A stretch of DNA of 64,000 bases, from positions 32,193,715 through 32,257,714 of the forward strand of contig OU452200.1 in NCBI GenBank assembly GCA_911728435.2, read 5' to 3'. Shown here one piece after another: positions 1 to 64,000 of the stretch. This stretch comes from Apoderus coryli (Eukaryota > Arthropoda > Insecta > Coleoptera > Attelabidae). The notes beneath the pieces are model-generated. The model searched no databases and had not been told where the DNA came from. It saw only the letters and a program-made list of their open reading frames with translations. The position numbers were made by a program, and so were the translations under genes. Position 1 is the stretch's first letter; each line of letters opens with the position of its first letter.

Positions 1-622
1 ACAATTTGGGCTATCTGGGGCGATAGCCCGGAATATGAAAACTAATCTGTTAAAGCAAGAGCGGGCAGTCTAAAGTACCATTAATCAGTTTGAATAGAAA
101 CACCTGCGATGCAAATGTACGACGTTTCGAAAGCGACCAAAAGTTAAATCGGTTCAATACGAGTTGGTGATCAGGACCGCGCAGGGGAAAATGATCATCA
201 ATACTAAATGCAAGGAATTTAAAAAACTTTAAATAAAATTGAGAGTGTTATAAATATGTGTATATTATATTATCTGTTACAGTGTTTGAGAAGTACGCAC
301 GTTTTATATTTGCTCCAGCAAATTCAAAATTTTAGTAAGGTTTTCTTGCGATAAAAATTAAAAGGAAAATATAGTGAGACTTATAGTGTGTCAGCCTAAA
401 TTGTGTGTGTTCTTAAGCTCATTTACAATTGCATAAACGTAATTATTTTACTGAAACTATATTTAAAATACTGTATTAATGTTCAATAAGGTTCATATTC
501 GTGAAGGATACGATACCGATAATTGATAAAGTGTATCAGTTGCCGATAAATTACTGTAAGTACCTACAATACACGGTAAAAAAATTTCGGTAGTTAAACT
601 ATTCCTCCAGCGGTCGCTTGAT
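1..622 (+). other. Sequence upstream of LINE ORF1 (probable 5' UTR)
   Basis: No coding region is seen. The stretch lies directly upstream of the ORF1 start of the plus-strand LINE and most likely contains its 5' untranslated region and internal promoter. The 5' end of the element cannot be placed: I found no target-site duplication, and the element may begin before the window. Confidence 0.4.
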
Positions 623-1462
623 ATGGATTTAGATTCTGTTCCGGAAAATCAAAAACAATTGTGTAACCTTCTTCTAAAAGCTATACAACATCAAACTGAA
701 GAAATATCGGTTAAAATTGATTCAGTCACAACCACATTCAGTTCCAGTCTAAACGAAACTAAAAAAGAAGTCGAATTATTAAAACAAAAATGCTGTAAAC
801 TTGAAAAGAGACTAAGAAGAAATAATATTGTAATTTTCGGTTTAAGTCACTTGGGTCTCAGTACTCAGGAACTTTTAAGTCATTCTATTGATTCATTAAA
901 CAATATTCTAAAAACAGATATTAAAGTGTGTGATATTAATGATGTGTACAGACTGGGTAAAGCTGAGACGGCTCCTGTCCTCTTGGAATTTGTATCGGCT
1001 TTAAAAAAACGCGTCTTGTTTGATAATAAGGAACTCCTAAAAAAATTTAACGAAAAGGGTATATCGATCTCAAATGATTTAACACCTAGTGAGCGGGAGG
1101 AACAAAAAACATTAAGAACTCACTTTAAGGAAGCTAAAGCGCAAAAACACGAAGTTAGAATTGTTGGAAATAAATTACGCATAAATGGCACGATGTATAC
1201 TATAGAAGAACTCAAGAATATTGAGTCTTTGAGCTGCGAGTCAGAAGTTGATGAACAACAGAGGGTCGTGACTGATAAAGTGGAAGTACTGATTAACACT
1301 CGTAAACAACCTGAGCTTGAAGAACGGGATACGCCGCAAGGGAAGGATAAACAATCCGTTGTGCAAACTGGGTCGTTCAGTCAGACCAAGAGGAAGAGAC
1401 CCAAGTTTAAATATAGCCCCAAAGTAACCAGGAGTGGTGGTGGAAGAGCTTTACCTAAGTAA
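623..1462 (+). CDS. LINE ORF1 protein (coiled coil plus RNA-binding-like domain)
   Basis: 279-aa ORF1 of the LINE. Residues about 15-65 form a charged, heptad-like coiled coil (LNETKKEVELLKQK, then KLEKRLRRNNIVIFGL), followed by a region resembling the RRM and C-terminal domain of L1-type ORF1 proteins (DVYRLGK, ISNDLTPSEREEQKTLR, VRIVGNKLRINGTMY). The C-terminal 80 residues are polar and basic, ending in a Lys/Arg-rich tail, as expected for nucleic-acid binding. In LINEs, ORF1 proteins bind the element RNA and form the ribonucleoprotein needed for retrotransposition. The frame is open and starts at the first ATG after a non-coding leader; ORF2 follows 42 bases later. Family assignment is by motif and position only. 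Confidence 0.75.
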   Translation: MDLDSVPENQKQLCNLLLKAIQHQTEEISVKIDSVTTTFSSSLNETKKEVELLKQKCCKLEKRLRRNNIVIFGLSHLGLSTQELLSHSIDSLNNILKTDIKVCDINDVYRLGKAETAPVLLEFVSALKKRVLFDNKELLKKFNEKGISISNDLTPSEREEQKTLRTHFKEAKAQKHEVRIVGNKLRINGTMYTIEELKNIESLSCESEVDEQQRVVTDKVEVLINTRKQPELEERDTPQGKDKQSVVQTGSFSQTKRKRPKFKYSPKVTRSGGGRALPK

Positions 1463-1504
1463 ATATTGTTTTGTTGTGATTAACTTAGTTACATCTGTTT
1501 TTTT

Positions 1505-4306
1505 TTGTTTTTATTTTTTTCTCATTACAAAATGTCTAAGCAGAGGGATACTGTTTACTCATTTTTTAATTTTAGGTCTTTGCTGAGTGGGTTTAATGAG
1601 TTTAAGGATCACGTTTCGCAAAATAATTACGATTGTATTGGAATCTCAGAGACATGGTTGTCTAGCAATATATCAGATACACAAATAAATATTCCAGACT
1701 ATACGTTAGTACGTAATGACCGTTCCACTCGAGGTGGGGGTGTGTGTTTTTATTTAAGATCATCCTGTCAGTTTGAGACTATAGAAAGGTATTCTTCAGC
1801 TTCACTGGAGTGTTTGTGGGTCAGAATGGTGCTTGGTGGTAGAAAGTACTTATGCGTAGTTTTATATCGACCACCCTCTGGTAGCTTCACTAGTTTTCTC
1901 GAAGAATTTGAAAAATTAGTTTCTAAATATATTATTGGTAGTGAGCTACTTGTTTGTGGCGGTGATGTTAATGTGGATATGTTGGATATATCGAATAAAA
2001 ATACTATTGAATTTTTAAATTGTTTAAATTGTTTTGACTTAAAGCAAGTTGTAGATACTCCAACTAGAGTCACATATTTGTCTTCAACGTTGATTGATGT
2101 AATTCTAATCTCTTCAGATCTTGATAGCTACAATTCGGGTGTTACAGACGTTGGAAATATTTCAGATCATTTCTTGACTTATTGCACAATAAAGGCACCA
2201 AAATTTGAACGGCATGCAAACACATTTAGGACAAGAAATCTCAATAAGATTAATAAAGGTTTACTTTCAGATTTACTCAATCTCACACCTTTTGAAAATA
2301 TTGTTTTTATAAATGATGTCGATGAAAAAGTTAAATACTTTAATGATTTGCTTCTTAATCTGTTCGATACTCTAGCTCCAGAAAAGGTTTGTGAAACAAA
2401 AAAAAATTAACAAACCCTGGTTTACATATTCTATTAAAAAACTAATTCAAATAAAAAACAAAGCTTTTAAAAAATACAAACAATCACGCGCTGCTCAAGA
2501 TTGGGAGCATTATAAACAAATAAAGAACTTTACAACTAATTCTATAAATCATGAAAAAAAAGCTTATTTACAGTATTGTACTAATAAATATAAACAAAAT
2601 AGTCGTGCTTTGTGGAGTACATTGTCCAAATTAGATATCTACAAAAAACCGGCAACATCTGAAATACCTTTGCACTTAAATGACCCGGTCAAAATAAATG
2701 ATTATTTTCTTCAATCTTCTAAATATATTCCTCCTGATCTAAATTTAATTGATTTTTACAACAATAACTCCAAATGCACTTTTCAAAATTTGTTTGCCTT
2801 TTCAACTATAGACATAGACACGGTCAAAAAATATTTAATGGATATTAAAACAAATGCTATTGGACCAGACAAACTAAACATAGAAATGTTGCTATTATGT
2901 TGCCCCCGTATCCTACCTTTTATAACCAATATAATAAATTCGTCTTTACTTACTAGTAACTTTCCTAATCCTTGGAAAACCTCTAAAGTGCTTCCAATCC
3001 CTAAAAAGAGTCAAATAACTGAGCATAATGACTTACGGCCAATATCATTGTTGTCGCCAACTTCAAAAATTTTTGAGAAAATCCTAAGTGACCAAATTAA
3101 ATACCATCTTAAAAAATATAATATTTTACCTTTTAAGCAATCAGGATTCCGTAAAGGATATAGTTGCGCAACATCACTGCTGGATATTACGGACGATATT
3201 TTTCGTGATATTGATAATGGCAAATTAGTATCATTGACCTTAGTTGACTATAGTAAAGCATTTGACAAAATTAGCCATGAACTTTTGCTAGCAATTCTGA
3301 AATACATTGGATTTTCGTCAAATGCTATCGAACTAATTAAAAGATATCTATCCGGAAGATTTCAATACGTGGAAACTAACAGAGGTTGCTCCACCTCAGG
3401 TAGTATATTATGTGGTGTCCCACAAGGATCGATTTTGGGACCCTTGTTATTCTCAATATATACAGTGACACTCCCGGTAAGTGTTACATTTGGCGATACA
3501 TTCATGTATGCTGATGATAGTCAAATAAAGCACTCTTTTTATGCTCATGATTACGTAGATGCTTGTAGGAAAATTAATTTCGATTTGGAAGCACTTTTGG
3601 GCTGGTCGGAGGGCATCAGCTGTCAATAAATCCTTCAAAGACTCAGGTATTGCTCTTTGGTAAAAATAAACAAACCATATCAGATTCTATGCAAATTAAA
3701 ATTAATGATGTCTCTTTGAAAGTGTCTCAGAGTGCGAGAAACTTGGGTGTTGTGATGGATTGTGATTTGCGCTTTTCCGAGCATGTTTCGGGATGCATTG
3801 CAAAATCATATGCCTCCTTGAAAATGTTATACCCACACAGACATATACTTTCAATAGAGCTTAAAACTAAACTAACTGATGCCTTGGTGCTCAGTAATTT
3901 TAATTACTGTGTGTATATAGTCCTAGTTTATTAACTGTTGATAAAAACCGCATCGAACGTGTACAAAAATCTTGCTTGCGATACATATTCGGCATCAGGA
4001 AGTACGACCGAGTAAGCCATAAACTCGTAGACATCTTCATTCAGCGGTTTTATTCCACTTTATTCTGACCCGGGGACAGCCTCCATACTTATACAATAAA
4101 ATCACATTCCGTTCTGATGTTCACAATGTGAATATTAGATACCGTAATCTTCTTTCACCCCCAGCTCAGAGAACTTCAAGTTTCGAGAGATCATTTTCCT
4201 TTCAAATATATAAGTTGTATAATAAGATTCAGAATACTTTGAAGTCGTTAACCCTTTTCACATTCAGACGAAAATTGCGTGATCTTTTGTTAAATTCACT
4301 TTTATA
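1505..4306 (+). pseudogene. LINE ORF2: AP endonuclease plus reverse transcriptase, frameshifted
   Basis: Broken polyprotein. The first part (1505-2410) is the exonuclease/endonuclease/phosphatase domain: NFRSLL, GISETWLS, a degenerate catalytic box GGDVNVD (normally GDFN) and the SDH motif. After a frame change in an A-run near 2398-2406, 2391-3629 carries RT: IGPDKLNIEMLL, RPISLLS, QSGFRKGYSCATS, VDYSKAFDKISHELL (motif A), GVPQGSILGPLLF (motif B) and YADD (motif C, near 3508). A second shift near 3610 leads to 3650-3934, with the post-RT segment NLGVVMDCDLRFSEH. A third lies near 3930, and the C-terminus reads on to about 4306. The enzyme nicks the target and primes reverse transcription from it. 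Three frame breaks make this copy non-functional as given; the first is a homopolymer change and could be a sequencing error. Confidence 0.8.
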
Positions 4307-4552
4307 AAAAATATTATCAACATTATTTCTTTGTTATTAACTAGAATTTTGTTTCCATTTTTTTTATTATTGTTTATTTATTATTGTTGTAATATTGTTA
4401 GGTTAGCGTAAATTATGTTTTTTTTTCTTTCTCGGGCCTAGATTCAAGATCAGTAGTTATACTGCCATCTAGACCTTTTTGTAGTTCTAGTTTTTTTGGT
4501 AATGTAATAATTATTAGAGTTGTAACTTGTTTTTTTTTTTAACTACAAATAA

Positions 4553-4598
<46 letters not shown>
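4307..4598 (+). repeat. LINE 3' UTR and (TTA)n tail
   Basis: Non-coding 3' UTR of the LINE, T-rich, ending in AACTACAAATAAATTTATT and then about 14 TTA units. The AATAAA-like motif lies just before the repeat. The first minus-strand Dong-type fragment starts directly after this tract, at 4600. Confidence 0.65.
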
Positions 4599-4599
4599 T

Positions 4600-4929
4600 C
4601 AGGTTTTCTCTGTTTTTGCAGGTAAGTATTCTCCACACGGCAGTGCATGCAAGTGTGAAGAATTTTGTTCTGGATTTATATGTTTGTTTTTCTTTTCAGG
4701 TTCCAGTGTTCAATACTTTACGTGCGATGTGGCAGGTTCCTAGGATTGCGATCTTCTGGAGGGTTATAAATAGGGTTGACGGTAAGTTTAAATCCGAGAG
4801 GTATTTGTGGAGTTTTTTTGGAATTTCACCTGTCGCGCCGATGATGATAGGTATAACGATAACTTTTTCTTGTTTCCACAGAGTTTTGATTTCTGATGCT
4901 AAAGGTAAGTATTTGCGGATTTTATTTTA
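4600..4929 (-). mobile_element. Dong/R4-type LINE family D, 5'-truncated 3' end
   Basis: A 330-bp minus-strand fragment lying between two (TTA)n tracts. Read on the minus strand it encodes the C-terminus of a Dong/R4-type protein (see the CDS remnant) followed by a 3' UTR of about 95 bases. The 5' end is cut at the TTA tract at 4930, the normal form of a 5'-truncated LINE insertion. The sequence differs from families A, B and C, so it marks a fourth family. An identical copy lies at 9589-9918. Confidence 0.75.
4696..4921 (-). pseudogene. C-terminal 75 aa of a Dong/R4-type polyprotein (family D)
   Basis: Translating the minus strand from about 4921 gives an open frame of about 75 codons ending in TGA at 4696-4698. 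It contains KYLPLASEIKTLW, VIPIIIGATGEIPKKL, LQKIAILGTCHIARKVL, which lines up with the C-termini of the other families here: A (VPIIISVTGLIGKNL, SVILESCRIMRKTL), B (IPIILSSIGVIPKNL, AAILQSLNIVRSFL) and C (LPVVLGATGTVSCSL, TAILGTSHIVRKIL). This is the end of the endonuclease/C-terminal domain. There is no start codon; it is a fragment. Confidence 0.75.
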
Positions 4930-4954
4930 TTATTATTATTATTATTATTATTAT

Positions 4955-5131
4955 CATATCTCAGCTTTATCCACTGGTTTATTTCTTATCCACCCGGGAA
5001 ACTATCCGGTTTCCAAAGGGTGGTTGGTTTTATGATAATATTTTGCGCACTATATGAGAAGTTCCTAGAATTGCTGTTTTTTGAAGATCTAAAATGGAGT
5101 GTTGACCTGGTATTTCGTCTATGAATTTTTG
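4955..5131 (-). mobile_element. Dong/R4-type LINE family C, 3' fragment
   Basis: 177 bp matching the 3' end of the longer family C copy at 22428-23160 almost base for base, with (TTA)n on both sides. It encodes the last 33 codons (FIDEIPG to HIVRKILS, stop at 5030-5032) and the 3' UTR. Similarity stops at 5131 with a few extra bases before the next TTA tract. A short 5'-truncated insertion. Confidence 0.75.
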
Positions 5132-5134
5132 CAA

Positions 5135-5170
<36 letters not shown>

Positions 5171-5223
5171 CATATCTCAGCTTTATCCACTGGTTTATTT
5201 CTTATCCACCCGGGAAACTATCC

Positions 5224-5224
<1 letters not shown>
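5171..5224 (-). mobile_element. Family C 3' terminal fragment, 54 bp
   Basis: Only the last 54 bases of the family C 3' UTR (the same CATATCTCAGCTTTATCC start as at 4955 and 22428), again with (TTA)n on both sides. An extremely short 5'-truncated insertion. Confidence 0.7.
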
Positions 5225-5253
<29 letters not shown>

Positions 5254-5255
<2 letters not shown>

Positions 5256-5478
5256 TTTTTTTTTTTACATCCTTCTACTTTCTTCCAGATAGGAGAAATT
5301 CTGCAGTGGGGTTTGATAACCAATCACTACAGATTTGTTTTAACACGGTAAGTACTTCTAGGATTTCATTAAGTATGCTTCAGATATTATTAATAAGTAT
5401 ATACTTTTTCTTTAAATAGGGGAGGGAATCAAGGTACGTATTTAAAACTTATATTTATTTATCATTCATTTACTTTTT

Positions 5479-5509
<31 letters not shown>

Positions 5510-8500
5510 CAGATGTCCAACTTTTTATCCGCTGCCTTTATACTCTATTCAGGCAGGTTTAGGGTTTTTCTCATGATTCTACATGACTCAAGGATCACCG
5601 ATCTTTGCATCAATGTTGTTATGTTTCGCTGATCAATGTCTATTTGTTTCAGAAAGCGTGGCAGGTTTTTCCCAATCAGTCCCGTCACTGATATTATAAT
5701 AGGAACAGTAAGTACCTTGTCCAGTTTATAAATATTCTTAAATTCCGTACAAAGGTCTTGATACTTATTTATTTTTTCTTTCTCTTTATTTAGGAGGTTG
5801 TGGTCAGCCGGGTGAGAAATATCGACGAAGTAAGCAGTCTTATTTTTCCGGTCTACCAGGGTTATGTCAGGACGATTACTTGCGATAGGTCTATCTGTGA
5901 TTATTGGGAAATCCCAATAAAGTTTATAATTATCGTTTTGTAAAAACGGGAATGGGTTGTATAGAAAATATTTTTCTTTTTTCTCTATAAGTTTGCATTG
6001 TACGGCTATTTCCTGATGAATTATTCCTGCTGTTAAATTATGCCTTTTTGTATATTCTGTGGGCGCTAAGCTGCTGCACGCTGAGAGGATATGTTCCGTT
6101 GTTTCTGATTTGGCGAAACACATTCTACACTTATCATTTTCAATTGGAATTTTCTGTATGTATTTTTGGTAGTTTCTGGTGGGCGTTACTCCGTCCTGTA
6201 TTGATACCAGAAAACCCTCGGTTTCCGCGAACAATAGTCCATGTTTTAGCCACATGGTTGACAACTCTGCATCTGCCTGAGATAGGGCATACGGATATTT
6301 TCCATGCAACGATTTTTCTAGCCATTGTTCTCTTATGTGGTCATTAGTAAGTGTTTCGCGCATGGTGTTATTGCTGAGCTGTAGAGGTGAATAATAATCC
6401 AGTCGCTTGACTTGACGGTGTAATGGCGATAGGAGAGATTTTCTGTTAAAGTAGGTTTTTAGTAGATTAATTTGTCTATCGCATAGTCGGTGTAGGTCTA
6501 GTAGTCCTCTTCCGCCCACATTTCTTGGTAAGTATAAACGTTCAGTACATGCATGGGGATGGTGGCACCTATATTCTGTTAGCAAAACTCTAATTTTTCT
6601 ATTCATTGCTTCAATGCTTGTCTTAGACCACCTGATTATTCCAAAGGAATAAGATAACACTGGCAATGCATACGTATTTATGGCTTTGATTTTGTTTTTA
6701 CCAGTTAGTTCTGATCTTAGGATTTTTCTTATTCTATCAACCATTTTTTGTTCCGTGTTTTCTATTATATTTTTTTGATCTAAAACCAATTTTTGGTTAT
6801 AGCCGAGGTATTTGTAGTAATCATTGTTTAGGTATCTGAATGTTTCGCTATTTTCTAAATTTTCGTAAGTTTGTAACTTTCCCTTTTGAGCTACTAATTT
6901 TGCACATTTATCAAAACCCAACCTCATTTTGATGTCAAGACTGAACTTTTGTGTCGTCTCAATAAGTCTGTCTAATTGTTTCTCTGTTGATGCATAGAGT
7001 TTGAGGTCATCTACATAAAATAAATGATTTATTGTATAATCACTATCCTCATACCTCAGTGTATATCCTATTCTAGTGTCTTTTAACATATTTGAGAGTG
7101 GGTTCAGGCACAACACAAACCAAAAAGGGCTTAGGGAATCTCCCTGAAATATGCCACTCTGGATCGGTATTTCATCCGTTACTATATTTGTTTTTTCCGT
7201 TTTAACTACGAGTTTCGTTCTCCAGGTTTTCATTGCTGTGGCTAAAAAATTTATTATATTTGGGCTGATTTTGTAAAGTTTTAGTACATCTATTAACCAA
7301 GAATGTGGAACACTATCAAAGGCTTTCTGATAATCGATCCATGCCACTGCCATATTTTTGTTTCTCTTTTTAGCATCTTGTGTAACTATAGAGTCGATCA
7401 CCAATTGTTCCTTGCTTCCTAATGTACCATGCCGACAACCCTTTTGCTCTTCAGTTAAGATTCCAGAGTCTTCAATGTGCTTGATTATTTTTTGACTTAG
7501 AATTGAGGTGATTATTTTATACAAAGTGGGTAGACACGTTATGGGTCGATAGTTTTTTGGGTTAGTTGTATCTCCTTTTTTAGGTATCATTGAGGTAATT
7601 CCTTTCGTTAAAAATTTAGGATGATATGTGTTGTTTGTCAGTAGTTCATTAATTTGTTTTGTAAGCAACTTTGTGATATTTATATTTTTCCACCAATAGT
7701 TATGAACATGATCCACCCCCGGTGCTTTCCAGTTGTGTGATCTATTTAAAGCGTTCTTAACTTCAGTCTCAGTTATTGGACTAATCTCCATGTCTATTAA
7801 TGTGTCGTATTTCTTTTTTTTCCGTTTTAAGCCATGATGCCTTTTGATTGTATTGTTGTTTGGATGCCCATACGTTTTTCCAAAATGTTTGTAGTTGTTC
7901 CTTGTCTGGTCCCTGTTCAATTGGTGGTTCATTATTAAGTTTTTTGTAGAACTCTTTCTCGTTATTCTTAAACAGTTTGTTGTCATTTTTTCGTTTGTAA
8001 CTTTTATTGTATCGTCTCAGCCGGTTTCCCAGTGCTGCTATTTGTTGTTTTATTTTTTCTTTAAATGTTTCCTTCTCTTGGTAATTTGAGTGCTGAATAT
8101 TGTTTTTCCTAAAATAGTAATGTATATCGTTAGATAATTTGGTGCTCATGTTACCTCTCTCCCAATCTCGTATCTTTGTTAGCCAACTTCTTAACGTTTT
8201 TATTTTTTGTTCTATACGTTCTCTCCATTTGGGTTCCTTCTTGGCCTTTTGCTTTTTTCCCAATTTAACTCCCATAGATTCAATAACTGTTTTTGCAGCG
8301 GTGTAGACAAGTGTCTGTGTTTCCTCCAGATTGCTAGTTGGCATATATTTAAGGATTTCCTGGTTTACTATTGATATTAGCTGTTTTGTTTTTTTTGTTG
8401 GTTTTATTTTTGGTAAGCTAAGCCGTTTTTCTGGATCAGAGTTCTTAAAAACCGCGATGTTCTCCTGGAATCTCACTACAACATCATTTACATTCTCACC

Positions 8501-9556
8501 CGCATCCAGATCCACATTCAGTGCAAGGTTATTTTGTATGTTTATTGTTTGCGTATTGCTCTCATTTGTTTGTTCATAAATTATTGTGTTATCAGTTTCT
8601 ATACCTTGATCCGTCTCAGACATATTCTGTTTCAATTCCTCTATATCAACAGCAGTAAGCAAATTATGAGTTTTTATTGCATATAGTTGATTTGCTAGTT
8701 GGTTTTCGTTTAAAATTAAATCCGGTCTTATTTTTCTCCATTCTAATAGCATATTTTTTCTAAATCCTCGTTTTTGTGTTTCAAATTGGGTCCCCAGAAA
8801 GTACGCTCTGAAAACGTCCAGATTATCATTTCTGGACCATGTTCTTCTAGCGCCGCGATCAGCCTCGTGAGGGACTTCAACATTTTGTCGGGTCATTCTC
8901 TTATTGTTTTGAGACAGATTCCATTCCTGGGATTCCAATTGTTCTTTGGAGATTATGGTTTCTTGCGTTTGGTTTGTATTTCTAGTATTTATTGTTTCCT
9001 CCCGGGGATTCTTCGCACCCTGTGACCATTGAAGGTCTGCCGGGGACTCAGGGCCATTTTTATTTGAGCTCATCATTATTTGTTTTCTCCTTAAATGCAG
9101 GCTTCTACTGCAGGTTAAAGGGAACCCTAAACCTATTCTTATCCGGGTTTAGACGGATATAAAATTGGTAGGACGGCAGGAAGTATGTACAGGGATGTTC
9201 CATATACTGAAGGTAAGTTTGAATATAGAAGGGAGGTGAGGTAAGTATGGTGGTAGTGGGGTAAGGTAAGTAGGTAATGGAATGTGGGTAGTAAAGGGTA
9301 TCGGACAACCACATGGGGCTATTCTTATTTGGTCCGGACCCCACACGGACTAAGCTGACTTTTACGTACCCCTGTCACTGGTAAGTATTGTCAACCTCAG
9401 GTTTATTTTTATTTACTGTGGATCCCAACCCGGATGGGACAGAAAAACCGAAAAATTCGGTTGGAGCTGTTGCGCCGAGCTCCTGCGACAACTGAGGTGC
9501 GCGGGATCGTCACACCCGTAGATATTGCTGCTGTCACCCAACATATCTCCTCTGCG

Positions 9557-9558
<2 letters not shown>
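5254..9558 (-). mobile_element. Dong/R4-type LINE family A, copy 1 (full length)
   Basis: About 4.3 kb on the minus strand: 5' UTR (9077-9558), a single long ORF (5545-9076, broken by one base), and a 3' UTR (5254-5544) ending in an A-run followed by (TAA)n. Tracts of (TTA)n flank both ends. There is no APE domain; the endonuclease is the restriction-like type behind RT, as in R2, R4 and Dong. Dong elements are known to insert in TAA repeats, which fits the flanks. No 28S rDNA sequence is seen nearby, so this is not an rDNA insertion. Confidence 0.85.
5545..9076 (-). pseudogene. Family A polyprotein (RT plus restriction-like endonuclease), one frameshift
   Basis: Same protein as in copies 2 and 3 (about 1176 aa), split by one extra T in a T-run near 7809-7817 (eight T here, seven in copies 2 and 3). 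The total length, 3532 bases, is 3 x 1177 + 1. Features by residue from the 9076 start: basic N-terminal domain about 75-150, RT about 445-720 with KAPGVDH, YRPITCLPTLYK, WIDYQKAFDSVPH (about 579), GIFQGDSLSPFW (about 640) and YVDD (about 687); CRMC-X7-H-X4-C knuckle about 982; endonuclease RPDITLVDRKNKTAYFVDIS about 1066. It would nick TAA-repeat DNA and copy its RNA there. Apart from the single base the frame is open. Confidence 0.85.
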
Positions 9559-9587
<29 letters not shown>

Positions 9588-9588
9588 T
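9559..9588. repeat. (TTA)n tract between duplicated units
   Basis: About ten ATT units joining the 5' end of family A copy 1 (GCGCA at 9554-9558) to the second D fragment. It takes the place that the LINE tail holds in front of the first unit. Confidence 0.8.
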
Positions 9589-9918
9589 CAGGTTTTCTCT
9601 GTTTTTGCAGGTAAGTATTCTCCACACGGCAGTGCATGCAAGTGTGAAGAATTTTGTTCTGGATTTATATGTTTGTTTTTCTTTTCAGGTTCCAGTGTTC
9701 AATACTTTACGTGCGATGTGGCAGGTTCCTAGGATTGCGATCTTCTGGAGGGTTATAAATAGGGTTGACGGTAAGTTTAAATCCGAGAGGTATTTGTGGA
9801 GTTTTTTTGGAATTTCACCTGTCGCGCCGATGATGATAGGTATAACGATAACTTTTTCTTGTTTCCACAGAGTTTTGATTTCTGATGCTAAAGGTAAGTA
9901 TTTGCGGATTTTATTTTA
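9589..9918 (-). mobile_element. Family D 3' fragment, second copy
   Basis: Copy of 4600-4929 at offset 4989, with the C-terminal coding remnant at 9685-9910 (minus, stop at 9685-9687). No difference from the first copy was noticed by eye. Confidence 0.75.
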
Positions 9919-9943
9919 TTATTATTATTATTATTATTATTAT

Positions 9944-10120
9944 CATATCTCAGCTTTATCCACTGGTTTATTTCTTATCCACCCGGGAAACTATCCGGTT
10001 TCCAAAGGGTGGTTGGTTTTATGATAATATTTTGCGCACTATATGAGAAGTTCCTAGAATTGCTGTTTTTTGAAGATCTAAAATGGAGTGTTGACCTGGT
10101 ATTTCGTCTATGAATTTTTG
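9944..10120 (-). mobile_element. Family C 3' fragment, second copy
   Basis: Copy of 4955-5131 at offset 4989; coding remnant 10019-10120 on the minus strand. (TTA)n on both sides. Confidence 0.75.
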
Positions 10121-10123
10121 CAA

Positions 10124-10159
<36 letters not shown>

Positions 10160-10213
10160 CATATCTCAGCTTTATCCACTGGTTTATTTCTTATCCACCC
10201 GGGAAACTATCCG
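10160..10213 (-). mobile_element. Family C 54-bp terminal fragment, second copy
   Basis: Copy of 5171-5224 at offset 4989, between TTA tracts. Confidence 0.7.
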
Positions 10214-10239
10214 TATTATTATTATTATTATTATTATTA

Positions 10240-13200
10240 TTTTTTTTTTTTTACATCCTTCTACTTTCTTCCAGATAGGAGAAATTCTGCAGTGGGGTTT
10301 GATAACCAATCACTACAGATTTGTTTTAACACGGTAAGTACTTCTAGGATTTCATTAAGTATGCTTCAGATATTATTAATAAGTATATACTTTTTCTTTA
10401 AATAGGGGAGGGAATCAAGGTACGTATTTAAAACTTATATTTATTTATCATTCATTTACTTTTTTCTTTTTTTTTTTTTTTTTTTTTTTTTTTTCAGATG
10501 TCCAACTTTTTATCCGCTGCCTTTATACTCTATTCAGGCAGGTTTAGGGTTTTTCTCATGATTCTACATGACTCAAGGATCACCGATCTTTGCATCAATG
10601 TTGTTATGTTTCGCTGATCAATGTCTATTTGTTTCAGAAAGCGTGGCAGGTTTTTCCCAATCAGTCCCGTCACTGATATTATAATAGGAACAGTAAGTAC
10701 CTTGTCCAGTTTATAAATATTCTTAAATTCCGTACAAAGGTCTTGATACTTATTTATTTTTTCTTTCTCTTTATTTAGGAGGTTGTGGTCAGCCGGGTGA
10801 GAAATATCGACGAAGTAAGCAGTCTTATTTTTCCGGTCTACCAGGGTTATGTCAGGACGATTACTTGCGATAGGTCTATCTGTGATTATTGGGAAATCCC
10901 AATAAAGTTTATAATTATCGTTTTGTAAAAACGGGAATGGGTTGTATAGAAAATATTTTTCTTTTTTCTCTATAAGTTTGCATTGTACGGCTATTTCCTG
11001 ATGAATTATTCCTGCTGTTAAATTATGCCTTTTTGTATATTCTGTGGGCGCTAAGCTGCTGCACGCTGAGAGGATATGTTCCGTTGTTTCTGATTTGGCG
11101 AAACACATTCTACACTTATCATTTTCAATTGGAATTTTCTGTATGTATTTTTGGTAGTTTCTGGTGGGCGTTACTCCGTCCTGTATTGATACCAGAAAAC
11201 CCTCGGTTTCCGCGAACAATAGTCCATGTTTTAGCCACATGGTTGACAACTCTGCATCTGCCTGAGATAGGGCATACGGATATTTTCCATGCAACGATTT
11301 TTCTAGCCATTGTTCTCTTATGTGGTCATTAGTAAGTGTTTCGCGCATGGTGTTATTGCTGAGCTGTAGAGGTGAATAATAATCCAGTCGCTTGACTTGA
11401 CGGTGTAATGGCGATAGGAGAGATTTTCTGTTAAAGTAGGTTTTTAGTAGATTAATTTGTCTATCGCATAGTCGGTGTAGGTCTAGTAGTCCTCTTCCGC
11501 CCACATTTCTTGGTAAGTATAAACGTTCAGTACATGCATGGGGATGGTGGCACCTATATTCTGTTAGCAAAACTCTAATTTTTCTATTCATTGCTTCAAT
11601 GCTTGTCTTAGACCACCTGATTATTCCAAAGGAATAAGATAACACTGGCAATGCATACGTATTTATGGCTTTGATTTTGTTTTTACCAGTTAGTTCTGAT
11701 CTTAGGATTTTTCTTATTCTATCAACCATTTTTTGTTCCGTGTTTTCTATTATATTTTTTTGATCTAAAACCAATTTTTGGTTATAGCCGAGGTATTTGT
11801 AGTAATCATTGTTTAGGTATCTGAATGTTTCGCTATTTTCTAAATTTTCGTAAGTTTGTAACTTTCCCTTTTGAGCTACTAATTTTGCACATTTATCAAA
11901 ACCCAACTTCATTTTGATGTCAAGAGTGAACTTTTGTGTCGTCTCAATAAGTCTGTCTAATTGTTTCTCTGTTGATGCATAGAGTTTGAGGTCATCTACA
12001 TAAAATAAATGATTTATTGTATAATCACTATCCTCATACCTCAGTGTATATCCTATTCTAGTGTCTTTTAACATATTTGAGAGTGGGTTCAGGCACAACA
12101 CAAACCAAAAAGGGCTTAGGGAATCTCCCTGAAATATGCCACTCTGGATCGGTATTTCATCCGTTACTATATTTGTTTTTTCCGTTTTAACTACGAGTTT
12201 CGTTCTCCAGGTTTTCATTGCTGTGGTTAAAAAATTTATTATATTTGGGCTGATTTTGTAAAGTTTTAGTACATCTATTAACCAAGAATGTGGAACACTA
12301 TCAAAGGCTTTCTGATAATCGATCCATGCCACTGCCATATTTTTGTTTCTCTTTTTAGCATCTTGTGTAACTATAGAGTCGATCACCAATTGTTCCTTGC
12401 TTCCTAATGTACCATGCCGACAACCCTTTTGCTCTTCAGTTAAGATTCCAGAGTCTTCAATGTGCTTGATTATTTTTTGACTTAGAATTGAGGTGATTAT
12501 TTTATACAAAGTGGGTAGACACGTTATGGGTCGATAGTTTTTTGGGTTAGTTGTATCTCCTTTTTTAGGTATCATTGAGGTAATTCCTTTCGTTAAAAAT
12601 TTAGGATGATATGTGTTGTTTGTTAGTAGTTCATTAATTTGTTTTGTAAGCAACTTTGTGATATTTATATTTTTCCACCAATAGTTATGAACATGATCCA
12701 CCCCCGGTGCTTTCCAGTTGTGTGATCTATTTAAAGCGTTCTTAACTTCAGTCTCAGTTATTGGACTAATCTCCATGTCTATTAATGTGTCGTATTTCTT
12801 TTTTTCCGTTTTAAGCCATGATGCCTTTTGATTGTATTGTTGTTTGGATGCCCATACGTTTTTCCAAAATGTTTGTAGTTGTTCCTTGTCTGGTCCCTGT
12901 TCAATTGGTGGTTCATTATTAAGTTTTTTGTAGAACTCTTTCTCGTTATTCTTAAACAGTTTGTTGTCATTTTTTCGTTTGTAACTTTTATTGTATCGTC
13001 TCAGCCGGTTTCCCAGTGCTGCTATTTGTTGTTTTATTTTTTCTTTAAATGTTTCCTTCTCTTGGTAATTTGAGTGCTGAATATTGTTTTTCCTAAAATA
13101 GTAATGTATATCGTTAGATAATTTGGTGCTCATGTTACCTCTCTCCCAATCTCGTATCTTTGTTAGCCAACTTCTTAACGTTTTTATTTTTTGTTCTATA

Positions 13201-14542
13201 CGTTCTCTCCATTTGGGTTCCTTCTTGGCCTTTTGCTTTTTTCCCAATTTAACTCCCATAGATTCAATAACTGTTTTTGCAGCGGTGTAGACAAGTGTCT
13301 GTGTTTCCTCCAGATTGCTAGTTGGCATATATTTAAGGATTTCCTGGTTTACTATTGATATTAGCTGTTTTGTTTTTTTTGTTGGTTTTATTTTTGGTAA
13401 GCTAAGCCGTTTTTCTGGATCAGAGTTCTTAAAAACCGCGATGTTCTCCTGGAATCTCACTACAACATCATTTACATTCTCACCCGCATCCAGATCCACA
13501 TTCAGTGCAAGGTTATTTTGTATGTTTATTGTTTGCGTATTGCTCTCATTTGTTTGTTCATAAATTATTGTGTTATCAGTTTCTATACCTTGATCCGTCT
13601 CAGACATATTCTGTTTCAATTCCTCTATATCAACAGCAGTAAGCAAATTATGAGTTTTTATTGCATATAGTTGATTTGCTAGTTGGTTTTCGTTTAAAAT
13701 TAAATCCGGTCTTATTTTTCTCCATTCTAATAGCATATTTTTTCTAAATCCTCGTTTTTGTGTTTCAAATTGGGTCCCCAGAAAGTACGCTCTGAAAACG
13801 TCCAGATTATCATTTCTGGACCATGTTCTTCTAGCGCCGCGATCAGCCTCGTGAGGGACTTCAACATTTTGTCGGGTCATTCTCTTATTGTGTTGAGACA
13901 GATTCCATTCCTGGGATTCCAATTGTTCTTTGGAGATTATGGTTTCTTGCGTTTGGTTTGTATTTCTAGTATTTATTGTTTCCTCCCGGGGATTCTTCGC
14001 ACCCTGTGACCATTGAAGGTCTGCCGGGGACTCAGGGCCATTTTTATTTGAGCTCATCATTATTTGTTTTCTCCTTAAATGCAGGCTTCTACTGCAGGTT
14101 AAAGGGAACCCTAAACCTATTCTTATCCGGGTTTAGACGGATATAAAATTGGTAGGACGGCAGGAAGTATGTACAGGGATGTTCCATATACTGAAGGTAA
14201 GTTTGAATATAGAAGGGAGGTGAGGTAAGTATGGTGGTAGTGGGGTAAGGTAAGTAGGTAATGGAATGTGGGTAGTAAAGGGTATCGGACAACCACATGG
14301 GGCTATTCTTATTTGGTCCGGACCCCACACGGACTAAGCTGACTTTTACGTACCCCTGTCACTGGTAAGTATTGTCAACCTCAGGTTTATTTTAATTTAC
14401 TGTGTATCCCAACCCGGATGGGACAGAAAAACCGAAAAATTCGGTTGGAGCTGTTGCGCCGAGCTCCTGCGACAACTGAGGTGCGCGGGATCGTCACACC
14501 CGTAGATATTGCTGCTGTCACCCAACATATCTCCTCTGCGCA
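10240..14542 (-). mobile_element. Dong/R4-type LINE family A, copy 2 (full length, intact ORF)
   Basis: Second full-length family A element, 3' end at 10240 (T-run after (TTA)n), 5' end at about 14542, where GCGCA meets ATTATATATTATT. UTRs match copy 1. The ORF is uninterrupted. It sits in the second unit of the tandem duplication and abuts the 3' tail of family B. Confidence 0.85.
10530..14060 (-). CDS. Family A reverse transcriptase/restriction-like endonuclease, 1176 aa
   Basis: Intact single ORF of an R2/R4/Dong-type retrotransposon. Order: polar N-terminus; basic domain about 75-150 with RRTWSRNDNLDVFRAYF and NQLYAIKTHNLLT, likely DNA or RNA binding; linker; RT with motif A WIDYQKAFDSVPH, motif B GIFQGDSLSPFW and catalytic YVDD; thumb/linker with CTERLYLPRNVGGRGLLDL; CRMC-X7-H-X4-C knuckle; endonuclease RPDITLVDRKN...FVDIS of the PD-D/E type; C-terminus IIISVTGLIGKNLP. 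No cysteine occurs before the RT, so the N-terminal zinc finger usual in this group is missing. The start is the first ATG of a doublet after the 5' UTR. It differs from copies 1 and 3 at a few residues (for example SQHNKR, FLTTAM, FTLDIKMKLG). The enzyme would prime cDNA synthesis at a nick in TAA repeats. Confidence 0.9.
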   Translation of the reverse strand: MMSSNKNGPESPADLQWSQGAKNPREETINTRNTNQTQETIISKEQLESQEWNLSQHNKRMTRQNVEVPHEADRGARRTWSRNDNLDVFRAYFLGTQFETQKRGFRKNMLLEWRKIRPDLILNENQLANQLYAIKTHNLLTAVDIEELKQNMSETDQGIETDNTIIYEQTNESNTQTINIQNNLALNVDLDAGENVNDVVVRFQENIAVFKNSDPEKRLSLPKIKPTKKTKQLISIVNQEILKYMPTSNLEETQTLVYTAAKTVIESMGVKLGKKQKAKKEPKWRERIEQKIKTLRSWLTKIRDWERGNMSTKLSNDIHYYFRKNNIQHSNYQEKETFKEKIKQQIAALGNRLRRYNKSYKRKNDNKLFKNNEKEFYKKLNNEPPIEQGPDKEQLQTFWKNVWASKQQYNQKASWLKTEKKKYDTLIDMEISPITETEVKNALNRSHNWKAPGVDHVHNYWWKNINITKLLTKQINELLTNNTYHPKFLTKGITSMIPKKGDTTNPKNYRPITCLPTLYKIITSILSQKIIKHIEDSGILTEEQKGCRHGTLGSKEQLVIDSIVTQDAKKRNKNMAVAWIDYQKAFDSVPHSWLIDVLKLYKISPNIINFLTTAMKTWRTKLVVKTEKTNIVTDEIPIQSGIFQGDSLSPFWFVLCLNPLSNMLKDTRIGYTLRYEDSDYTINHLFYVDDLKLYASTEKQLDRLIETTQKFTLDIKMKLGFDKCAKLVAQKGKLQTYENLENSETFRYLNNDYYKYLGYNQKLVLDQKNIIENTEQKMVDRIRKILRSELTGKNKIKAINTYALPVLSYSFGIIRWSKTSIEAMNRKIRVLLTEYRCHHPHACTERLYLPRNVGGRGLLDLHRLCDRQINLLKTYFNRKSLLSPLHRQVKRLDYYSPLQLSNNTMRETLTNDHIREQWLEKSLHGKYPYALSQADAELSTMWLKHGLLFAETEGFLVSIQDGVTPTRNYQKYIQKIPIENDKCRMCFAKSETTEHILSACSSLAPTEYTKRHNLTAGIIHQEIAVQCKLIEKKEKYFLYNPFPFLQNDNYKLYWDFPIITDRPIASNRPDITLVDRKNKTAYFVDISHPADHNLLNKEKEKINKYQDLCTEFKNIYKLDKVLTVPIIISVTGLIGKNLPRFLKQIDIDQRNITTLMQRSVILESCRIMRKTLNLPE

Positions 14543-14568
14543 ATTATATATTATTATTATTTATTATT
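14543..14568. repeat. Short irregular (TTA)n tract / family B 3' tail
   Basis: ATTATATATTATTATTATTTATTATT, an imperfect TTA tract joining the 5' end of A copy 2 to the 3' end of family B. The stop codon of the B ORF (14557-14559) lies within it. Confidence 0.75.
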
Positions 14569-17500
14569 AGCATTGCCAACAGCCAAGAAAGATCTCACAA
14601 TGTTGAGAGATTGCAGTATCGCAGCTTTCTGCATCTCCTCAATTACGGTAATAGGGATTTGAATCATTTTTAGGTTCTTTTCCAAATTTTTCGGTATTAC
14701 TCCTATCGACGATAGTATTATAGGTATTATGTACACTTCCCTCATATTCCAGATGCGCTTTATTTCATGTTGAAGCGCTTGATATTTGTTTAATTTTTCC
14801 GTATGTTTTTGTTGCAGATTGTGTGTTCCTGGTATAGAAACATCAATTAGATATGTTGTGTGTTTTTTCTTGTCTATTAATGTAATATCAGGACGGTTGT
14901 GTTCTATTGTATGATCGGTGTAAATTGTTTTGTCCCAATATATTTTAAATTGATCGTTTTCCTCAACTTCGTTTGGCACATATTTGTAGTAGGGGACAAT
15001 TTCGGTTTTCATTTTTCTGTCTATCAGTATTTTCTGATGGATTATATGTGCTACTTGATTGTGTCGAGTCAAGTACTTCGTATTTGCTAGTGTGTTACAG
15101 GATCCCAAAATATGATCTATAGTTTCGGAAACAGCTCCGCACTTGCGGCATTTATCAGAACTCAGGTCTTCTCCCAGTATGTATTTGGCGTAATTTCGTG
15201 TTTTTATAACTTGGTCCTGCGTGGCCATTAAGAATCCTTCAGTTTCAGGATGGAGGTAACCTTTTGTAGCCCACATAAAAGAGAGGGATTTGTCAACGTA
15301 ATTGTTTTGAACGGAGTTGTAAAATCTTCCATGGAGTTGCTTTCCTGACCACATCCTAATTTTATCCTCGTTGGTAGTAATGTGTGTTTTTGGGTTATAT
15401 TCTCGGGATTTTAAATTAAGTGTGGTCAAATTTTTATCTGCCTCGATCACTGCACGGTACATCGGTTTATCCGAGTTTTTGTAAAAATATTTTCTAATAT
15501 TATCCAGCTGTTCATAGTACATTGCTTTAACATCTTTTAAACCTCTACCTCCCAGGCATCTAGGCAATGTGACTCTCTCAGTGCATGCATTTGGGTGATG
15601 CATTCTTTTGTGCGTTAGAAGTGTTCTGATTCGTCTATTTAGTGCATCAAGATCTGTATCAGACCATCTGATTATGCCAAAGGAATGGGTTAAGGCAGAT
15701 ATTGCATATGTGTTTATAGCCTTAACGATATTTTTTGAGTTTAGTTTTGTTTTGATAATTAGCTTAACTCGCTTTTCAAATTCAGTAGACAGTTTCGATT
15801 TCATCGTTGTATGTTCTATTTTATGGGTCTGATCTATACCCAGGTATTTATAGGGTTCTTCAATACCTTGTATGACGACCTCGTTGTTAATTTCTATAGG
15901 TTGTGACTCTTTAAGTACCCCTTTGACCATTTTGATCGTGCGGCACTTCTCCAGTCCAAAAGTCATACCTATGTCCGAACTCATATCATGCACCAGCTTT
16001 AGCATGGCTCTCAGCTGTCTGTCATTTGCTGCATATACTTTTAGGTCATCAACATAGAAAAGGTGACTTACTAAGAGATCCTGTACATTATTTTTTAATT
16101 TTACTCCATACTCTGTTTTCTTAAGAGTGTTTGAAATTGGGTTTAGAGACAGACAAAACCATAGGGCACTGAGCGAATCCCCCTGAAAGATACCTCTGCG
16201 CAGAGGTATGCTCCCGCTAAATACTAGTTCGTTATTTATTTTTTGAGACAGTGTGGTTCGCCAGGCCCTCATAGTTGTCTCAAGAAAAAGTATAAGCGTA
16301 GGATGTACTTTATACAGTGTCAATACAAATTTGAGCCAAGAGTGAGGGACAGAGTCAAATGCTTTTTTATAGTCGATGTATGCAATGTGTGCATTTCTCT
16401 GCCCCACCCTCAACTGCTGCATAACTACGGAATCGACAACCAGCTGCTCCTTGCATCCCATAACGTTGCGTCTAGCACCTTTCTGCTCATCTGTCATCAC
16501 TTGAGCCAGTTCCAGGTGGTCTTCAAGTTTAGCACATAATATCGACGTAAGGATCTTATAAAGGGTCGGCAAGCATGTAATGGGACGAAACAACGAAGGG
16601 TGATCCGGGTTATCAGTCTTTGGAATTAAATAAGTAAGTCCTTCAGTTAAAAATGTTGGAAAGTTGTTAGGAAATCTAATGACATCGTTGAAATTGTTAA
16701 CTAAGAGTTCATGACAAGCTGTGAATCGTTTATACCAAAAGCTATGCAAGCCATCGCGTCCGGGCGCTTTCCAATTTGCAATTTTCTTTAAAGCAGCTGT
16801 TAGATCTGCTTGGGTTATTACAATTTCATTCATTGGTTGTAGAGAGTTCTGTGCTTTCATTTCTTGGTTTATCCAAGTATTTTTTGTATGGTTATTGCTC
16901 TGTGACCATATACTCGTCCAGTAGTTGGTCTGACTTTCAAGATCTGGGGGGTTAAGGTTATCATATTTTTTTGATAGTGATGAGTAAAACGCCTTTTCAT
17001 TGTTCGAAAATAGGCTGTTGTCTCTGCGTCTTGAGTAACTTTCTCTGTATCTCTTTAATCGAGCTGAGTATGCTGCTAACTTTTGTTTAAGTGTATCAAG
17101 GTATGTACGCACTTTATTTTCCGTTTCGGCATTGATTGTTTGTATAATGTCTTTTAAGTCTGTCGGCAGTGTTCTAAGCAATCTGTTGTTTCTATTTCCG
17201 TCGTGGTACTGTTGAGTTTTACCGATACTCCTTCGTAGGCCATTAATTTTATTGGTGAGGCGGCGTTGCCATGATGGTAAATACCCATCTGTATTTTTTT
17301 TGTTAGGTGATGTATATTTTTGATTAAGGCTCACTACGGTAATTGCCGCGCAATATATCGTGGAATGTACCTCTTCAAGATTCATACCATCGTTTAGCGT
17401 TTGTTCTAGGATGGAATTGGCTCTATTTATAAGTGTTCCTGTGTTCTTGTTAAATCTAAGTTTTTGTATGGGAGGTCTAACGTTAGGGTCCATTCCAAGG

Positions 17501-18156
17501 TATTTCAGTAAGTTAGCATGGTAAGTATTAAGTATTTCGTCCTCTTGGTGGGGCTCTTGAGGAATCTCTATATCTATGTTATTGAATGGTGAACCACGTG
17601 GCGAATCTGAGGGTGTATGGGTACCATAAACATTGTCATCCTCAAAAGACTGATTGGGCGTATGAGGTATATTTAGTTCCTCCCTCACTCTGTCTAAAAT
17701 ATACTGAATTTCAATTTGGGTTAATAGATTGTTTCTCTGTATTGCTCTACGCTGATCGGATAGGCGTTGTGCTGTAATATCATTGTGTTCTGGATGTTCA
17801 GCAGCAAACATATTCTTTAGTCTATCCCTATAATCAGTAAAATCCGTTTCGAGGCTTGTGGCTATGAAGTAGTAGCGCATGACATCCTTATTCAAGTTAG
17901 TACTCCATCTCATGCGTCTACTGCGTCCAGGAGCTATGGGGGGAGGATTATCCTCCCTAACATTGGCTGCTGGTTGTGGGTCAGCTGGTGGTATTTCCAC
18001 ATTATTGCTGTTGGCTGTAGTTTCTTGAGCGATAGGTGCCCGCCTATTCAGCAACCTACCACCAACGGATCGCATACTGCCACGTCCAGCGTTGGCTCCA
18101 GACGTGCCCTGGGGCATTCCAGGCTGCCGCATTCTTTCATTTCTCCTTTGACTCAT
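14557..18156 (-). CDS. Family B reverse transcriptase/restriction-like endonuclease, 1199 aa
   Basis: Intact ORF. Pro/Arg-rich N-terminus; conserved basic domain about 85-160 (RRMRWSTNLNKDVMRYYF, DQRRAIQRNNLLTQIEI), matching the same block in family A; RT with WKAPGRDGLHSFW, FRPITCLPTLYK, YIDYKKAFDSVPHSWL (about 591), GIFQGDSLSALWF and YVDD (about 700); knuckle CRKC-X7-H-X4-C at about 1002; endonuclease RPDITLIDKKKHTTYLIDVS at about 1086; C-terminus IPIILSSIGVIPKNLE. The last codons (A-N-N-K-stop) come from the TAA-repeat tail: AAT AAT AAA TAA. No N-terminal Cys/His finger is seen. The start is the ATG before SQRRNERMRQPGM; no longer open frame lies upstream. Probably a competent retrotransposon protein. 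Confidence 0.9.
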   Translation of the reverse strand: MSQRRNERMRQPGMPQGTSGANAGRGSMRSVGGRLLNRRAPIAQETTANSNNVEIPPADPQPAANVREDNPPPIAPGRSRRMRWSTNLNKDVMRYYFIATSLETDFTDYRDRLKNMFAAEHPEHNDITAQRLSDQRRAIQRNNLLTQIEIQYILDRVREELNIPHTPNQSFEDDNVYGTHTPSDSPRGSPFNNIDIEIPQEPHQEDEILNTYHANLLKYLGMDPNVRPPIQKLRFNKNTGTLINRANSILEQTLNDGMNLEEVHSTIYCAAITVVSLNQKYTSPNKKNTDGYLPSWQRRLTNKINGLRRSIGKTQQYHDGNRNNRLLRTLPTDLKDIIQTINAETENKVRTYLDTLKQKLAAYSARLKRYRESYSRRRDNSLFSNNEKAFYSSLSKKYDNLNPPDLESQTNYWTSIWSQSNNHTKNTWINQEMKAQNSLQPMNEIVITQADLTAALKKIANWKAPGRDGLHSFWYKRFTACHELLVNNFNDVIRFPNNFPTFLTEGLTYLIPKTDNPDHPSLFRPITCLPTLYKILTSILCAKLEDHLELAQVMTDEQKGARRNVMGCKEQLVVDSVVMQQLRVGQRNAHIAYIDYKKAFDSVPHSWLKFVLTLYKVHPTLILFLETTMRAWRTTLSQKINNELVFSGSIPLRRGIFQGDSLSALWFCLSLNPISNTLKKTEYGVKLKNNVQDLLVSHLFYVDDLKVYAANDRQLRAMLKLVHDMSSDIGMTFGLEKCRTIKMVKGVLKESQPIEINNEVVIQGIEEPYKYLGIDQTHKIEHTTMKSKLSTEFEKRVKLIIKTKLNSKNIVKAINTYAISALTHSFGIIRWSDTDLDALNRRIRTLLTHKRMHHPNACTERVTLPRCLGGRGLKDVKAMYYEQLDNIRKYFYKNSDKPMYRAVIEADKNLTTLNLKSREYNPKTHITTNEDKIRMWSGKQLHGRFYNSVQNNYVDKSLSFMWATKGYLHPETEGFLMATQDQVIKTRNYAKYILGEDLSSDKCRKCGAVSETIDHILGSCNTLANTKYLTRHNQVAHIIHQKILIDRKMKTEIVPYYKYVPNEVEENDQFKIYWDKTIYTDHTIEHNRPDITLIDKKKHTTYLIDVSIPGTHNLQQKHTEKLNKYQALQHEIKRIWNMREVYIIPIILSSIGVIPKNLEKNLKMIQIPITVIEEMQKAAILQSLNIVRSFLAVGNANNK

Positions 18157-18283
18157 CTTTCATAGAAAATGGTGTGCGTTTTATGGCTACCGCCAGCCAA
18201 TTGGGGTTAGGGAAAGGTGTTTGGTAGTGCAAAGGACACTAGGAGTAGGATACTAGGTGGGTATTGGGACAGCTGGACAGCTG

Positions 18284-18430
18284 GACGTACTGACTGTACC
18301 GTTTACGCATTACGGTAGCGGTGGGTATGCCCCAACCGGTCAGACATTGCGTCCCTGGCTGTACAGTCTACGTCGTTACTGTAGCGGTAAGTATACTGTT
18401 GGCTGCAGTACCTTTTCCGGCCAGACATAT
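18284..18430 (-). repeat. Two diverged repeats in the family B 5' UTR
   Basis: Read on the plus strand, 18284-18348 and 18357-18430 each contain a chain of similar words in the same order: GTAC...TGTAC/GTACAG, a TAC-GTA run with TACTGTAGCGGT or TACGGTAGCGGT, then GGTATGCC/GGCTGCAGTACC and CCGGTCAGACAT or CCGGCCAGACAT. They look like a partial tandem duplication at the 5' end of the element, where LINE promoters and, in the R2 group, ribozymes lie. By eye only. Confidence 0.45.
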
Positions 18431-18453
18431 TTTATTATTATTATTATTATTAT

Positions 18454-18455
<2 letters not shown>
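18431..18455. repeat. (TTA)n tract
   Basis: TTTATTATT... tract separating the 5' end of family B from the 3' tail of family A copy 3. Confidence 0.8.
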
Positions 18456-18491
<36 letters not shown>

Positions 18492-21400
18492 TCCTTCTAC
18501 TTTCTTCCAGATAGGAGAAATTCTGCAGTGGGGTTTGATAACCAATCACTACAGATTTGTTTTAACACGGTAAGTACTTCTAGGATTTCATTAAGTATGC
18601 TTCAGATATTATTAATAAGTATATACTTTTTCTTTAAATAGGGGAGGGAATCAAGGTACGTATTTAAAACTTATATTTATTTATCATTCATTTACTTTTT
18701 TCTTTTTTTTTTTTTTCAGATGTCCAACTTTTTATCCGCTGCCTTTATACTCTATTCAGGCAGGTTTAGGGTTTTTCTCATGATTCTACATGACTCAAGG
18801 ATCACCGATCTTTGCATCAATGTTATGTTTCGCTGATCAATGTCTATTTGTTTCAGAAAGCGTGGCAGGTTTTTCCCAATCAGTCCCGTCACTGATATTA
18901 TAATAGGAACAGTAAGTACCTTGTCCAGTTTATAAATATTCTTAAATTCCGTACAAAGGTCTTGATACTTATTTATTTTTTCTTTCTCTTTATTTAGGAG
19001 GTTGTGGTCAGCCGGGTGAGAAATATCGACGAAGTAAGCAGTCTTATTTTTCCGGTCTACCAGGGTTATGTCAGGACGATTACTTGCGATAGGTCTATCT
19101 GTGATTATTGGGAAATCCCAATAAAGTTTATAATTATCGTTTTGTAAAAACGGGAATGGGTTGTATAGAAAATATTTTTCTTTTTTCTCTATAAGTTTGC
19201 ATTGTACGGCTATTTCCTGATGAATTATTCCTGCTGTTAAATTATGCCTTTTTGTATATTCTGTGGGCGCTAAGCTGCTGCACGCTGAGAGGATATGTTC
19301 CGTTGTTTCTGATTTGGCGAAACACATTCTACACTTATCATTTTCAATTGGAATTTTCTGTATGTATTTTTGGTAGTTTCTGGTGGGCGTTACTCCGTCC
19401 TGTATTGATACCAGAAAACCCTCGGTTTCCGCGAACAATAGTCCATGTTTAAGCCACATGGTTGACAACTCTGCATCTGCCTGAGACAGGGCATACGGAT
19501 ATTTTCCATGCAACGATTTTTCTAGCCATTGTTCTCTTATGTGGTCATTAGTAAGTGTTTCGCGCATGGTGTTATTGCTGAGCTGTAGAGGTGAATAATA
19601 ATCCAGTCGCTTGACTTGACGGTGTAATGGCGATAGGAGAGATTTTCTGTTAAAGTAGGTTTTTAGTAGATTAATTTGTCTATCGCATAGTCGGTGTAGG
19701 TCTAGTAGTCCTCTTCCGCCCACATTTCTTGGTAAGTATAAACGTTCAGTACATGCATGGGGATGGTGGCACCTATATTCTGTTAGCAAAACTCTAATTT
19801 TTCTATTCATTGCTTCAATGCTTGTCTTAGACCACCTGATTATTCCAAAGGAATAAGATAACACTGGCAATGCATACGTATTTATGGCTTTGATTTTGTT
19901 TTTACCAGTTAGTTCTGATCTTAGGATTTTTCTTATTCTATCAACCATTTTTTGTTCCGTGTTTTCTATTATATTTTTTTGATCTAAAACCAATTTTTGG
20001 TTATAGCCGAGGTATTTGTAGTAATCATTGTTTAGGTATCTGAATGTTTCGCTATTTTCTAAATCTTCGTAAGTTTGTAACTTTCCCTTTTGAGCTACTA
20101 ATTTTGCACATTTATCAAAACCCAACCTCATTTTGATGTCAAGACTGAACTTTTGTGTCGTCTCAATAAGTCTGTCTAATTGTTTCTCTGTTGATGCATA
20201 GAGTTTGAGGTCATCTACATAAAATAAATGATTTATTGTATAATCACTATCCTCATACCTCAGTGTATATCCTATTCTAGTGTCTTTTAACATATTTGAG
20301 AGTGGGTTCAGGCACAACACAAACCAAAAAGGGCTTAGGGAATCTCCCTGAAATATGCCACTCTGGATCGGTATTTCATCCGTTACTATATTTGTTTTTT
20401 CCGTTTTAACTACGAGTTTCGTTCTCCAGGTTTTCATTGCTGTGGCTAAAAAATTTATTATATTTGGGCTGATTTTGTAAAGTTTTAGTACATCTATTAA
20501 CCAAGAATGTGGAACACTATCAAAGGCTTTCTGATAATCGATCCATGCCACTGCCATATTTTTGTTTCTCTTTTTAGCATCTTGTGTAACTATAGAGTCG
20601 ATCACCAATTGTTCCTTGCTTCCTAATGTACCATGCCGACAACCCTTTTGCTCTTCAGTTAAGATTCCAGAGTCTTCAATGTGCTTGATTATTTTTTGAC
20701 TTAGAATTGAGGTGATTATTTTATACAAAGTGGGTAGACACGTTATGGGTCGATAGTTTTTTGGGTTAGTTGTATCTCCTTTTTTAGGTATCATTGAGGT
20801 AATTCCTTTCGTTAAAAATTTAGGATGATATGTGTTGTTTGTTAGTAGTTCATTAATTTGTTTTGTAAGCAACTTTGTGATATTTATATTTTTCCACCAA
20901 TAGTTATGAACATGATCCACCCCCGGTGCTTTCCAGTTGTGTGATCTATTTAAAGCGTTCTTAACTTCAGTCTCAGTTATTGGACTAATCTCCATGTCTA
21001 TTAATGTGTCGTATTTCTTTTTTTCCGTTTTAAGCCATGATGCCTTTTGATTGTATTGTTGTTTGGATGCCCATACGTTTTTCCAAAATGTTTGTAGTTG
21101 TTCCTTGTCTGGTCCCTGTTCAATTGGTGGTTCATTATTAAGTTTTTTGTAGAACTCTTTCTCGTTATTCTTAAACAGTTTGTTGTCATTTTTTCGTTTG
21201 TAACTTTTATTGTATCGTCTCAGCCGGTTTCCCAGTGCTGCTATTTGTTGTTTTATTTTTTCTTTAAATGTTTCCTTCTCTTGGTAATTTGAGTGCTGAA
21301 TATTGTTTTTCCTAAAATAGTAATGTATATCGTTAGATAATTTGGTGCTCATGTTACCTCTCTCCCAATCTCGTATCTTTGTTAGCCAACTTCTTAACGT

Positions 21401-22378
21401 TTTTATTTTTTGTTCTATACGTTCTCTCCATTTGGGTTCCTTCTTGGCCTTTTGCTTTTTTCCCAATTTAACTCCCATAGATTCAATAACTGTTTTTGCA
21501 GCGGTGTAGACAAGTGTCTGTGTTTCCTCCAGATTGCTAGTTGGCATATATTTAAGGATTTCCTGGTTTACTATTGATATTAGCTGTTTTGTTTTTTTTG
21601 TTGGTTTTATTTTTGGTAAGCTAAGCCGTTTTTCTGGATCAGAGTTCTTAAAAACCGCGATGTTCTCCTGGAATCTCACTACAACATCATTTACATTCTC
21701 ACCCGCATCCAGATCCACATTCAGTGCAAGGTTATTTTGTATGTTTATTGTTTGCGTATTGCTCTCATTTGTTTGTTCATAAATTATTGTGTTATCAGTT
21801 TCTATACCTTGATCCGTCTCAGACATATTCTGTTTCAATTCCTCTATATCAACAGCAGTAAGCAAATTATGAGTTTTTATTGCATATAGTTGATTTGCTA
21901 GTTGGTTTTCGTTTAAAATTAAATCCGGTCTTATTTTTCTCCATTCTAATAGCATATTTTTTCTAAATCCTCGTTTTTGTGTTTCAAATTGGGTCCCCAG
22001 AAAGTACGCTCTGAAAACGTCCAGATTATCATTTCTGGACCATGTTCTTCTAGCGCCGCGATCAGCCTCGTGAGGGACTTCAACATTTTGTCGGGTCATT
22101 CTCTTATTGTTTTGAGACAGATTCCATTCCTGGGATTCCAATTGTTCTTTGGAGATTATGGTTTCTTGCGTTTGGTTTGTATTTCTAGTATTTATTGTTT
22201 CCTCCCGGGGATTCTTCGCACCCTGTGACCATTGAAGGTCTGCCGGGGACTCAGGGCCATTTTTATTTGAGCTCATCATTATTTGTTTTCTCCTTAAATG
22301 CAGGCTTCTACTGCAGGTTAAAGGGAACCCTAAACCTATTCTTATCCGGGTTTAGACGGATATAAAATTGGTAGGACG

Positions 22379-22379
<1 letters not shown>
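18456..22379 (-). mobile_element. Dong/R4-type LINE family A, copy 3 (5' UTR truncated)
   Basis: Third family A element. The 3' end has a long T-run (minus-strand A tail); the T-run before the CAG at 18719 is shorter than in copies 1 and 2. The 5' end stops at 22379 (GGTAGGACGG followed by TATTATT), about 380 bases short of the 5' end in copies 1 and 2. The ORF is complete. Its neighbours differ from those of copies 1 and 2, so it is an independent insertion. Confidence 0.85.
18752..22279 (-). CDS. Family A reverse transcriptase/restriction-like endonuclease, 1175 aa
   Basis: Intact ORF with the same domains as copy 2: N-terminal basic domain, RT (KAFDSVPH, GIFQGDSLSPFW, YVDD), CRMC knuckle, RPDITLVDRKN endonuclease, C-terminal VTGLIGKNLP. 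One codon is missing near the C-terminus relative to the other copies (RNITLMQ against RNITTLMQ). It shares with copy 1 several residues in which copy 2 differs (SQNNKR, FLATAM, FSLDIKMRLG), and has YEDLEN where the others have YENLEN. The high similarity of all copies points to recent activity of the family. Confidence 0.9.
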   Translation of the reverse strand: MMSSNKNGPESPADLQWSQGAKNPREETINTRNTNQTQETIISKEQLESQEWNLSQNNKRMTRQNVEVPHEADRGARRTWSRNDNLDVFRAYFLGTQFETQKRGFRKNMLLEWRKIRPDLILNENQLANQLYAIKTHNLLTAVDIEELKQNMSETDQGIETDNTIIYEQTNESNTQTINIQNNLALNVDLDAGENVNDVVVRFQENIAVFKNSDPEKRLSLPKIKPTKKTKQLISIVNQEILKYMPTSNLEETQTLVYTAAKTVIESMGVKLGKKQKAKKEPKWRERIEQKIKTLRSWLTKIRDWERGNMSTKLSNDIHYYFRKNNIQHSNYQEKETFKEKIKQQIAALGNRLRRYNKSYKRKNDNKLFKNNEKEFYKKLNNEPPIEQGPDKEQLQTFWKNVWASKQQYNQKASWLKTEKKKYDTLIDMEISPITETEVKNALNRSHNWKAPGVDHVHNYWWKNINITKLLTKQINELLTNNTYHPKFLTKGITSMIPKKGDTTNPKNYRPITCLPTLYKIITSILSQKIIKHIEDSGILTEEQKGCRHGTLGSKEQLVIDSIVTQDAKKRNKNMAVAWIDYQKAFDSVPHSWLIDVLKLYKISPNIINFLATAMKTWRTKLVVKTEKTNIVTDEIPIQSGIFQGDSLSPFWFVLCLNPLSNMLKDTRIGYTLRYEDSDYTINHLFYVDDLKLYASTEKQLDRLIETTQKFSLDIKMRLGFDKCAKLVAQKGKLQTYEDLENSETFRYLNNDYYKYLGYNQKLVLDQKNIIENTEQKMVDRIRKILRSELTGKNKIKAINTYALPVLSYSFGIIRWSKTSIEAMNRKIRVLLTEYRCHHPHACTERLYLPRNVGGRGLLDLHRLCDRQINLLKTYFNRKSLLSPLHRQVKRLDYYSPLQLSNNTMRETLTNDHIREQWLEKSLHGKYPYALSQADAELSTMWLKHGLLFAETEGFLVSIQDGVTPTRNYQKYIQKIPIENDKCRMCFAKSETTEHILSACSSLAPTEYTKRHNLTAGIIHQEIAVQCKLIEKKEKYFLYNPFPFLQNDNYKLYWDFPIITDRPIASNRPDITLVDRKNKTAYFVDISHPADHNLLNKEKEKINKYQDLCTEFKNIYKLDKVLTVPIIISVTGLIGKNLPRFLKQIDIDQRNITLMQRSVILESCRIMRKTLNLPE

Positions 22380-22427
<48 letters not shown>
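22380..22427. repeat. (TTA)n tract, about 16 units
   Basis: Uninterrupted TAT/TTA repeat between the truncated 5' end of A copy 3 and the 3' end of family C. Confidence 0.9.
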
Positions 22428-23160
22428 CATATCTCAGCTTTATCCACTGGTTTATTTCTTATCCACCCGGGAAACTATCCGGTTTCCAAAGGGTGGCTGG
22501 TTTTATGATAATATTTTGCGCACTATATGAGAAGTTCCTAGAATTGCTGTTTTTTGAAGATCTAAAATGGAGTGTTTACCTGGTATTTCGTCTATGAATT
22601 TTTGGAGTGAGCAGGATACAGTGCCAGTAGCACCGAGGACCACGGGCAAGATTTTAGTTTTCGTGTTCCACATTCGCTTTATTTCTATCTCAAGATCCCT
22701 ATATTTCATTATTTTCTCTGTTTCCTTCTTATTAATGTTCTTATCCGTTGGAATAGAAACGTCAATTATATAGCACATTTCGTTTGTTTTAATAATTATA
22801 TCAGGTTTGTTACAGTGTATTGTTCTGTCCGTTATCACAGGTTGGTTCCAAAGAATTGTTGTTCGGCCACACTCTGAACTTGTGACGTCTTTAGGAGCGT
22901 GTTTATACCACTTCTCGGTTTCAAGAGTTACGCCCAGGCTCCTACAAATATTGAAATGCAATTGTGTGCAAACTCTGTCGTGGCGAGATATGTATTCACG
23001 GGCCGCTAAGATGGGACACCCTGAGAGAATATGATCTATAGTCTCGTCATATTGCTTGCACATTCGGCATTTTGCGTTTGTTGTATTCTTAAATATATTT
23101 TTCTTTATGTAATTAGTGGTAAGTGCTTGATCTTGGAGTTTTAAAGAGTTAAAAGACACT
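22428..23160 (-). mobile_element. Dong/R4-type LINE family C, 5'-truncated
   Basis: Longest copy of family C: 3' UTR (22428-22502) and the last 218 codons. It joins a fragment of an unrelated APE-type LINE at about 23160 without a TTA tract, unlike the other junctions. Confidence 0.8.
22503..23159 (-). pseudogene. Family C C-terminal domain: CCHC knuckle and restriction-like endonuclease
   Basis: 218 codons, open to the stop at 22503-22505. Contains the knuckle CRMCKQYDETIDHILSGC (CX2CX7HX4C), the endonuclease block KPDIIIKTNEMCYIIDVS and the conserved C-terminus LPVVLGATGTVSCSL, TAILGTSHIVRKILS. RT is missing, so the first ATG (23159) is only an internal methionine or a junction product. 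In a full element this part cuts the target DNA. Clearly a truncated copy. Confidence 0.8.
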
Positions 23161-23360
23161 TGGTGGTAAATTTTTTGTTGATCTGAATATAAAACCCAGC
23201 ATTCTCAATGCATTCAAAGGAATTTCAGAGATATGGTGATTAAAGTTGCAGTCGCTGTCCACAACAAGGTCCTTATTCAGGGGACACCTATCTAAAATCC
23301 TTTCATTAATATACCAGTCATGCACTATAGGATGAGCACGTCTGTTTGTTAGCATTCAGA
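23160..23360 (-). pseudogene. Fragment of an APE-type LINE (post-RT segment)
   Basis: The minus strand encodes DLVVDSDCNFNHHISEI and ALRMLGFIFRSTKNL, the usual block that follows RT in jockey/CR1-type ORF2 proteins (LGV-D-FN-HI ... LGFI-R). No start or stop can be assigned. It abuts the truncated end of family C. Confidence 0.6.
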
Positions 23361-24537
23361 TAAAGTTTATTTTTCATACACCAATGATGCAAAAGATTTG
23401 CACTTCTCTGCAATCGTCCGAATTGGAAACAATTCGGTACAACTTCAGCAAACAGCAGATAATTCCTAGACATATCAGAACCAATATCGTTCATAAATTT
23501 GGAAAATATTTGAGGCGGGGTGCTTCACTGGTTGCTGTAAATAAATCAGAACGGTAGCCGTTGTACTCGACATACTGTTGCCTAGTAGTTAAATGAGATG
23601 AAAAAAACGAGATTAGGTCTTCATGAAATTTAATGCAGCGCGTCTTATGTTTCAGAAGAGGGTGATCATCGTCAAACTAAAGGAAAATGCACACTGCAAC
23701 GCGTCAGTATTTATTCATTCGGGAAGATGCCTTCTATTACAGCAGCATTTTTAAAGTTGGCGACACAAAACGAATATATAGGTCATTGTTTCCGACGTAC
23801 TTCTGCTATTCTTGCTGCAGATGCAGATGTGGATTTTACATCACTGAAACGCCTAGGATGTTGAGGGTAAAAATATTAATATTTTTACCCTCTTCAAACA
23901 ATAATTAAAAATGTCATCTCTAATAGAAATTCGAATTACTACTGAAAGATTTGTTATGGATAGAGTGTGAATGTCTACCATAATAGAACAATCTATTATT
24001 GCTAAATTTCCTGTATATGCTTCATTAAAATTAATAATATATAAGAATATCAGATGAAAGTAAACTATCTCAATAATTATTAAAAATATAATAATACTCT
24101 CGATTGCAATCATTTTGCTTTACGTAATATGTTTTATTAGACAGTTTAAAAGATAAACTCTGCAACAGTTTATAATCTGAGATTTTAGATGGTTCCGACC
24201 TACCTAGATCTATAATTAGAAACAAAAATAAACTAGACAACTATTACAAAAAGTGAAATGAGGAAAATGTATGTATGTATTTTTTGTTGCTTATTGTATA
24301 AACTATGTAGTCATTTATTAAACAAAATTGTCATATTTAATGGAATAGATTATAGTAATTTATTAATTTATTAGAACATTGTAAAAAACAAATTGTAACT
24401 TTTACAAAATTTATAATATAGTCTAGTTATTTTATCTGCGAAGTATGCGTCAAAAAACATAATATCTATTCTCATTTGAGGCGTAAATGATAAGGTCGTT
24501 CTGTCTGTCGCTATATAAGAAAACGCCGCAAAGGATT
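23361..24537. other. No gene recognised
   Basis: AT-rich sequence without a supportable ORF. It contains a perfect 30-bp palindrome (listed separately). The part up to about 23870 may be decayed element sequence, but I cannot assign it. Confidence 0.4.
23863..23892. repeat. Perfect 30-bp palindrome
   Basis: GAGGGTAAAAATATT followed directly by its reverse complement. It may be the joined ends of a small element or a chance palindrome in AT-rich DNA. Confidence 0.6.
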
Positions 24538-24582
24538 TTGACCAAATTTGATACTTCATCGCCTTGTATCAAATTTGGTCAA
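24538..24582. repeat. Inverted repeat, 17-bp arms
   Basis: TTGACCAAATTTGATAC (24538-24554), an 11-base loop, then the exact reverse complement (24566-24582). The similarity continues more weakly outward. It may be the core of a small MITE. Confidence 0.55.
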
Positions 24583-27473
24583 AGTCCGTTGAAACGTTAG
24601 CTGCTGATTAGATTTTGGGAATCATAGGTTTAGTTTGAGGGTTGTGTTGCTAGACTAAAAATGGATGCATGACGTGATTTTGCAAAAAAAAAACTCGAAA
24701 AACTGTCAACGAACCTCCGTACTCAAGACAAAGCTGTTGGAAACGCCCAAACCAGGCAAAGAAAATAGTGAAAATTCATTGTAATATCTCGAGTCTGCGT
24801 TGCTTAGAGGTAAAAGGATTTTGAGATGAGATTTGTACATGTTTGTAAACAAATATCGCAAGTGATTTGTTAGACACTTCGTACTTTCACTTGTTGAATT
24901 GCTGCTTTGTCATTGCCAAAACACTTCTAACGCGTGCATTGACCTCATCAAAAATTATTATTTCAAATAAAATTACCTACTATTCAGATATAAGTTGACA
25001 TTGAGTCCCAACCAATTTAAAATAAGGAATATTTTTACTATTTATTCAATACGAAAAAACAACACAATTGCCCAAAAAATCTTTGGAGCTTTATTTTTAA
25101 CCTTACATCTTTGAAAATAGTTTGAAAATACATACGAAACGTGCAACAGAACTTGACAAATGATATGTTCCATTTCGCCCTGAATCTCCGTAGTGTTCTT
25201 GGCGCCAATATACAGGGAAATTAAAGTAGAGGGCCACCGTGAGGATCTGGTAAACGTTAACTGTGAGAAGGGTCATTTAAATTTGACAAAATTGTGCAAT
25301 TTTACAATATACTATTACAAGAATAAAAAATCGGTTGGGTCACCCCAAAACTTTCCCGACAAGTCATAATATAATCACAATACTGTGCGGGAAAGTAAAT
25401 ACAAAATTAGAAAAAAAAAACAACAAAAGTTTTTTTATTCTCTACGCATAAATGATAACAGAGATACTTATAGATACAATACTTCTGAATAAATCCAGCG
25501 TCAAATTTACAAATAATACAAGCTTTTCAACTCGAACTGCCCAACATACCATATTGGTCAGTCTTGACCTTTTCACCAAAGTTCTAATTCCAGACACATT
25601 GAACATAATAAGTGACATTATATCAGACTAGATCAGATCAGAGTCATGGGATTTCCAGTTTCTTCATAGCAAACAAATTTCAATAGGGTTATCCAAATTA
25701 AGTGTCCACCATTGGTAATATTCGTAATATTAAAGATACAAAATTGTTTAACTTAAGCATTTAGTAGAAGAATGAAAAAAACAATTGCGCATCGTGTGTT
25801 TTTGAATTTGGGTGAAAAATATGATTAAAAAAAATAAAACAGTTACCCTATGGTCGCCCTCTGATTTGAATTGCTCTGTTAATCAACACCGATCAAAGCT
25901 AATTATGGAAATTATTGACCCAAAAATATATACGTAAATAAATATTTTTATACAAGCGGTCAATGCACTCAATTGCAATCCTCGAGACAATAGTTCAACC
26001 CTAAAAAGAAATTTAGACCGAATGGAATATATCGATACATTTCTTGCGTCTTTAATAATGAAAGAAATAATATATCCATACATTTCTTCCATTTCTATAG
26101 TGACAAAAAGTTGACATTTCTAGCATCCATCGCGTCAAATTAAATATATCCGTTCGAGTAACATAATTGCAGACGGGATACAATTTCAATAATAATAAAA
26201 AAAGTTCAATGAGTCAGTTTTCAATAATAATAAAAACAGTTCCATGACCTTGTTTTGAACTTGCAACCTTACGATTACCAGAGTAAACGTTTACACAATT
26301 GGATAACATAGGTATATCATGGTTGGTTTTTTTAAACAGTCTTTAAATGCAGACGCCCGGAACGTAGATGGTGAGGACGGTAAAAAATCAATATTCGAAT
26401 GCCAAATGTGTCCACAGGTGTTAACTTGTGTCATTTAGAAACAATTCTGCCAGATTTAGTTAATGTCTATAGTATTAAAATAAAAATACGCATACATTAG
26501 GAGTTTTTTTTAGATATAATAATGTTTTAATATTTGTTATATTATTGTGGTAGTTGAGTAAATTAAATTTGTTGGAAAATCAAGTATCTAATCATGTTCC
26601 ATGTGTAAATATATTGCGGAATGTGTGGATTTGTTGAGGAAACTGTGCTGGAATATGTTTATGGGGGAAATGTTCAAATAAAGTGTGGCATCTGCGAATT
26701 TCTCATCTTTTCTTGATAGTTGCCAGAATTTGAATGAAATTATATGGTTTTTTTTCAACAACCAAATTATTTTAGCAAAAATAAAATAAGGTTGGAGAAA
26801 TTGAGTATATGTTTATATAAGCATCTGCAGGTCTGACGGATATAAATAGATTTTTGGATTAATTACGCTATTGCGGAAATAATAAGTACTTACGAGGTGT
26901 AGGATAGAGATAATTTCAAAGACATTCTAGCAGCAGAGCATTGTAACTTGGTATGTTGTTTAAGAGAGTAGATTCCATACGAATAATACACAAATCTGTT
27001 TTCTTGTCTAGTGGCTTTACTTTAATGAAAAAAGTGATGATTTGGGAACTATTTTAAAAATGTTTCCCTTCAAAGAAGCCTCAACAAAAGTAAACGTTGC
27101 ATTGCGCTGACTATTATTATTATTTTAAATAGTTAAACGTATGTTAAAACACATTGAATATTTTACACTTGCTTTGATTGTCAGAAATCCGCGCCTAGGT
27201 TTTTCCCTTTTTTTCGTTGAGGATTAGAGTGAATAAGATAGCTAGCGTTTTATTATAGTTAATAATTACATATACATATTCAGAATAAAAAACGGGAGGG
27301 GCCGCCTACCAAGGGGTGCCTATGATTTATTGACAAGAATCAATAACGAATAACGCACTAATCTCCTGACTGTTTTCGGTTGATTCTCATAAAAATTTGC
27401 TATATTTTACAAAACTTTGCCTGCAGCCTGTGTGTACAAACTTTTTATAATAATATAATAATAATAATAATTA
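24583..27473. other. No gene recognised; AT-rich spacer
   Basis: No ORF of interest on either strand. There is a short direct repeat of about 30 bp at 26184-26248 (TTTCAATAATAATAAA twice, period 35) and a weak tRNA-like SINE head at 26240-26310; otherwise I see nothing. Confidence 0.4.
26240..26310 (-). mobile_element. Degenerate tRNA-derived SINE head (weak)
   Basis: The minus strand reads CTCTGGTAATCGTAAGGTT and then GCAAGTTCAAAAC, which follows the layout of the anticodon and T arms of a tRNA and resembles the better example at 28495-28580. Degenerate; no cloverleaf can be drawn. Confidence 0.25.
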
Positions 27474-27680
27474 TTATAGTGAGAAAATAATGGGTTTTAG
27501 GTCTTTTGTAAAAGAAACTAATGTATTTTAAGCCAACGTTTCGACAATCTTTATTGTCATCCTCAGGGCACAAATCATTCTTGTGCCCTGAGGATGACAA
27601 TAAAGATTGTCGAAACGTTGGCTTAAAATACATTAGTTTCTTTTACAAAAGACCTAAAACCCATTATTTTCTCACTATAA
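27474..27680. mobile_element. Foldback element: perfect palindrome with 100-bp arms
   Basis: Left arm 27474-27573 and right arm 27581-27680 are exact reverse complements over all 100 bases, with a 7-base loop (ATCATTC). ATA/TAA-rich sequence flanks both ends. Both arms carry, near the loop, CCTGAGGATGACAAT...ATTGTCGAAACGTTGG, also found in variant form in the foldback at 61.8-62.2 kb. No coding capacity. Likely a hairpin MITE or a recent inverted duplication. Confidence 0.85.
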
Positions 27681-28494
27681 CAATAATAGAGGTCGTAAAA
27701 ATTGAAAATAATAATAATAATATTTATTTCAGTTAAATAATGTACATTCTCACTTACATTTGAAAATAACAAAATAAATATTAAAGTGAAATTATTTTCT
27801 TTTGTTTACAATAATACTTGTCAGTAAATATTCATATCATATTAATATATAATGAGTCACATTTGCAAAAGGTTCTAGCGAAAGTTGTCCGCAGATATGA
27901 TCACATAGACCTTATATTCCCTAGAATATAGGGTTATTATGACAATCAGAGTTTTTATAATGATAGTACCTTTATTCTTCGTTATTTATTTTCACACTCA
28001 TTTTTTACTACCTTGAATAAAATAAAAACAAAAAAAAAACACGAGAAACTGAAAACCCAAAATAAAATGTATAAACCCCAGACAAAAATCAAAACAAACT
28101 TTCCTTTTGTTTATACAAACAAAACAAAATACTCCCCTTTACATCAGCACCCATTAGCCATGCATCCCTACAAACAAGAGGTTCTCTTATCTTAATAACT
28201 GTGGGTTATTCCGCACTAGCCATATTTTCCCTGTTCAAAATTTCTTGACATAATTTCACCTTTTAATGTTAAAAATATTTGGGAGACTTTGCTGTTTAGA
28301 TGTACCTGCGAATCGAAAGAAATTTTAACACGATTATTATATTTACAACAAGTGAACAGTGAACAGCGAAAATTTTACGCTCTGGTGGAAATAATTATAT
28401 ATAATTCCTACTAAAAACTCATTAGATATAGATAGTTTTCCTCATATTAGATAAAATATATATAAATTAATAATTATAACATCCTAAAAATTAA
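27681..28494. other. No gene recognised
   Basis: AT-rich, with A-rich stretches near 28013-28090. Nothing further can be supported. Confidence 0.4.
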
Positions 28495-28580
28495 CCCAAC
28501 GAGCAGGGATCGAACCCTCAACCTCCCGATTACAGAGCCCACACGCTACACGCTAGCCTACACTCTGTCGACATCTGCTA
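28495..28580 (-). mobile_element. tRNA-derived SINE-like sequence
   Basis: On the minus strand: TAGCGTGTAGCGTGTGGG (A-box-like), CTCTGTAATCGGGAGG (anticodon-arm-like) and GAGGGTTCGATCCCTGC, a good B box with a T arm of paired GAGGG/CCCTG type. The acceptor ends do not pair, so it is not a functional tRNA. SINE heads in insects are commonly of this kind. Could also be a decayed tRNA pseudogene. Confidence 0.5.
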
Positions 28581-28796
28581 TGCGAATTACCACGAGAACA
28601 TATATTTATTTTTTCCAATTAATGGCACAGCATTAAGTGCATAGGTAATGTAATATTTATGCATTCTGCGTATCTTATGCCATTACCGCTCCACGTAGAG
28701 CTACTTGTATGGGAAACGGAAAAATCCCTGCGAATACGATATTAATGACTATTAGAGTTGTGCGTAGGCAATATCAGATATTCATATAAATGAAAT

Positions 28797-28928
28797 AGTA
28801 TATTGTGCAACCAACATGAAATGACATATATTTCCTACGAGTATGATCGTTTGCAGCATGAGCCGCAGGCGAGTGCTGCAAATCATACGAGTAGGAAATG
28901 GTCATTTCATGTGAGTTTCACACTATAC
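28797..28928. repeat. Imperfect hairpin, arms about 40-60 bp
   Basis: CATGAAATGAC...TTTCCTACGAGTATGAT...TTTGCAGCA (28815-28858) is repeated in reverse at 28874-28911, with a 15-base GC-rich loop. Weaker pairing continues outward (TATATTGTGCAAC against GTTTCACACTATA). The right end meets the MITE that begins at 28929. Confidence 0.6.
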
Positions 28929-29315
28929 TTTTTCTACGACTGTTTTAATGCTTTTGAATAATTTTTAGAAAAATATTTGTTTTTCGAAACTTACCCCTGT
29001 TAACGTATAAGCCTAAATACGATAAATTAGAAGTATTAAATTGACTAGGTGGTGTTAAACTATATTCACTATCACTGTTTCTGTGTTTTGAAATTAGCGA
29101 AATACTTAATTATAATTATTATTAATTATAAATACCAAAACTGTCAATTTGGTCTTTGTATTTTCGGCGTTGCTATGGTGATTTTTCATGCCCGCCGCTA
29201 CTTTTGTCATTACCAGGAAACGCACGGGTAAATGAAAAACAGCATTACAATGTACTACATTTTCAAATCATGATTGAACATATAATAAAGGCATTTAAAG
29301 ACAGTCGTAGAAAAA
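28929..29315. mobile_element. MITE-like element with terminal inverted repeats
   Basis: Starts TTTTTCTACGACTGT (28929-28943) and ends with the exact reverse complement (29301-29315); the similarity extends to about 25 bases with gaps. Length 387 bp, no coding capacity. The superfamily is unknown. Confidence 0.5.
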
Positions 29316-30308
29316 TAATATTTTGTGTTTATTAGGTAATGTTTCGTATAATTAAAAGTAATTTTAAAACATTATAAATAAAATGCGCATTCCTACAGAA
29401 CAATTTTATATGTAATTTTGATTTTCTTTTCACAGCTAGTAGCATTTAATGTAACTATAATTCATTACATTATCTCTCATTACAAGACCTTGTTAGGTAT
29501 TTAAAACAATCTTTCTGTGACCTTAGTTGTCATTTCAATAGAGAATTGGCTGCAAACATTTTATTAGTTTTTTTTCGAAATTCAGCATTTCAACATGTTT
29601 GCAGGTATAAAGCGTTTAATATTATGATTTTAATAACAATATTAATATTACTGTATATGCCTTTCACTTTTTAAAATCTATACATACATCCAGTTACATG
29701 CTATATTGTGCTTGTTCATGTGGAATTTTATTTAAAACATAGACCAGTCGCAGTAGGATTAAGGAAACTACACACAACCGCAAAATCTAGGGATTTTAGT
29801 TTGAAAATATACCCACATAGGACCAAGTGTTTGTTGCCAGAATATTATCACAACTCTTAAATATTCAAAGTAGACAATATTCTAGAGGAATAGAAACAAA
29901 ATGAATTTTTTTAAATCATAATGGCCCCTTCTAATGCTGTGTATGTACATTCCCCAAAAGTAGCAAACGCAAACATTTTTCGAAATGAAAGAGGAGAAAA
30001 ACCTAAATGGCTTAGCCCTAATGTATTTATATAGAAATAGAACATTGAAAGTTGAGCAGAATACATTTGACATAAATATAATATGGGGATTATTTTATTA
30101 TTTATTTGTTTAAATCGAGGAGTTTAATTATTATACAAGAGAAGGAGCTGATTTGTTGGAAAAACCAAACAACAAAAACCAAACACACACACCCAAAACT
30201 GTGTGCTGTTACATTTAATAAAATATATATTTTTTATTTAATATAAGCGATTATCATAGACAGAGAGCTGGATACAGAGATTCTGGGATGATTCAGTGCA
30301 GTCGAAAT
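29316..30308. other. No gene recognised
   Basis: AT-rich spacer with no supportable ORF or repeat noticed. Confidence 0.4.
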
Positions 30309-30409
30309 TATATCGCCAAAAGGCGCACTGGAAGAGTAATGTGAGGGTATAGGGGGTATATATTTATTTTTTATTCATGAAAGTTATAGTCATATATAAA
30401 TTGAAAAAC

Positions 30410-31660
30410 TTATGTTTCATATCTAAAGTATTCTTCTCCATTATATGGCTCTATATTTACTAAAAATTTAAATAACTTTTTTTTAAACGAGTTAAAATTT
30501 TGGATGGTTTTAGGTAAACTGTTGTAAAATTTAATACTATTATAATACGTACTCATCTCTTTCACCGAAATTCTATGCCTAGGGTACGTGTAGTTACATG
30601 TCCTAGTTGAATATATTGCCTGACCACTATTTTCAACAAATAATGGTCGCTTTTCATAAAATAACAAAACACATTCCTGTATGTATATAGCAGTGACCGT
30701 TAATAAATTGTTAGATTTAAATTTACCCCTACAAGATTGCCTCGATCTTAAGTTAAAAATTATTCGTATGATTCTTTTCTGACTGAGAATTTTGAAATGT
30801 TTTTACCACTGCCATATAGCATAATTCCGTATCTTACTCGTGACTCAAAATTGGCGTGGTAGATCATAATTTTAGTTTTTAGATCTATATATTTACAAAT
30901 AACTCTAAAACTGTAGCAAATAGCGTTTAATTTACTCTCAACGTGGCTAATGTGACTATCCCATTAAAAAATTATTATCAAGAAAAATCCCCAAAAATTT
31001 AGCGCTGTCCTATCACTACAGATTCTGACTGATCAATTTTTTTATTTTTAGTTTTGAATAATACAATTTTTTTGTTGTTGTTATTTAAAACCAACTTATT
31101 TTTTGTAAACCAATTTTCTGTCAAACTCAGTAAAAAGCTTACCTTCTCTAGAGTATTGTTTATTGTTTTAGCCGAAACAAGTAGACTAGTATCATCAGCA
31201 TAGGTTATAATTTTCATATCGTTATTTGATTTATTTATATCTGTTAAGTCATTTATATTTAGAGCCACTCCTCGAATTCCGTACAACTCCAATTTCTTCA
31301 AAATAATACGATGGTTTACTGTATCGTAGGCCTTAGATAAGTCTAGAAATAATCCCAAAGATATTTTACCATCTTCCAAACCTATTACGATTGTAAATGT
31401 AAATGAATCACATTATTTCCCCTAAGAAAATTCATAATTCGGTTGCACATGACCCGTTCAAGAATTTTTGAGAAGGATGATAGAAGGCTTATTGGACGGT
31501 AATTCTCGAATCTTGATTCATCCCCATTTTTGTAACTGGAATTACCTGTGCCAGTTTAAGTTGTTTTGGAATTAAATATGGCGTATTTTAAAGAGTTGTT
31601 AATTATATGGACTAAGGGTTTACAAATTTCCCGCTTTATAAATTTAACTAAATTGGTGGA
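30410..31660 (-). pseudogene. APE-type LINE ORF2 remnant (RT and C-terminus)
   Basis: The minus strand encodes, in order: PKQLKLAQVIPV, then in another frame ENYRPISLLSSFSKILERV (near 31450-31530), LGLFLDLSKAYDTVNHRIIL (motif A, 31320-31370), a deletion that removes motif B (YGIRGVALNINDLTD), YADDTSLLVSA (motif C, near 31190) and WFTKNKLVLN, and finally the C-terminal YPRHRISVKEMSTYYNSIKF and YNSLPKTIQNFNSFKKKL (30410-30667). Several frame breaks and an internal deletion mean it is dead. The LINE group is CR1/jockey-like; the clade is uncertain. Confidence 0.7.
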
Positions 31661-31679
31661 GATTTCGTCATTTATCGTT

Positions 31680-32085
31680 TATCTTCCAGTTACCCTTCTT
31701 GCGACTGCGATTTACGTGCCTTATTCTTTCCGCTAGCCTTCTGGCGTTTTGCACGAATTCTCGTTTTGAAGTGTGGATTAATTAAGCAAACCAATTGCAA
31801 AAAATACACCTAACCACTTAGTTATTGTCAAATATGTTACAACTTTAGTGGTTTCGAGCCGCTGTTTATCTTCCAGTTACCCTTCTGGCGATTGCGATTT
31901 ACGTGCCTTATTCTTACCGCTAGCCTTCTGGCGTTTTGCACGTATTCTCGTTTTGAAGCGTGGAATAGGCAAACCGATTGCAAAAAATACACTTAGTCAC
32001 TTAATTATTACTATAGGTATATGTTACAACTTTGGTGCCTTCGGGCGACTGGTTATTTTCCAGTAACCTTTCTGGCTATTATTCT
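31680..32085. repeat. Tandem repeat, unit about 187 bp, two copies and a partial third
   Basis: ATCTTCCAGTTACCCTTCT at about 31681 recurs at about 31867, and a shorter, diverged start recurs at about 32055. Each full unit contains GCGATTTACGTGCCTTATTC, GCTAGCCTTCTGGCGTTTTG and a Lys-coding-like A-rich stretch. Satellite-like. It lies just inside the right arm of the inverted repeat. Confidence 0.75.
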
Positions 32086-32205
32086 GTAAATTTTCAAAAC
32101 TGTATATCTTATCACTTTCTTCATAAAAAAATAAATACATGTTTACCTCCTTCCCCTCACATTACTCTTCCACAACAGGCCTTCTAGCGACTCTCGCTAT
32201 ATGTG

Positions 32206-33179
32206 TGATAATCGACACTATTAATATCTAACATAATTGATATAATATATAATTTCAAATCCCCCTGAGCATCTGTCGCCAGCTCTTAGACTATTAGGTA
32301 CAGGTAAAGTACAATATCCTGTTCTTGTTATTATTTTTTTTTTTTATTTCATTAAAATTATTCGTTTTGTTGTTAATGTATTAAAGTGTTATTTATGTAT
32401 TTGTAACATGTATGACGTCGTTATAGATTCCGTCCTTGGAGCACTAAACAATATGCCAGAGATTGACGTGTATTTGAGAAGCGGTTAGTGAAAAATCAAA
32501 AAGTATGTAAATATGGTTAGCACGATTAAATAATTTTATTAATGGATAAAGTAAAATGAAATATCCAAGTCTTACTTTCATTTAGCTGTCGACATATTAA
32601 ATATACCCATTTAAGTAAATTATCTTCGAAATTAGGTATATTATCTAGTATTACAACAATTATTTCATAGATTTTTGTGGTATTGGCTGCTGATAATTTC
32701 ATTAAAATGGAAATTTTGTGTTGTTTGGTATAGTTTGTGATCTCGTAATATTTTTTTTCTAGAAACGCGTTAAAAATGTTAGTTTAAGGCATTGGTGTAT
32801 TAAAGTACACTTTAAAGCACTAGTGTCTTAAAGTACACTTTAACGCACTAGCGTCTTAAAGTAAAATGTAAAATTTTGGAAGAAAACGTCAATCTCATAT
32901 TGCACTCGATTTTCTGGGTAACCAATCCAAGGTAGCTGGACTGGCCGCTTCATTTATGTCATTTATCGGATCGATAAAACTATTATTTTCTTCTGTTTTC
33001 TTGTATTTTTAAGACAAAATTACAAGTGTCTTTTAAAAATCTGACGCAATGACAACACATTTGACATTTTCCGTAAACAATAAAGCCAACGGTTGACATG
33101 AACCTTTTTTGACAAATGTCTACTTTGAGAATTTTTTATATTTAATATATTTTTATAGGTATAAGATTCGTGTGCAAAG
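32206..33179. other. No gene recognised
   Basis: AT-rich spacer. It contains a short tandem repeat at 32800-32870: TTAAAGTACACTTTAA twice with a period of 28 and partial copies on both sides. Nothing else was seen. Confidence 0.4.
32800..32870. repeat. 28-bp tandem repeat with a palindromic core
   Basis: The near-palindrome TTAAAGTACACTTTAA occurs at 32800 and 32828, followed each time by GCACTAG and GT; a third, partial TTAAAGTA follows at 32856. Confidence 0.6.
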
Positions 33180-33307
33180 TTCCCTTCACAGCTCATATTA
33201 CTCCTTTTCTTAATAAACTAAAAGAACCTAGGCTGGCCATTCGGTTTGATTACTTGTATTCTGTTTTGTTGTAGGTATAATATTCTTACGATCCATATAC
33301 CTCAGTA

Positions 33308-34577
33308 CGAGGGTTGCCTTTTATATTTCGGGATTTGGCAACCCTGGTGTTGCAATCTGGTAACTGACAGCTCTATCCTAAAGTTGGACATTTTTGAAGT
33401 TTTACGTACTAAGAACGTTTTGACATACGAGCGCTATTTGTGTTGTTTACAGTAACTTAAAAGATTCATCTCGCCCCAACAATGGAATTAAATCGTGAAC
33501 ATTTTCGTGCGATTATTTTTACAACTCAGCAACAGTGCATGGATGAACTTAATTAAATTTTTGGCGATGAAGCTCCATCAAGGACCAGTGTTTATCGATG
33601 GTATGGTGAATTTAATCGTGGTCGTAGTTCACTCCAAGACGAATTTCGTGAAGGTCGTCCAAAAACAGTTGTTGTTCCAAAAACCATTGATGCTGTGCGC
33701 GAACTGATATTGCAAGATCGTCATGTGACCTATCAAGAGATTGAGACAACCTTAGTTAGTGGGACCAGCATACATTTAATATTGCATAAACATTTAACTG
33801 TCAAAACATTTTGTTCGCCTTGGATCCCACACAATTTGTCAATCGCTCAAAAAAAGGCTCGTGTCGATTGGTCGAAAGAAATGCTAAAAAATACGATCGC
33901 GGTGCTTCGACACACGTCTATGACATCGTGACAGGTGATGAATCGTGGATTTACGCGTATGAGCCCGAAAGTAAACAGCAGTCGACTGTATGGGTGTTTC
34001 AAGATGAGCCAAATCCAACAAAAGTTGTTCGCGCCCGACGCACTTCCAAGCAAATGGTGGCCTGTTTTTTTCAGAAAAACTGCACATGTTGCAACGGTAC
34101 CACTAGAACAACGCATAACAGTCGATTCTGAGTGGTACACAACCATTTGTTTGCCAGTTGTCTTCCAAGAAATCAGAAAACCAACCGCCGAACACGGATC
34201 ACTCTTCAACACGACAATGGGAGCTCTCACACATCGGCTCAAACAACTGCATTTTTTAGCACCCAAAACATCGATTTGATGAGTCATCCGCCGTATAGTC
34301 CTGACTTGGCACCCAATGACTTCTTTTTATTCCCGTACGTAAAAAACAAACTGAGCGGTCAACGTTTTTGCACACCTGAAGAAGCGGTTGCTGCATTCAG
34401 AGTGCATGTTTTGGAGATACCTCAATCAGAGTGGCAAAAGTGCTTCGACAATTGGTTCAAACGCATGCAAAAGTGTATAGATCTTCTTGGGGAATATTTT
34501 GAAAAACAATAAAGTGATTTTCGATGATTAATATTTGTTTTTGTTCTGTAATCCCGAAATATAAAAGGCAACCCTCG
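33308..34577 (+). mobile_element. mariner transposon (family 1), copy 1
   Basis: 1270 bp with terminal inverted repeats CGAGGGTTGCCTTTTATATT / its reverse complement, flanked by TA on both sides (33306-33307 and 34578-34579), as expected for mariner target duplication. Encodes a broken DD34D transposase. Inserted in the 3' coding end of a LINE. Confidence 0.9.
33482..34512 (+). pseudogene. mariner transposase, frameshifted
   Basis: Starts ELNREHFRAIIF (N-terminal helix-turn-helix), then DEAPSRTSVYRWY, GEFNRGRSS, REGRPKTVVVPKT, and the catalytic core in pieces: GDESWIYAYEP (first D), LQHDNGSSHT (second D) and the mariner signature YSPDLAPNDFFLFP (third D), ending in GEYFEKQ and a stop at 34510-34512. 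Compared with the copy at 48.9-50.1 kb, a short N-terminal stretch is missing, and several frame breaks divide it. It is a typical mariner of about 340 aa. No longer active, but may still serve as a substrate through intact ends. Confidence 0.85.
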
Positions 34578-35219
34578 TACCTGACTTGTTCTTGAGGAGG
34601 TATAATGTCCACGGACTTGATTTGCGTTTCAACTCCTTTACAATTCCGCAACATTCTACTGCTAAATTCGAAGGATGTTTTTCATATTATGGTCCTAAAC
34701 TTTTAAATAACTTAATAGATATTCTTAACTTATCGTTGTTTAGTTTCAAGAGAGAGTTGAGGCGCAGACTATTTCCTTAAATGTTATTCATGAGTGCGTG
34801 TTTCTTTTGTACAGTGTTAAGTTTGGAATAAGTGGAAGAGTGGCTATACCCAAATCTTATTCCTTTTGTGTAAACTGGCCTAAGTTATTTTTAAGCAAAC
34901 TTTGTGTTAAAGACACTTTGTAATTTAATAGGAATTTATTAATTTTATTATTAATTTAAGTATGTGCATCAATTTGTTAAAAATAATACCATTACCTAGA
35001 TTGCCATAGCAACATAAGTTGTATAAAAAAAAATAATAAGAAAAAAAAAATGTAATGTCATTATGAATTTTGTCAAACATATAAGTTTATTATAATTTTT
35101 CGTTGTAAATATTTATTTACAATATTACATAAAAGAAGTTATATTAATTAAAAACACTTTGTATGCATGATTTGTCATTTGGTTTTTTTATACAATAAAA
35201 CATTTATTATTATTATTAA

Positions 35220-35352
35220 TCTACGGTGGTATTTAAAACTATCTGTTTTTAATTTGCTAAACAATCTTAACATTTTTTAATAATAACACTCTTTATTCAT
35301 AAGGTACATACATAAGTACATAGAATGCGTCAAGAATTGAATGAAATTACAT
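35220..35352. other. LINE 3' UTR (minus strand) and short spacer
   Basis: On the minus strand this holds AATAAAGAGTGTTATTATT (near 35277-35300), a probable polyadenylation signal and tail of the LINE whose coding part begins at 35353. Confidence 0.45.
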
Positions 35353-37395
35353 TTAAAAATATAATTCTATAAAAGACAAATATTGTAAAATTACATTTAA
35401 CTCCAGAATTGATGATTCTACAGTTTTACCGCCACAGTTGAGACTGACCGTTTGTTTTCTCGATGTAAGGTAAGATGCTAACCATTGTAAAGGTGTTCCC
35501 CTAACACCAAAACTATGAAATTTGGATAAAATTGTCTGTTGATCTACCGTCTCAAAAGCTCGTGTATAATCAAAGAATAAACCCGAACACTTCAGCCTTT
35601 CCTCCAATGTCCTCAATACGCCACCGACGAACTGAATAATGGCATCCTGGGTAGATAAACCCTGCCTAAAACCAAATTGGTTTCCACCAATGATGTTGTA
35701 TTTGTTTATAAATTGGACAAGTCGTCGGTAGTACGCATTTTCAAAAACCTTTGAAAAAACTGACAATACAGAGACACCTCTATAGTTACAAATACTCACA
35801 GGATCCCCCTTCTTGAAGATAGGCACAACCCTGGCTAACTTTAATTGATGGGGAAATTTGCCTTCAAGAAAGGAACAGTTCACCAAGTGCGTTAAAATAG
35901 GCGCTATATACTCAATTACGGTCTTCAATAATGAACATGGGACACCATCAGGACCACTTGAATTCTTCCGTGTTACCCTACGCAAGATATTACACATTTC
36001 ATTCTCATGAACAGGGTAGAGAAAAAAGGAATCACCAACAATATCCGGCAGTCTCTGGCTGGACCGAGCTTCATTCGACTCAGTAATAGCTTTAATGGAG
36101 TTAATAAAGTACGCATTAAATGCCTCCGCAGCATGTTCATCATCTACATACTCATGACCATCACCATCCGCAAATGCAGAAGGGTACCGACGCTCTCCAT
36201 TCAGATCAACCTCCTCATTGATTATTTTCCAGCAGACCTTCGATTTATTGTTTGATGAATAGTAACGAGAATTATTATAAGCTCTCTTGGCATCAATTAT
36301 CTGTCTTTTGTGTTTTCCATGCAAAGCATTATATAGTTCCTTAATATTATGATCTTTGAAAATTTTACATTGATAGTCTAAAGCTCTGAGAAACTCTCCC
36401 CCAGCGACTATATCAGGTGTTACCCAACCATTGTGTGCCTTTCGATTCTTATACTTGACAGTTTTCAGTGCAAAACACAAATCTACTATGTCATAGAACC
36501 TATTACTAAATTGCTCGAATTTAGCATCGAAATCGACAGCACTTAAAACACCAGCCCAAGTCTCCCGATGTATATGACACTTAAACATATTAACATTAAA
36601 TTCGTCAGCAAAATATCTCTTATTATATTGGATGTTATCTTTAGATACTGGAGTTAAAATTTTAAAACTTACAACCAAATAAAAATGATCAGACAATTCT
36701 GCGTTTTGAACAACTGATGACAAAAGATCAACATAGTTATTAAAAAAAATGTTATCTATTATGCTCTTCGATTCACCCTGTACACGAGTATAGTCGAAAA
36801 CACATTGAGACAGATTGAAACTTCTTAAAAGGTTCAAAACCTCAGCAACATTTCTCGTATCATTACTTGAAAAATCAATATTAAAATCTCCACACAATAA
36901 AATATGTCTATCTTGAAATTGAAGATTGTTTAAAAATATTTCTAATTCCAATTTAAATTCACTTAAATTTGAATGAGGTGCTCGATATAAGCACACAATA
37001 TAATAGCGCTTACCAGACATCTGAAGTTCTGAACAGCATATCTCAAAAATACTCTCCGATGCCCTCACTAAAATATCTTTGGTGCAAGAAACCAAATCTA
37101 ATCTCATAAAAATGGAGACTCCGCCGCCTCTAAAAGAACGTGAAAAATAACTAATCAATTTATATTGACTAAGCTTCAGTGCTTCAATTTCATTGGATTT
37201 ACACCAGGTTTCTGATAGGCAAACAACATCCGGATACTGTTGCTGCATCAGCAATAAGTCAAGTTCAACAGTTTTTGAACGCATACTTCTGATATTAAGA
37301 TAGAAAACACGAATTCGATTCACTTCAGATATCTCATCATGCACACTCGACTTATTGGGCTGGTTTTGTACATTCAATATATTGTGCTTACTCAT
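35353..37395 (-). pseudogene. LINE ORF2: endonuclease and partial RT, internally deleted
   Basis: 680-aa open frame. Residues about 28-250 are the APE domain: FYLNIRSMRSKTVELDLLL, VCLSETWC, LCGDFNIDF, SDHFYLVVSF. The RT follows: NSSGPDGVPCSLLKTVI, VVPIFKKGDP, NYRGVSVLSVFSKVFE, GNQFGFRQGLSTQDAI, GLFFDYTRAFETVDQQTIL (motif A; the usual S/L before RAF is changed). After SGGKTVESSILE-like sequence the frame runs into an AT-rich stretch and stops, so motifs B and C (GVPQGS, YADD) and the C-terminus are missing, while a 3' UTR with a polyadenylation signal follows. This is an internal deletion of the element, not a simple 3' truncation. Confidence 0.8.
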
Positions 37396-37732
37396 CTTGA
37401 AGGTATAACAGAAAAAACCTGTTCCTACATTGCAAGAGACTTTTCAAATAAATTGCTAATCTGATTTTACCTGACTTTTTCAATGTTAGAAATTTACAAT
37501 TCACGAAATTCCTTGAGCATACAACAGAATTCACATGAGCAAAAACAATACGCTTCATCGTAATTAAATCATTAAAATAATCGTAATTATACATATTAAA
37601 TCCATCCGTGAGTTTGTTTAGATAGAAGTCGTTCGAATAAACAGGAACAGTGAACAAGATCAGGTTCGTTCTAGTACTGGTTTCTCGCAATATATCAAGA
37701 GTACCTTTCCCCAACCTTCTGCCCATCAGCAC
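37388..37732 (-). pseudogene. LINE ORF1 C-terminal part, esterase-like
   Basis: 114 codons overlapping the start of ORF2 by 8 bases. The pattern LILFTVPVYSNDFYLNKL, FNMYNYDYFNDLI, VVCSRNFVNCKFLTLKKSGK, RLAIYLKSLL resembles the second half of the SGNH/GDSL-esterase-like domain found in ORF1 of many insect CR1-group LINEs. Catalytic Ser is upstream and not seen; the His region is degraded. Assignment is by pattern only. Confidence 0.45.
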
Positions 37733-38232
37733 ATCTAATTCGTAACTGAGAAATTATTGCCGTTTGAACATAAAAAAAAATGTATGATATTTACATTGTC
37801 TTTACAGGGATAGTCTGTAACTGCGGTATACCAGCAAATGCTCCAGGCCAAACTTTAACTTTGAAGTATGAATTATTATGACTGTAAATCAAAATTCCTC
37901 TTTAGCATATTTTGGTAGTGGGGAGCGGGTTGCGGGTGAATCACCTCTTCGAACACTGGAAAGTTAGTTTATTGAAAATGTTTCACTCCAACTAGAGTTG
38001 CCAGACCAGAGACTTTTGACGTAGATGTTTTTCTCCAACTAGGGTTGCCAGACCAGAGACGAAGGAAAAACAAATATATCCGTACATAAAATTTGTTAGA
38101 AAAAGTATTCGGTACTTGGTCTACAAAATCTGCTATAAAAAGTTGATGTGTATAATAACGGGCTTATTGTAAATGATGGGAGATGTGAAAAAAAACTTAT
38201 TTAAGTAGATGTAGATATATAAATACATACAG
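37733..38232. other. No gene; short direct repeat
   Basis: Contains CTCCAACTAGAGTTGCCAGA at 37986 and a near copy at 38033 (period 47, followed in both by CCAGAGAC). Otherwise nothing recognised. Confidence 0.5.
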
Positions 38233-38590
38233 TGTACAGGGTGCGTACATCCGCATCTTGTGTTGGTAATAGGATATAATGGAGTTGTTACTTCTTGTCC
38301 GGCCATCGTTTGTGAACTGTGTTTCACCCGGCATATTGCCTGTTCACGCTAGGTGTCGCCAAAAACATCTCTCTCTCTCTCAATATATTTATTATTCCAG
38401 TGGCATAAAAAATAGGGGGATAAAAAGTGTCACTAACCCCTATAGCATGCCACTGGTTATTTTTTAAGAAGATTCTTTGTGTGAAAATATGACTTTTTTA
38501 AATAACATATCGGTCACTAAATGTGAAAAAAATATGAAAGGAGTTTTTGAATTATGGCAGATTTTTAATTTGAATCTGTGACACCCTGTA
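38233..38590. mobile_element. Possible small MITE with CACCCTGTA ends
   Basis: TACAGGGTG at 38235 and CACCCTGTA at 38582 are inverted relative to each other about 350 bp apart, each ending in a TA. Ends of this form are frequent in insect Tc1/mariner-type MITEs. No coding region. A (TC)n run lies at 38370-38380. The short inverted repeat makes this tentative. Confidence 0.35.
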
Positions 38591-40485
38591 TCTAGATAAC
38601 TAAACCCTTTAAGGGATATGTCCCTATATGAAAATACATGAATTAGCGAGAGCTTTCTGTGGTAAAGCGTTGTCGGCCGAATATAGAAACATCCTGTATA
38701 GGTATTTTTTGATTAGAGAACCCCAATAACCTAGCAATACCGATAGAAATAAATTAGTTTATTTTATTATTTTTGTTTTTTTATTTTAACTTATTTAAAT
38801 TGCGCTGTTAGTATGATTGAATATTCCTCTTGTTTCAAATTTTACCGCACGCCGTTGACGTTATCAGCTTTAGAACATTCGTTTTAGATTGGCTTGTCGT
38901 TACATCATTTTACTTACCTATACTTAGTCAGATGCAGTAAGCTGATATATTTTAAACACATTCACATTATTTCTAAATAAAAGATGATTGATCGTGTGTT
39001 GTGTTGCATAATAAATTAGAATGCGAATGAGGTTTCATTTGTTTATTTTTCTTTGAATAAAATATCTCTCTTTTACTGTTTATTATTAAATCAGACGCAG
39101 CTTGTTGTTATTTGTTTCGAACACAAATCAAGGCCTCCAATAATTAGATAATGTTGATCAAACGGAGAAATACGATTTAGTCGAATGCCCTACCCATATC
39201 ATTTCCGAAAGATCCAAAAACTTCCAATCCACTGCAAAATCCAAAAATTCCTTATTGAAGTTAACGTTTCTAATATTTAACAGATGCCCCTAATTTATTA
39301 TAATATCACAATCCATTTTTTTTTCTGTTAGGGTCTACGTCTTTACACGTAGTAGGCAGTCAGGAGTCAGGCACGATCATAAAGCCCAGAAGATGTACTC
39401 TTTACAGGGACTAGCTGGAATGACATTGTCATTGAACTAAAAAATTAAAAAAGAAATCAGATAAGTTATTGGCTTTAGTGTGTAAAATAATTGTAATTTG
39501 GTTTCTAAGCTATACCATAAATTACAAAAATTGTTACTAATAGATTTTTTCAATTAATGTATAATTACATTTTATAACAGTATTAATTTGAAACTAAAAA
39601 TTCGAAACAATTAAATATCTTGTACCTATAAATTTATCAAAATTTTATAATTTATATATTATTTTATCATTATTTCATACATCATGTGAAAAATATCATA
39701 TTTTTGTTAATTTTGTATGATATAATAAAAAACCTATAATAAACTAAAAGTTAAAAACTAAAAAAAAAATTGTCGTAATTGCTTTCTGAATTAAGCTATA
39801 ACGGATTTTTCAAAGCACAGTCTGGTTCTAAGTTGCTAAATTTAAAGAAAGTTTTTAACCAAAGTTGATAAGTGTATGGTAATGATATAAACGAAAAAAC
39901 TGAAACAATAATCCTTGTCATGAGTAAAACTGGAACCCATATCTCTCACTCTTGCTCTGTCAATTCAGCCATAGATACCTTCTTCTTTTGAACAATAAAT
40001 ATAGGTCACTGTAATTGAAGACGTTAAAGACATAGTGTATTGCTATTTCTATAGCAAATATACAATTATTGCAATTATGTTTGCAGAAATATCTGTTTCA
40101 ATACCTGTTGCAAGTAGGTACTTACTATCAATTAATTATACGGCCATTTATTAGTATTTCCGTAAAACCACGCTTGAATTGAATTGAAAATTACAACAGA
40201 TATTTGCTCCATATTATAAAGTATCATATTTACCTTCACCAGGAATTATAAAAATACAAATTACCTGACTTAAACATAGTCAAATATTTTAAAATTGTTT
40301 AAAAATATAACAAATTGTACTTTGAATAATATTAAAGTTAGAACAACGTTTTAGATTTAGTTATTATGTTGAAATATTGAAACACTAAAAATTAAACCTT
40401 TATTCAAAATCTAAAAATTAATTTATACATTGAAATGACGTTAATATTTCACAATTTAGAGTTTGGAGTTTCACAAAATTAAATC
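38591..40485. other. No gene recognised
   Basis: AT-rich spacer. A weak tRNA-like piece is read on the minus strand at 39930-39985 (A-box-like TGGCTGAATTGACAGAGC; B-box-like GGGTTCCAGTTTT). No ORF is worth reporting. Confidence 0.4.
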
Positions 40486-40494
40486 GTAGATCTG

Positions 40495-40499
<5 letters not shown>
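40486..40499. repeat. Target-site duplication, left copy
   Basis: GTAGATCTGCTTTT, repeated exactly at 45709-45722 on the other side of the I-type LINE. Confidence 0.85.
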
Positions 40500-40530
<31 letters not shown>

Positions 40531-40592
40531 AGAATGTTTGGCTTCAGACATAGTCTATTAGCCACAGATTATTGAGGAAGGTGAGGCGGTTA

Positions 40593-43500
40593 TTAAATGT
40601 TAATTTTACTATCCTTCAAGAACGTGATGATAATATCATAAGTAGTTTTTTTGTTTTTTAAAAGTAACCGAACAATATCTGTAGGTAAATCAAAACCTGC
40701 ATCCACAATTTGTTTAATGAAGCTTTGTATGGCGTCCTTATTATGCAAGCAAGCAAAAAATATATGATTGAGATCACCTAAGTTCCCACAATCACAACAA
40801 GGGCTATCTCTAATTCCTATTTTATTTAAATGTGCTGGAAAACAGCCATGGTTAAGTCTAATTCGTGTAATTTTTGACGAGTAAAACCGACTGACGTTGA
40901 AATCAAAAATATGTGGTATATCTTTTTTGCATGGCAAATGAGGATGGATTTTAAAATAATGATTATTGGAAGACTTCGAGTGATCGCTCCATAGTTTTTC
41001 CCAGATTTTATAAATATTTTTTTTCATTATATTTATTATATCACTGAACACAAAGGCCTGCGATATATTGTGGAGAGTACATGCAGATTTTGCAGCTCTA
41101 TCCACAATCTCATTACCAAAAATTCCAACATGACCCTTTGACCAAACAAAATTTACTCTGCCATGTGAACAGATATCGCATAAAGTTGATTTGATATCAA
41201 TAATTAAGGAATTATTATAATATTTATAGGCTGGTGCTTGAATTGACTTAAGCACTGATTGACAGTCAGATATAATAGTCAGATTATACAGCCTACTATC
41301 TTTTGCCCATAACAAAGCTGATTTAATAGCTGTGGCCTCTGCTGTAAATACAGAGCTTACCGCAGGTAATCGGTATTTTTGTGTATAAGGGAGCTCTGGA
41401 ACAAAAAAGGCGCAACCCACCTGATCCTCAAGTTTCGAGCCATCTGTATATATATGTAAGGACATATTACTATTTTTTTTCAGTTCTGAATTTAAAATAT
41501 GATTATTTAGTTTGGCATTGTCCGTGTATAGAGGGTATGCAACTGAGATCTTGGAGTTTAAGATTTGTAGTTGTTCCTTAAATAAAGGAAATTTTTGTTG
41601 GCGATTAATGTATTTTGCAAATGAACTGATATCAGTAAAAGCTGTAACCAGTAGAGGTGTTTTTTTAAATTTCCAATATTTAATTGTAAATACAGAATTA
41701 GTAAGGGTGGCAATAGACTTGGATAGTGTATCGTTAAAGTGATTAATTTTAATGATTAATTTTTCTGCTAAGAATTGTCTTCGCAGATCCAGAGGAGGCT
41801 CCTGTGCCTCGGCTAGAATTGCCTGAGTTGGAGACGATTTCATGGCTCCTATAGCTATTCGAATGGCGCAATATTGTATTCGATCTATTTTTTTTAGATT
41901 TGTTTTACTTGCATTGCCATAAAAAATACTCCCATAATCCACTATAGAGCGAATGTATGATTTATAAAAAATGAGGGCTAATTTTGGGTCAGCACCCCAC
42001 TTTATTTTTGTAATATACCTGAGCATGTTAAGACCTTTTTCGCACTTGTTTATTACTTGGTTAATATGACTTGTCCACAATAGTTTAGAGTCTAGTGTGA
42101 TTCCCAAGTATTTATATGTATCGACTACAGGAAAACAGAGTCCATTTAATGTAATTGTATTTAATTTTTTTAGTCTGTGTCTTGTGAAAAACACAACTTT
42201 TGATTTGTCGGTAGACATCGTGAAACCCTGCTCCTGCAGCCAAAGTCTTATACAATATACTGCATATTTTAGGTTTTTAATACATTGCTCAAATGAATCA
42301 TGGGTAGTATATAAGCAAACATCGTCTGCATATTGAATTACCCTGATTTCATCATCAAACAAATCATGCAAACCAGCCGTATAAACATTAAAAAGGACAG
42401 GAGCCAAAACGGAACCTTGCGGAATACCATTGTTTATTATTCTTGGACCAATCAAATCATTTTTGTGATTTCTCAGAAATATTTTCCTATTTTTAAATAG
42501 GGAAATTATACCAGTCACAGCATTCACATCCATCCCCATATTTAATAATTTGTTATTTAATATATCCAAGTTCACAGCATCATACGCCCCTTTAAGATCA
42601 AGAAACAAACATGAGACATATTTATTTTCAGAAAACCCATTTTGTATGTCTACTGTTAATTTGGCTATAGCATCGTTGGTACCATGGCCCCTTCGATATC
42701 CAAATTGATTAAGAGGCAGAAAAGAATTATACTCAAGAAACCATTCGAGTCGCGCCTTTATCATTCTTTCAAAAGTCTTGAAAAGACAAGAGATGAGTGA
42801 AATAGGTCTATATGAATGGACCAAAGAAGGGTCCTTTTGGGGTTTTAAAAAAGTGAGAATGACACTTTCCTTTATTGAATCGAAGTGCATATTTTTGACC
42901 CACCAATTATTGTAAATATTAAGTAAAACGGACTTCGCGTTTATAGGCAAATTCAAGATCATTGGATACGTGAAACTATCCAGACCAGGAGAAGTATTTC
43001 TATTGACTTTTATAGCTAAATCTAAATCAGTTGGATCAAAATAATTACCTATATTACGAAATTGTGATTCGGTAGAGTAACTTGGAGACGGATCCGCAAT
43101 AGACACAGTGGGAGGAGCCATATCGTCTAGCATTAGCTCTGCTAGTTCGTTAGAAATCACAGGCTTTTTGTGTTCAGTGTTATTATTTTTTATACATTTT
43201 ATTGTTTTCCAAATTTCAGAAATGGATGTGCTTTTATTGATTTTATTCAAAAATTGTTTCCATTTGTGTCTTTTTTTTGTATTAAATATTAATTTTGCCT
43301 TTGCATCTAGATTTTTATAAGCTAGGTAATTCTGAAAGTTGGATGTTCTTTTGTATGTTATAAAAGCATTTTTTCGTTCTATTACTATGTTAGTGCACTC
43401 ATTGTCCCACCAAGCAGGTCTTATTGTATTTGGTTTGAAGGATTTTTTTATGGGCATTGTGTTATCTGCACTTTCTGATATGCATTTACATAACAGACTA

Positions 43501-44351
43501 TACATATCTGCATTATTTTCGGAAAAACTTACAGTATTAATTAGTTGTTCTGCTGTTTGTTTAAATAATCTCCACTCAACTTTTTTATCATTCCACTTGG
43601 TGGAAGGTTGTATAAGAAAGGTCTTATATGTAGATTTATAAGTAATCGCAATAGGTAAATGATCTGACCCCATTGGATCTTCACATACCCTCCAATGAAA
43701 TTTGTCGACAATGTTTGGTGGCACAATGGTTAAATCGACTACAGAGCTATCATTTGGCGTACCTACGCGTGTAGGATTGCCATCATTTATCACAACCAAA
43801 TTGCTAGAATCTAGGGATTTAATTAACCGCTCTCCTTGTGCATTATTGGTGTTCGAACCCCAGAGATAATGATGGCAATTAAAATCTCCACAGAAAATGG
43901 TATTAGTTAAGTTAAACTGATTAAAAAAATGCTCATAATCTTTTTCTGATAATGAAACATTGGGTGGCTTGTAGATTGATACTATGGTGAGCTTATGCTC
44001 GATTAAATTAATAGCACAATATTCTAGTCCATTAACAGGTGTTCCTAGAGATGTTGTTGAGTAGTTTAAGTGTTTTTTAATTAGTATAGCTACTCCTCCA
44101 TAGCCATCATCTCTCGGTGTGTTAACTAGGTAGTAACCCCTTAAATTAAAATTTTTACCTGGTTTTAGCCATGTTTCGGATAAAACAATAATGTCAGTAG
44201 GTTCACTCGCCAAGAAATCAATAAGATTAGACTTGCGAAGGTATACTGAACGACAATTCCATTGTAATATAGTTAAATTTTTATTATTAATACGTTGAGC
44301 TCCTATCGTCATCGCTGATTTCAATTGACTCATCTGTATTTGTAGTTGCAA
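40593..44351 (-). CDS. I-type LINE ORF2: endonuclease, RT and RNase H, 1252 aa
   Basis: Uninterrupted ORF. APE domain about 25-240: TILQWNCRSVYLRKSNLIDF, VLSETWLKPG, FCGDFNCHHYLWGS, GSDHLPIAI. RT about 430-720: SPGLDSFTYPMIL, SYRPISLISCLFKTFERMI, NQFGYRRGHGTNDAI, LFLDLKGAYDAVNLDIL (A), GIPQGSVLAPVLFNVY (B) and YADDVCLYT (C, about 672). RNase H about 960-1090: IYTDGSKLEDQVGCAFF, FTAEATAIKSALLW, IISDCQSVLKSI and GHVGIFGNEIVDRAA, so all four acidic positions (D-E-D-D) are present. C-terminal Cys/His cluster CCDCGNLGDLNHIFFAC. Its start overlaps the end of ORF1 by 65 bases. The enzyme nicks chromosomal DNA, reverse-transcribes the element RNA and degrades it from the hybrid. Confidence 0.92.
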   Translation of the reverse strand: MQLQIQMSQLKSAMTIGAQRINNKNLTILQWNCRSVYLRKSNLIDFLASEPTDIIVLSETWLKPGKNFNLRGYYLVNTPRDDGYGGVAILIKKHLNYSTTSLGTPVNGLEYCAINLIEHKLTIVSIYKPPNVSLSEKDYEHFFNQFNLTNTIFCGDFNCHHYLWGSNTNNAQGERLIKSLDSSNLVVINDGNPTRVGTPNDSSVVDLTIVPPNIVDKFHWRVCEDPMGSDHLPIAITYKSTYKTFLIQPSTKWNDKKVEWRLFKQTAEQLINTVSFSENNADMYSLLCKCISESADNTMPIKKSFKPNTIRPAWWDNECTNIVIERKNAFITYKRTSNFQNYLAYKNLDAKAKLIFNTKKRHKWKQFLNKINKSTSISEIWKTIKCIKNNNTEHKKPVISNELAELMLDDMAPPTVSIADPSPSYSTESQFRNIGNYFDPTDLDLAIKVNRNTSPGLDSFTYPMILNLPINAKSVLLNIYNNWWVKNMHFDSIKESVILTFLKPQKDPSLVHSYRPISLISCLFKTFERMIKARLEWFLEYNSFLPLNQFGYRRGHGTNDAIAKLTVDIQNGFSENKYVSCLFLDLKGAYDAVNLDILNNKLLNMGMDVNAVTGIISLFKNRKIFLRNHKNDLIGPRIINNGIPQGSVLAPVLFNVYTAGLHDLFDDEIRVIQYADDVCLYTTHDSFEQCIKNLKYAVYCIRLWLQEQGFTMSTDKSKVVFFTRHRLKKLNTITLNGLCFPVVDTYKYLGITLDSKLLWTSHINQVINKCEKGLNMLRYITKIKWGADPKLALIFYKSYIRSIVDYGSIFYGNASKTNLKKIDRIQYCAIRIAIGAMKSSPTQAILAEAQEPPLDLRRQFLAEKLIIKINHFNDTLSKSIATLTNSVFTIKYWKFKKTPLLVTAFTDISSFAKYINRQQKFPLFKEQLQILNSKISVAYPLYTDNAKLNNHILNSELKKNSNMSLHIYTDGSKLEDQVGCAFFVPELPYTQKYRLPAVSSVFTAEATAIKSALLWAKDSRLYNLTIISDCQSVLKSIQAPAYKYYNNSLIIDIKSTLCDICSHGRVNFVWSKGHVGIFGNEIVDRAAKSACTLHNISQAFVFSDIINIMKKNIYKIWEKLWSDHSKSSNNHYFKIHPHLPCKKDIPHIFDFNVSRFYSSKITRIRLNHGCFPAHLNKIGIRDSPCCDCGNLGDLNHIFFACLHNKDAIQSFIKQIVDAGFDLPTDIVRLLLKNKKTTYDIIITFLKDSKINI

Positions 44352-45559
44352 ATAAAATATTAGATATACAGTTTTCTATACTATCTTCGCTGGCAAGATT
44401 TGGATTCTTTATGAAATTTTTTATAACGGAAGTGAATTCAAGAATGATTTTTGATTTATGTGCCATGTAATCGTCACGATATGGATTGGGTATTACAATG
44501 TTAGGGGGTCTTTTATGTACATTTTTTTCTGTTGGACTCTGAGGGGGGGAGCTGGCTTTACGTTTTTTATGTGTATTCTCAGGCACATAATGTCGGATTT
44601 TTTGTACCTTAGGTTTAGACAATATATTAGTAGAGGTGGATGGAGTTGGTAGTTCAGGAAAATTGTTTGAGTTATTTAATATTTCAAATCTATTATTAGT
44701 TACAATTTTTGCATAGGATGGATTATTCACTAATGCTTCAGCTTCTTTAAAAGATATATTTTTATTAGCCATAGCTATTTTAATTTTTTTTTTGTTTCAA
44801 GTAAAATTCGCACTGTCTAAATAAACTGTTATGCTCTCTTTTTTTACAATATATACAATATTTTTCATTTGGACAGTTGTCATTTTGAGAGTGTTCCTCA
44901 CCGCAGTTCTGACACCTAAGATTACCTCTGCACTGTATTTTTGTATGCCCATATCTCAAACATTGCAGGCATTGGACAACAGGGTAAATATATGGTTCAA
45001 CAGTGAATTGGCACATGTTTATTTTAATACGTTCAGGAAGTTTGTTCCCCAAAAAAGTCACCACTATAATCTGTCTATCAATATATTCAATTTTATTATC
45101 TTCTAATATTTTTTTACGTTTCATTCGTCTAACTTCTACAACTTTATTAGGAGACTCTATGTTTTGTTTTAGAAATTCCTCGGTGAAAAATGTGTCTATT
45201 TGCTTAACAACACCCTTCTTGTGTGTGAATAATTTAGGTATGTATGCCAGCAGATCCCTCTTGGTAATACATTCATGATTAATGAGATTGTTTGCAATTT
45301 TGTAAGATTTAAAAATAACTTTGACTCTATTTCTACCAATAGATTTTATATCAGTTATATCATTTCTAAAGGAAACGATCTCTTGCAGATAGTGTCCAAC
45401 CCTTATGGGAAACAATCTTCCTAAATTTTTGTCTTTATGTTCTATATAAACATAAAAGGGTCCAGAATCTGATGCACAGTATCTATTGTTAAAATCGTGT
45501 TGTACAGTACTTACCTGGGGCGGTCCAGGGGGACCGCCCTCATTAGTATCCATATTCAA
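44287..45559 (-). pseudogene. I-type LINE ORF1 (Gag-like, three CCHC knuckles), one-base frameshift
   Basis: Two adjoining open frames, 45559-44780 (259 aa) and 44772-44287 (161 aa), separated by a run of ten A (minus strand) near 44787-44796. Removing the effect of one A makes them continuous (KQKK then IKIAMANKNISFKEAEA), giving about 425 aa. The first part ends with three zinc knuckles: CLQCLRYGHTKIQC, CQNCGEEHSQNDNC and CIYCKKREHNSLFRQC. The second part is polar with a basic segment KKRKASSPPQSP. I-type ORF1 proteins bind element RNA through such knuckles. It may be a true mutation, a sequencing error, or a slippage site; the rest of the element looks intact. Confidence 0.8.
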
Positions 45560-45708
45560 TTCGCAATTAAATTTCGAATATTAATGTCTTTAATACCACA
45601 ATTATTAAAATAAATGTATGTATTGGTTTTTATCGCAAACAGATAGCACAAAAAAAAAACTTTATCAGAATAGGCACGTCTTCGCTATTCCAACGCTCGA
45701 TTCGTACT

Positions 45709-45722
45709 GTAGATCTGCTTTT
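45709..45722. repeat. Target-site duplication, right copy
   Basis: GTAGATCTGCTTTT, matching 40486-40499. Confidence 0.85.
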
Positions 45723-46071
45723 ATATTTTGAAAAGTTGTGAGTGAGGACAAAAATATTGACATAGCTAAGAAGTAAACGTCTCAAAGTAACACAACATCA
45801 AAGTTTTTTTTAACAGTTTTTAAGACAATGCAATGTTGAAAACTATAAGTTATCAACATGTAGGTGTATAGGGTGGCCCAAATTAGACGTTTTCTTATAG
45901 GAACTCATATTCCTGTCCAAGATAGAAAAAAATTAACCGTTAAGCCGCTAAGTGGCGTTTCTCAATTTTGGTCCATTTCTTTTATTGTTTAGAACTGTTT
46001 GTTATTTGAGATAAATGATTTCTGCAAAAACTTTCGCATAGCACTTATCAACGTAGAATAAGATCTAGTAA
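45723..46071. other. No gene recognised
   Basis: AT-rich. Contains GTATAGGGTGGCCCAAATTAGACG at about 45876, similar to motifs at the ends of insect DNA transposons, but no partner end was found. Confidence 0.35.
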
Positions 46072-46935
46072 CCTGTTTTATTACAGGGTCATTCGGGAAG
46101 TTACTGTAGCGAACGTAATAATTTAAAAATGTATCAAAATTATGAAAAATATGACATTTTAAAATGCTTTATGTAATTAAAATATAGAAGCTGCGAAAAA
46201 TCTTTACGAAAATCGATATCCCATCGAATTCGATGTTTCAAAGATTAAAAAGTAACCTTCTTAATTTTGGTGCGATTGGGAAACCACGGAACCAAGGACA
46301 ATTGGTTTTAACGTAGGTATGGGTATGTTTGCCGGCAGATTCATTGGCCCCTATGTTTTTGATGGTATGCTAAATTCAAATAGATACATTCAGATTTGAA
46401 TATCACAAGTTGAACCATTCTTAGATGAACTACCGTTAGATCAACGGAGAAATAGTATTTATTTTCAACAAGATGGCGCACCTCCCCATAATTCAAGGGT
46501 AAGAACTAACTACTCAAATGAACATTTTGGTGATGAGTGGATATCAAATCGAGGACCTATTGCTTGGCCAGCCAGGTCATCAGACTTGACACCTTTAGAA
46601 TTCTATCGTTGGGGACGAATTTAAGACTCAATTTACAATCAATGTCCTCAAGAGAGTTGGTAGAGGAACCATTGCACAATGCTTTTGCCACAGTTACCAA
46701 TTTGGAGATACCTATAAGCTCTGCAATAAATGCTATACAAAAACGTTGCCGCATGTTTATTATAGATCAGAACGGTGGTCAATTTGAGCAGTCAATGTTT
46801 TCTCATATGCACGTTTTTTGTTTGTTTCATATATTTTTGGGTTGGTTAGTATAATTCTACAGAATGTCCTATTCCCATTAGAAAAAACAAAATTGCGTTA
46901 CAGTAGCTTTACGAACGGCCTTGTAATAAAACAGG
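46072..46935 (+). mobile_element. Tc1/mariner-like element, internally deleted
   Basis: Ends CCTGTTTTATTACA / TGTAATAAAACAGG (46072 and 46935) followed inward by GGGTCATTCGGGAAGTTACT and its degenerate partner GGCCGTTCGTAAAGCTACTG on the other strand. Length 864 bp. Encodes part of a transposase of the Tc type. Confidence 0.7.
46280..46820 (+). pseudogene. Tc-type transposase remnant
   Basis: Plus-strand pieces read GPYVFDGMLNSNRYI-like and then FQQDGAPPHNSRVRTNY (second catalytic D), DEWISNRGPIAWPARSSDLT and PLEFYRWG (region of the third acidic residue), followed after a frame change by SSRELVEEPLHNAFATVTNL, INAIQKRCRMFIIDQNGGQF. This is the C-terminal half of a Tc-type transposase of a family common in insects. 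The N-terminal DNA-binding part and the first Asp are missing. Confidence 0.65.
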
Positions 46936-47524
46936 ATACTATATCTTATTTATTAATTATTAATTAGAAAATTTAGCATTAAAATTGACATTTATTGTGG
47001 ATATGGTACTTCATCTTCAGCCTCAATAACATACCCTAATTTCAAAATTCTTGCTTGAAATTAGGGTATTTCATTGAGGCTGATCATAAAGTAGTATGTC
47101 CAGTCCAAGTTGAAGAAAAAACAGTCTCTTCCATAATATTTATTATACATTCTAGTCAATAATGACTATAAATATTACTTGACTTCGTGATTAAAAGTAT
47201 TGCAAATTAAACACAAATTAATTAGTTACTAATTATACAATAAATACAGCATACAAATAACATTATTATACCTACCTCTTGTTGATTTTTTTTCTGTATA
47301 GTGAGTGTAATAATTATAATAATAGGTCTATAGTATTAAATGGCTAAGTAAAAAAAAAATAATGTTACGGATAATCGGGTTATTAGATGATTGAAAATGG
47401 AAAGTGATCTTACAGTACGAACTAATAACATTATTTCATAGAAGATGATTTCAGGGTCGACAACATGCATCATTCTATATACCAGAGTCAGTGGCGTATC
47501 AAAAAAAAAAAAGGCTGTGCTATA
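46936..47524. other. No gene; short inverted repeat
   Basis: ATTTCAAGCAAGAATTTTGAAATTAGGG-like words at 47030-47070 form an inverted repeat (ATACCCTAATTTCAAAAT... and TTGAAATTAGGGTATTTC), and CAGCCTCAAT / ATTGAGGCTG lie just outside it. Otherwise AT-rich with nothing recognised. Confidence 0.45.
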
Positions 47525-48667
47525 ACAGTCATTCAAAAAGTCCGTTGAATAAGTAAGAAAAAACAAAGTTTTGACAAAACTCGATTTTATTATTCAACAT
47601 AGTTACCTTAGAGGGCAATACAACGAGTATAACGATTTTCCAACTTTTCGATATCACTTTTATAGTACAATTTCTCTTTCTCGTTATAATAGGCCTCAGA
47701 TTCAGTAGCGATTACTTCATTAAAATTGGACTTAAATTTCTTTCCGGCAAGCATTCTCTTGAGATCTGAAAACAGGAGAAAGTCACTGGGGGCTAAATCT
47801 GGAGAATACGGTGGGTGGGTAAGCAATTCGAAGCCCAATTCATTCAATTTTGCCATATTGCCATTTCTTTTGCAAATGTGGCAGTTTCTTTGCCATTTCA
47901 GCTTTCAATCCATCCAAAAGTGCACAGTAATAGTCGCTGTTGATGGTGGTTCCTGTTTGGAGGTAGTCGATGAATATGATTCAGACGCCATCACCTTACC
48001 GGAAGACTGTTGCGTCTTTGGTCGCTTTGGATTAGGTTTGTCGATTGCTGTCACTCATCTGACTGTCTTTTGGATTCTGGTGTGTAATTGTGAAGCCATG
48101 TTTCATCCATTGTGACATATCGGCGATATAATTCCATTTTTTTGCGGTTCGTTGTTGTTTTTGGTCGACTGTGAGCTCACGCGGCCCCCACTTTGTACAG
48201 AGCTTTCGCATACCCAAATGTGTAAAATGGTAAAAACACAACCACCTGATATCTGTCAGCTAGCTCGTGCACCTTCAATTTGCGATTGTTCATAACCAAT
48301 TTGCGAATTTTTTTGACGTTTTCTGGAATAACAACCTCATTTGGGCGTCCACTGCGCTCTGCATCATTTGTGCTGGTACGACCACGTTTAAATTCAGCAA
48401 TCCAATTCCCTACCATTTGTCTCGATGGAGCAGAGTTCGGATAATGTTTATCAGGCCATTGTTTGGCTTCCACTGTATTTTTTTCATCAAAAAGCAAGCT
48501 TTATCAAAACTCGAAATTCACATTTTCCCATTTTTTTTTTTCAATAACCAATTGCTGTCCAATTTATACACGTATCGTTTGAAGGTTAGTAATAAATAAA
48601 AATCATATGGAAAAAATTCTATTAATGCCATCTATGTGTCATCCGACGGACTTATTAAATGACCTAA
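47525..48667 (-). mobile_element. mariner transposon (family 2), decayed
   Basis: Ends near 47525 (GTCATTCAAAAAGTCCGTTG) and 48667 (its imperfect inverse, CCGACGGACTTATTAAATGAC), with TA nearby on both sides. Encodes a broken mariner transposase on the minus strand, distinct from family 1. The exact ends are uncertain by a few bases. Confidence 0.7.
47608..48497 (-). pseudogene. mariner transposase (family 2), fragmented
   Basis: Minus-strand pieces: LFDEKNTVEAKQWPDKHYP, SRQMVGNWIAEFKRGRTS, ERSGRPNEVV, VKKIRKLVMNNRKLKVHELA (N-terminal DNA-binding domains, 48240-48497), a middle piece with KQQRTAKKWNYIADMSQWMK (48032-48241), and LGFELLTHPPYSPDLAPSDF, YYKSDIEKLENRYTRCIAL (47608-47856) with the YSPDLAP signature and third D. 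Frame breaks and missing core sequence show it is dead. Confidence 0.75.
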
Positions 48668-48848
48668 TATAGTCATCCAATCACGGAGGGAGGTAATACT
48701 TTGGAAAATAAGTATGTAATATATTTATTAGTGTAACATTTAAGTAATCATTTTTTAACAAATACATACTAAAAATATAAAATAACAATAGCATATTCGA
48801 TATTCAACAATTTTTAAATATTCTCAATACTAATATAATATACATATA

Positions 48849-50094
48849 CGGGGGTTGCCTTTTATATTTTGGGATTAGAGAACAAAAACAAATATTACTC
48901 TTCTATACACTTTTGCATGCGTTTCAACTAATTGTCGAAGCACTTTTGCCACTCTGATTGAGGTATCTCCAAAACATGCATTCTGCATGCAGCAACCGCT
49001 TCTTCAGGTGTCGAAAAACGTTGACCTCTCAGTTTGTTTTTTACGTACGGGAATAAAAAGAAGTCATTCGGTGCCAAGTAAGGATTATACGGCGGATAAA
49101 TCATCAAATCGATCTTTTGGGTGCTCAAAAATGCAGTTGTTTGAGCCGATGTGTGAGAGCTCGCATTGTCGTGGTGAAGAGTGATCCGTCTTCGGCGGTT
49201 GGTTTTCCTGATTTCTTGGAAGCAAACTGGCAAACATATGGTTGTGTACCACTCAGAATTGACTGTTCTGCGTTGTTCTAGTGGTACGGTTGCGACATGT
49301 CCAGTTTTTCCGAAAAAAGAGGCGACCATTTGCTTGGACGGGCTTCGTGCGCGAACAACGTTTGTTGGATTTGTCTCATCTTGAAACATCCATACAGTCG
49401 ACGGCTGTTTACTTTCGGGCTCATACGCGTAAATCCACGACATCACCTTTGACGATGTCATAGACGTGTTTTGAAGCACCGCGATCGTATTTTTTGAGCA
49501 TTTCTTTCGACCAATCGACACGATACTTTTTTTGAGGGATTGACAAATTGTGTGGGATCCAACGCGAACAAAATTTTTTGACAGTCAAATGTTTATGCAA
49601 TATTGAATGTATGCGGGTCCCACTAATGCCTAAGGTTGTCTCAATCTCTTAATAGGTCACATGACGATCTTGTTATATCAGTTCGCGCACGGCATCAATA
49701 GTTTTCGGAACAACAACTGATTTTGGACGACCTTCCCGAAATTCGTCTTGGAGTGAACTATGACCTCGATTGAATTCACCATACCATCGATAAACACTGG
49801 TCCTTGATGGAGCTTCATCGCCAAAATTGAATTAAGTTCATCCATGCCCTGTTGCTGAGTTAATCCACGTCGAAAGTTGTAAAAAATAATCGCACGAAAA
49901 TGTTCACGATTTAATTCCATTTTTGTGCCGAGATGAATCTTTTAAGTTATTGTAAACAACACAAATAGCCCTCGTATGTCAAAATGTTCTGAGTACGTAT
50001 AACCTCAAAAATGTCCAACTTTACGATAGCGCTGTCAGTTGCCAGATTGCAACACCAAGTGTTGCCAAATCCCGAAATATAAAAGACAACCCTG
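48849..50094 (-). mobile_element. mariner transposon (family 1), copy 2
   Basis: 1246 bp on the minus strand, with TA at 48847-48848 and 50095-50096 and terminal repeats CGGGGGTTGCCTTTTATATT / ACAGGGTTGTCTTTTATATT (read inward), the same family as 33308-34577. Each end has base changes relative to copy 1. Confidence 0.88.
48889..49920 (-). pseudogene. mariner transposase (family 1), copy 2, broken
   Basis: Starts MELNREHFRAIIFYNFRRGL at 49920, keeping the stretch lost in copy 1 (FYNFRRGLTQQQGMDELN). The core carries STVWMFQDETNPTNVV, LEQRRTVNSEWYTTICLPV, ITLHHDNASSHTSAQTTAFL (second D) and YNPYLAPNDFFLFP, where the usual YSPDLAP signature, including its catalytic Asp, is changed to YNPYLAP. 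A stop follows CFDN (48928) where the other copy has Trp. Frame breaks lie near 49520 and 49680. Confidence 0.85.
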
Positions 50095-50096
50095 TA

Positions 50097-51599
50097 TATA
50101 CATATATATGAGAAATAAAAGTCGCAACTCTCATAATATAACACATTCACTCCACGGTATTGACTATTTCTTTAAATTATGTTATAATAATGTTTATTTA
50201 AACAATATCGATTACACATGTTTATACATAAATAATACATTAATATTTTAGTTTAAATAAGCATAAAAAAGAAAATTAAACCTGATTGACTATCGAATTA
50301 CTATCTAAGTTGAAAACTTGTCAGCAATTCTTCGACAGTATTCCGATTGCCAGATATCAAAGTCTCAAGTTTTTAGTCGTTACGGCACTCTGCAGGAACC
50401 TTAAATTTTGATATTGTTGCATTCCTTTCAGTGCATGAGTCGTGGACACTTGGTGATTACACACATTAAATATAGTGAGGAGGAATTCCAAAGAGAACTT
50501 AGAGAGAAAATATTGCGCTTGAAAGAGTTGTTGAATTAGTAAAATAGCCTACAAAGGCTTCATAATTTAAGAGTCAACAATATAGCCGATTAAAAAGAGG
50601 TACGTTTTTGTCCAAAAACACGATTTTTCCCTTTAATAGTTATAATAATACAGGTTGACACGGACTAATCTTATGTTCGCTTCGGTAAATATACGGTAAA
50701 TATTATTCACCAAATTTAAAAAATAAATATTTATTCAGTAAAACTGATAAACATTGATTTATCTACATAGTTTAAATATTTTACATCTGTTAGCCATTAA
50801 ACAAATATTGTGATTTCTGTCACATTCCTACCTGTACCATCCATTATATTTGCTTTCTGGCCACTAGGAAATATTAAGTTCAAATTTGTATTATGTTAAT
50901 TTACGGTAATAAAAATAAAAGTATTGGGTAATTTGAATAAACAAGTTATAAGAAGTGATCATTTTTTTTAAACGCAATTCGTACATAAATCTATTCTTAA
51001 ATCTTTTTAGTTTAAAAATATTTTATTGCGTAATGATCTGACATCTTCACATATAACAAACAACAGTACAATAATTCTCAGTGGTGTAGTTAAAATAATC
51101 TAAAATACACGATAATTCCAAATCTAAATAGATTTTTCTATATTTAATTCACTATATTAAACGTGTATGAAGGACTAAATAACAGATATTGTGAAAATTT
51201 GGCAACCGTGATAAACGGCGATGATCTACAATTTAAACATACTTTCGACCATGAGGTGTTTCTCCTTCTACTCTAAGCCGATGGCAACGTCGCTATTTGG
51301 AATAAACCACCCTGTATATTTTTCAATTTTCAAATCCCTCACGTAATTTGGTTGAGGGGTCAAAACATTGAGTTTATGAGTTGAAGCTGCTTCTGTGTCT
51401 GTTTCCCTGTATCATCATTATACAGTTTGGTTACTTTATTTTGTTTTAATATTGATTGTTTATCATTGAATAGGAATTTTCGATACAATTATAATTTAGG
51501 TTGTCATTAGAGTAAGTTACAATAGAAAACAAAAAGAAAAAAATTCCAAAGTTGAGATAAATTATAGACAAATACATGGTTCCACACTCTAAGGTGAAC
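50097..51599. other. No gene recognised
   Basis: AT-rich. GGAATAAACCACCCTGTATA near 51300 resembles a transposon end, but no partner was found. The part just left of 51600 may be 3' UTR of the LINE fragment that follows on the minus strand. Confidence 0.35.
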
Positions 51600-52030
51600 T
51601 CAGCTCAAGAGCATCTCAACATATTTTTCTTTAAATTTAGCTTTACTAGGAGCTTGCCTTAATAATTCCGGCAATGAATTGAACGCCCGTGCCGCCTCTA
51701 AAATTGGATTATGCAAACCCTTATTTGTTCTTATATGAGCCTGATGAATATTATGACAGGTTCTTGTGAAATGATGATGTACCTCTTTAGAAAATATAAA
51801 AGGAGTGTTACATTTCTGGTTGTTACTAATAACATCATACAAATATTTACACTGTTCTAAATTTTTTATTTGATTCAAATAAAATACACCCAACTTCTTG
51901 TGGAGATCCACCGTGTGCATAAACTTATATACTATATCCAAACATGATTTTTAAAAGTTTGTTTTGTAAAACCTGAGTCTGTGTCCCACACTGGAATTAG
52001 GTATCTTATGCGACTTAAAAAGTATGCGTT
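51600..52030 (-). pseudogene. APE-type LINE ORF2 C-terminal fragment
   Basis: The minus strand encodes NAYFLSRIRYLIPVWDTDSG-like sequence (about 51960-52028) and, in the next frame, VYKFMHTVDLHKKLGVFYL, HHHFTRTCHNIHQAHIRTNK, AARAFNSLPELLRQAPS and FKEKYVEMLLS ending at 51600. This is the usual post-RT tail (R-T ... FN-LP ... FK-KL) of CR1/jockey-type proteins. Start missing; one frame break near 51945. Confidence 0.6.
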
Positions 52031-52425
52031 GTAGATATCTCTTTTATTTTTAAAAGTTAAATAACTTTTTCGTTAATTTAAAAAAAATATGCCAGAATGT
52101 ATAGTATACGAGTTTGAAAAGCAGCAAAAACTAGCTTTCAGACTATGTATACTTTACTTATGCCTAGCTCTTAAAGTTTTCGATTAATTAGCGTTTATAC
52201 ATAAATCGACATAATTTCAATGGTTTTAGTAGTAATGGGCTCTGAAATAGATTTTGTTACAACTTGTTTTATAGAACTGTCATTATTTTTAAATATAAGC
52301 AAACTATTATACATAGTATAAGCTAGTTTCATCAGATTTTAAAATTCGTAATACTATAGACAGTGCTCCATTAAAATAATATTGTTTGGCATTTCTATAA
52401 GTTAACGAAAATAATTAGGATTTAA
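52031..52425. other. No gene recognised
   Basis: AT-rich; nothing supportable. Confidence 0.4.
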
Positions 52426-52444
52426 AGGTGGACTTCCCCCCGAG

Positions 52445-52498
52445 CGACTGTATCTGGCGATAGTGGCTCCGCGCCTATCGCTCAGCGATCGTCGCTAT
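52445..52498. repeat. GCGA-rich subterminal repeats, left end of the Harbinger-like element
   Basis: GAGCGACTG, GGCGATAG, TATCGCTCAGCGATCGTCGC: closely spaced copies and inversions of the same word, mirrored at 54985-55128 on the right side. Probable transposase-binding region. Confidence 0.6.
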
Positions 52499-53037
52499 GG
52501 GTATGTTTTCCTCCCAGCGTTTGCTACGATTACATTTCCCGCGTGTATCGGTAATTTTATTTCTGTTGTTCGTTCGTCCTGTGGCTGTGTAGTAGATTTC
52601 ACAAATTTTTGGGATGAGTTTAACGTGCAAACTAGGGTAATATCCTCGGTTTTGGCCATTTTAAGCAAAATGCATACTTAATAGACTCTGTTTCATTTTT
52701 AGTATTAGACGTATAATTATTTGTGTGAATGAGTGTGATGGCTATATACTGTAAAATCTGAATTGTTTATGATAGAAAAAGATAAACATAGTCACTTATT
52801 TTTAAATATACATCATATGCACAAACCACACGTTCTGCCTGTTTTGGTCACTAGGTCTGTAGTTGTGGCCATGTCAGGGTCTGGTTTTGGCCATTGATTG
52901 GATGAATCTTCATTTAAATGCAAAAGAAAACAAAATTATATATTTCTTATTACTTTGGTGTAATATTAAAACCTAATAACATTTTCTAAATTTTTTTCAA
53001 ATAATAAAATAATAAAAATTATATTTAAAAGTTGAAA

Positions 53038-54131
53038 TTATTTGTAATTTTCCATTTCAGGCACACTAAAAATTCCTCTATTATTCTTCTTCTTTGGTTC
53101 TGATATATATTCCATTAGTTCCTGTGGGGAATATGATAAAATATCGGCTTTGACTGGCCATTTCCAGTCTGGTCCGCTGCTAGTCATTGTCGATATTACT
53201 ATTGAATATTTTTCTGTTCTTAGAATTTTACCAGGATAACACAAGTCGTCATAATTTACAATTACAAATTTGTCTTCACCCAAATTAACTTTACTCTCTT
53301 GATTTTTATCATTGTCTGACGCAGTATCTGTGTCATTGTGGTTTTCAGGGAGTTTATTCTCAAGATCTCTCAATTCTTCGGTAGGATCTCGATTCTCATC
53401 GCCGTAGATATAGTGTGAAGTAATAGTTAGTAATAGTGTTAATGGAGGCGCAAACTCTCCCTTTGCGTTGACTGTAACTAAGTTAGTAATATTCTCCTTA
53501 TCACTGTTGGACGATGTGCAATACACAGGCTTACCCTTTTCAGCTATAACGCAACCACCAGCAGGATTTGTATAAAAGGCAGATTCGTCCATGTTCCAGC
53601 ATCTGGAAGGGTCATTTAAAATTTCTACATCATCCCCTAGTAGCTCTAAAGTGCGCCTATACCAAGCCCTTATTTTTTCTCCGTAACAAGGGCCTTTGCC
53701 TTATTAATATATTCGGATTGTTTAGATGAAAGTTCCGTGTGTCTCTTCATGAACTTAGAATACCACGTTTTACCAGGCAACTTATCTACGTACGGTTCCT
53801 TCTCACCAAGTTCATTGTAAATTTCTGCAGATAGTTTTTGCACAGAGAAGAGTAATCCATCTTTATTGATTGGAAAACCAGCTCGAGCACATTCTTTTAA
53901 CCAATTACACAGTGTGTCTTCTAGATTTTTTCCTAGAACACAATCAGGACCTCGTTTGCCAATAGTTTCTGGCGCACGACCTGCAATTTTGTGTCTCAGT
54001 GTTGTCCTTGGAATATTAAAACTTTTGCTCGCTGTGGCGACTGGAATTCCATTTCGTATGGCAGATAATGCGTTGCTTAGCTGTTCCTCATTATACCGAT
54101 TTTCCATTATATTCTGAAAAATAATATACAC
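53038..54131 (-). pseudogene. pogo/Tigger-like transposase, frameshifted and internally deleted
   Basis: First frame (54131-53670): residues about 12-50 are a psq-type helix-turn-helix (YNEEQLSNALSAIRNGIPV, ATASKSFNIPRTTLRHKI), followed by a CENP-B-type second DNA-binding region (FPINKDGLLFSVQKLSAEI, LPGKTWYSKFMKRHTELS). A one-base loss in an A-run near 53672 shifts the frame; IRAWYRRTLELL then leads into NMDESAFYTNPAGGCVI (first catalytic D) and NLVTVNAKGEFAPPL. The rest of the DDE core is missing: the text jumps to TSHYIYGDENRDPTEEL and a C-terminal tail (VIVNYDDLCYPGKIL, WKWPVKADILSY). An AG acceptor-like site (TTTTTCAG) lies directly before the region of the ATG at 54108, so the gene may have had a leader intron. 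Dead as a transposase. Confidence 0.75.
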
Positions 54132-54149
54132 TTACATTGTAACCAAAAG

Positions 54150-54275
54150 CAAAATTTGATGAAACAGTTTTGGCCACTGCTGGTCAAAACTGTTTTTTTT
54201 TTTAATTATTTTTGGCCACTGCTTTGACCAAAACTAGAATTCTATGATTACAGATATACTAGTTTTGGCCACTAT
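54150..54275. promoter_or_regulatory. Cluster of TTTTGGCCA motifs upstream of the pogo-like gene
   Basis: Three copies of TTTTGGCCACT with inverted GACCAAAAC/GTCAAAAC words between them (54165-54265), about 40-150 bases upstream of the coding region. They match the words just inside the element's ends. Likely transposase-binding sites; inference. Confidence 0.45.
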
Positions 54276-54795
54276 TTAATTTTAAAGAAAAGCGTAGTTT
54301 AACATTATTTCTATAAACAAAATTTACCTAAATTATATGTTGGATATTACGTAACAATGAAAAATCAATAATATTGATATAACGCGAATAATTGATAAAA
54401 TAAATGTTAATACTTACCATAGCTCTGTAACGCGTTCCTAATAAGAATATGATTGTTGCTCTCACATACTCGACGTGCTGTGCAATACTAGTGTTTAATG
54501 ACCTTGAAGTAAAAGAGTCAACCCCGAAACAAAACACATAATATACTATATTAGATGAGGGTTCATTTTCAACCAATGTTGCCGTCGGTTGTAAGATTGT
54601 TTTGTTATTTTTAAAGATTATAAAATAAAGTGGCCAATATCGGGGAGGTGGCCAAAACAGCCGCCATTACCCTAGTTGTGGCCTAAATGCTGTACGAAGA
54701 GGCAAATGTGTATCGCACAACGAAATGGAGTCCATCCGATGTACATCACAAGACGGGAGGAGAGTTTTTCACAAAATTAATAGAAACCCGACGAT

Positions 54796-54930
54796 AGAAA
54801 ATTCCGCAAATTTTTTAGATTGAATCCACATCAATTTAATTACGTGTTAAATTTAATCAAGGATAATATCAAATGTAATTCTTCCAATAGAGTTTGGTAT
54901 CCAATAACTGCTGAGGAAAAACTACATTAA
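54796..54930 (+). pseudogene. Harbinger transposase N-terminal fragment
   Basis: Open frame RKFRKFFRLNPHQFNYVLNL then IKDNIKCNSSNRVWYPITAE and EKLH-stop. This is the usual block before the DDE domain of PIF/Harbinger transposases (FYKYFRM-F-LL ... R-I-PEERL). A frame break lies just upstream (GGEFFTKLIETRR). Supports the assignment of the outer element. Confidence 0.6.
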
Positions 54931-55146
54931 AAACCAAACGAAACTAACGAATAGTCGCTGGCCGCAGCGAATATATTTGCTTTGAGAGCAGGCGGCTTGC
55001 TAGGCCGAGCGACTATCGCTGGCGGATGTCGCTTGGAGGACAGTGCTTCCATAAAACAACAACGGTAGCAGTATCATAGCGACCGGCGCCAGCGACGATC
55101 GCCGAACGATCGTCGCAACAGTCGCCCGGAAGGAAGTCCACCTTAA

Positions 55147-55986
55147 GATCTGGATTCTAACCTAAGATGTGACCACAAGATCAAGTGCCTAGAGGTATTG
55201 TTCAGGCATAACCAGAAATATAGAGGAGGGAGAATGAGGTTCGCCGAGTGCGGATACAATTCTCGACGGATGAAACGGGCGCCGGCATGTGCCAACTGTG
55301 GGAAAACCAATCTGGTGGTTAACTACGATTCGTCTATTAAAGCGGAAATTTTAAATTCAGACCAATGGCCACCAGGTGTTCTATTTCAAATAGCGATGTT
55401 TCATCCAGTTTCGTGTAGAATCGGCAATACTCCATGACCATTGCCAAATTTGGGTAGTTTATACGATAATTAATAAAAAAAGGAAAGTTACGGAATACTC
55501 GTTGAATTCTTTCTGAGACAACCTATCCAACCTACAACAGCCCCAACTAATAGTCTCCATATATACAAAGATTACATATATGATATGGAGAGCTAAAAAT
55601 TGAAGTATATTACCTTATATTAAAAATTAAAAAGTAGTGTTAATATTTGGTAGGAATCTCCCGAGAATATATTACTGATATACTTAAAGCATCGCAATTT
55701 ACTGAAGTTATTAACATATTTACAGAATTTAAGAGAAAAATAAAATATTCTTTCCTTACTCTTGTCTTAAAGTTTGTTATTTCAAAGTATCAGGTGGAGA
55801 CTTCTGCGCAAACTTCGTACTCGTTCATACTCATCAGGTAGCCACACCGCTAGATATTTTGCTTTTAGAAAACTTTTAAATTAGAATAATCATTTTGCAA
55901 AAAATTCACAGAAAAAAACTACTAATACTCGAGACAAAACGAGAGTTAGTCTCGTCACATCTCGATCCTTGTCTCGTCTCGTGGCA
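55147..55986. other. No confident gene; 79-codon ORF of unknown nature
   Basis: An open frame at 55198-55437 (plus) is unusually GC-rich for the area and contains CGYNSRR and CANCGKTNLVV, a pair of Cys that could be half of a zinc-binding site; I do not recognise it. It starts just outside the Harbinger-like element. The rest is AT-rich. Confidence 0.25.
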
Positions 55987-56178
55987 ACTCCAAAAATGGA
56001 TTTATGGAAAGACATTACAGATGATGAAGATTTCTTAGAATTAATAAATAATGTTGTTCATCCTCGGGCCCCACAAATATATAGAAATAGGCCAAATCAT
56101 TTCAACGTTTGGAATGATCGAGAATTTAAAGCCCGGTTTCGATTAGAAAATCGAGTGGGCATGATTATGTGGAGTTAA
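55987..56178 (+). pseudogene. Harbinger transposase N-terminus (second, separate piece)
   Basis: MDLWKDITDDEDFLELINNV, VHPRAPQIYRNRPNHFNVW, NDREFKARFRLENRVG: the pattern of the extreme N-terminus of PIF/Harbinger transposases (acidic leader, then R-Y-R-R-F and EF--RFRL). It stops after 60 codons. No ends were found. It is not obviously the missing part of the outer element at 52.4-55.1 kb, because it lies outside its TAA-flanked end. Confidence 0.5.
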
Positions 56179-57220
56179 TATCAGAAAAAATAACATATTC
56201 TACAGACAGATTAACCCTGAATTATGTTGTTCGTTAACCTAGGATTCAAGACCACCCCATGGAGTTACAGTTAAGTTACAAAACAGCTGACTTAATTTTA
56301 TTTCAAAAGCACCGTTCCATTCTACCCCACCCAGTATAAAACAAATTTCCATAATATTTGACACTAAAATAAAAACAACGTTTTTAGCCGGGTGTTACGT
56401 CACAAGTGCTCAAACTGCAAAGTGAGAACTTAGGTGAGTCTTAAACAATGTAAGCCGTAATAACGATTATGAAACCAAATCTCTCGATGAAAGATAATCT
56501 CGGACAAGCGCATGAAGCAGGGAGCTCAAAGATTCAGCAGTTTGATGAACAAAAAGTTTAAGAAGTGTTAAAATATCCATGAAAAGAGTGACGCACGGGT
56601 AGTAAAATATAAACCCCCTTGAACTTGAGGAACAGTATGTGAATGTAACACATCAAATTTCATACGACTGTCTCTTGTTGACAAATTCTAAATATGACCT
56701 ACATTGAATAATAAAACAAACATAGCCACAAGAACAACGTTGCCTACCACTGCTAACTAATATATTTATTAACTTCTGACCCACGTCAAAATAATATGTT
56801 CCGGCTATGTCTATATAGGAGTGTACGGTATTAGAGAAAGGATTATTAAGAGAATATATAATATTCACATAATTAATGAGTAAAATACCAATTTTTCAAA
56901 TTACCAATATTAAAATATCATCTTCCTCGACATAGGAACTATCCGTTAATATTTTCTAGTAAAAAAAATAAAATGTTGAGGTCGTATGTAAATTGAAGGC
57001 GTTAAAAGAATTTAAATAATATTGTTTACTTTGACGTAAGTAATTATAATATTAGTTTACTTTTGGATGGATAGTTTATTTACAATAGTAAAGTCTGTTA
57101 TTTTACCTACTGAAAGGTCAATTTTACCCACTAAAGTCAAATGCCCGGCGCTGCAAAAATTTATCCAACTATGTTGCGAGCGTATAAATAATATATCACT
57201 GTGATACAGAAAAATGAAAT
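56179..57220. other. No gene recognised
   Basis: AT-rich spacer; no ORF or clear repeat noticed. Confidence 0.4.
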
Positions 57221-57300
57221 CCGTGACACATGTGGGATTTGAACCCACATCTCCCGGTTTCAGATCAGGTGTTTTACCAAATAAACTACCGTAGCACATG
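57221..57300 (-). mobile_element. tRNA-derived SINE-like sequence 1
   Basis: Minus strand: GGTAGTTTATTTGGTAAAAC (D-arm and A box), CCTGATCTGAAACCGGG (anticodon arm with a mismatch and no U33), TGTGGGTTCAAATCCCACA (perfect 6-bp T stem and B box). The acceptor arms pair poorly (GTGCTAC against GTGTCAC). Close to a tRNA but with key defects; its neighbour at 57518 shares most of it, which favours a SINE family. Confidence 0.55.
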
Positions 57301-57517
57301 GAAATTTCTTAAATATTACTGCATGCGTTTCGACCATTAACTCAAAGACACCAGAGAGTACACACTGTCACAATGCAATGTTATTTCTCTTTGCAAACCG
57401 TAAATACATCATATAAACGAAAGAAAGATATTCCACTAAGTTGAGAGCCTATGGTATATCACTGATATACAGAAAAATTAAATAAAATAACATTTACGAA
57501 TTAAAAAAATCCATAAA

Positions 57518-57597
57518 CCAAGTTGGATTTGAACCCACATCTCCCATTGCCGGTCAGATATTTTACCAATTAAACTACCGTGGCACACATTTGGAAC
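57518..57597 (-). mobile_element. tRNA-derived SINE-like sequence 2
   Basis: Minus strand: TGCCACGGTAGTTTAATTGG, TAAAATATCTGACCGGCAAT, GGGAGATGTGGGTTCAAATC. Same layout and same 3' half as the copy at 57221. T stem imperfect (GTGGG against CCAAC). Both copies are followed on the minus strand by similar AT-rich tails (ATTTTTCTGTATATCAGTGA near 57460 and TTTTTCTGTATCACAGTGAT near 57205), so the repeated unit is longer than the tRNA part. Confidence 0.55.
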
Positions 57598-60500
57598 TTC
57601 TTTAATTCGCACCTGCTGCCGTGCTTCCTATGTGCTGTCTCGATCTTTAATTAAAATATATTTACTTATATATTATCCAAAAACTGATGTCCTTTAACCT
57701 TTAGAACAACTCAGAGTTAAGCTAAAGGTTGATCGGTTTCTTGAACCACTTCGATGATCTAAAGACTACACGGCTAGTTTTACAGAAAATCTGGTTAGTC
57801 AGACTCCTGGAATTCTAACGGATTTGCTATTATAATTTAAATCAATAAACATACAAGTATATCTTGACCGTTCATTGTCAATGTAAATACTAGATGAATA
57901 ACACGCGTATAGATCTAGTTTAACAATATTCTAATATAAACAAAATTAGCATAAAGAACGGATATGTTTACTTCTCTATAAAAAAAAGTTATAAAAATAC
58001 TTACCAAGGTCTTTTCACGGGTGTGGTAGTACCTTTACTAAATAATAAGTAGATAGAAATAACGTTCTACCAATTCAGTTGTTTATTTTCTCGAAGCGTT
58101 TTGTTGAAACCGTATTACGTTATTACGAACACTTTTTGTTTTACAGTGTGGAACATAGAAATTGCACCTAACGGTCAACAAAATACATCATGGTGTAATA
58201 GAATTCAAGAATCGAAAATTCTTCATTGATTTTTTAAGTAGAATCCACATCAACTGGTACATTTTTGTAATTAATAATAATGTAATATCTACAAACTAGA
58301 CAACGGTCTCATATTCAGTGGGAGATTATCTGAATCTTAGTTCGTAGATTAGTATAAACAATCTTTATAATTTCAAACTTGTCTCTTATGTGATTTTTTT
58401 CTCGAATTATATATCTTTTTTGAAATTTTGACAAACTTTTGGTTCTCGCTTTTCCAGGCGTAATGAATCAGAAATTTTAAAAATAGTTGACTTGTTCAAA
58501 TACAGCTGTAGGTAGGTTAAAAATGAGTGGGTCCGCTTCACCCAGCAGCTCAATCTTCAATGAAGTCGATTATTTTCCTTGTGGCATTTTTGTGGCTTAT
58601 AGAAAAATCATCTCAGACAATTTCTCTTAAAAAAAAGTCGATTACTTTGCTGGATGAGCTTTCTCTTAGGCCTACTTCAGCCAATGTTGCGATTTTAGTT
58701 CTTGATACAGCTGGGCAAGAACATTATACCTACATGTTCCGCCATCTCATCATCCTGCAGGCACAATTGGCATTCGGAATTCTCCAAAAGGCCCGGCCTT
58801 GAGAAACGATGATTCAAACGAAAGTGACAAGTCTATAATCCCACCAGGCTGCGTAGATGAGATCTACTCTTGATTTCGATGATGACCACGCAGGTCATAC
58901 ATTATGTATGTATTTATGTTATTTTTGGGACAATTATAAATAGCGGAATGCTAAGAAGCCATTTCACCCACTTATTTTCCACTCATAGATATTGTAAGAG
59001 GAAAGTACAAATTTGGTACCTGCCTATTATTGAGTGTTATTTACGTTTAATAAACACATACCGTTTACGACATGTCTGTGCGACGTGAATAATTTAAGCG
59101 GACATTTTGTCAATTTTCTTGGCGATATGGAACAAAAGTACATTTTTTATATAGTAGGTATGGGCTAAGATTGAAGAATGTATGCAGTAGTTTAACAAAA
59201 TCGCTTCACAAAATTTTTTTACTGCAATAAATGTCCATGCCACTCGCATCTGAGACTCCGAGGTAAGAAAATATGCGAAGAGCAGGCCGATTCAGCATTT
59301 TCGAACAAAAACGTAAGTTTCACATAGCTAACTCATCTTTATTAGTAAGCTTTTGCAGGTCCATGTTCATATAAAATTTTCTCCTTAAAATTTTTCTAGC
59401 CACTGTTAAAGTGCTGCTACAAACAACTTACTCACCCGGTATATCTGAAATTAACTAATTATATTTATTAATAACAGAAAATGTTGTTTCTGCGAATTGA
59501 GAAAATACTAATTTTTATTTTCTTATAATAAACAAAAAAAAAAAGCTTTAACCACTACCTAATGTGACTTGCAACTCCAAAATTTTAAACAGAAAATAGT
59601 GACTCATATTATAATTTTAAAAGTATTTGAATAGTATATTATTCTAGGGTTTAATTTTTTTAAAATTTATTATTAAAAATACATCTTTTCACTAATTTAG
59701 CTGCAGCATAATTAATAGGTATGTGGATATAGGCATTTATCACAGGTGTATGCGAAATTGCATGAAATAGTGTCAATTCAAAATAAAAAAAGGCATATTG
59801 AGAAACCTAACATATAAACAAATGTGGCTATTTTGGTTCATTTACAATATATCCTACTCTCTGTAAAAGAAAATTGTCTGTTGTTGCACTATTCACAGAA
59901 TACTTAGAAAATATAAATTTTAAATGATCCGCGTTTGGGATATTATCAGTAGGCGAATCAAAAACGTCCTGATTTTCTTTAGAATATCTGTTTCCGGCGA
60001 ATATTATTTCTATCTGAATAGCGTCGTCAGCCGGTATTGGTCAGATAACAACTAACACATATTCCGAGAAGTGCATACCCATCATCAAGAAAAGCTTAAT
60101 GTTTCGGCAGGAATTTCCGAAGATGTTATTTTATGTATGGCCTTTCTTTTTAACTGGAAATCTAAATAATGTAATGTGTTAGGATTTGTTATAAACCACG
60201 GTTAATCCAGTGGTGAGGGCCATAGTAAATAAATCAGAATTAATAAATTGATATGATAAACAATAAATCTTAAATTAAACAATAATAGAAAATAAAATAC
60301 AAAATCCATAGAGCCTATTTTGCATGCGCTAAAATATCAAATTCCCAAACATAACAGAAAAATAAATAAAGAAATTTTATTATTATTATTATTAAAAGTA
60401 GTGAAAGCATTTAGGATATAGGACAATAAATAAGTTAAAGCAGGAAATAATAAAAGACAAGTAAATAAAAACAACAACATTTTATTTTGTTTAAATCCAA

Positions 60501-61794
60501 GTATATTTTGTGGCGCATAAAAGTGATCATTTTATAATGTATCTGGTTGTTCGTAAATAAATGAAATATTGGACTAAAAACTGTTTAAATAAAAATATAT
60601 ATATATATTAAAATTAAGGTCCCACCCTAGCAACCAAAAATATTTCCGGGAATTTTTTTACGGTGCGGCAATATGTAAGTGGAAATTTCTTGACTTGAGG
60701 CAGAACCGTTTAAAATCATCAACATATGTCAGAAACGACAATACCTTGACAAATTAATGCAAAATGTCAGGGTGGATTTATACTTTTATTCCAAATTTTG
60801 GTGTGTAATTTGCTTACCGAATACCACACGGCATAAATTATTCCTGGAAATTTTTGAAGCTCTCGTGAAATTATACAAGTGAAAATATCTAAAAATGATT
60901 ATGAAATAATTATTATTTTAATGTATTTTCTATTTTAATCGAATATTGTAAAATGTATATTTTGAGATATTTATTATAAGGGTAAGTATTAATTTTAACA
61001 ATCATGTAGATGTCATTTAACCTTTTATTTTTAATTGTTATATATTAACAATAACAATATTAGCCTATATATTTTACACCTAAATTAAATGTTATGGTAG
61101 TGGATCTAAAGTTTAAACAACTATCACTTTATAATTTACCACAACATATAAGTATACTTTATATGTAGTAACAAAATGGGTGTTACATAATTTCAAAATA
61201 CATACTGTGTATCAAAAGCTATTATTAGTAGTTTTAGTCGGTTATTGCCATATTACACAGGGTTATAATACAATTATTATTATCTAACTAAGTAATCTTG
61301 TAAAACGATTTTATATTATGTATTGCATAAATTCAGGGACAGATTGTTCTTCTCTATAATCTTAACTTAGAGCAAGAATCATAAATAATGTCGTCATCAT
61401 TTTCTTTTATTTTCAACATTTTGATTGGTGATTATTATTATTATCGCCAAATGCTCAGTATTTTGTAATACATTTAAAATATTTCTATGATATACCGCTA
61501 AATCTAAATCTATCTGAATTTGTTTAGACGGTCCTTTAAAAATTGTAGACTTACTGCGATTGTATAGTATTTGCAATACTAGTTGAAAATTAAGCTTTTA
61601 CCAGGTGCTGATCAATATAATATATAATATCATGTTGTTATTGAGCATTTACTTGATGAGCATGCCTATATATTTGCAAAACACCGAAAGCCGAAAGATT
61701 GTTGAAAGAGAATAAGAAAAATCCAACCAGTCAGATATATCTTTGATGAAGCGGTTGTTTAATCACAATGAATATTTTAAACGGCAGCATTATT
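57598..61794. other. No confident gene; AT-rich spacer
   Basis: No ORF I can support. The ORF at 58527-58802 was considered and rejected. At 58200-58262 there is weak similarity to the Harbinger block at 54790-54840 (AGAATCCACATCAA). Simple (AT)n lies near 60590-60607 and short (TTA)n near 60377-60392 and 61430-61445. Confidence 0.35.
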
Positions 61795-62160
61795 TTATAA
61801 ATTTCGCTTTAAACTCTTGGGATGGGGCTCACAAACAAAACATGGATTAAATAACTAAATGTCATTTAATGTCAAAAGTCATGTTTCCAATTTACAACAA
61901 CGTTTCGGCAACGTAAAACTTTTGCCTCCTTCAGGTTATAATACAAAATTGTGCAAAAAGATCCAAGCTATTTTCATTAACCATTCATTTGACGAATGAA
62001 CGTTTAGCCGATTTTGTATTATAACCTGAGGAAGGCAACAGTTTAGGATGCCGAAACGTTGTTTAAATTGAAAAATCATTTTTGACATTAAGTAACATTT
62101 AGTTATTTAATCCATATTTTCTTTGTAACCCCATCCCAAGAGCTTAAAGCGAAATTTGAA
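61795..62160. mobile_element. Foldback element, imperfect arms of about 150 bp
   Basis: ATTTCGCTTTAAACTCTTGG (61800) matches the inverse of the right end (CCAAGAGCTTAAAGCGAAAT, ending 62155). Arms continue inward through GATTAAATAACTAAATGTCA and its partner TAACATTTAGTTATTTAATC, then CAACGTTTCGGCAACG and its partner CCGAAACGTTG, to a centre near 61978. No coding capacity. Shares the CCTGARGAWGRCA...CGAAACGTTG block with the palindrome at 27.5 kb. Confidence 0.7.
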
Positions 62161-62639
62161 AAAATAAGGTTCAAGAAAAATAGAGAAAATAAATTATTTT
62201 ATTATTATTATTAGCTCTTGGATTGTGGTAATTGACGACAGATATATTTATTTGAAATGTCGCAGTTAAACGATTATTTTTAGCAATATATGATAACTAT
62301 TTTCTATTTTGTTTTTATAAATTAATTTTTTTATCTGTTGCAATATGGCGTTTTGGGACCATTCAAACAACAGATAAACGATGATGACAATTATAATACG
62401 ATCGAGAATGATAATTTAAACTTAAAACTAAAGAGTTACGTGTGCAGTGCCAACGAACAATTTTAAAAATCGAACATGAACAAGAACCTGATTTATTGGT
62501 ATATCATCTGTAAAAGAATTAACAAGCTTATTAAATTATTAGTGTCAACAATAATTTATCGAATGACTAGGTGGGAAGGAAATATAATTGACAATAGTGT
62601 AAAAGAAAACGTATTGGATACAAATTTAAACAAATTGAT
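62161..62639. other. No gene recognised
   Basis: AT-rich. The open frame from 62476 leads into the fragment at 62640 only after a frame change and has no recognisable content of its own. Confidence 0.35.
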
Positions 62640-62854
62640 GACGAAGGTAGGGAGTTTATTAGCAAAGTTGTGTATAGTTTTTATAAACAAAATAAGGTGC
62701 CTACTTTAGATATGGTTCGAGAAAAACTTAAAAACTGCAGACAATATAATAATTGCAATTGCTTGGCCACAATGCGGGAAATACTAATAGACTGTGGATT
62801 TAAACATAAAAATATTGAAAATATTATATTACAGCAAAATAAAGAAGTAAAATA
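62640..62854 (+). pseudogene. Fragment resembling the N-terminal region of insect DDE-type transposon proteins
   Basis: Open frame DEGREFISKVVYSFYKQNKV, PTLDMVREKLKN and, further on, ATMREILIDCGFKHKNIENI, ending at 62854. The layout (helical R-x-I-x-V-Y ... PT-D-V-E-L ... L-R-L---GF-YK) resembles the N-terminal HTH region of a widespread family of insect DDE_3-type transposon or transposon-derived genes. No catalytic part follows. Low confidence; it could also be an exon of a host gene. Confidence 0.3.
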
Positions 62855-64000
62855 ATAGAATTTTATTGATTAAATAAGTATTTTATTACGAAATAGTTGA
62901 TGTTCTTATTTGGTTTGACATATTTCTGTGTTTCCAAGTGTACGAATTCCCAAACCACTAGACTATCATCAAGATTTTCTTGCAAGATAAAGTAAAATGT
63001 TCTAGATATATTTCGAAAATTTAACATAAAATTGTCAACGTGACAAGAGAATTCAAAATGACACAAGCCGAGTAGCCTGATCTTTAGCTTATATAATATA
63101 AATATGCTTTTATTTTCGATAAAATAATGATACGCCCATAACTGATAGATGTATGCCGCCGAAAGTTTTGTTTTTTTGCTATTTCAATTGTGATTGTAGG
63201 GACTATAAAATTTGTAAAATCACGTTGGCATTTATCGGATTCATCATGACCTCTAAGATGTAATTTAAATGCACCACAAAATCGAATGCAATCTGTTATC
63301 TTCGACACCACCTATATCTTTTTCGTTACATTCTCGTTAAACTTTTGAACCAATAAAAAGTGTATTTAATTTGAGTGTGTAAATGTTGCTTTAATTACTG
63401 ATGTTATGGATCGGTAACCCCAACCTGTGCTCATGCTTTTGCATGTCCAAACAGTACAGCAAGCAAAGAAAAATAGAGCAGTTTTTTTTTTCTGGAAATA
63501 CCTTACTGAGAAAAAATTGTATGACGAGGCATAAGGTATCAATTTGTCCAAAAAAAAACTTATTGACAATAAAATTTAATTGTAAATGCCACCAAAATAT
63601 TTTTTGCCACAAAGTAGTTTCAAGGTAACAATAATTACTGTTTCAAGAACATCGATAAATTATCAAAATCCAATCAACATACTTTTCCGCTTTTTGCAGA
63701 AATTTGAGGATTTTGTTTACGTCCTCATATTATAATAATTATTTCGATTGAACAATTGAACTCATCTTCAATTTGAAGACTATGCACATTTTAAGTGTCA
63801 CCTTAAAAAAATAATTGATGAAATATATACCTATCTGTTATATCAATATGTTGAGGAGGAAGAGTTATTCAGGCATAACATTGTATAAAATATTCAGGTA
63901 AGTATATCATGACGGTCTTGGTTCGAAAACATATTATGGTAAAATTATTCAGGTATTAAATTAAAGTTGGTAAACCTCACCATACGTTAATGAAAAATAG
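62855..64000. other. No gene recognised
   Basis: AT-rich sequence to the window end without a supportable ORF. Confidence 0.4.

Follow-up and report, generated by a model that had tools for sequence, protein, structure and literature searches.

At least four families of retrotransposons insert in (TTA)n tracts, many of them the tails of other elements, in a weevil genome

Anatomy of the array

The window, a 64,000-nt stretch of contig C7 in the 428-Mb, 129-contig genome of the weevil Apoderus coryli, contains an array of eleven retrotransposon pieces, all on the minus strand: three of family A, one of B, five of C and two of D. They follow one another in the order D, C, C, A, D, C, C, A, B, A, C up to position 23136, and neighbouring pieces are separated by (TTA)n tracts of about 27–48 nt. 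TTA meets all eleven 3′ ends and ten of the eleven 5′ ends; the sole exception is the right-hand C, the 5′ end of which adjoins non-TTA DNA at 23136. Before the A copies, a T-run, complementary to a poly(A) tail, lies between the tract and the element. At its left border the array starts in the tail of a fifth element, E, located on the plus strand. The features are as follows.

623–4551, plus strand: family E, an APE-type LINE with broken frames (EEP and RVT_1 domains), ending in AATAAA and then (TTA)n, the landing pad; its left limit marks where the first ORF begins rather than a mapped 5′ end
4555–4598: (TTA)n tract, the tail of E and 3′ junction of D copy 1
4599–4921, minus strand: D copy 1, 3′ end only, 5′-truncated (full-length relative, L061)
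4922–4954: (TTA)n tract
4955–5136, minus strand: C piece, 5′-truncated
5137–5170: (TTA)n tract
5171–5224, minus strand: C piece, 54 nt
5225–5266: (TTA)n tract followed by the T-run that complements the poly(A) tail of A copy 1
5267–9557, minus strand: A copy 1, full length, its frame split across two overlapping ORFs
9558–9587: (TTA)n tract
9588–10252, minus strand: duplicated block, with the second D (9588–9910), C (9944–10125) and C (10160–10213), TTA tracts and T-run
10253–14541, minus strand: A copy 2, full length, closing the duplicated block; ORF 10530–14060, 1176 aa (RVT_1, E 5.8e-30)
14542–14568: imperfect TTA tract, source of the stop codon of the adjacent B copy
14569–18427, minus strand: B copy with full 5′ end and without 3′ UTR; ORF 14557–18156, 1199 aa (RVT_1, E 4.2e-25)
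18428–18488: (TTA)n tract followed by the T-run of A copy 3
18489–22379, minus strand: A copy 3, 5′ non-coding part truncated; ORF 18752–22279, 1175 aa (RVT_1, E 8.5e-30)
22380–22427: (TTA)n tract
22428–23136, minus strand: C piece, 5′-truncated, right border of the array, 5′ end in non-TTA DNA

The first-pass annotation, made from the window alone, had counted the same pieces, nearly all flanked by TTA, and that tally stands. It had also spoken of at least ten stacked insertions. Eleven pieces are indeed present, but the D-C-C-A block at 4599–9557 recurs at 9588–14541 with 99.76% identity over 4959 nt, a duplication the annotation had already noticed. Four of the eleven pieces thus derive from one tandem duplication, and the array represents about seven independent insertions, not eleven. 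Its (TTA)n tracts total 372 nt, or 247 nt when the four tracts of the second block are left out.

Other copies of B end in a 3′ UTR with a poly(A) tail. The B copy of the window, at 14542–14580, has no 3′ UTR, and its reading frame is closed by a stop codon within the TTA tract. This end looks like the product of priming inside the transcript at a TAA-like stretch.

The non-coding parts of A, B and D (14061–14541, 10248–10529, 18157–18427 and 9588–9910) contain nine antisense occurrences of the perfect splice-donor string GGTAAGT, compared with 0.117 expected from base composition and none on the sense strand. In sense, the site reads ATACTTACC, which we take to resemble the 5′ end of U1 snRNA. 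The string may act as an antisense splicing signal or as a mimic of U1. A gathering-level Rfam scan found one match, a tRNA gene outside the array at 57224–57295 on the minus strand. At a permissive threshold, Rfam yielded only a poor CrcZ match, on the A-rich stretch, which was rejected.

Families A–D and their TTA junctions

Pfam identifies RVT_1 in the single long ORFs of A copies 2 and 3 and B, and also in D and C pieces, these two families being known only from interrupted frames. The RT and the region downstream of it resemble R2 proteins, which are the best matches of B among solved structures (E 1.2e-18 to 6.5e-17). A CCHC motif is present in the C-terminal part of A, B, C and D, as in 57 of 77 homologues, and is followed in all four families by [RK]PD-x12-14-D, a PD-(D/E)XK-like endonuclease motif; the scripted pattern, [RK]PD-x11-13-[DE], caught only C and one of the 77 homologues, and the A, B and D spacing (PD-x14-D) was read from translations. 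A domain search found no EEP (APE endonuclease) domain in A or B. With an RT, a CCHC and the endonuclease motif, and with no APE domain in A or B, A–D are classified from sequence as RLE-type (R2-group) non-LTR retrotransposons. Pfam hits to zf-RVT and L_protein_N on a C piece and on D and C ORFs were below curated cut-offs and were not used.

Pairwise identity among A–D is 35–39%, and in a tree of 81 rows each is nearest to a homologue of another source. On these comparisons, A, B, C and D are evidently separate lineages. The name Dong/R4 is likely to apply to A–D, which in the tree are compared with unnamed homologues; the R4/Dong trait of insertion in (TAA)n is seen at the A and B junctions. 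B has 82 homologues, many of them lepidopteran, together with unnamed metagenome entries. The B copies are very young, as 40 of 40 scored matches are 100% identical over at least 392 nt, making live insertion plausible.

Further families lie beside the arrays: F (L034, L050 and L114), with a Dong-like N-terminal region, and G (L027 and L100), which resembles C near its 3′ end. At L061, positions 1769–3092 split the two ORF parts of the full-length D copy and contain a 164-aa ORF of unknown kind.

Among the copies examined, 28 of 30 A and all 29 B have two or more units (at least 6 nt) of TTA at the 3′ junction, compared with 4.3% of 4000 random positions; the B sample omits the window copy, which has no 3′ UTR. 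At a threshold of 9 nt the counts are 26/30 and 28/29, against a background of about 0.4%. Solitary B copies were sampled as the first 20 of 36, five of which are also among the 29; by script, 19 of the 20 have at least 6 nt of TTA, and 18 of the 20 after inspection by eye, which showed L115 not to be TTA. The other end of the element behaves in the same way: among all 59 exact matches to the full-length B 5′ end, 55 are followed within 20 nt by at least 6 nt of TTA (background 5.6%) and 52 by at least 9 nt (background 0.4%). Exceptions outside TTA include the solitary copies L115 and L121 and the four B 5′ ends without two TTA units. C and D junctions were read in L061–L063, in the window copies and at a few neighbours, and the A and B rates apply to A and B alone. 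The excess of TTA at both ends that the first-pass annotation had expected from genome-wide flanks, as opposed to copies lying in random sequence without TTA, is therefore borne out.

In A and B, a T-run lies between the element and the TTA (26 to 85 nt long in B), and the 3′ ends of C and D pass directly into (TAA)n, without poly(A). This direct junction of C and D would suit an origin of the TTA in a (UAA)n tail of the element RNA rather than in the target. We consider that origin unlikely: TTA is present at 5′ ends too; in A and B the T-run separates the element from the TTA, so their RNA does not end in this repeat; and solitary copies lie within the TTA of LINE tails, a type of tail that bears TTA without any insertion.

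Copies across the genome

A pattern search of 3′ ends, allowing up to two mismatches, yielded 110 A, 141 B, 58 C and 56 D copies. Our map takes in 100 of the 110 A, 100 of the 141 B and all C and D copies, 314 in total, and the counts below refer to these listed copies. Linked at 10 kb, they form 155 sites, with 218 of the 314 falling in 59 multi-copy clusters. At least two families are present in 52 of the 59 clusters and all four in six; the largest site, on C5, holds 15 listed copies. All 159 neighbouring pairs are on the same strand. Co-occurrence of several families in one tract, which the first-pass annotation had proposed to count, is far above chance among the listed copies, and because the same arrangement recurs genome-wide, a chance arrangement in the window is excluded.

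Uniform placement of the copies gives a mean of 5.4 clustered copies and at most 20 in 1000 runs. A more demanding null admits only TTA tracts of at least 30 nt as targets, of which there are about 566 genome-wide, a figure extrapolated from one 20-Mb stretch (33 tracts within the first 100 of 1716 listed matches). Under this null, a mean of 133 and at most 164 copies are clustered, compared with the 218 seen, and no site exceeds 7 copies, compared with 15. The 40 scored copies of family E (of 203 candidates) form no cluster.

Dense arrays and AT-rich junctions are also what would be expected if there were no TTA targeting and the elements merely piled up in AT-rich, heterochromatic or otherwise safe regions. 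Such accumulation is hardly credible here, given the tracts of at least 9 nt at A and B 3′ junctions and B 5′ ends against a background of about 0.4%, the complete strand concordance of neighbours, which a regional bias does not predict, and the unclustered E copies. A centromere or telomere role of the arrays was set aside, given their many internal positions.

At 21 of 30 loci in each of A and B, the left neighbour is another A–D copy, with many different break points; in the six truncated B neighbours of A, no two break points coincide. These junctions bear on the alternative that tandem or segmental duplication, together with unequal exchange between TTA tracts, did most of the array building in place of repeated insertion. 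Duplication has clearly operated on the 4959-nt block of the window, and the alternation of A and B at a spacing of about 8.3 kb in some arrays could also arise in this way. However, neighbours are not alike from one array to the next, be it in family, in break point or in the lengths of the T-run and of the TTA: B copies to the left of A break at 2101, 2331, 2685, 3353, 3504, 3751 or near the full 5′ end, and B T-runs range widely. Removing the duplicated pieces of the window still leaves 214 of 310 copies clustered. The distinct junctions largely refute duplication as the main builder of the arrays, and we hold it to be improbable. An assembly artefact was also considered and, from the assembled sequence, is improbable, the junctions again varying from array to array.

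The neighbour orders AB and BA are slightly above expectation, BD is seen 0 times versus 9.2 expected and DD 16 times versus 6.2 expected. We do not build on a neighbour preference: C and D are represented by short pieces, and the DD count can be raised by duplication. D is found more often 3′ than 5′ of A and B (DA 9 and DB 7, versus AD 3 and BD 0), a placement that would fit growth of arrays from one end. In the same genome, COX1 gave 93 matches outside or including the mitochondrial contig C129, with many nuclear mitochondrial fragments. The mitochondrial COX1 protein shares 98% identity with that of Apoderus jekelii, which points to a leaf-rolling weevil (Attelabidae) or a close relative as host.

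Origin and probable renewal of the TTA target

The E element from which the window array starts has EEP endonuclease and RVT_1 domains in its ORFs at 1505–2410 and 2391–3629, and ends in AATAAATTTATTATTA. So do all 20 E copies fetched from elsewhere, which were selected from the copies whose match extends to the query's 3′ end; their tails consist of 6–48 nt of exact TTA (median 21) followed by differing DNA, and one of the 20, L075, has a C inside its TTA tail. Similar evidence comes from sites of other elements. Where the left flank is not an A–D copy, seven of ten tested ORFs beside it contain RVT_1 on the convergent strand, and AATAAA lies within 40 nt to the left of the tract at 13 of 20 solitary B sites, compared with 7.4% of random positions. 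Landing pads are often the (TTA)n tails of convergent APE-type LINEs. At least four families of jumping genes insert in runs of TTATTATTA, many of which are the 3′ tails of other LINEs, a point that goes beyond the first-pass annotation.

Insertions that did no more than split a tract would leave ever shorter tracts in larger arrays. Instead, mean tract length is 13.1, 19.6, 21.2 and 21.8 nt at sites of 1, 2–3, 4–6 and at least 7 copies, respectively (rho +0.38, p 0.0009, 74 A and B junctions, with site sizes being lower bounds), a positive correlation that an insertion preference for long tracts may also give. Target duplications are visible at four sites only, as none can be seen inside pure TTA. 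At three of them the duplication holds the tract: 124 nt plus tract at L008, 12 nt plus tract at L033 and 21 nt plus tract at L040; at L014/L027 it abuts the tract without holding it. These data support TTA as a product of insertion and not just a split target, total TTA increasing with the number of insertions, with the source of the new TTA seen at three sites only; duplication is probably its usual source. The first-pass view of TTA as both target and product, and hence of a self-propagating landing pad common to several lineages, is supported in this form.

We propose the following mechanism. On insertion at sites around the genome, APE-type LINEs would leave 3′ tails of (TTA)n. There, the TTA-rich strand would be nicked by the enzymes of at least four RLE lineages, and target-primed reverse transcription would begin from the nick, which would lie on the plus strand within ...TTATT. 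In A and B, priming would occur on the poly(A) tail, giving the T-run right after the TTA; in C and D, it would lead straight into the repeat. A second-strand cut offset from the first would duplicate the target including the tract, such that the new copy is flanked by TTA at both ends and the tract can be reused, resulting in same-strand, multi-lineage, head-to-tail arrays. The position of the nick and the chemistry are what we infer. What we observe is TTA at both ends, strand concordance, stacking above the TTA-limited null, pads formed by LINE tails, tract lengths that do not fall and four target duplications. It is very probable that LINE tails often serve as the target of several RLE (Dong-like) lineages and that insertion renews them.

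Parts of this system have precedents. Dong of Bombyx mori was found inserted in (TAA)n of the rDNA spacer (PMC2887409), with a 5′ junction to TAA repeats (PMC3774820), and DongAg and DongBg lie in microsatellites (PMC3636483). The weevil elements are like these members of the R4 clade in being RLE-type LINEs in (TAA)n, but differ in having one target for several lineages, often a tail that belongs to another LINE, and in forming arrays. An HDV-like ribozyme is reported for Dong and R4 (PMC3774820), whereas none was found by Rfam at the 5′ ends of A and B or in L061, nor by a crude HDV-like descriptor, run without a positive control, on A, B and D. Several RLE LINE families of the Utopia type share U2 snRNA gene arrays (PMC4640811) and can, as here, occupy the same array; their target is a gene copy, whereas that of the weevil is a microsatellite tail seemingly renewed by insertion. 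R2 resembles the weevil elements in its RT and downstream region (best E for B, 1.2e-18) and in its C-terminal CCHC, but targets 28S rDNA rather than a TTA microsatellite, and A, as read from its translation, shows no zinc-finger cysteine pair before the RT. SART1 and TRAS1 form stacked arrays. They too are LINEs in a short tandem repeat, telomeric (TTAGG)n (PMC7265360), whereas the weevil pads are dispersed through chromosomes and derived from LINE tails. Lastly, RTE LINEs generate microsatellites in Lepidoptera, another case of a LINE 3′ end making simple repeats genome-wide; there, insertion into pre-existing repeats is reasoned not to raise repeat abundance (PMC2887409), a view against which the target duplications and tract lengths of the weevil speak.

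TAA targeting (Dong), a shared target array (Utopia) and LINE-made microsatellites are therefore already known. The shared, self-renewing niche in LINE tails looks like a novel variation on these. Neither a Dong-like array in LINE tails nor the union of TAA targeting, shared arrays, LINE-made repeats and target renewal was met in a literature search that missed most subscription journals.

The usual view of site-specific LINEs is that they depend on a repeat of the host and that the host determines how many copies of it there are. In the weevil, the target of some retrotransposons is provided by another, and seems to be restored by the elements that use it. A single genome thus allows array growth to be measured, along with competition for targets and the co-existence of lineages. 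The finding also bears on microsatellite expansion, to which insertion into existing repeats has been held to add nothing (PMC2887409). We lean, by a little, towards a two-tier ecology in which APE-type LINEs make (TTA)n tails and at least six RLE lineages (A–D, F and G) share and re-create them, so that arrays grow without a limit set by a host target. If true, this ecology would be a dispersed, self-renewing counterpart of the rDNA or telomere niches.
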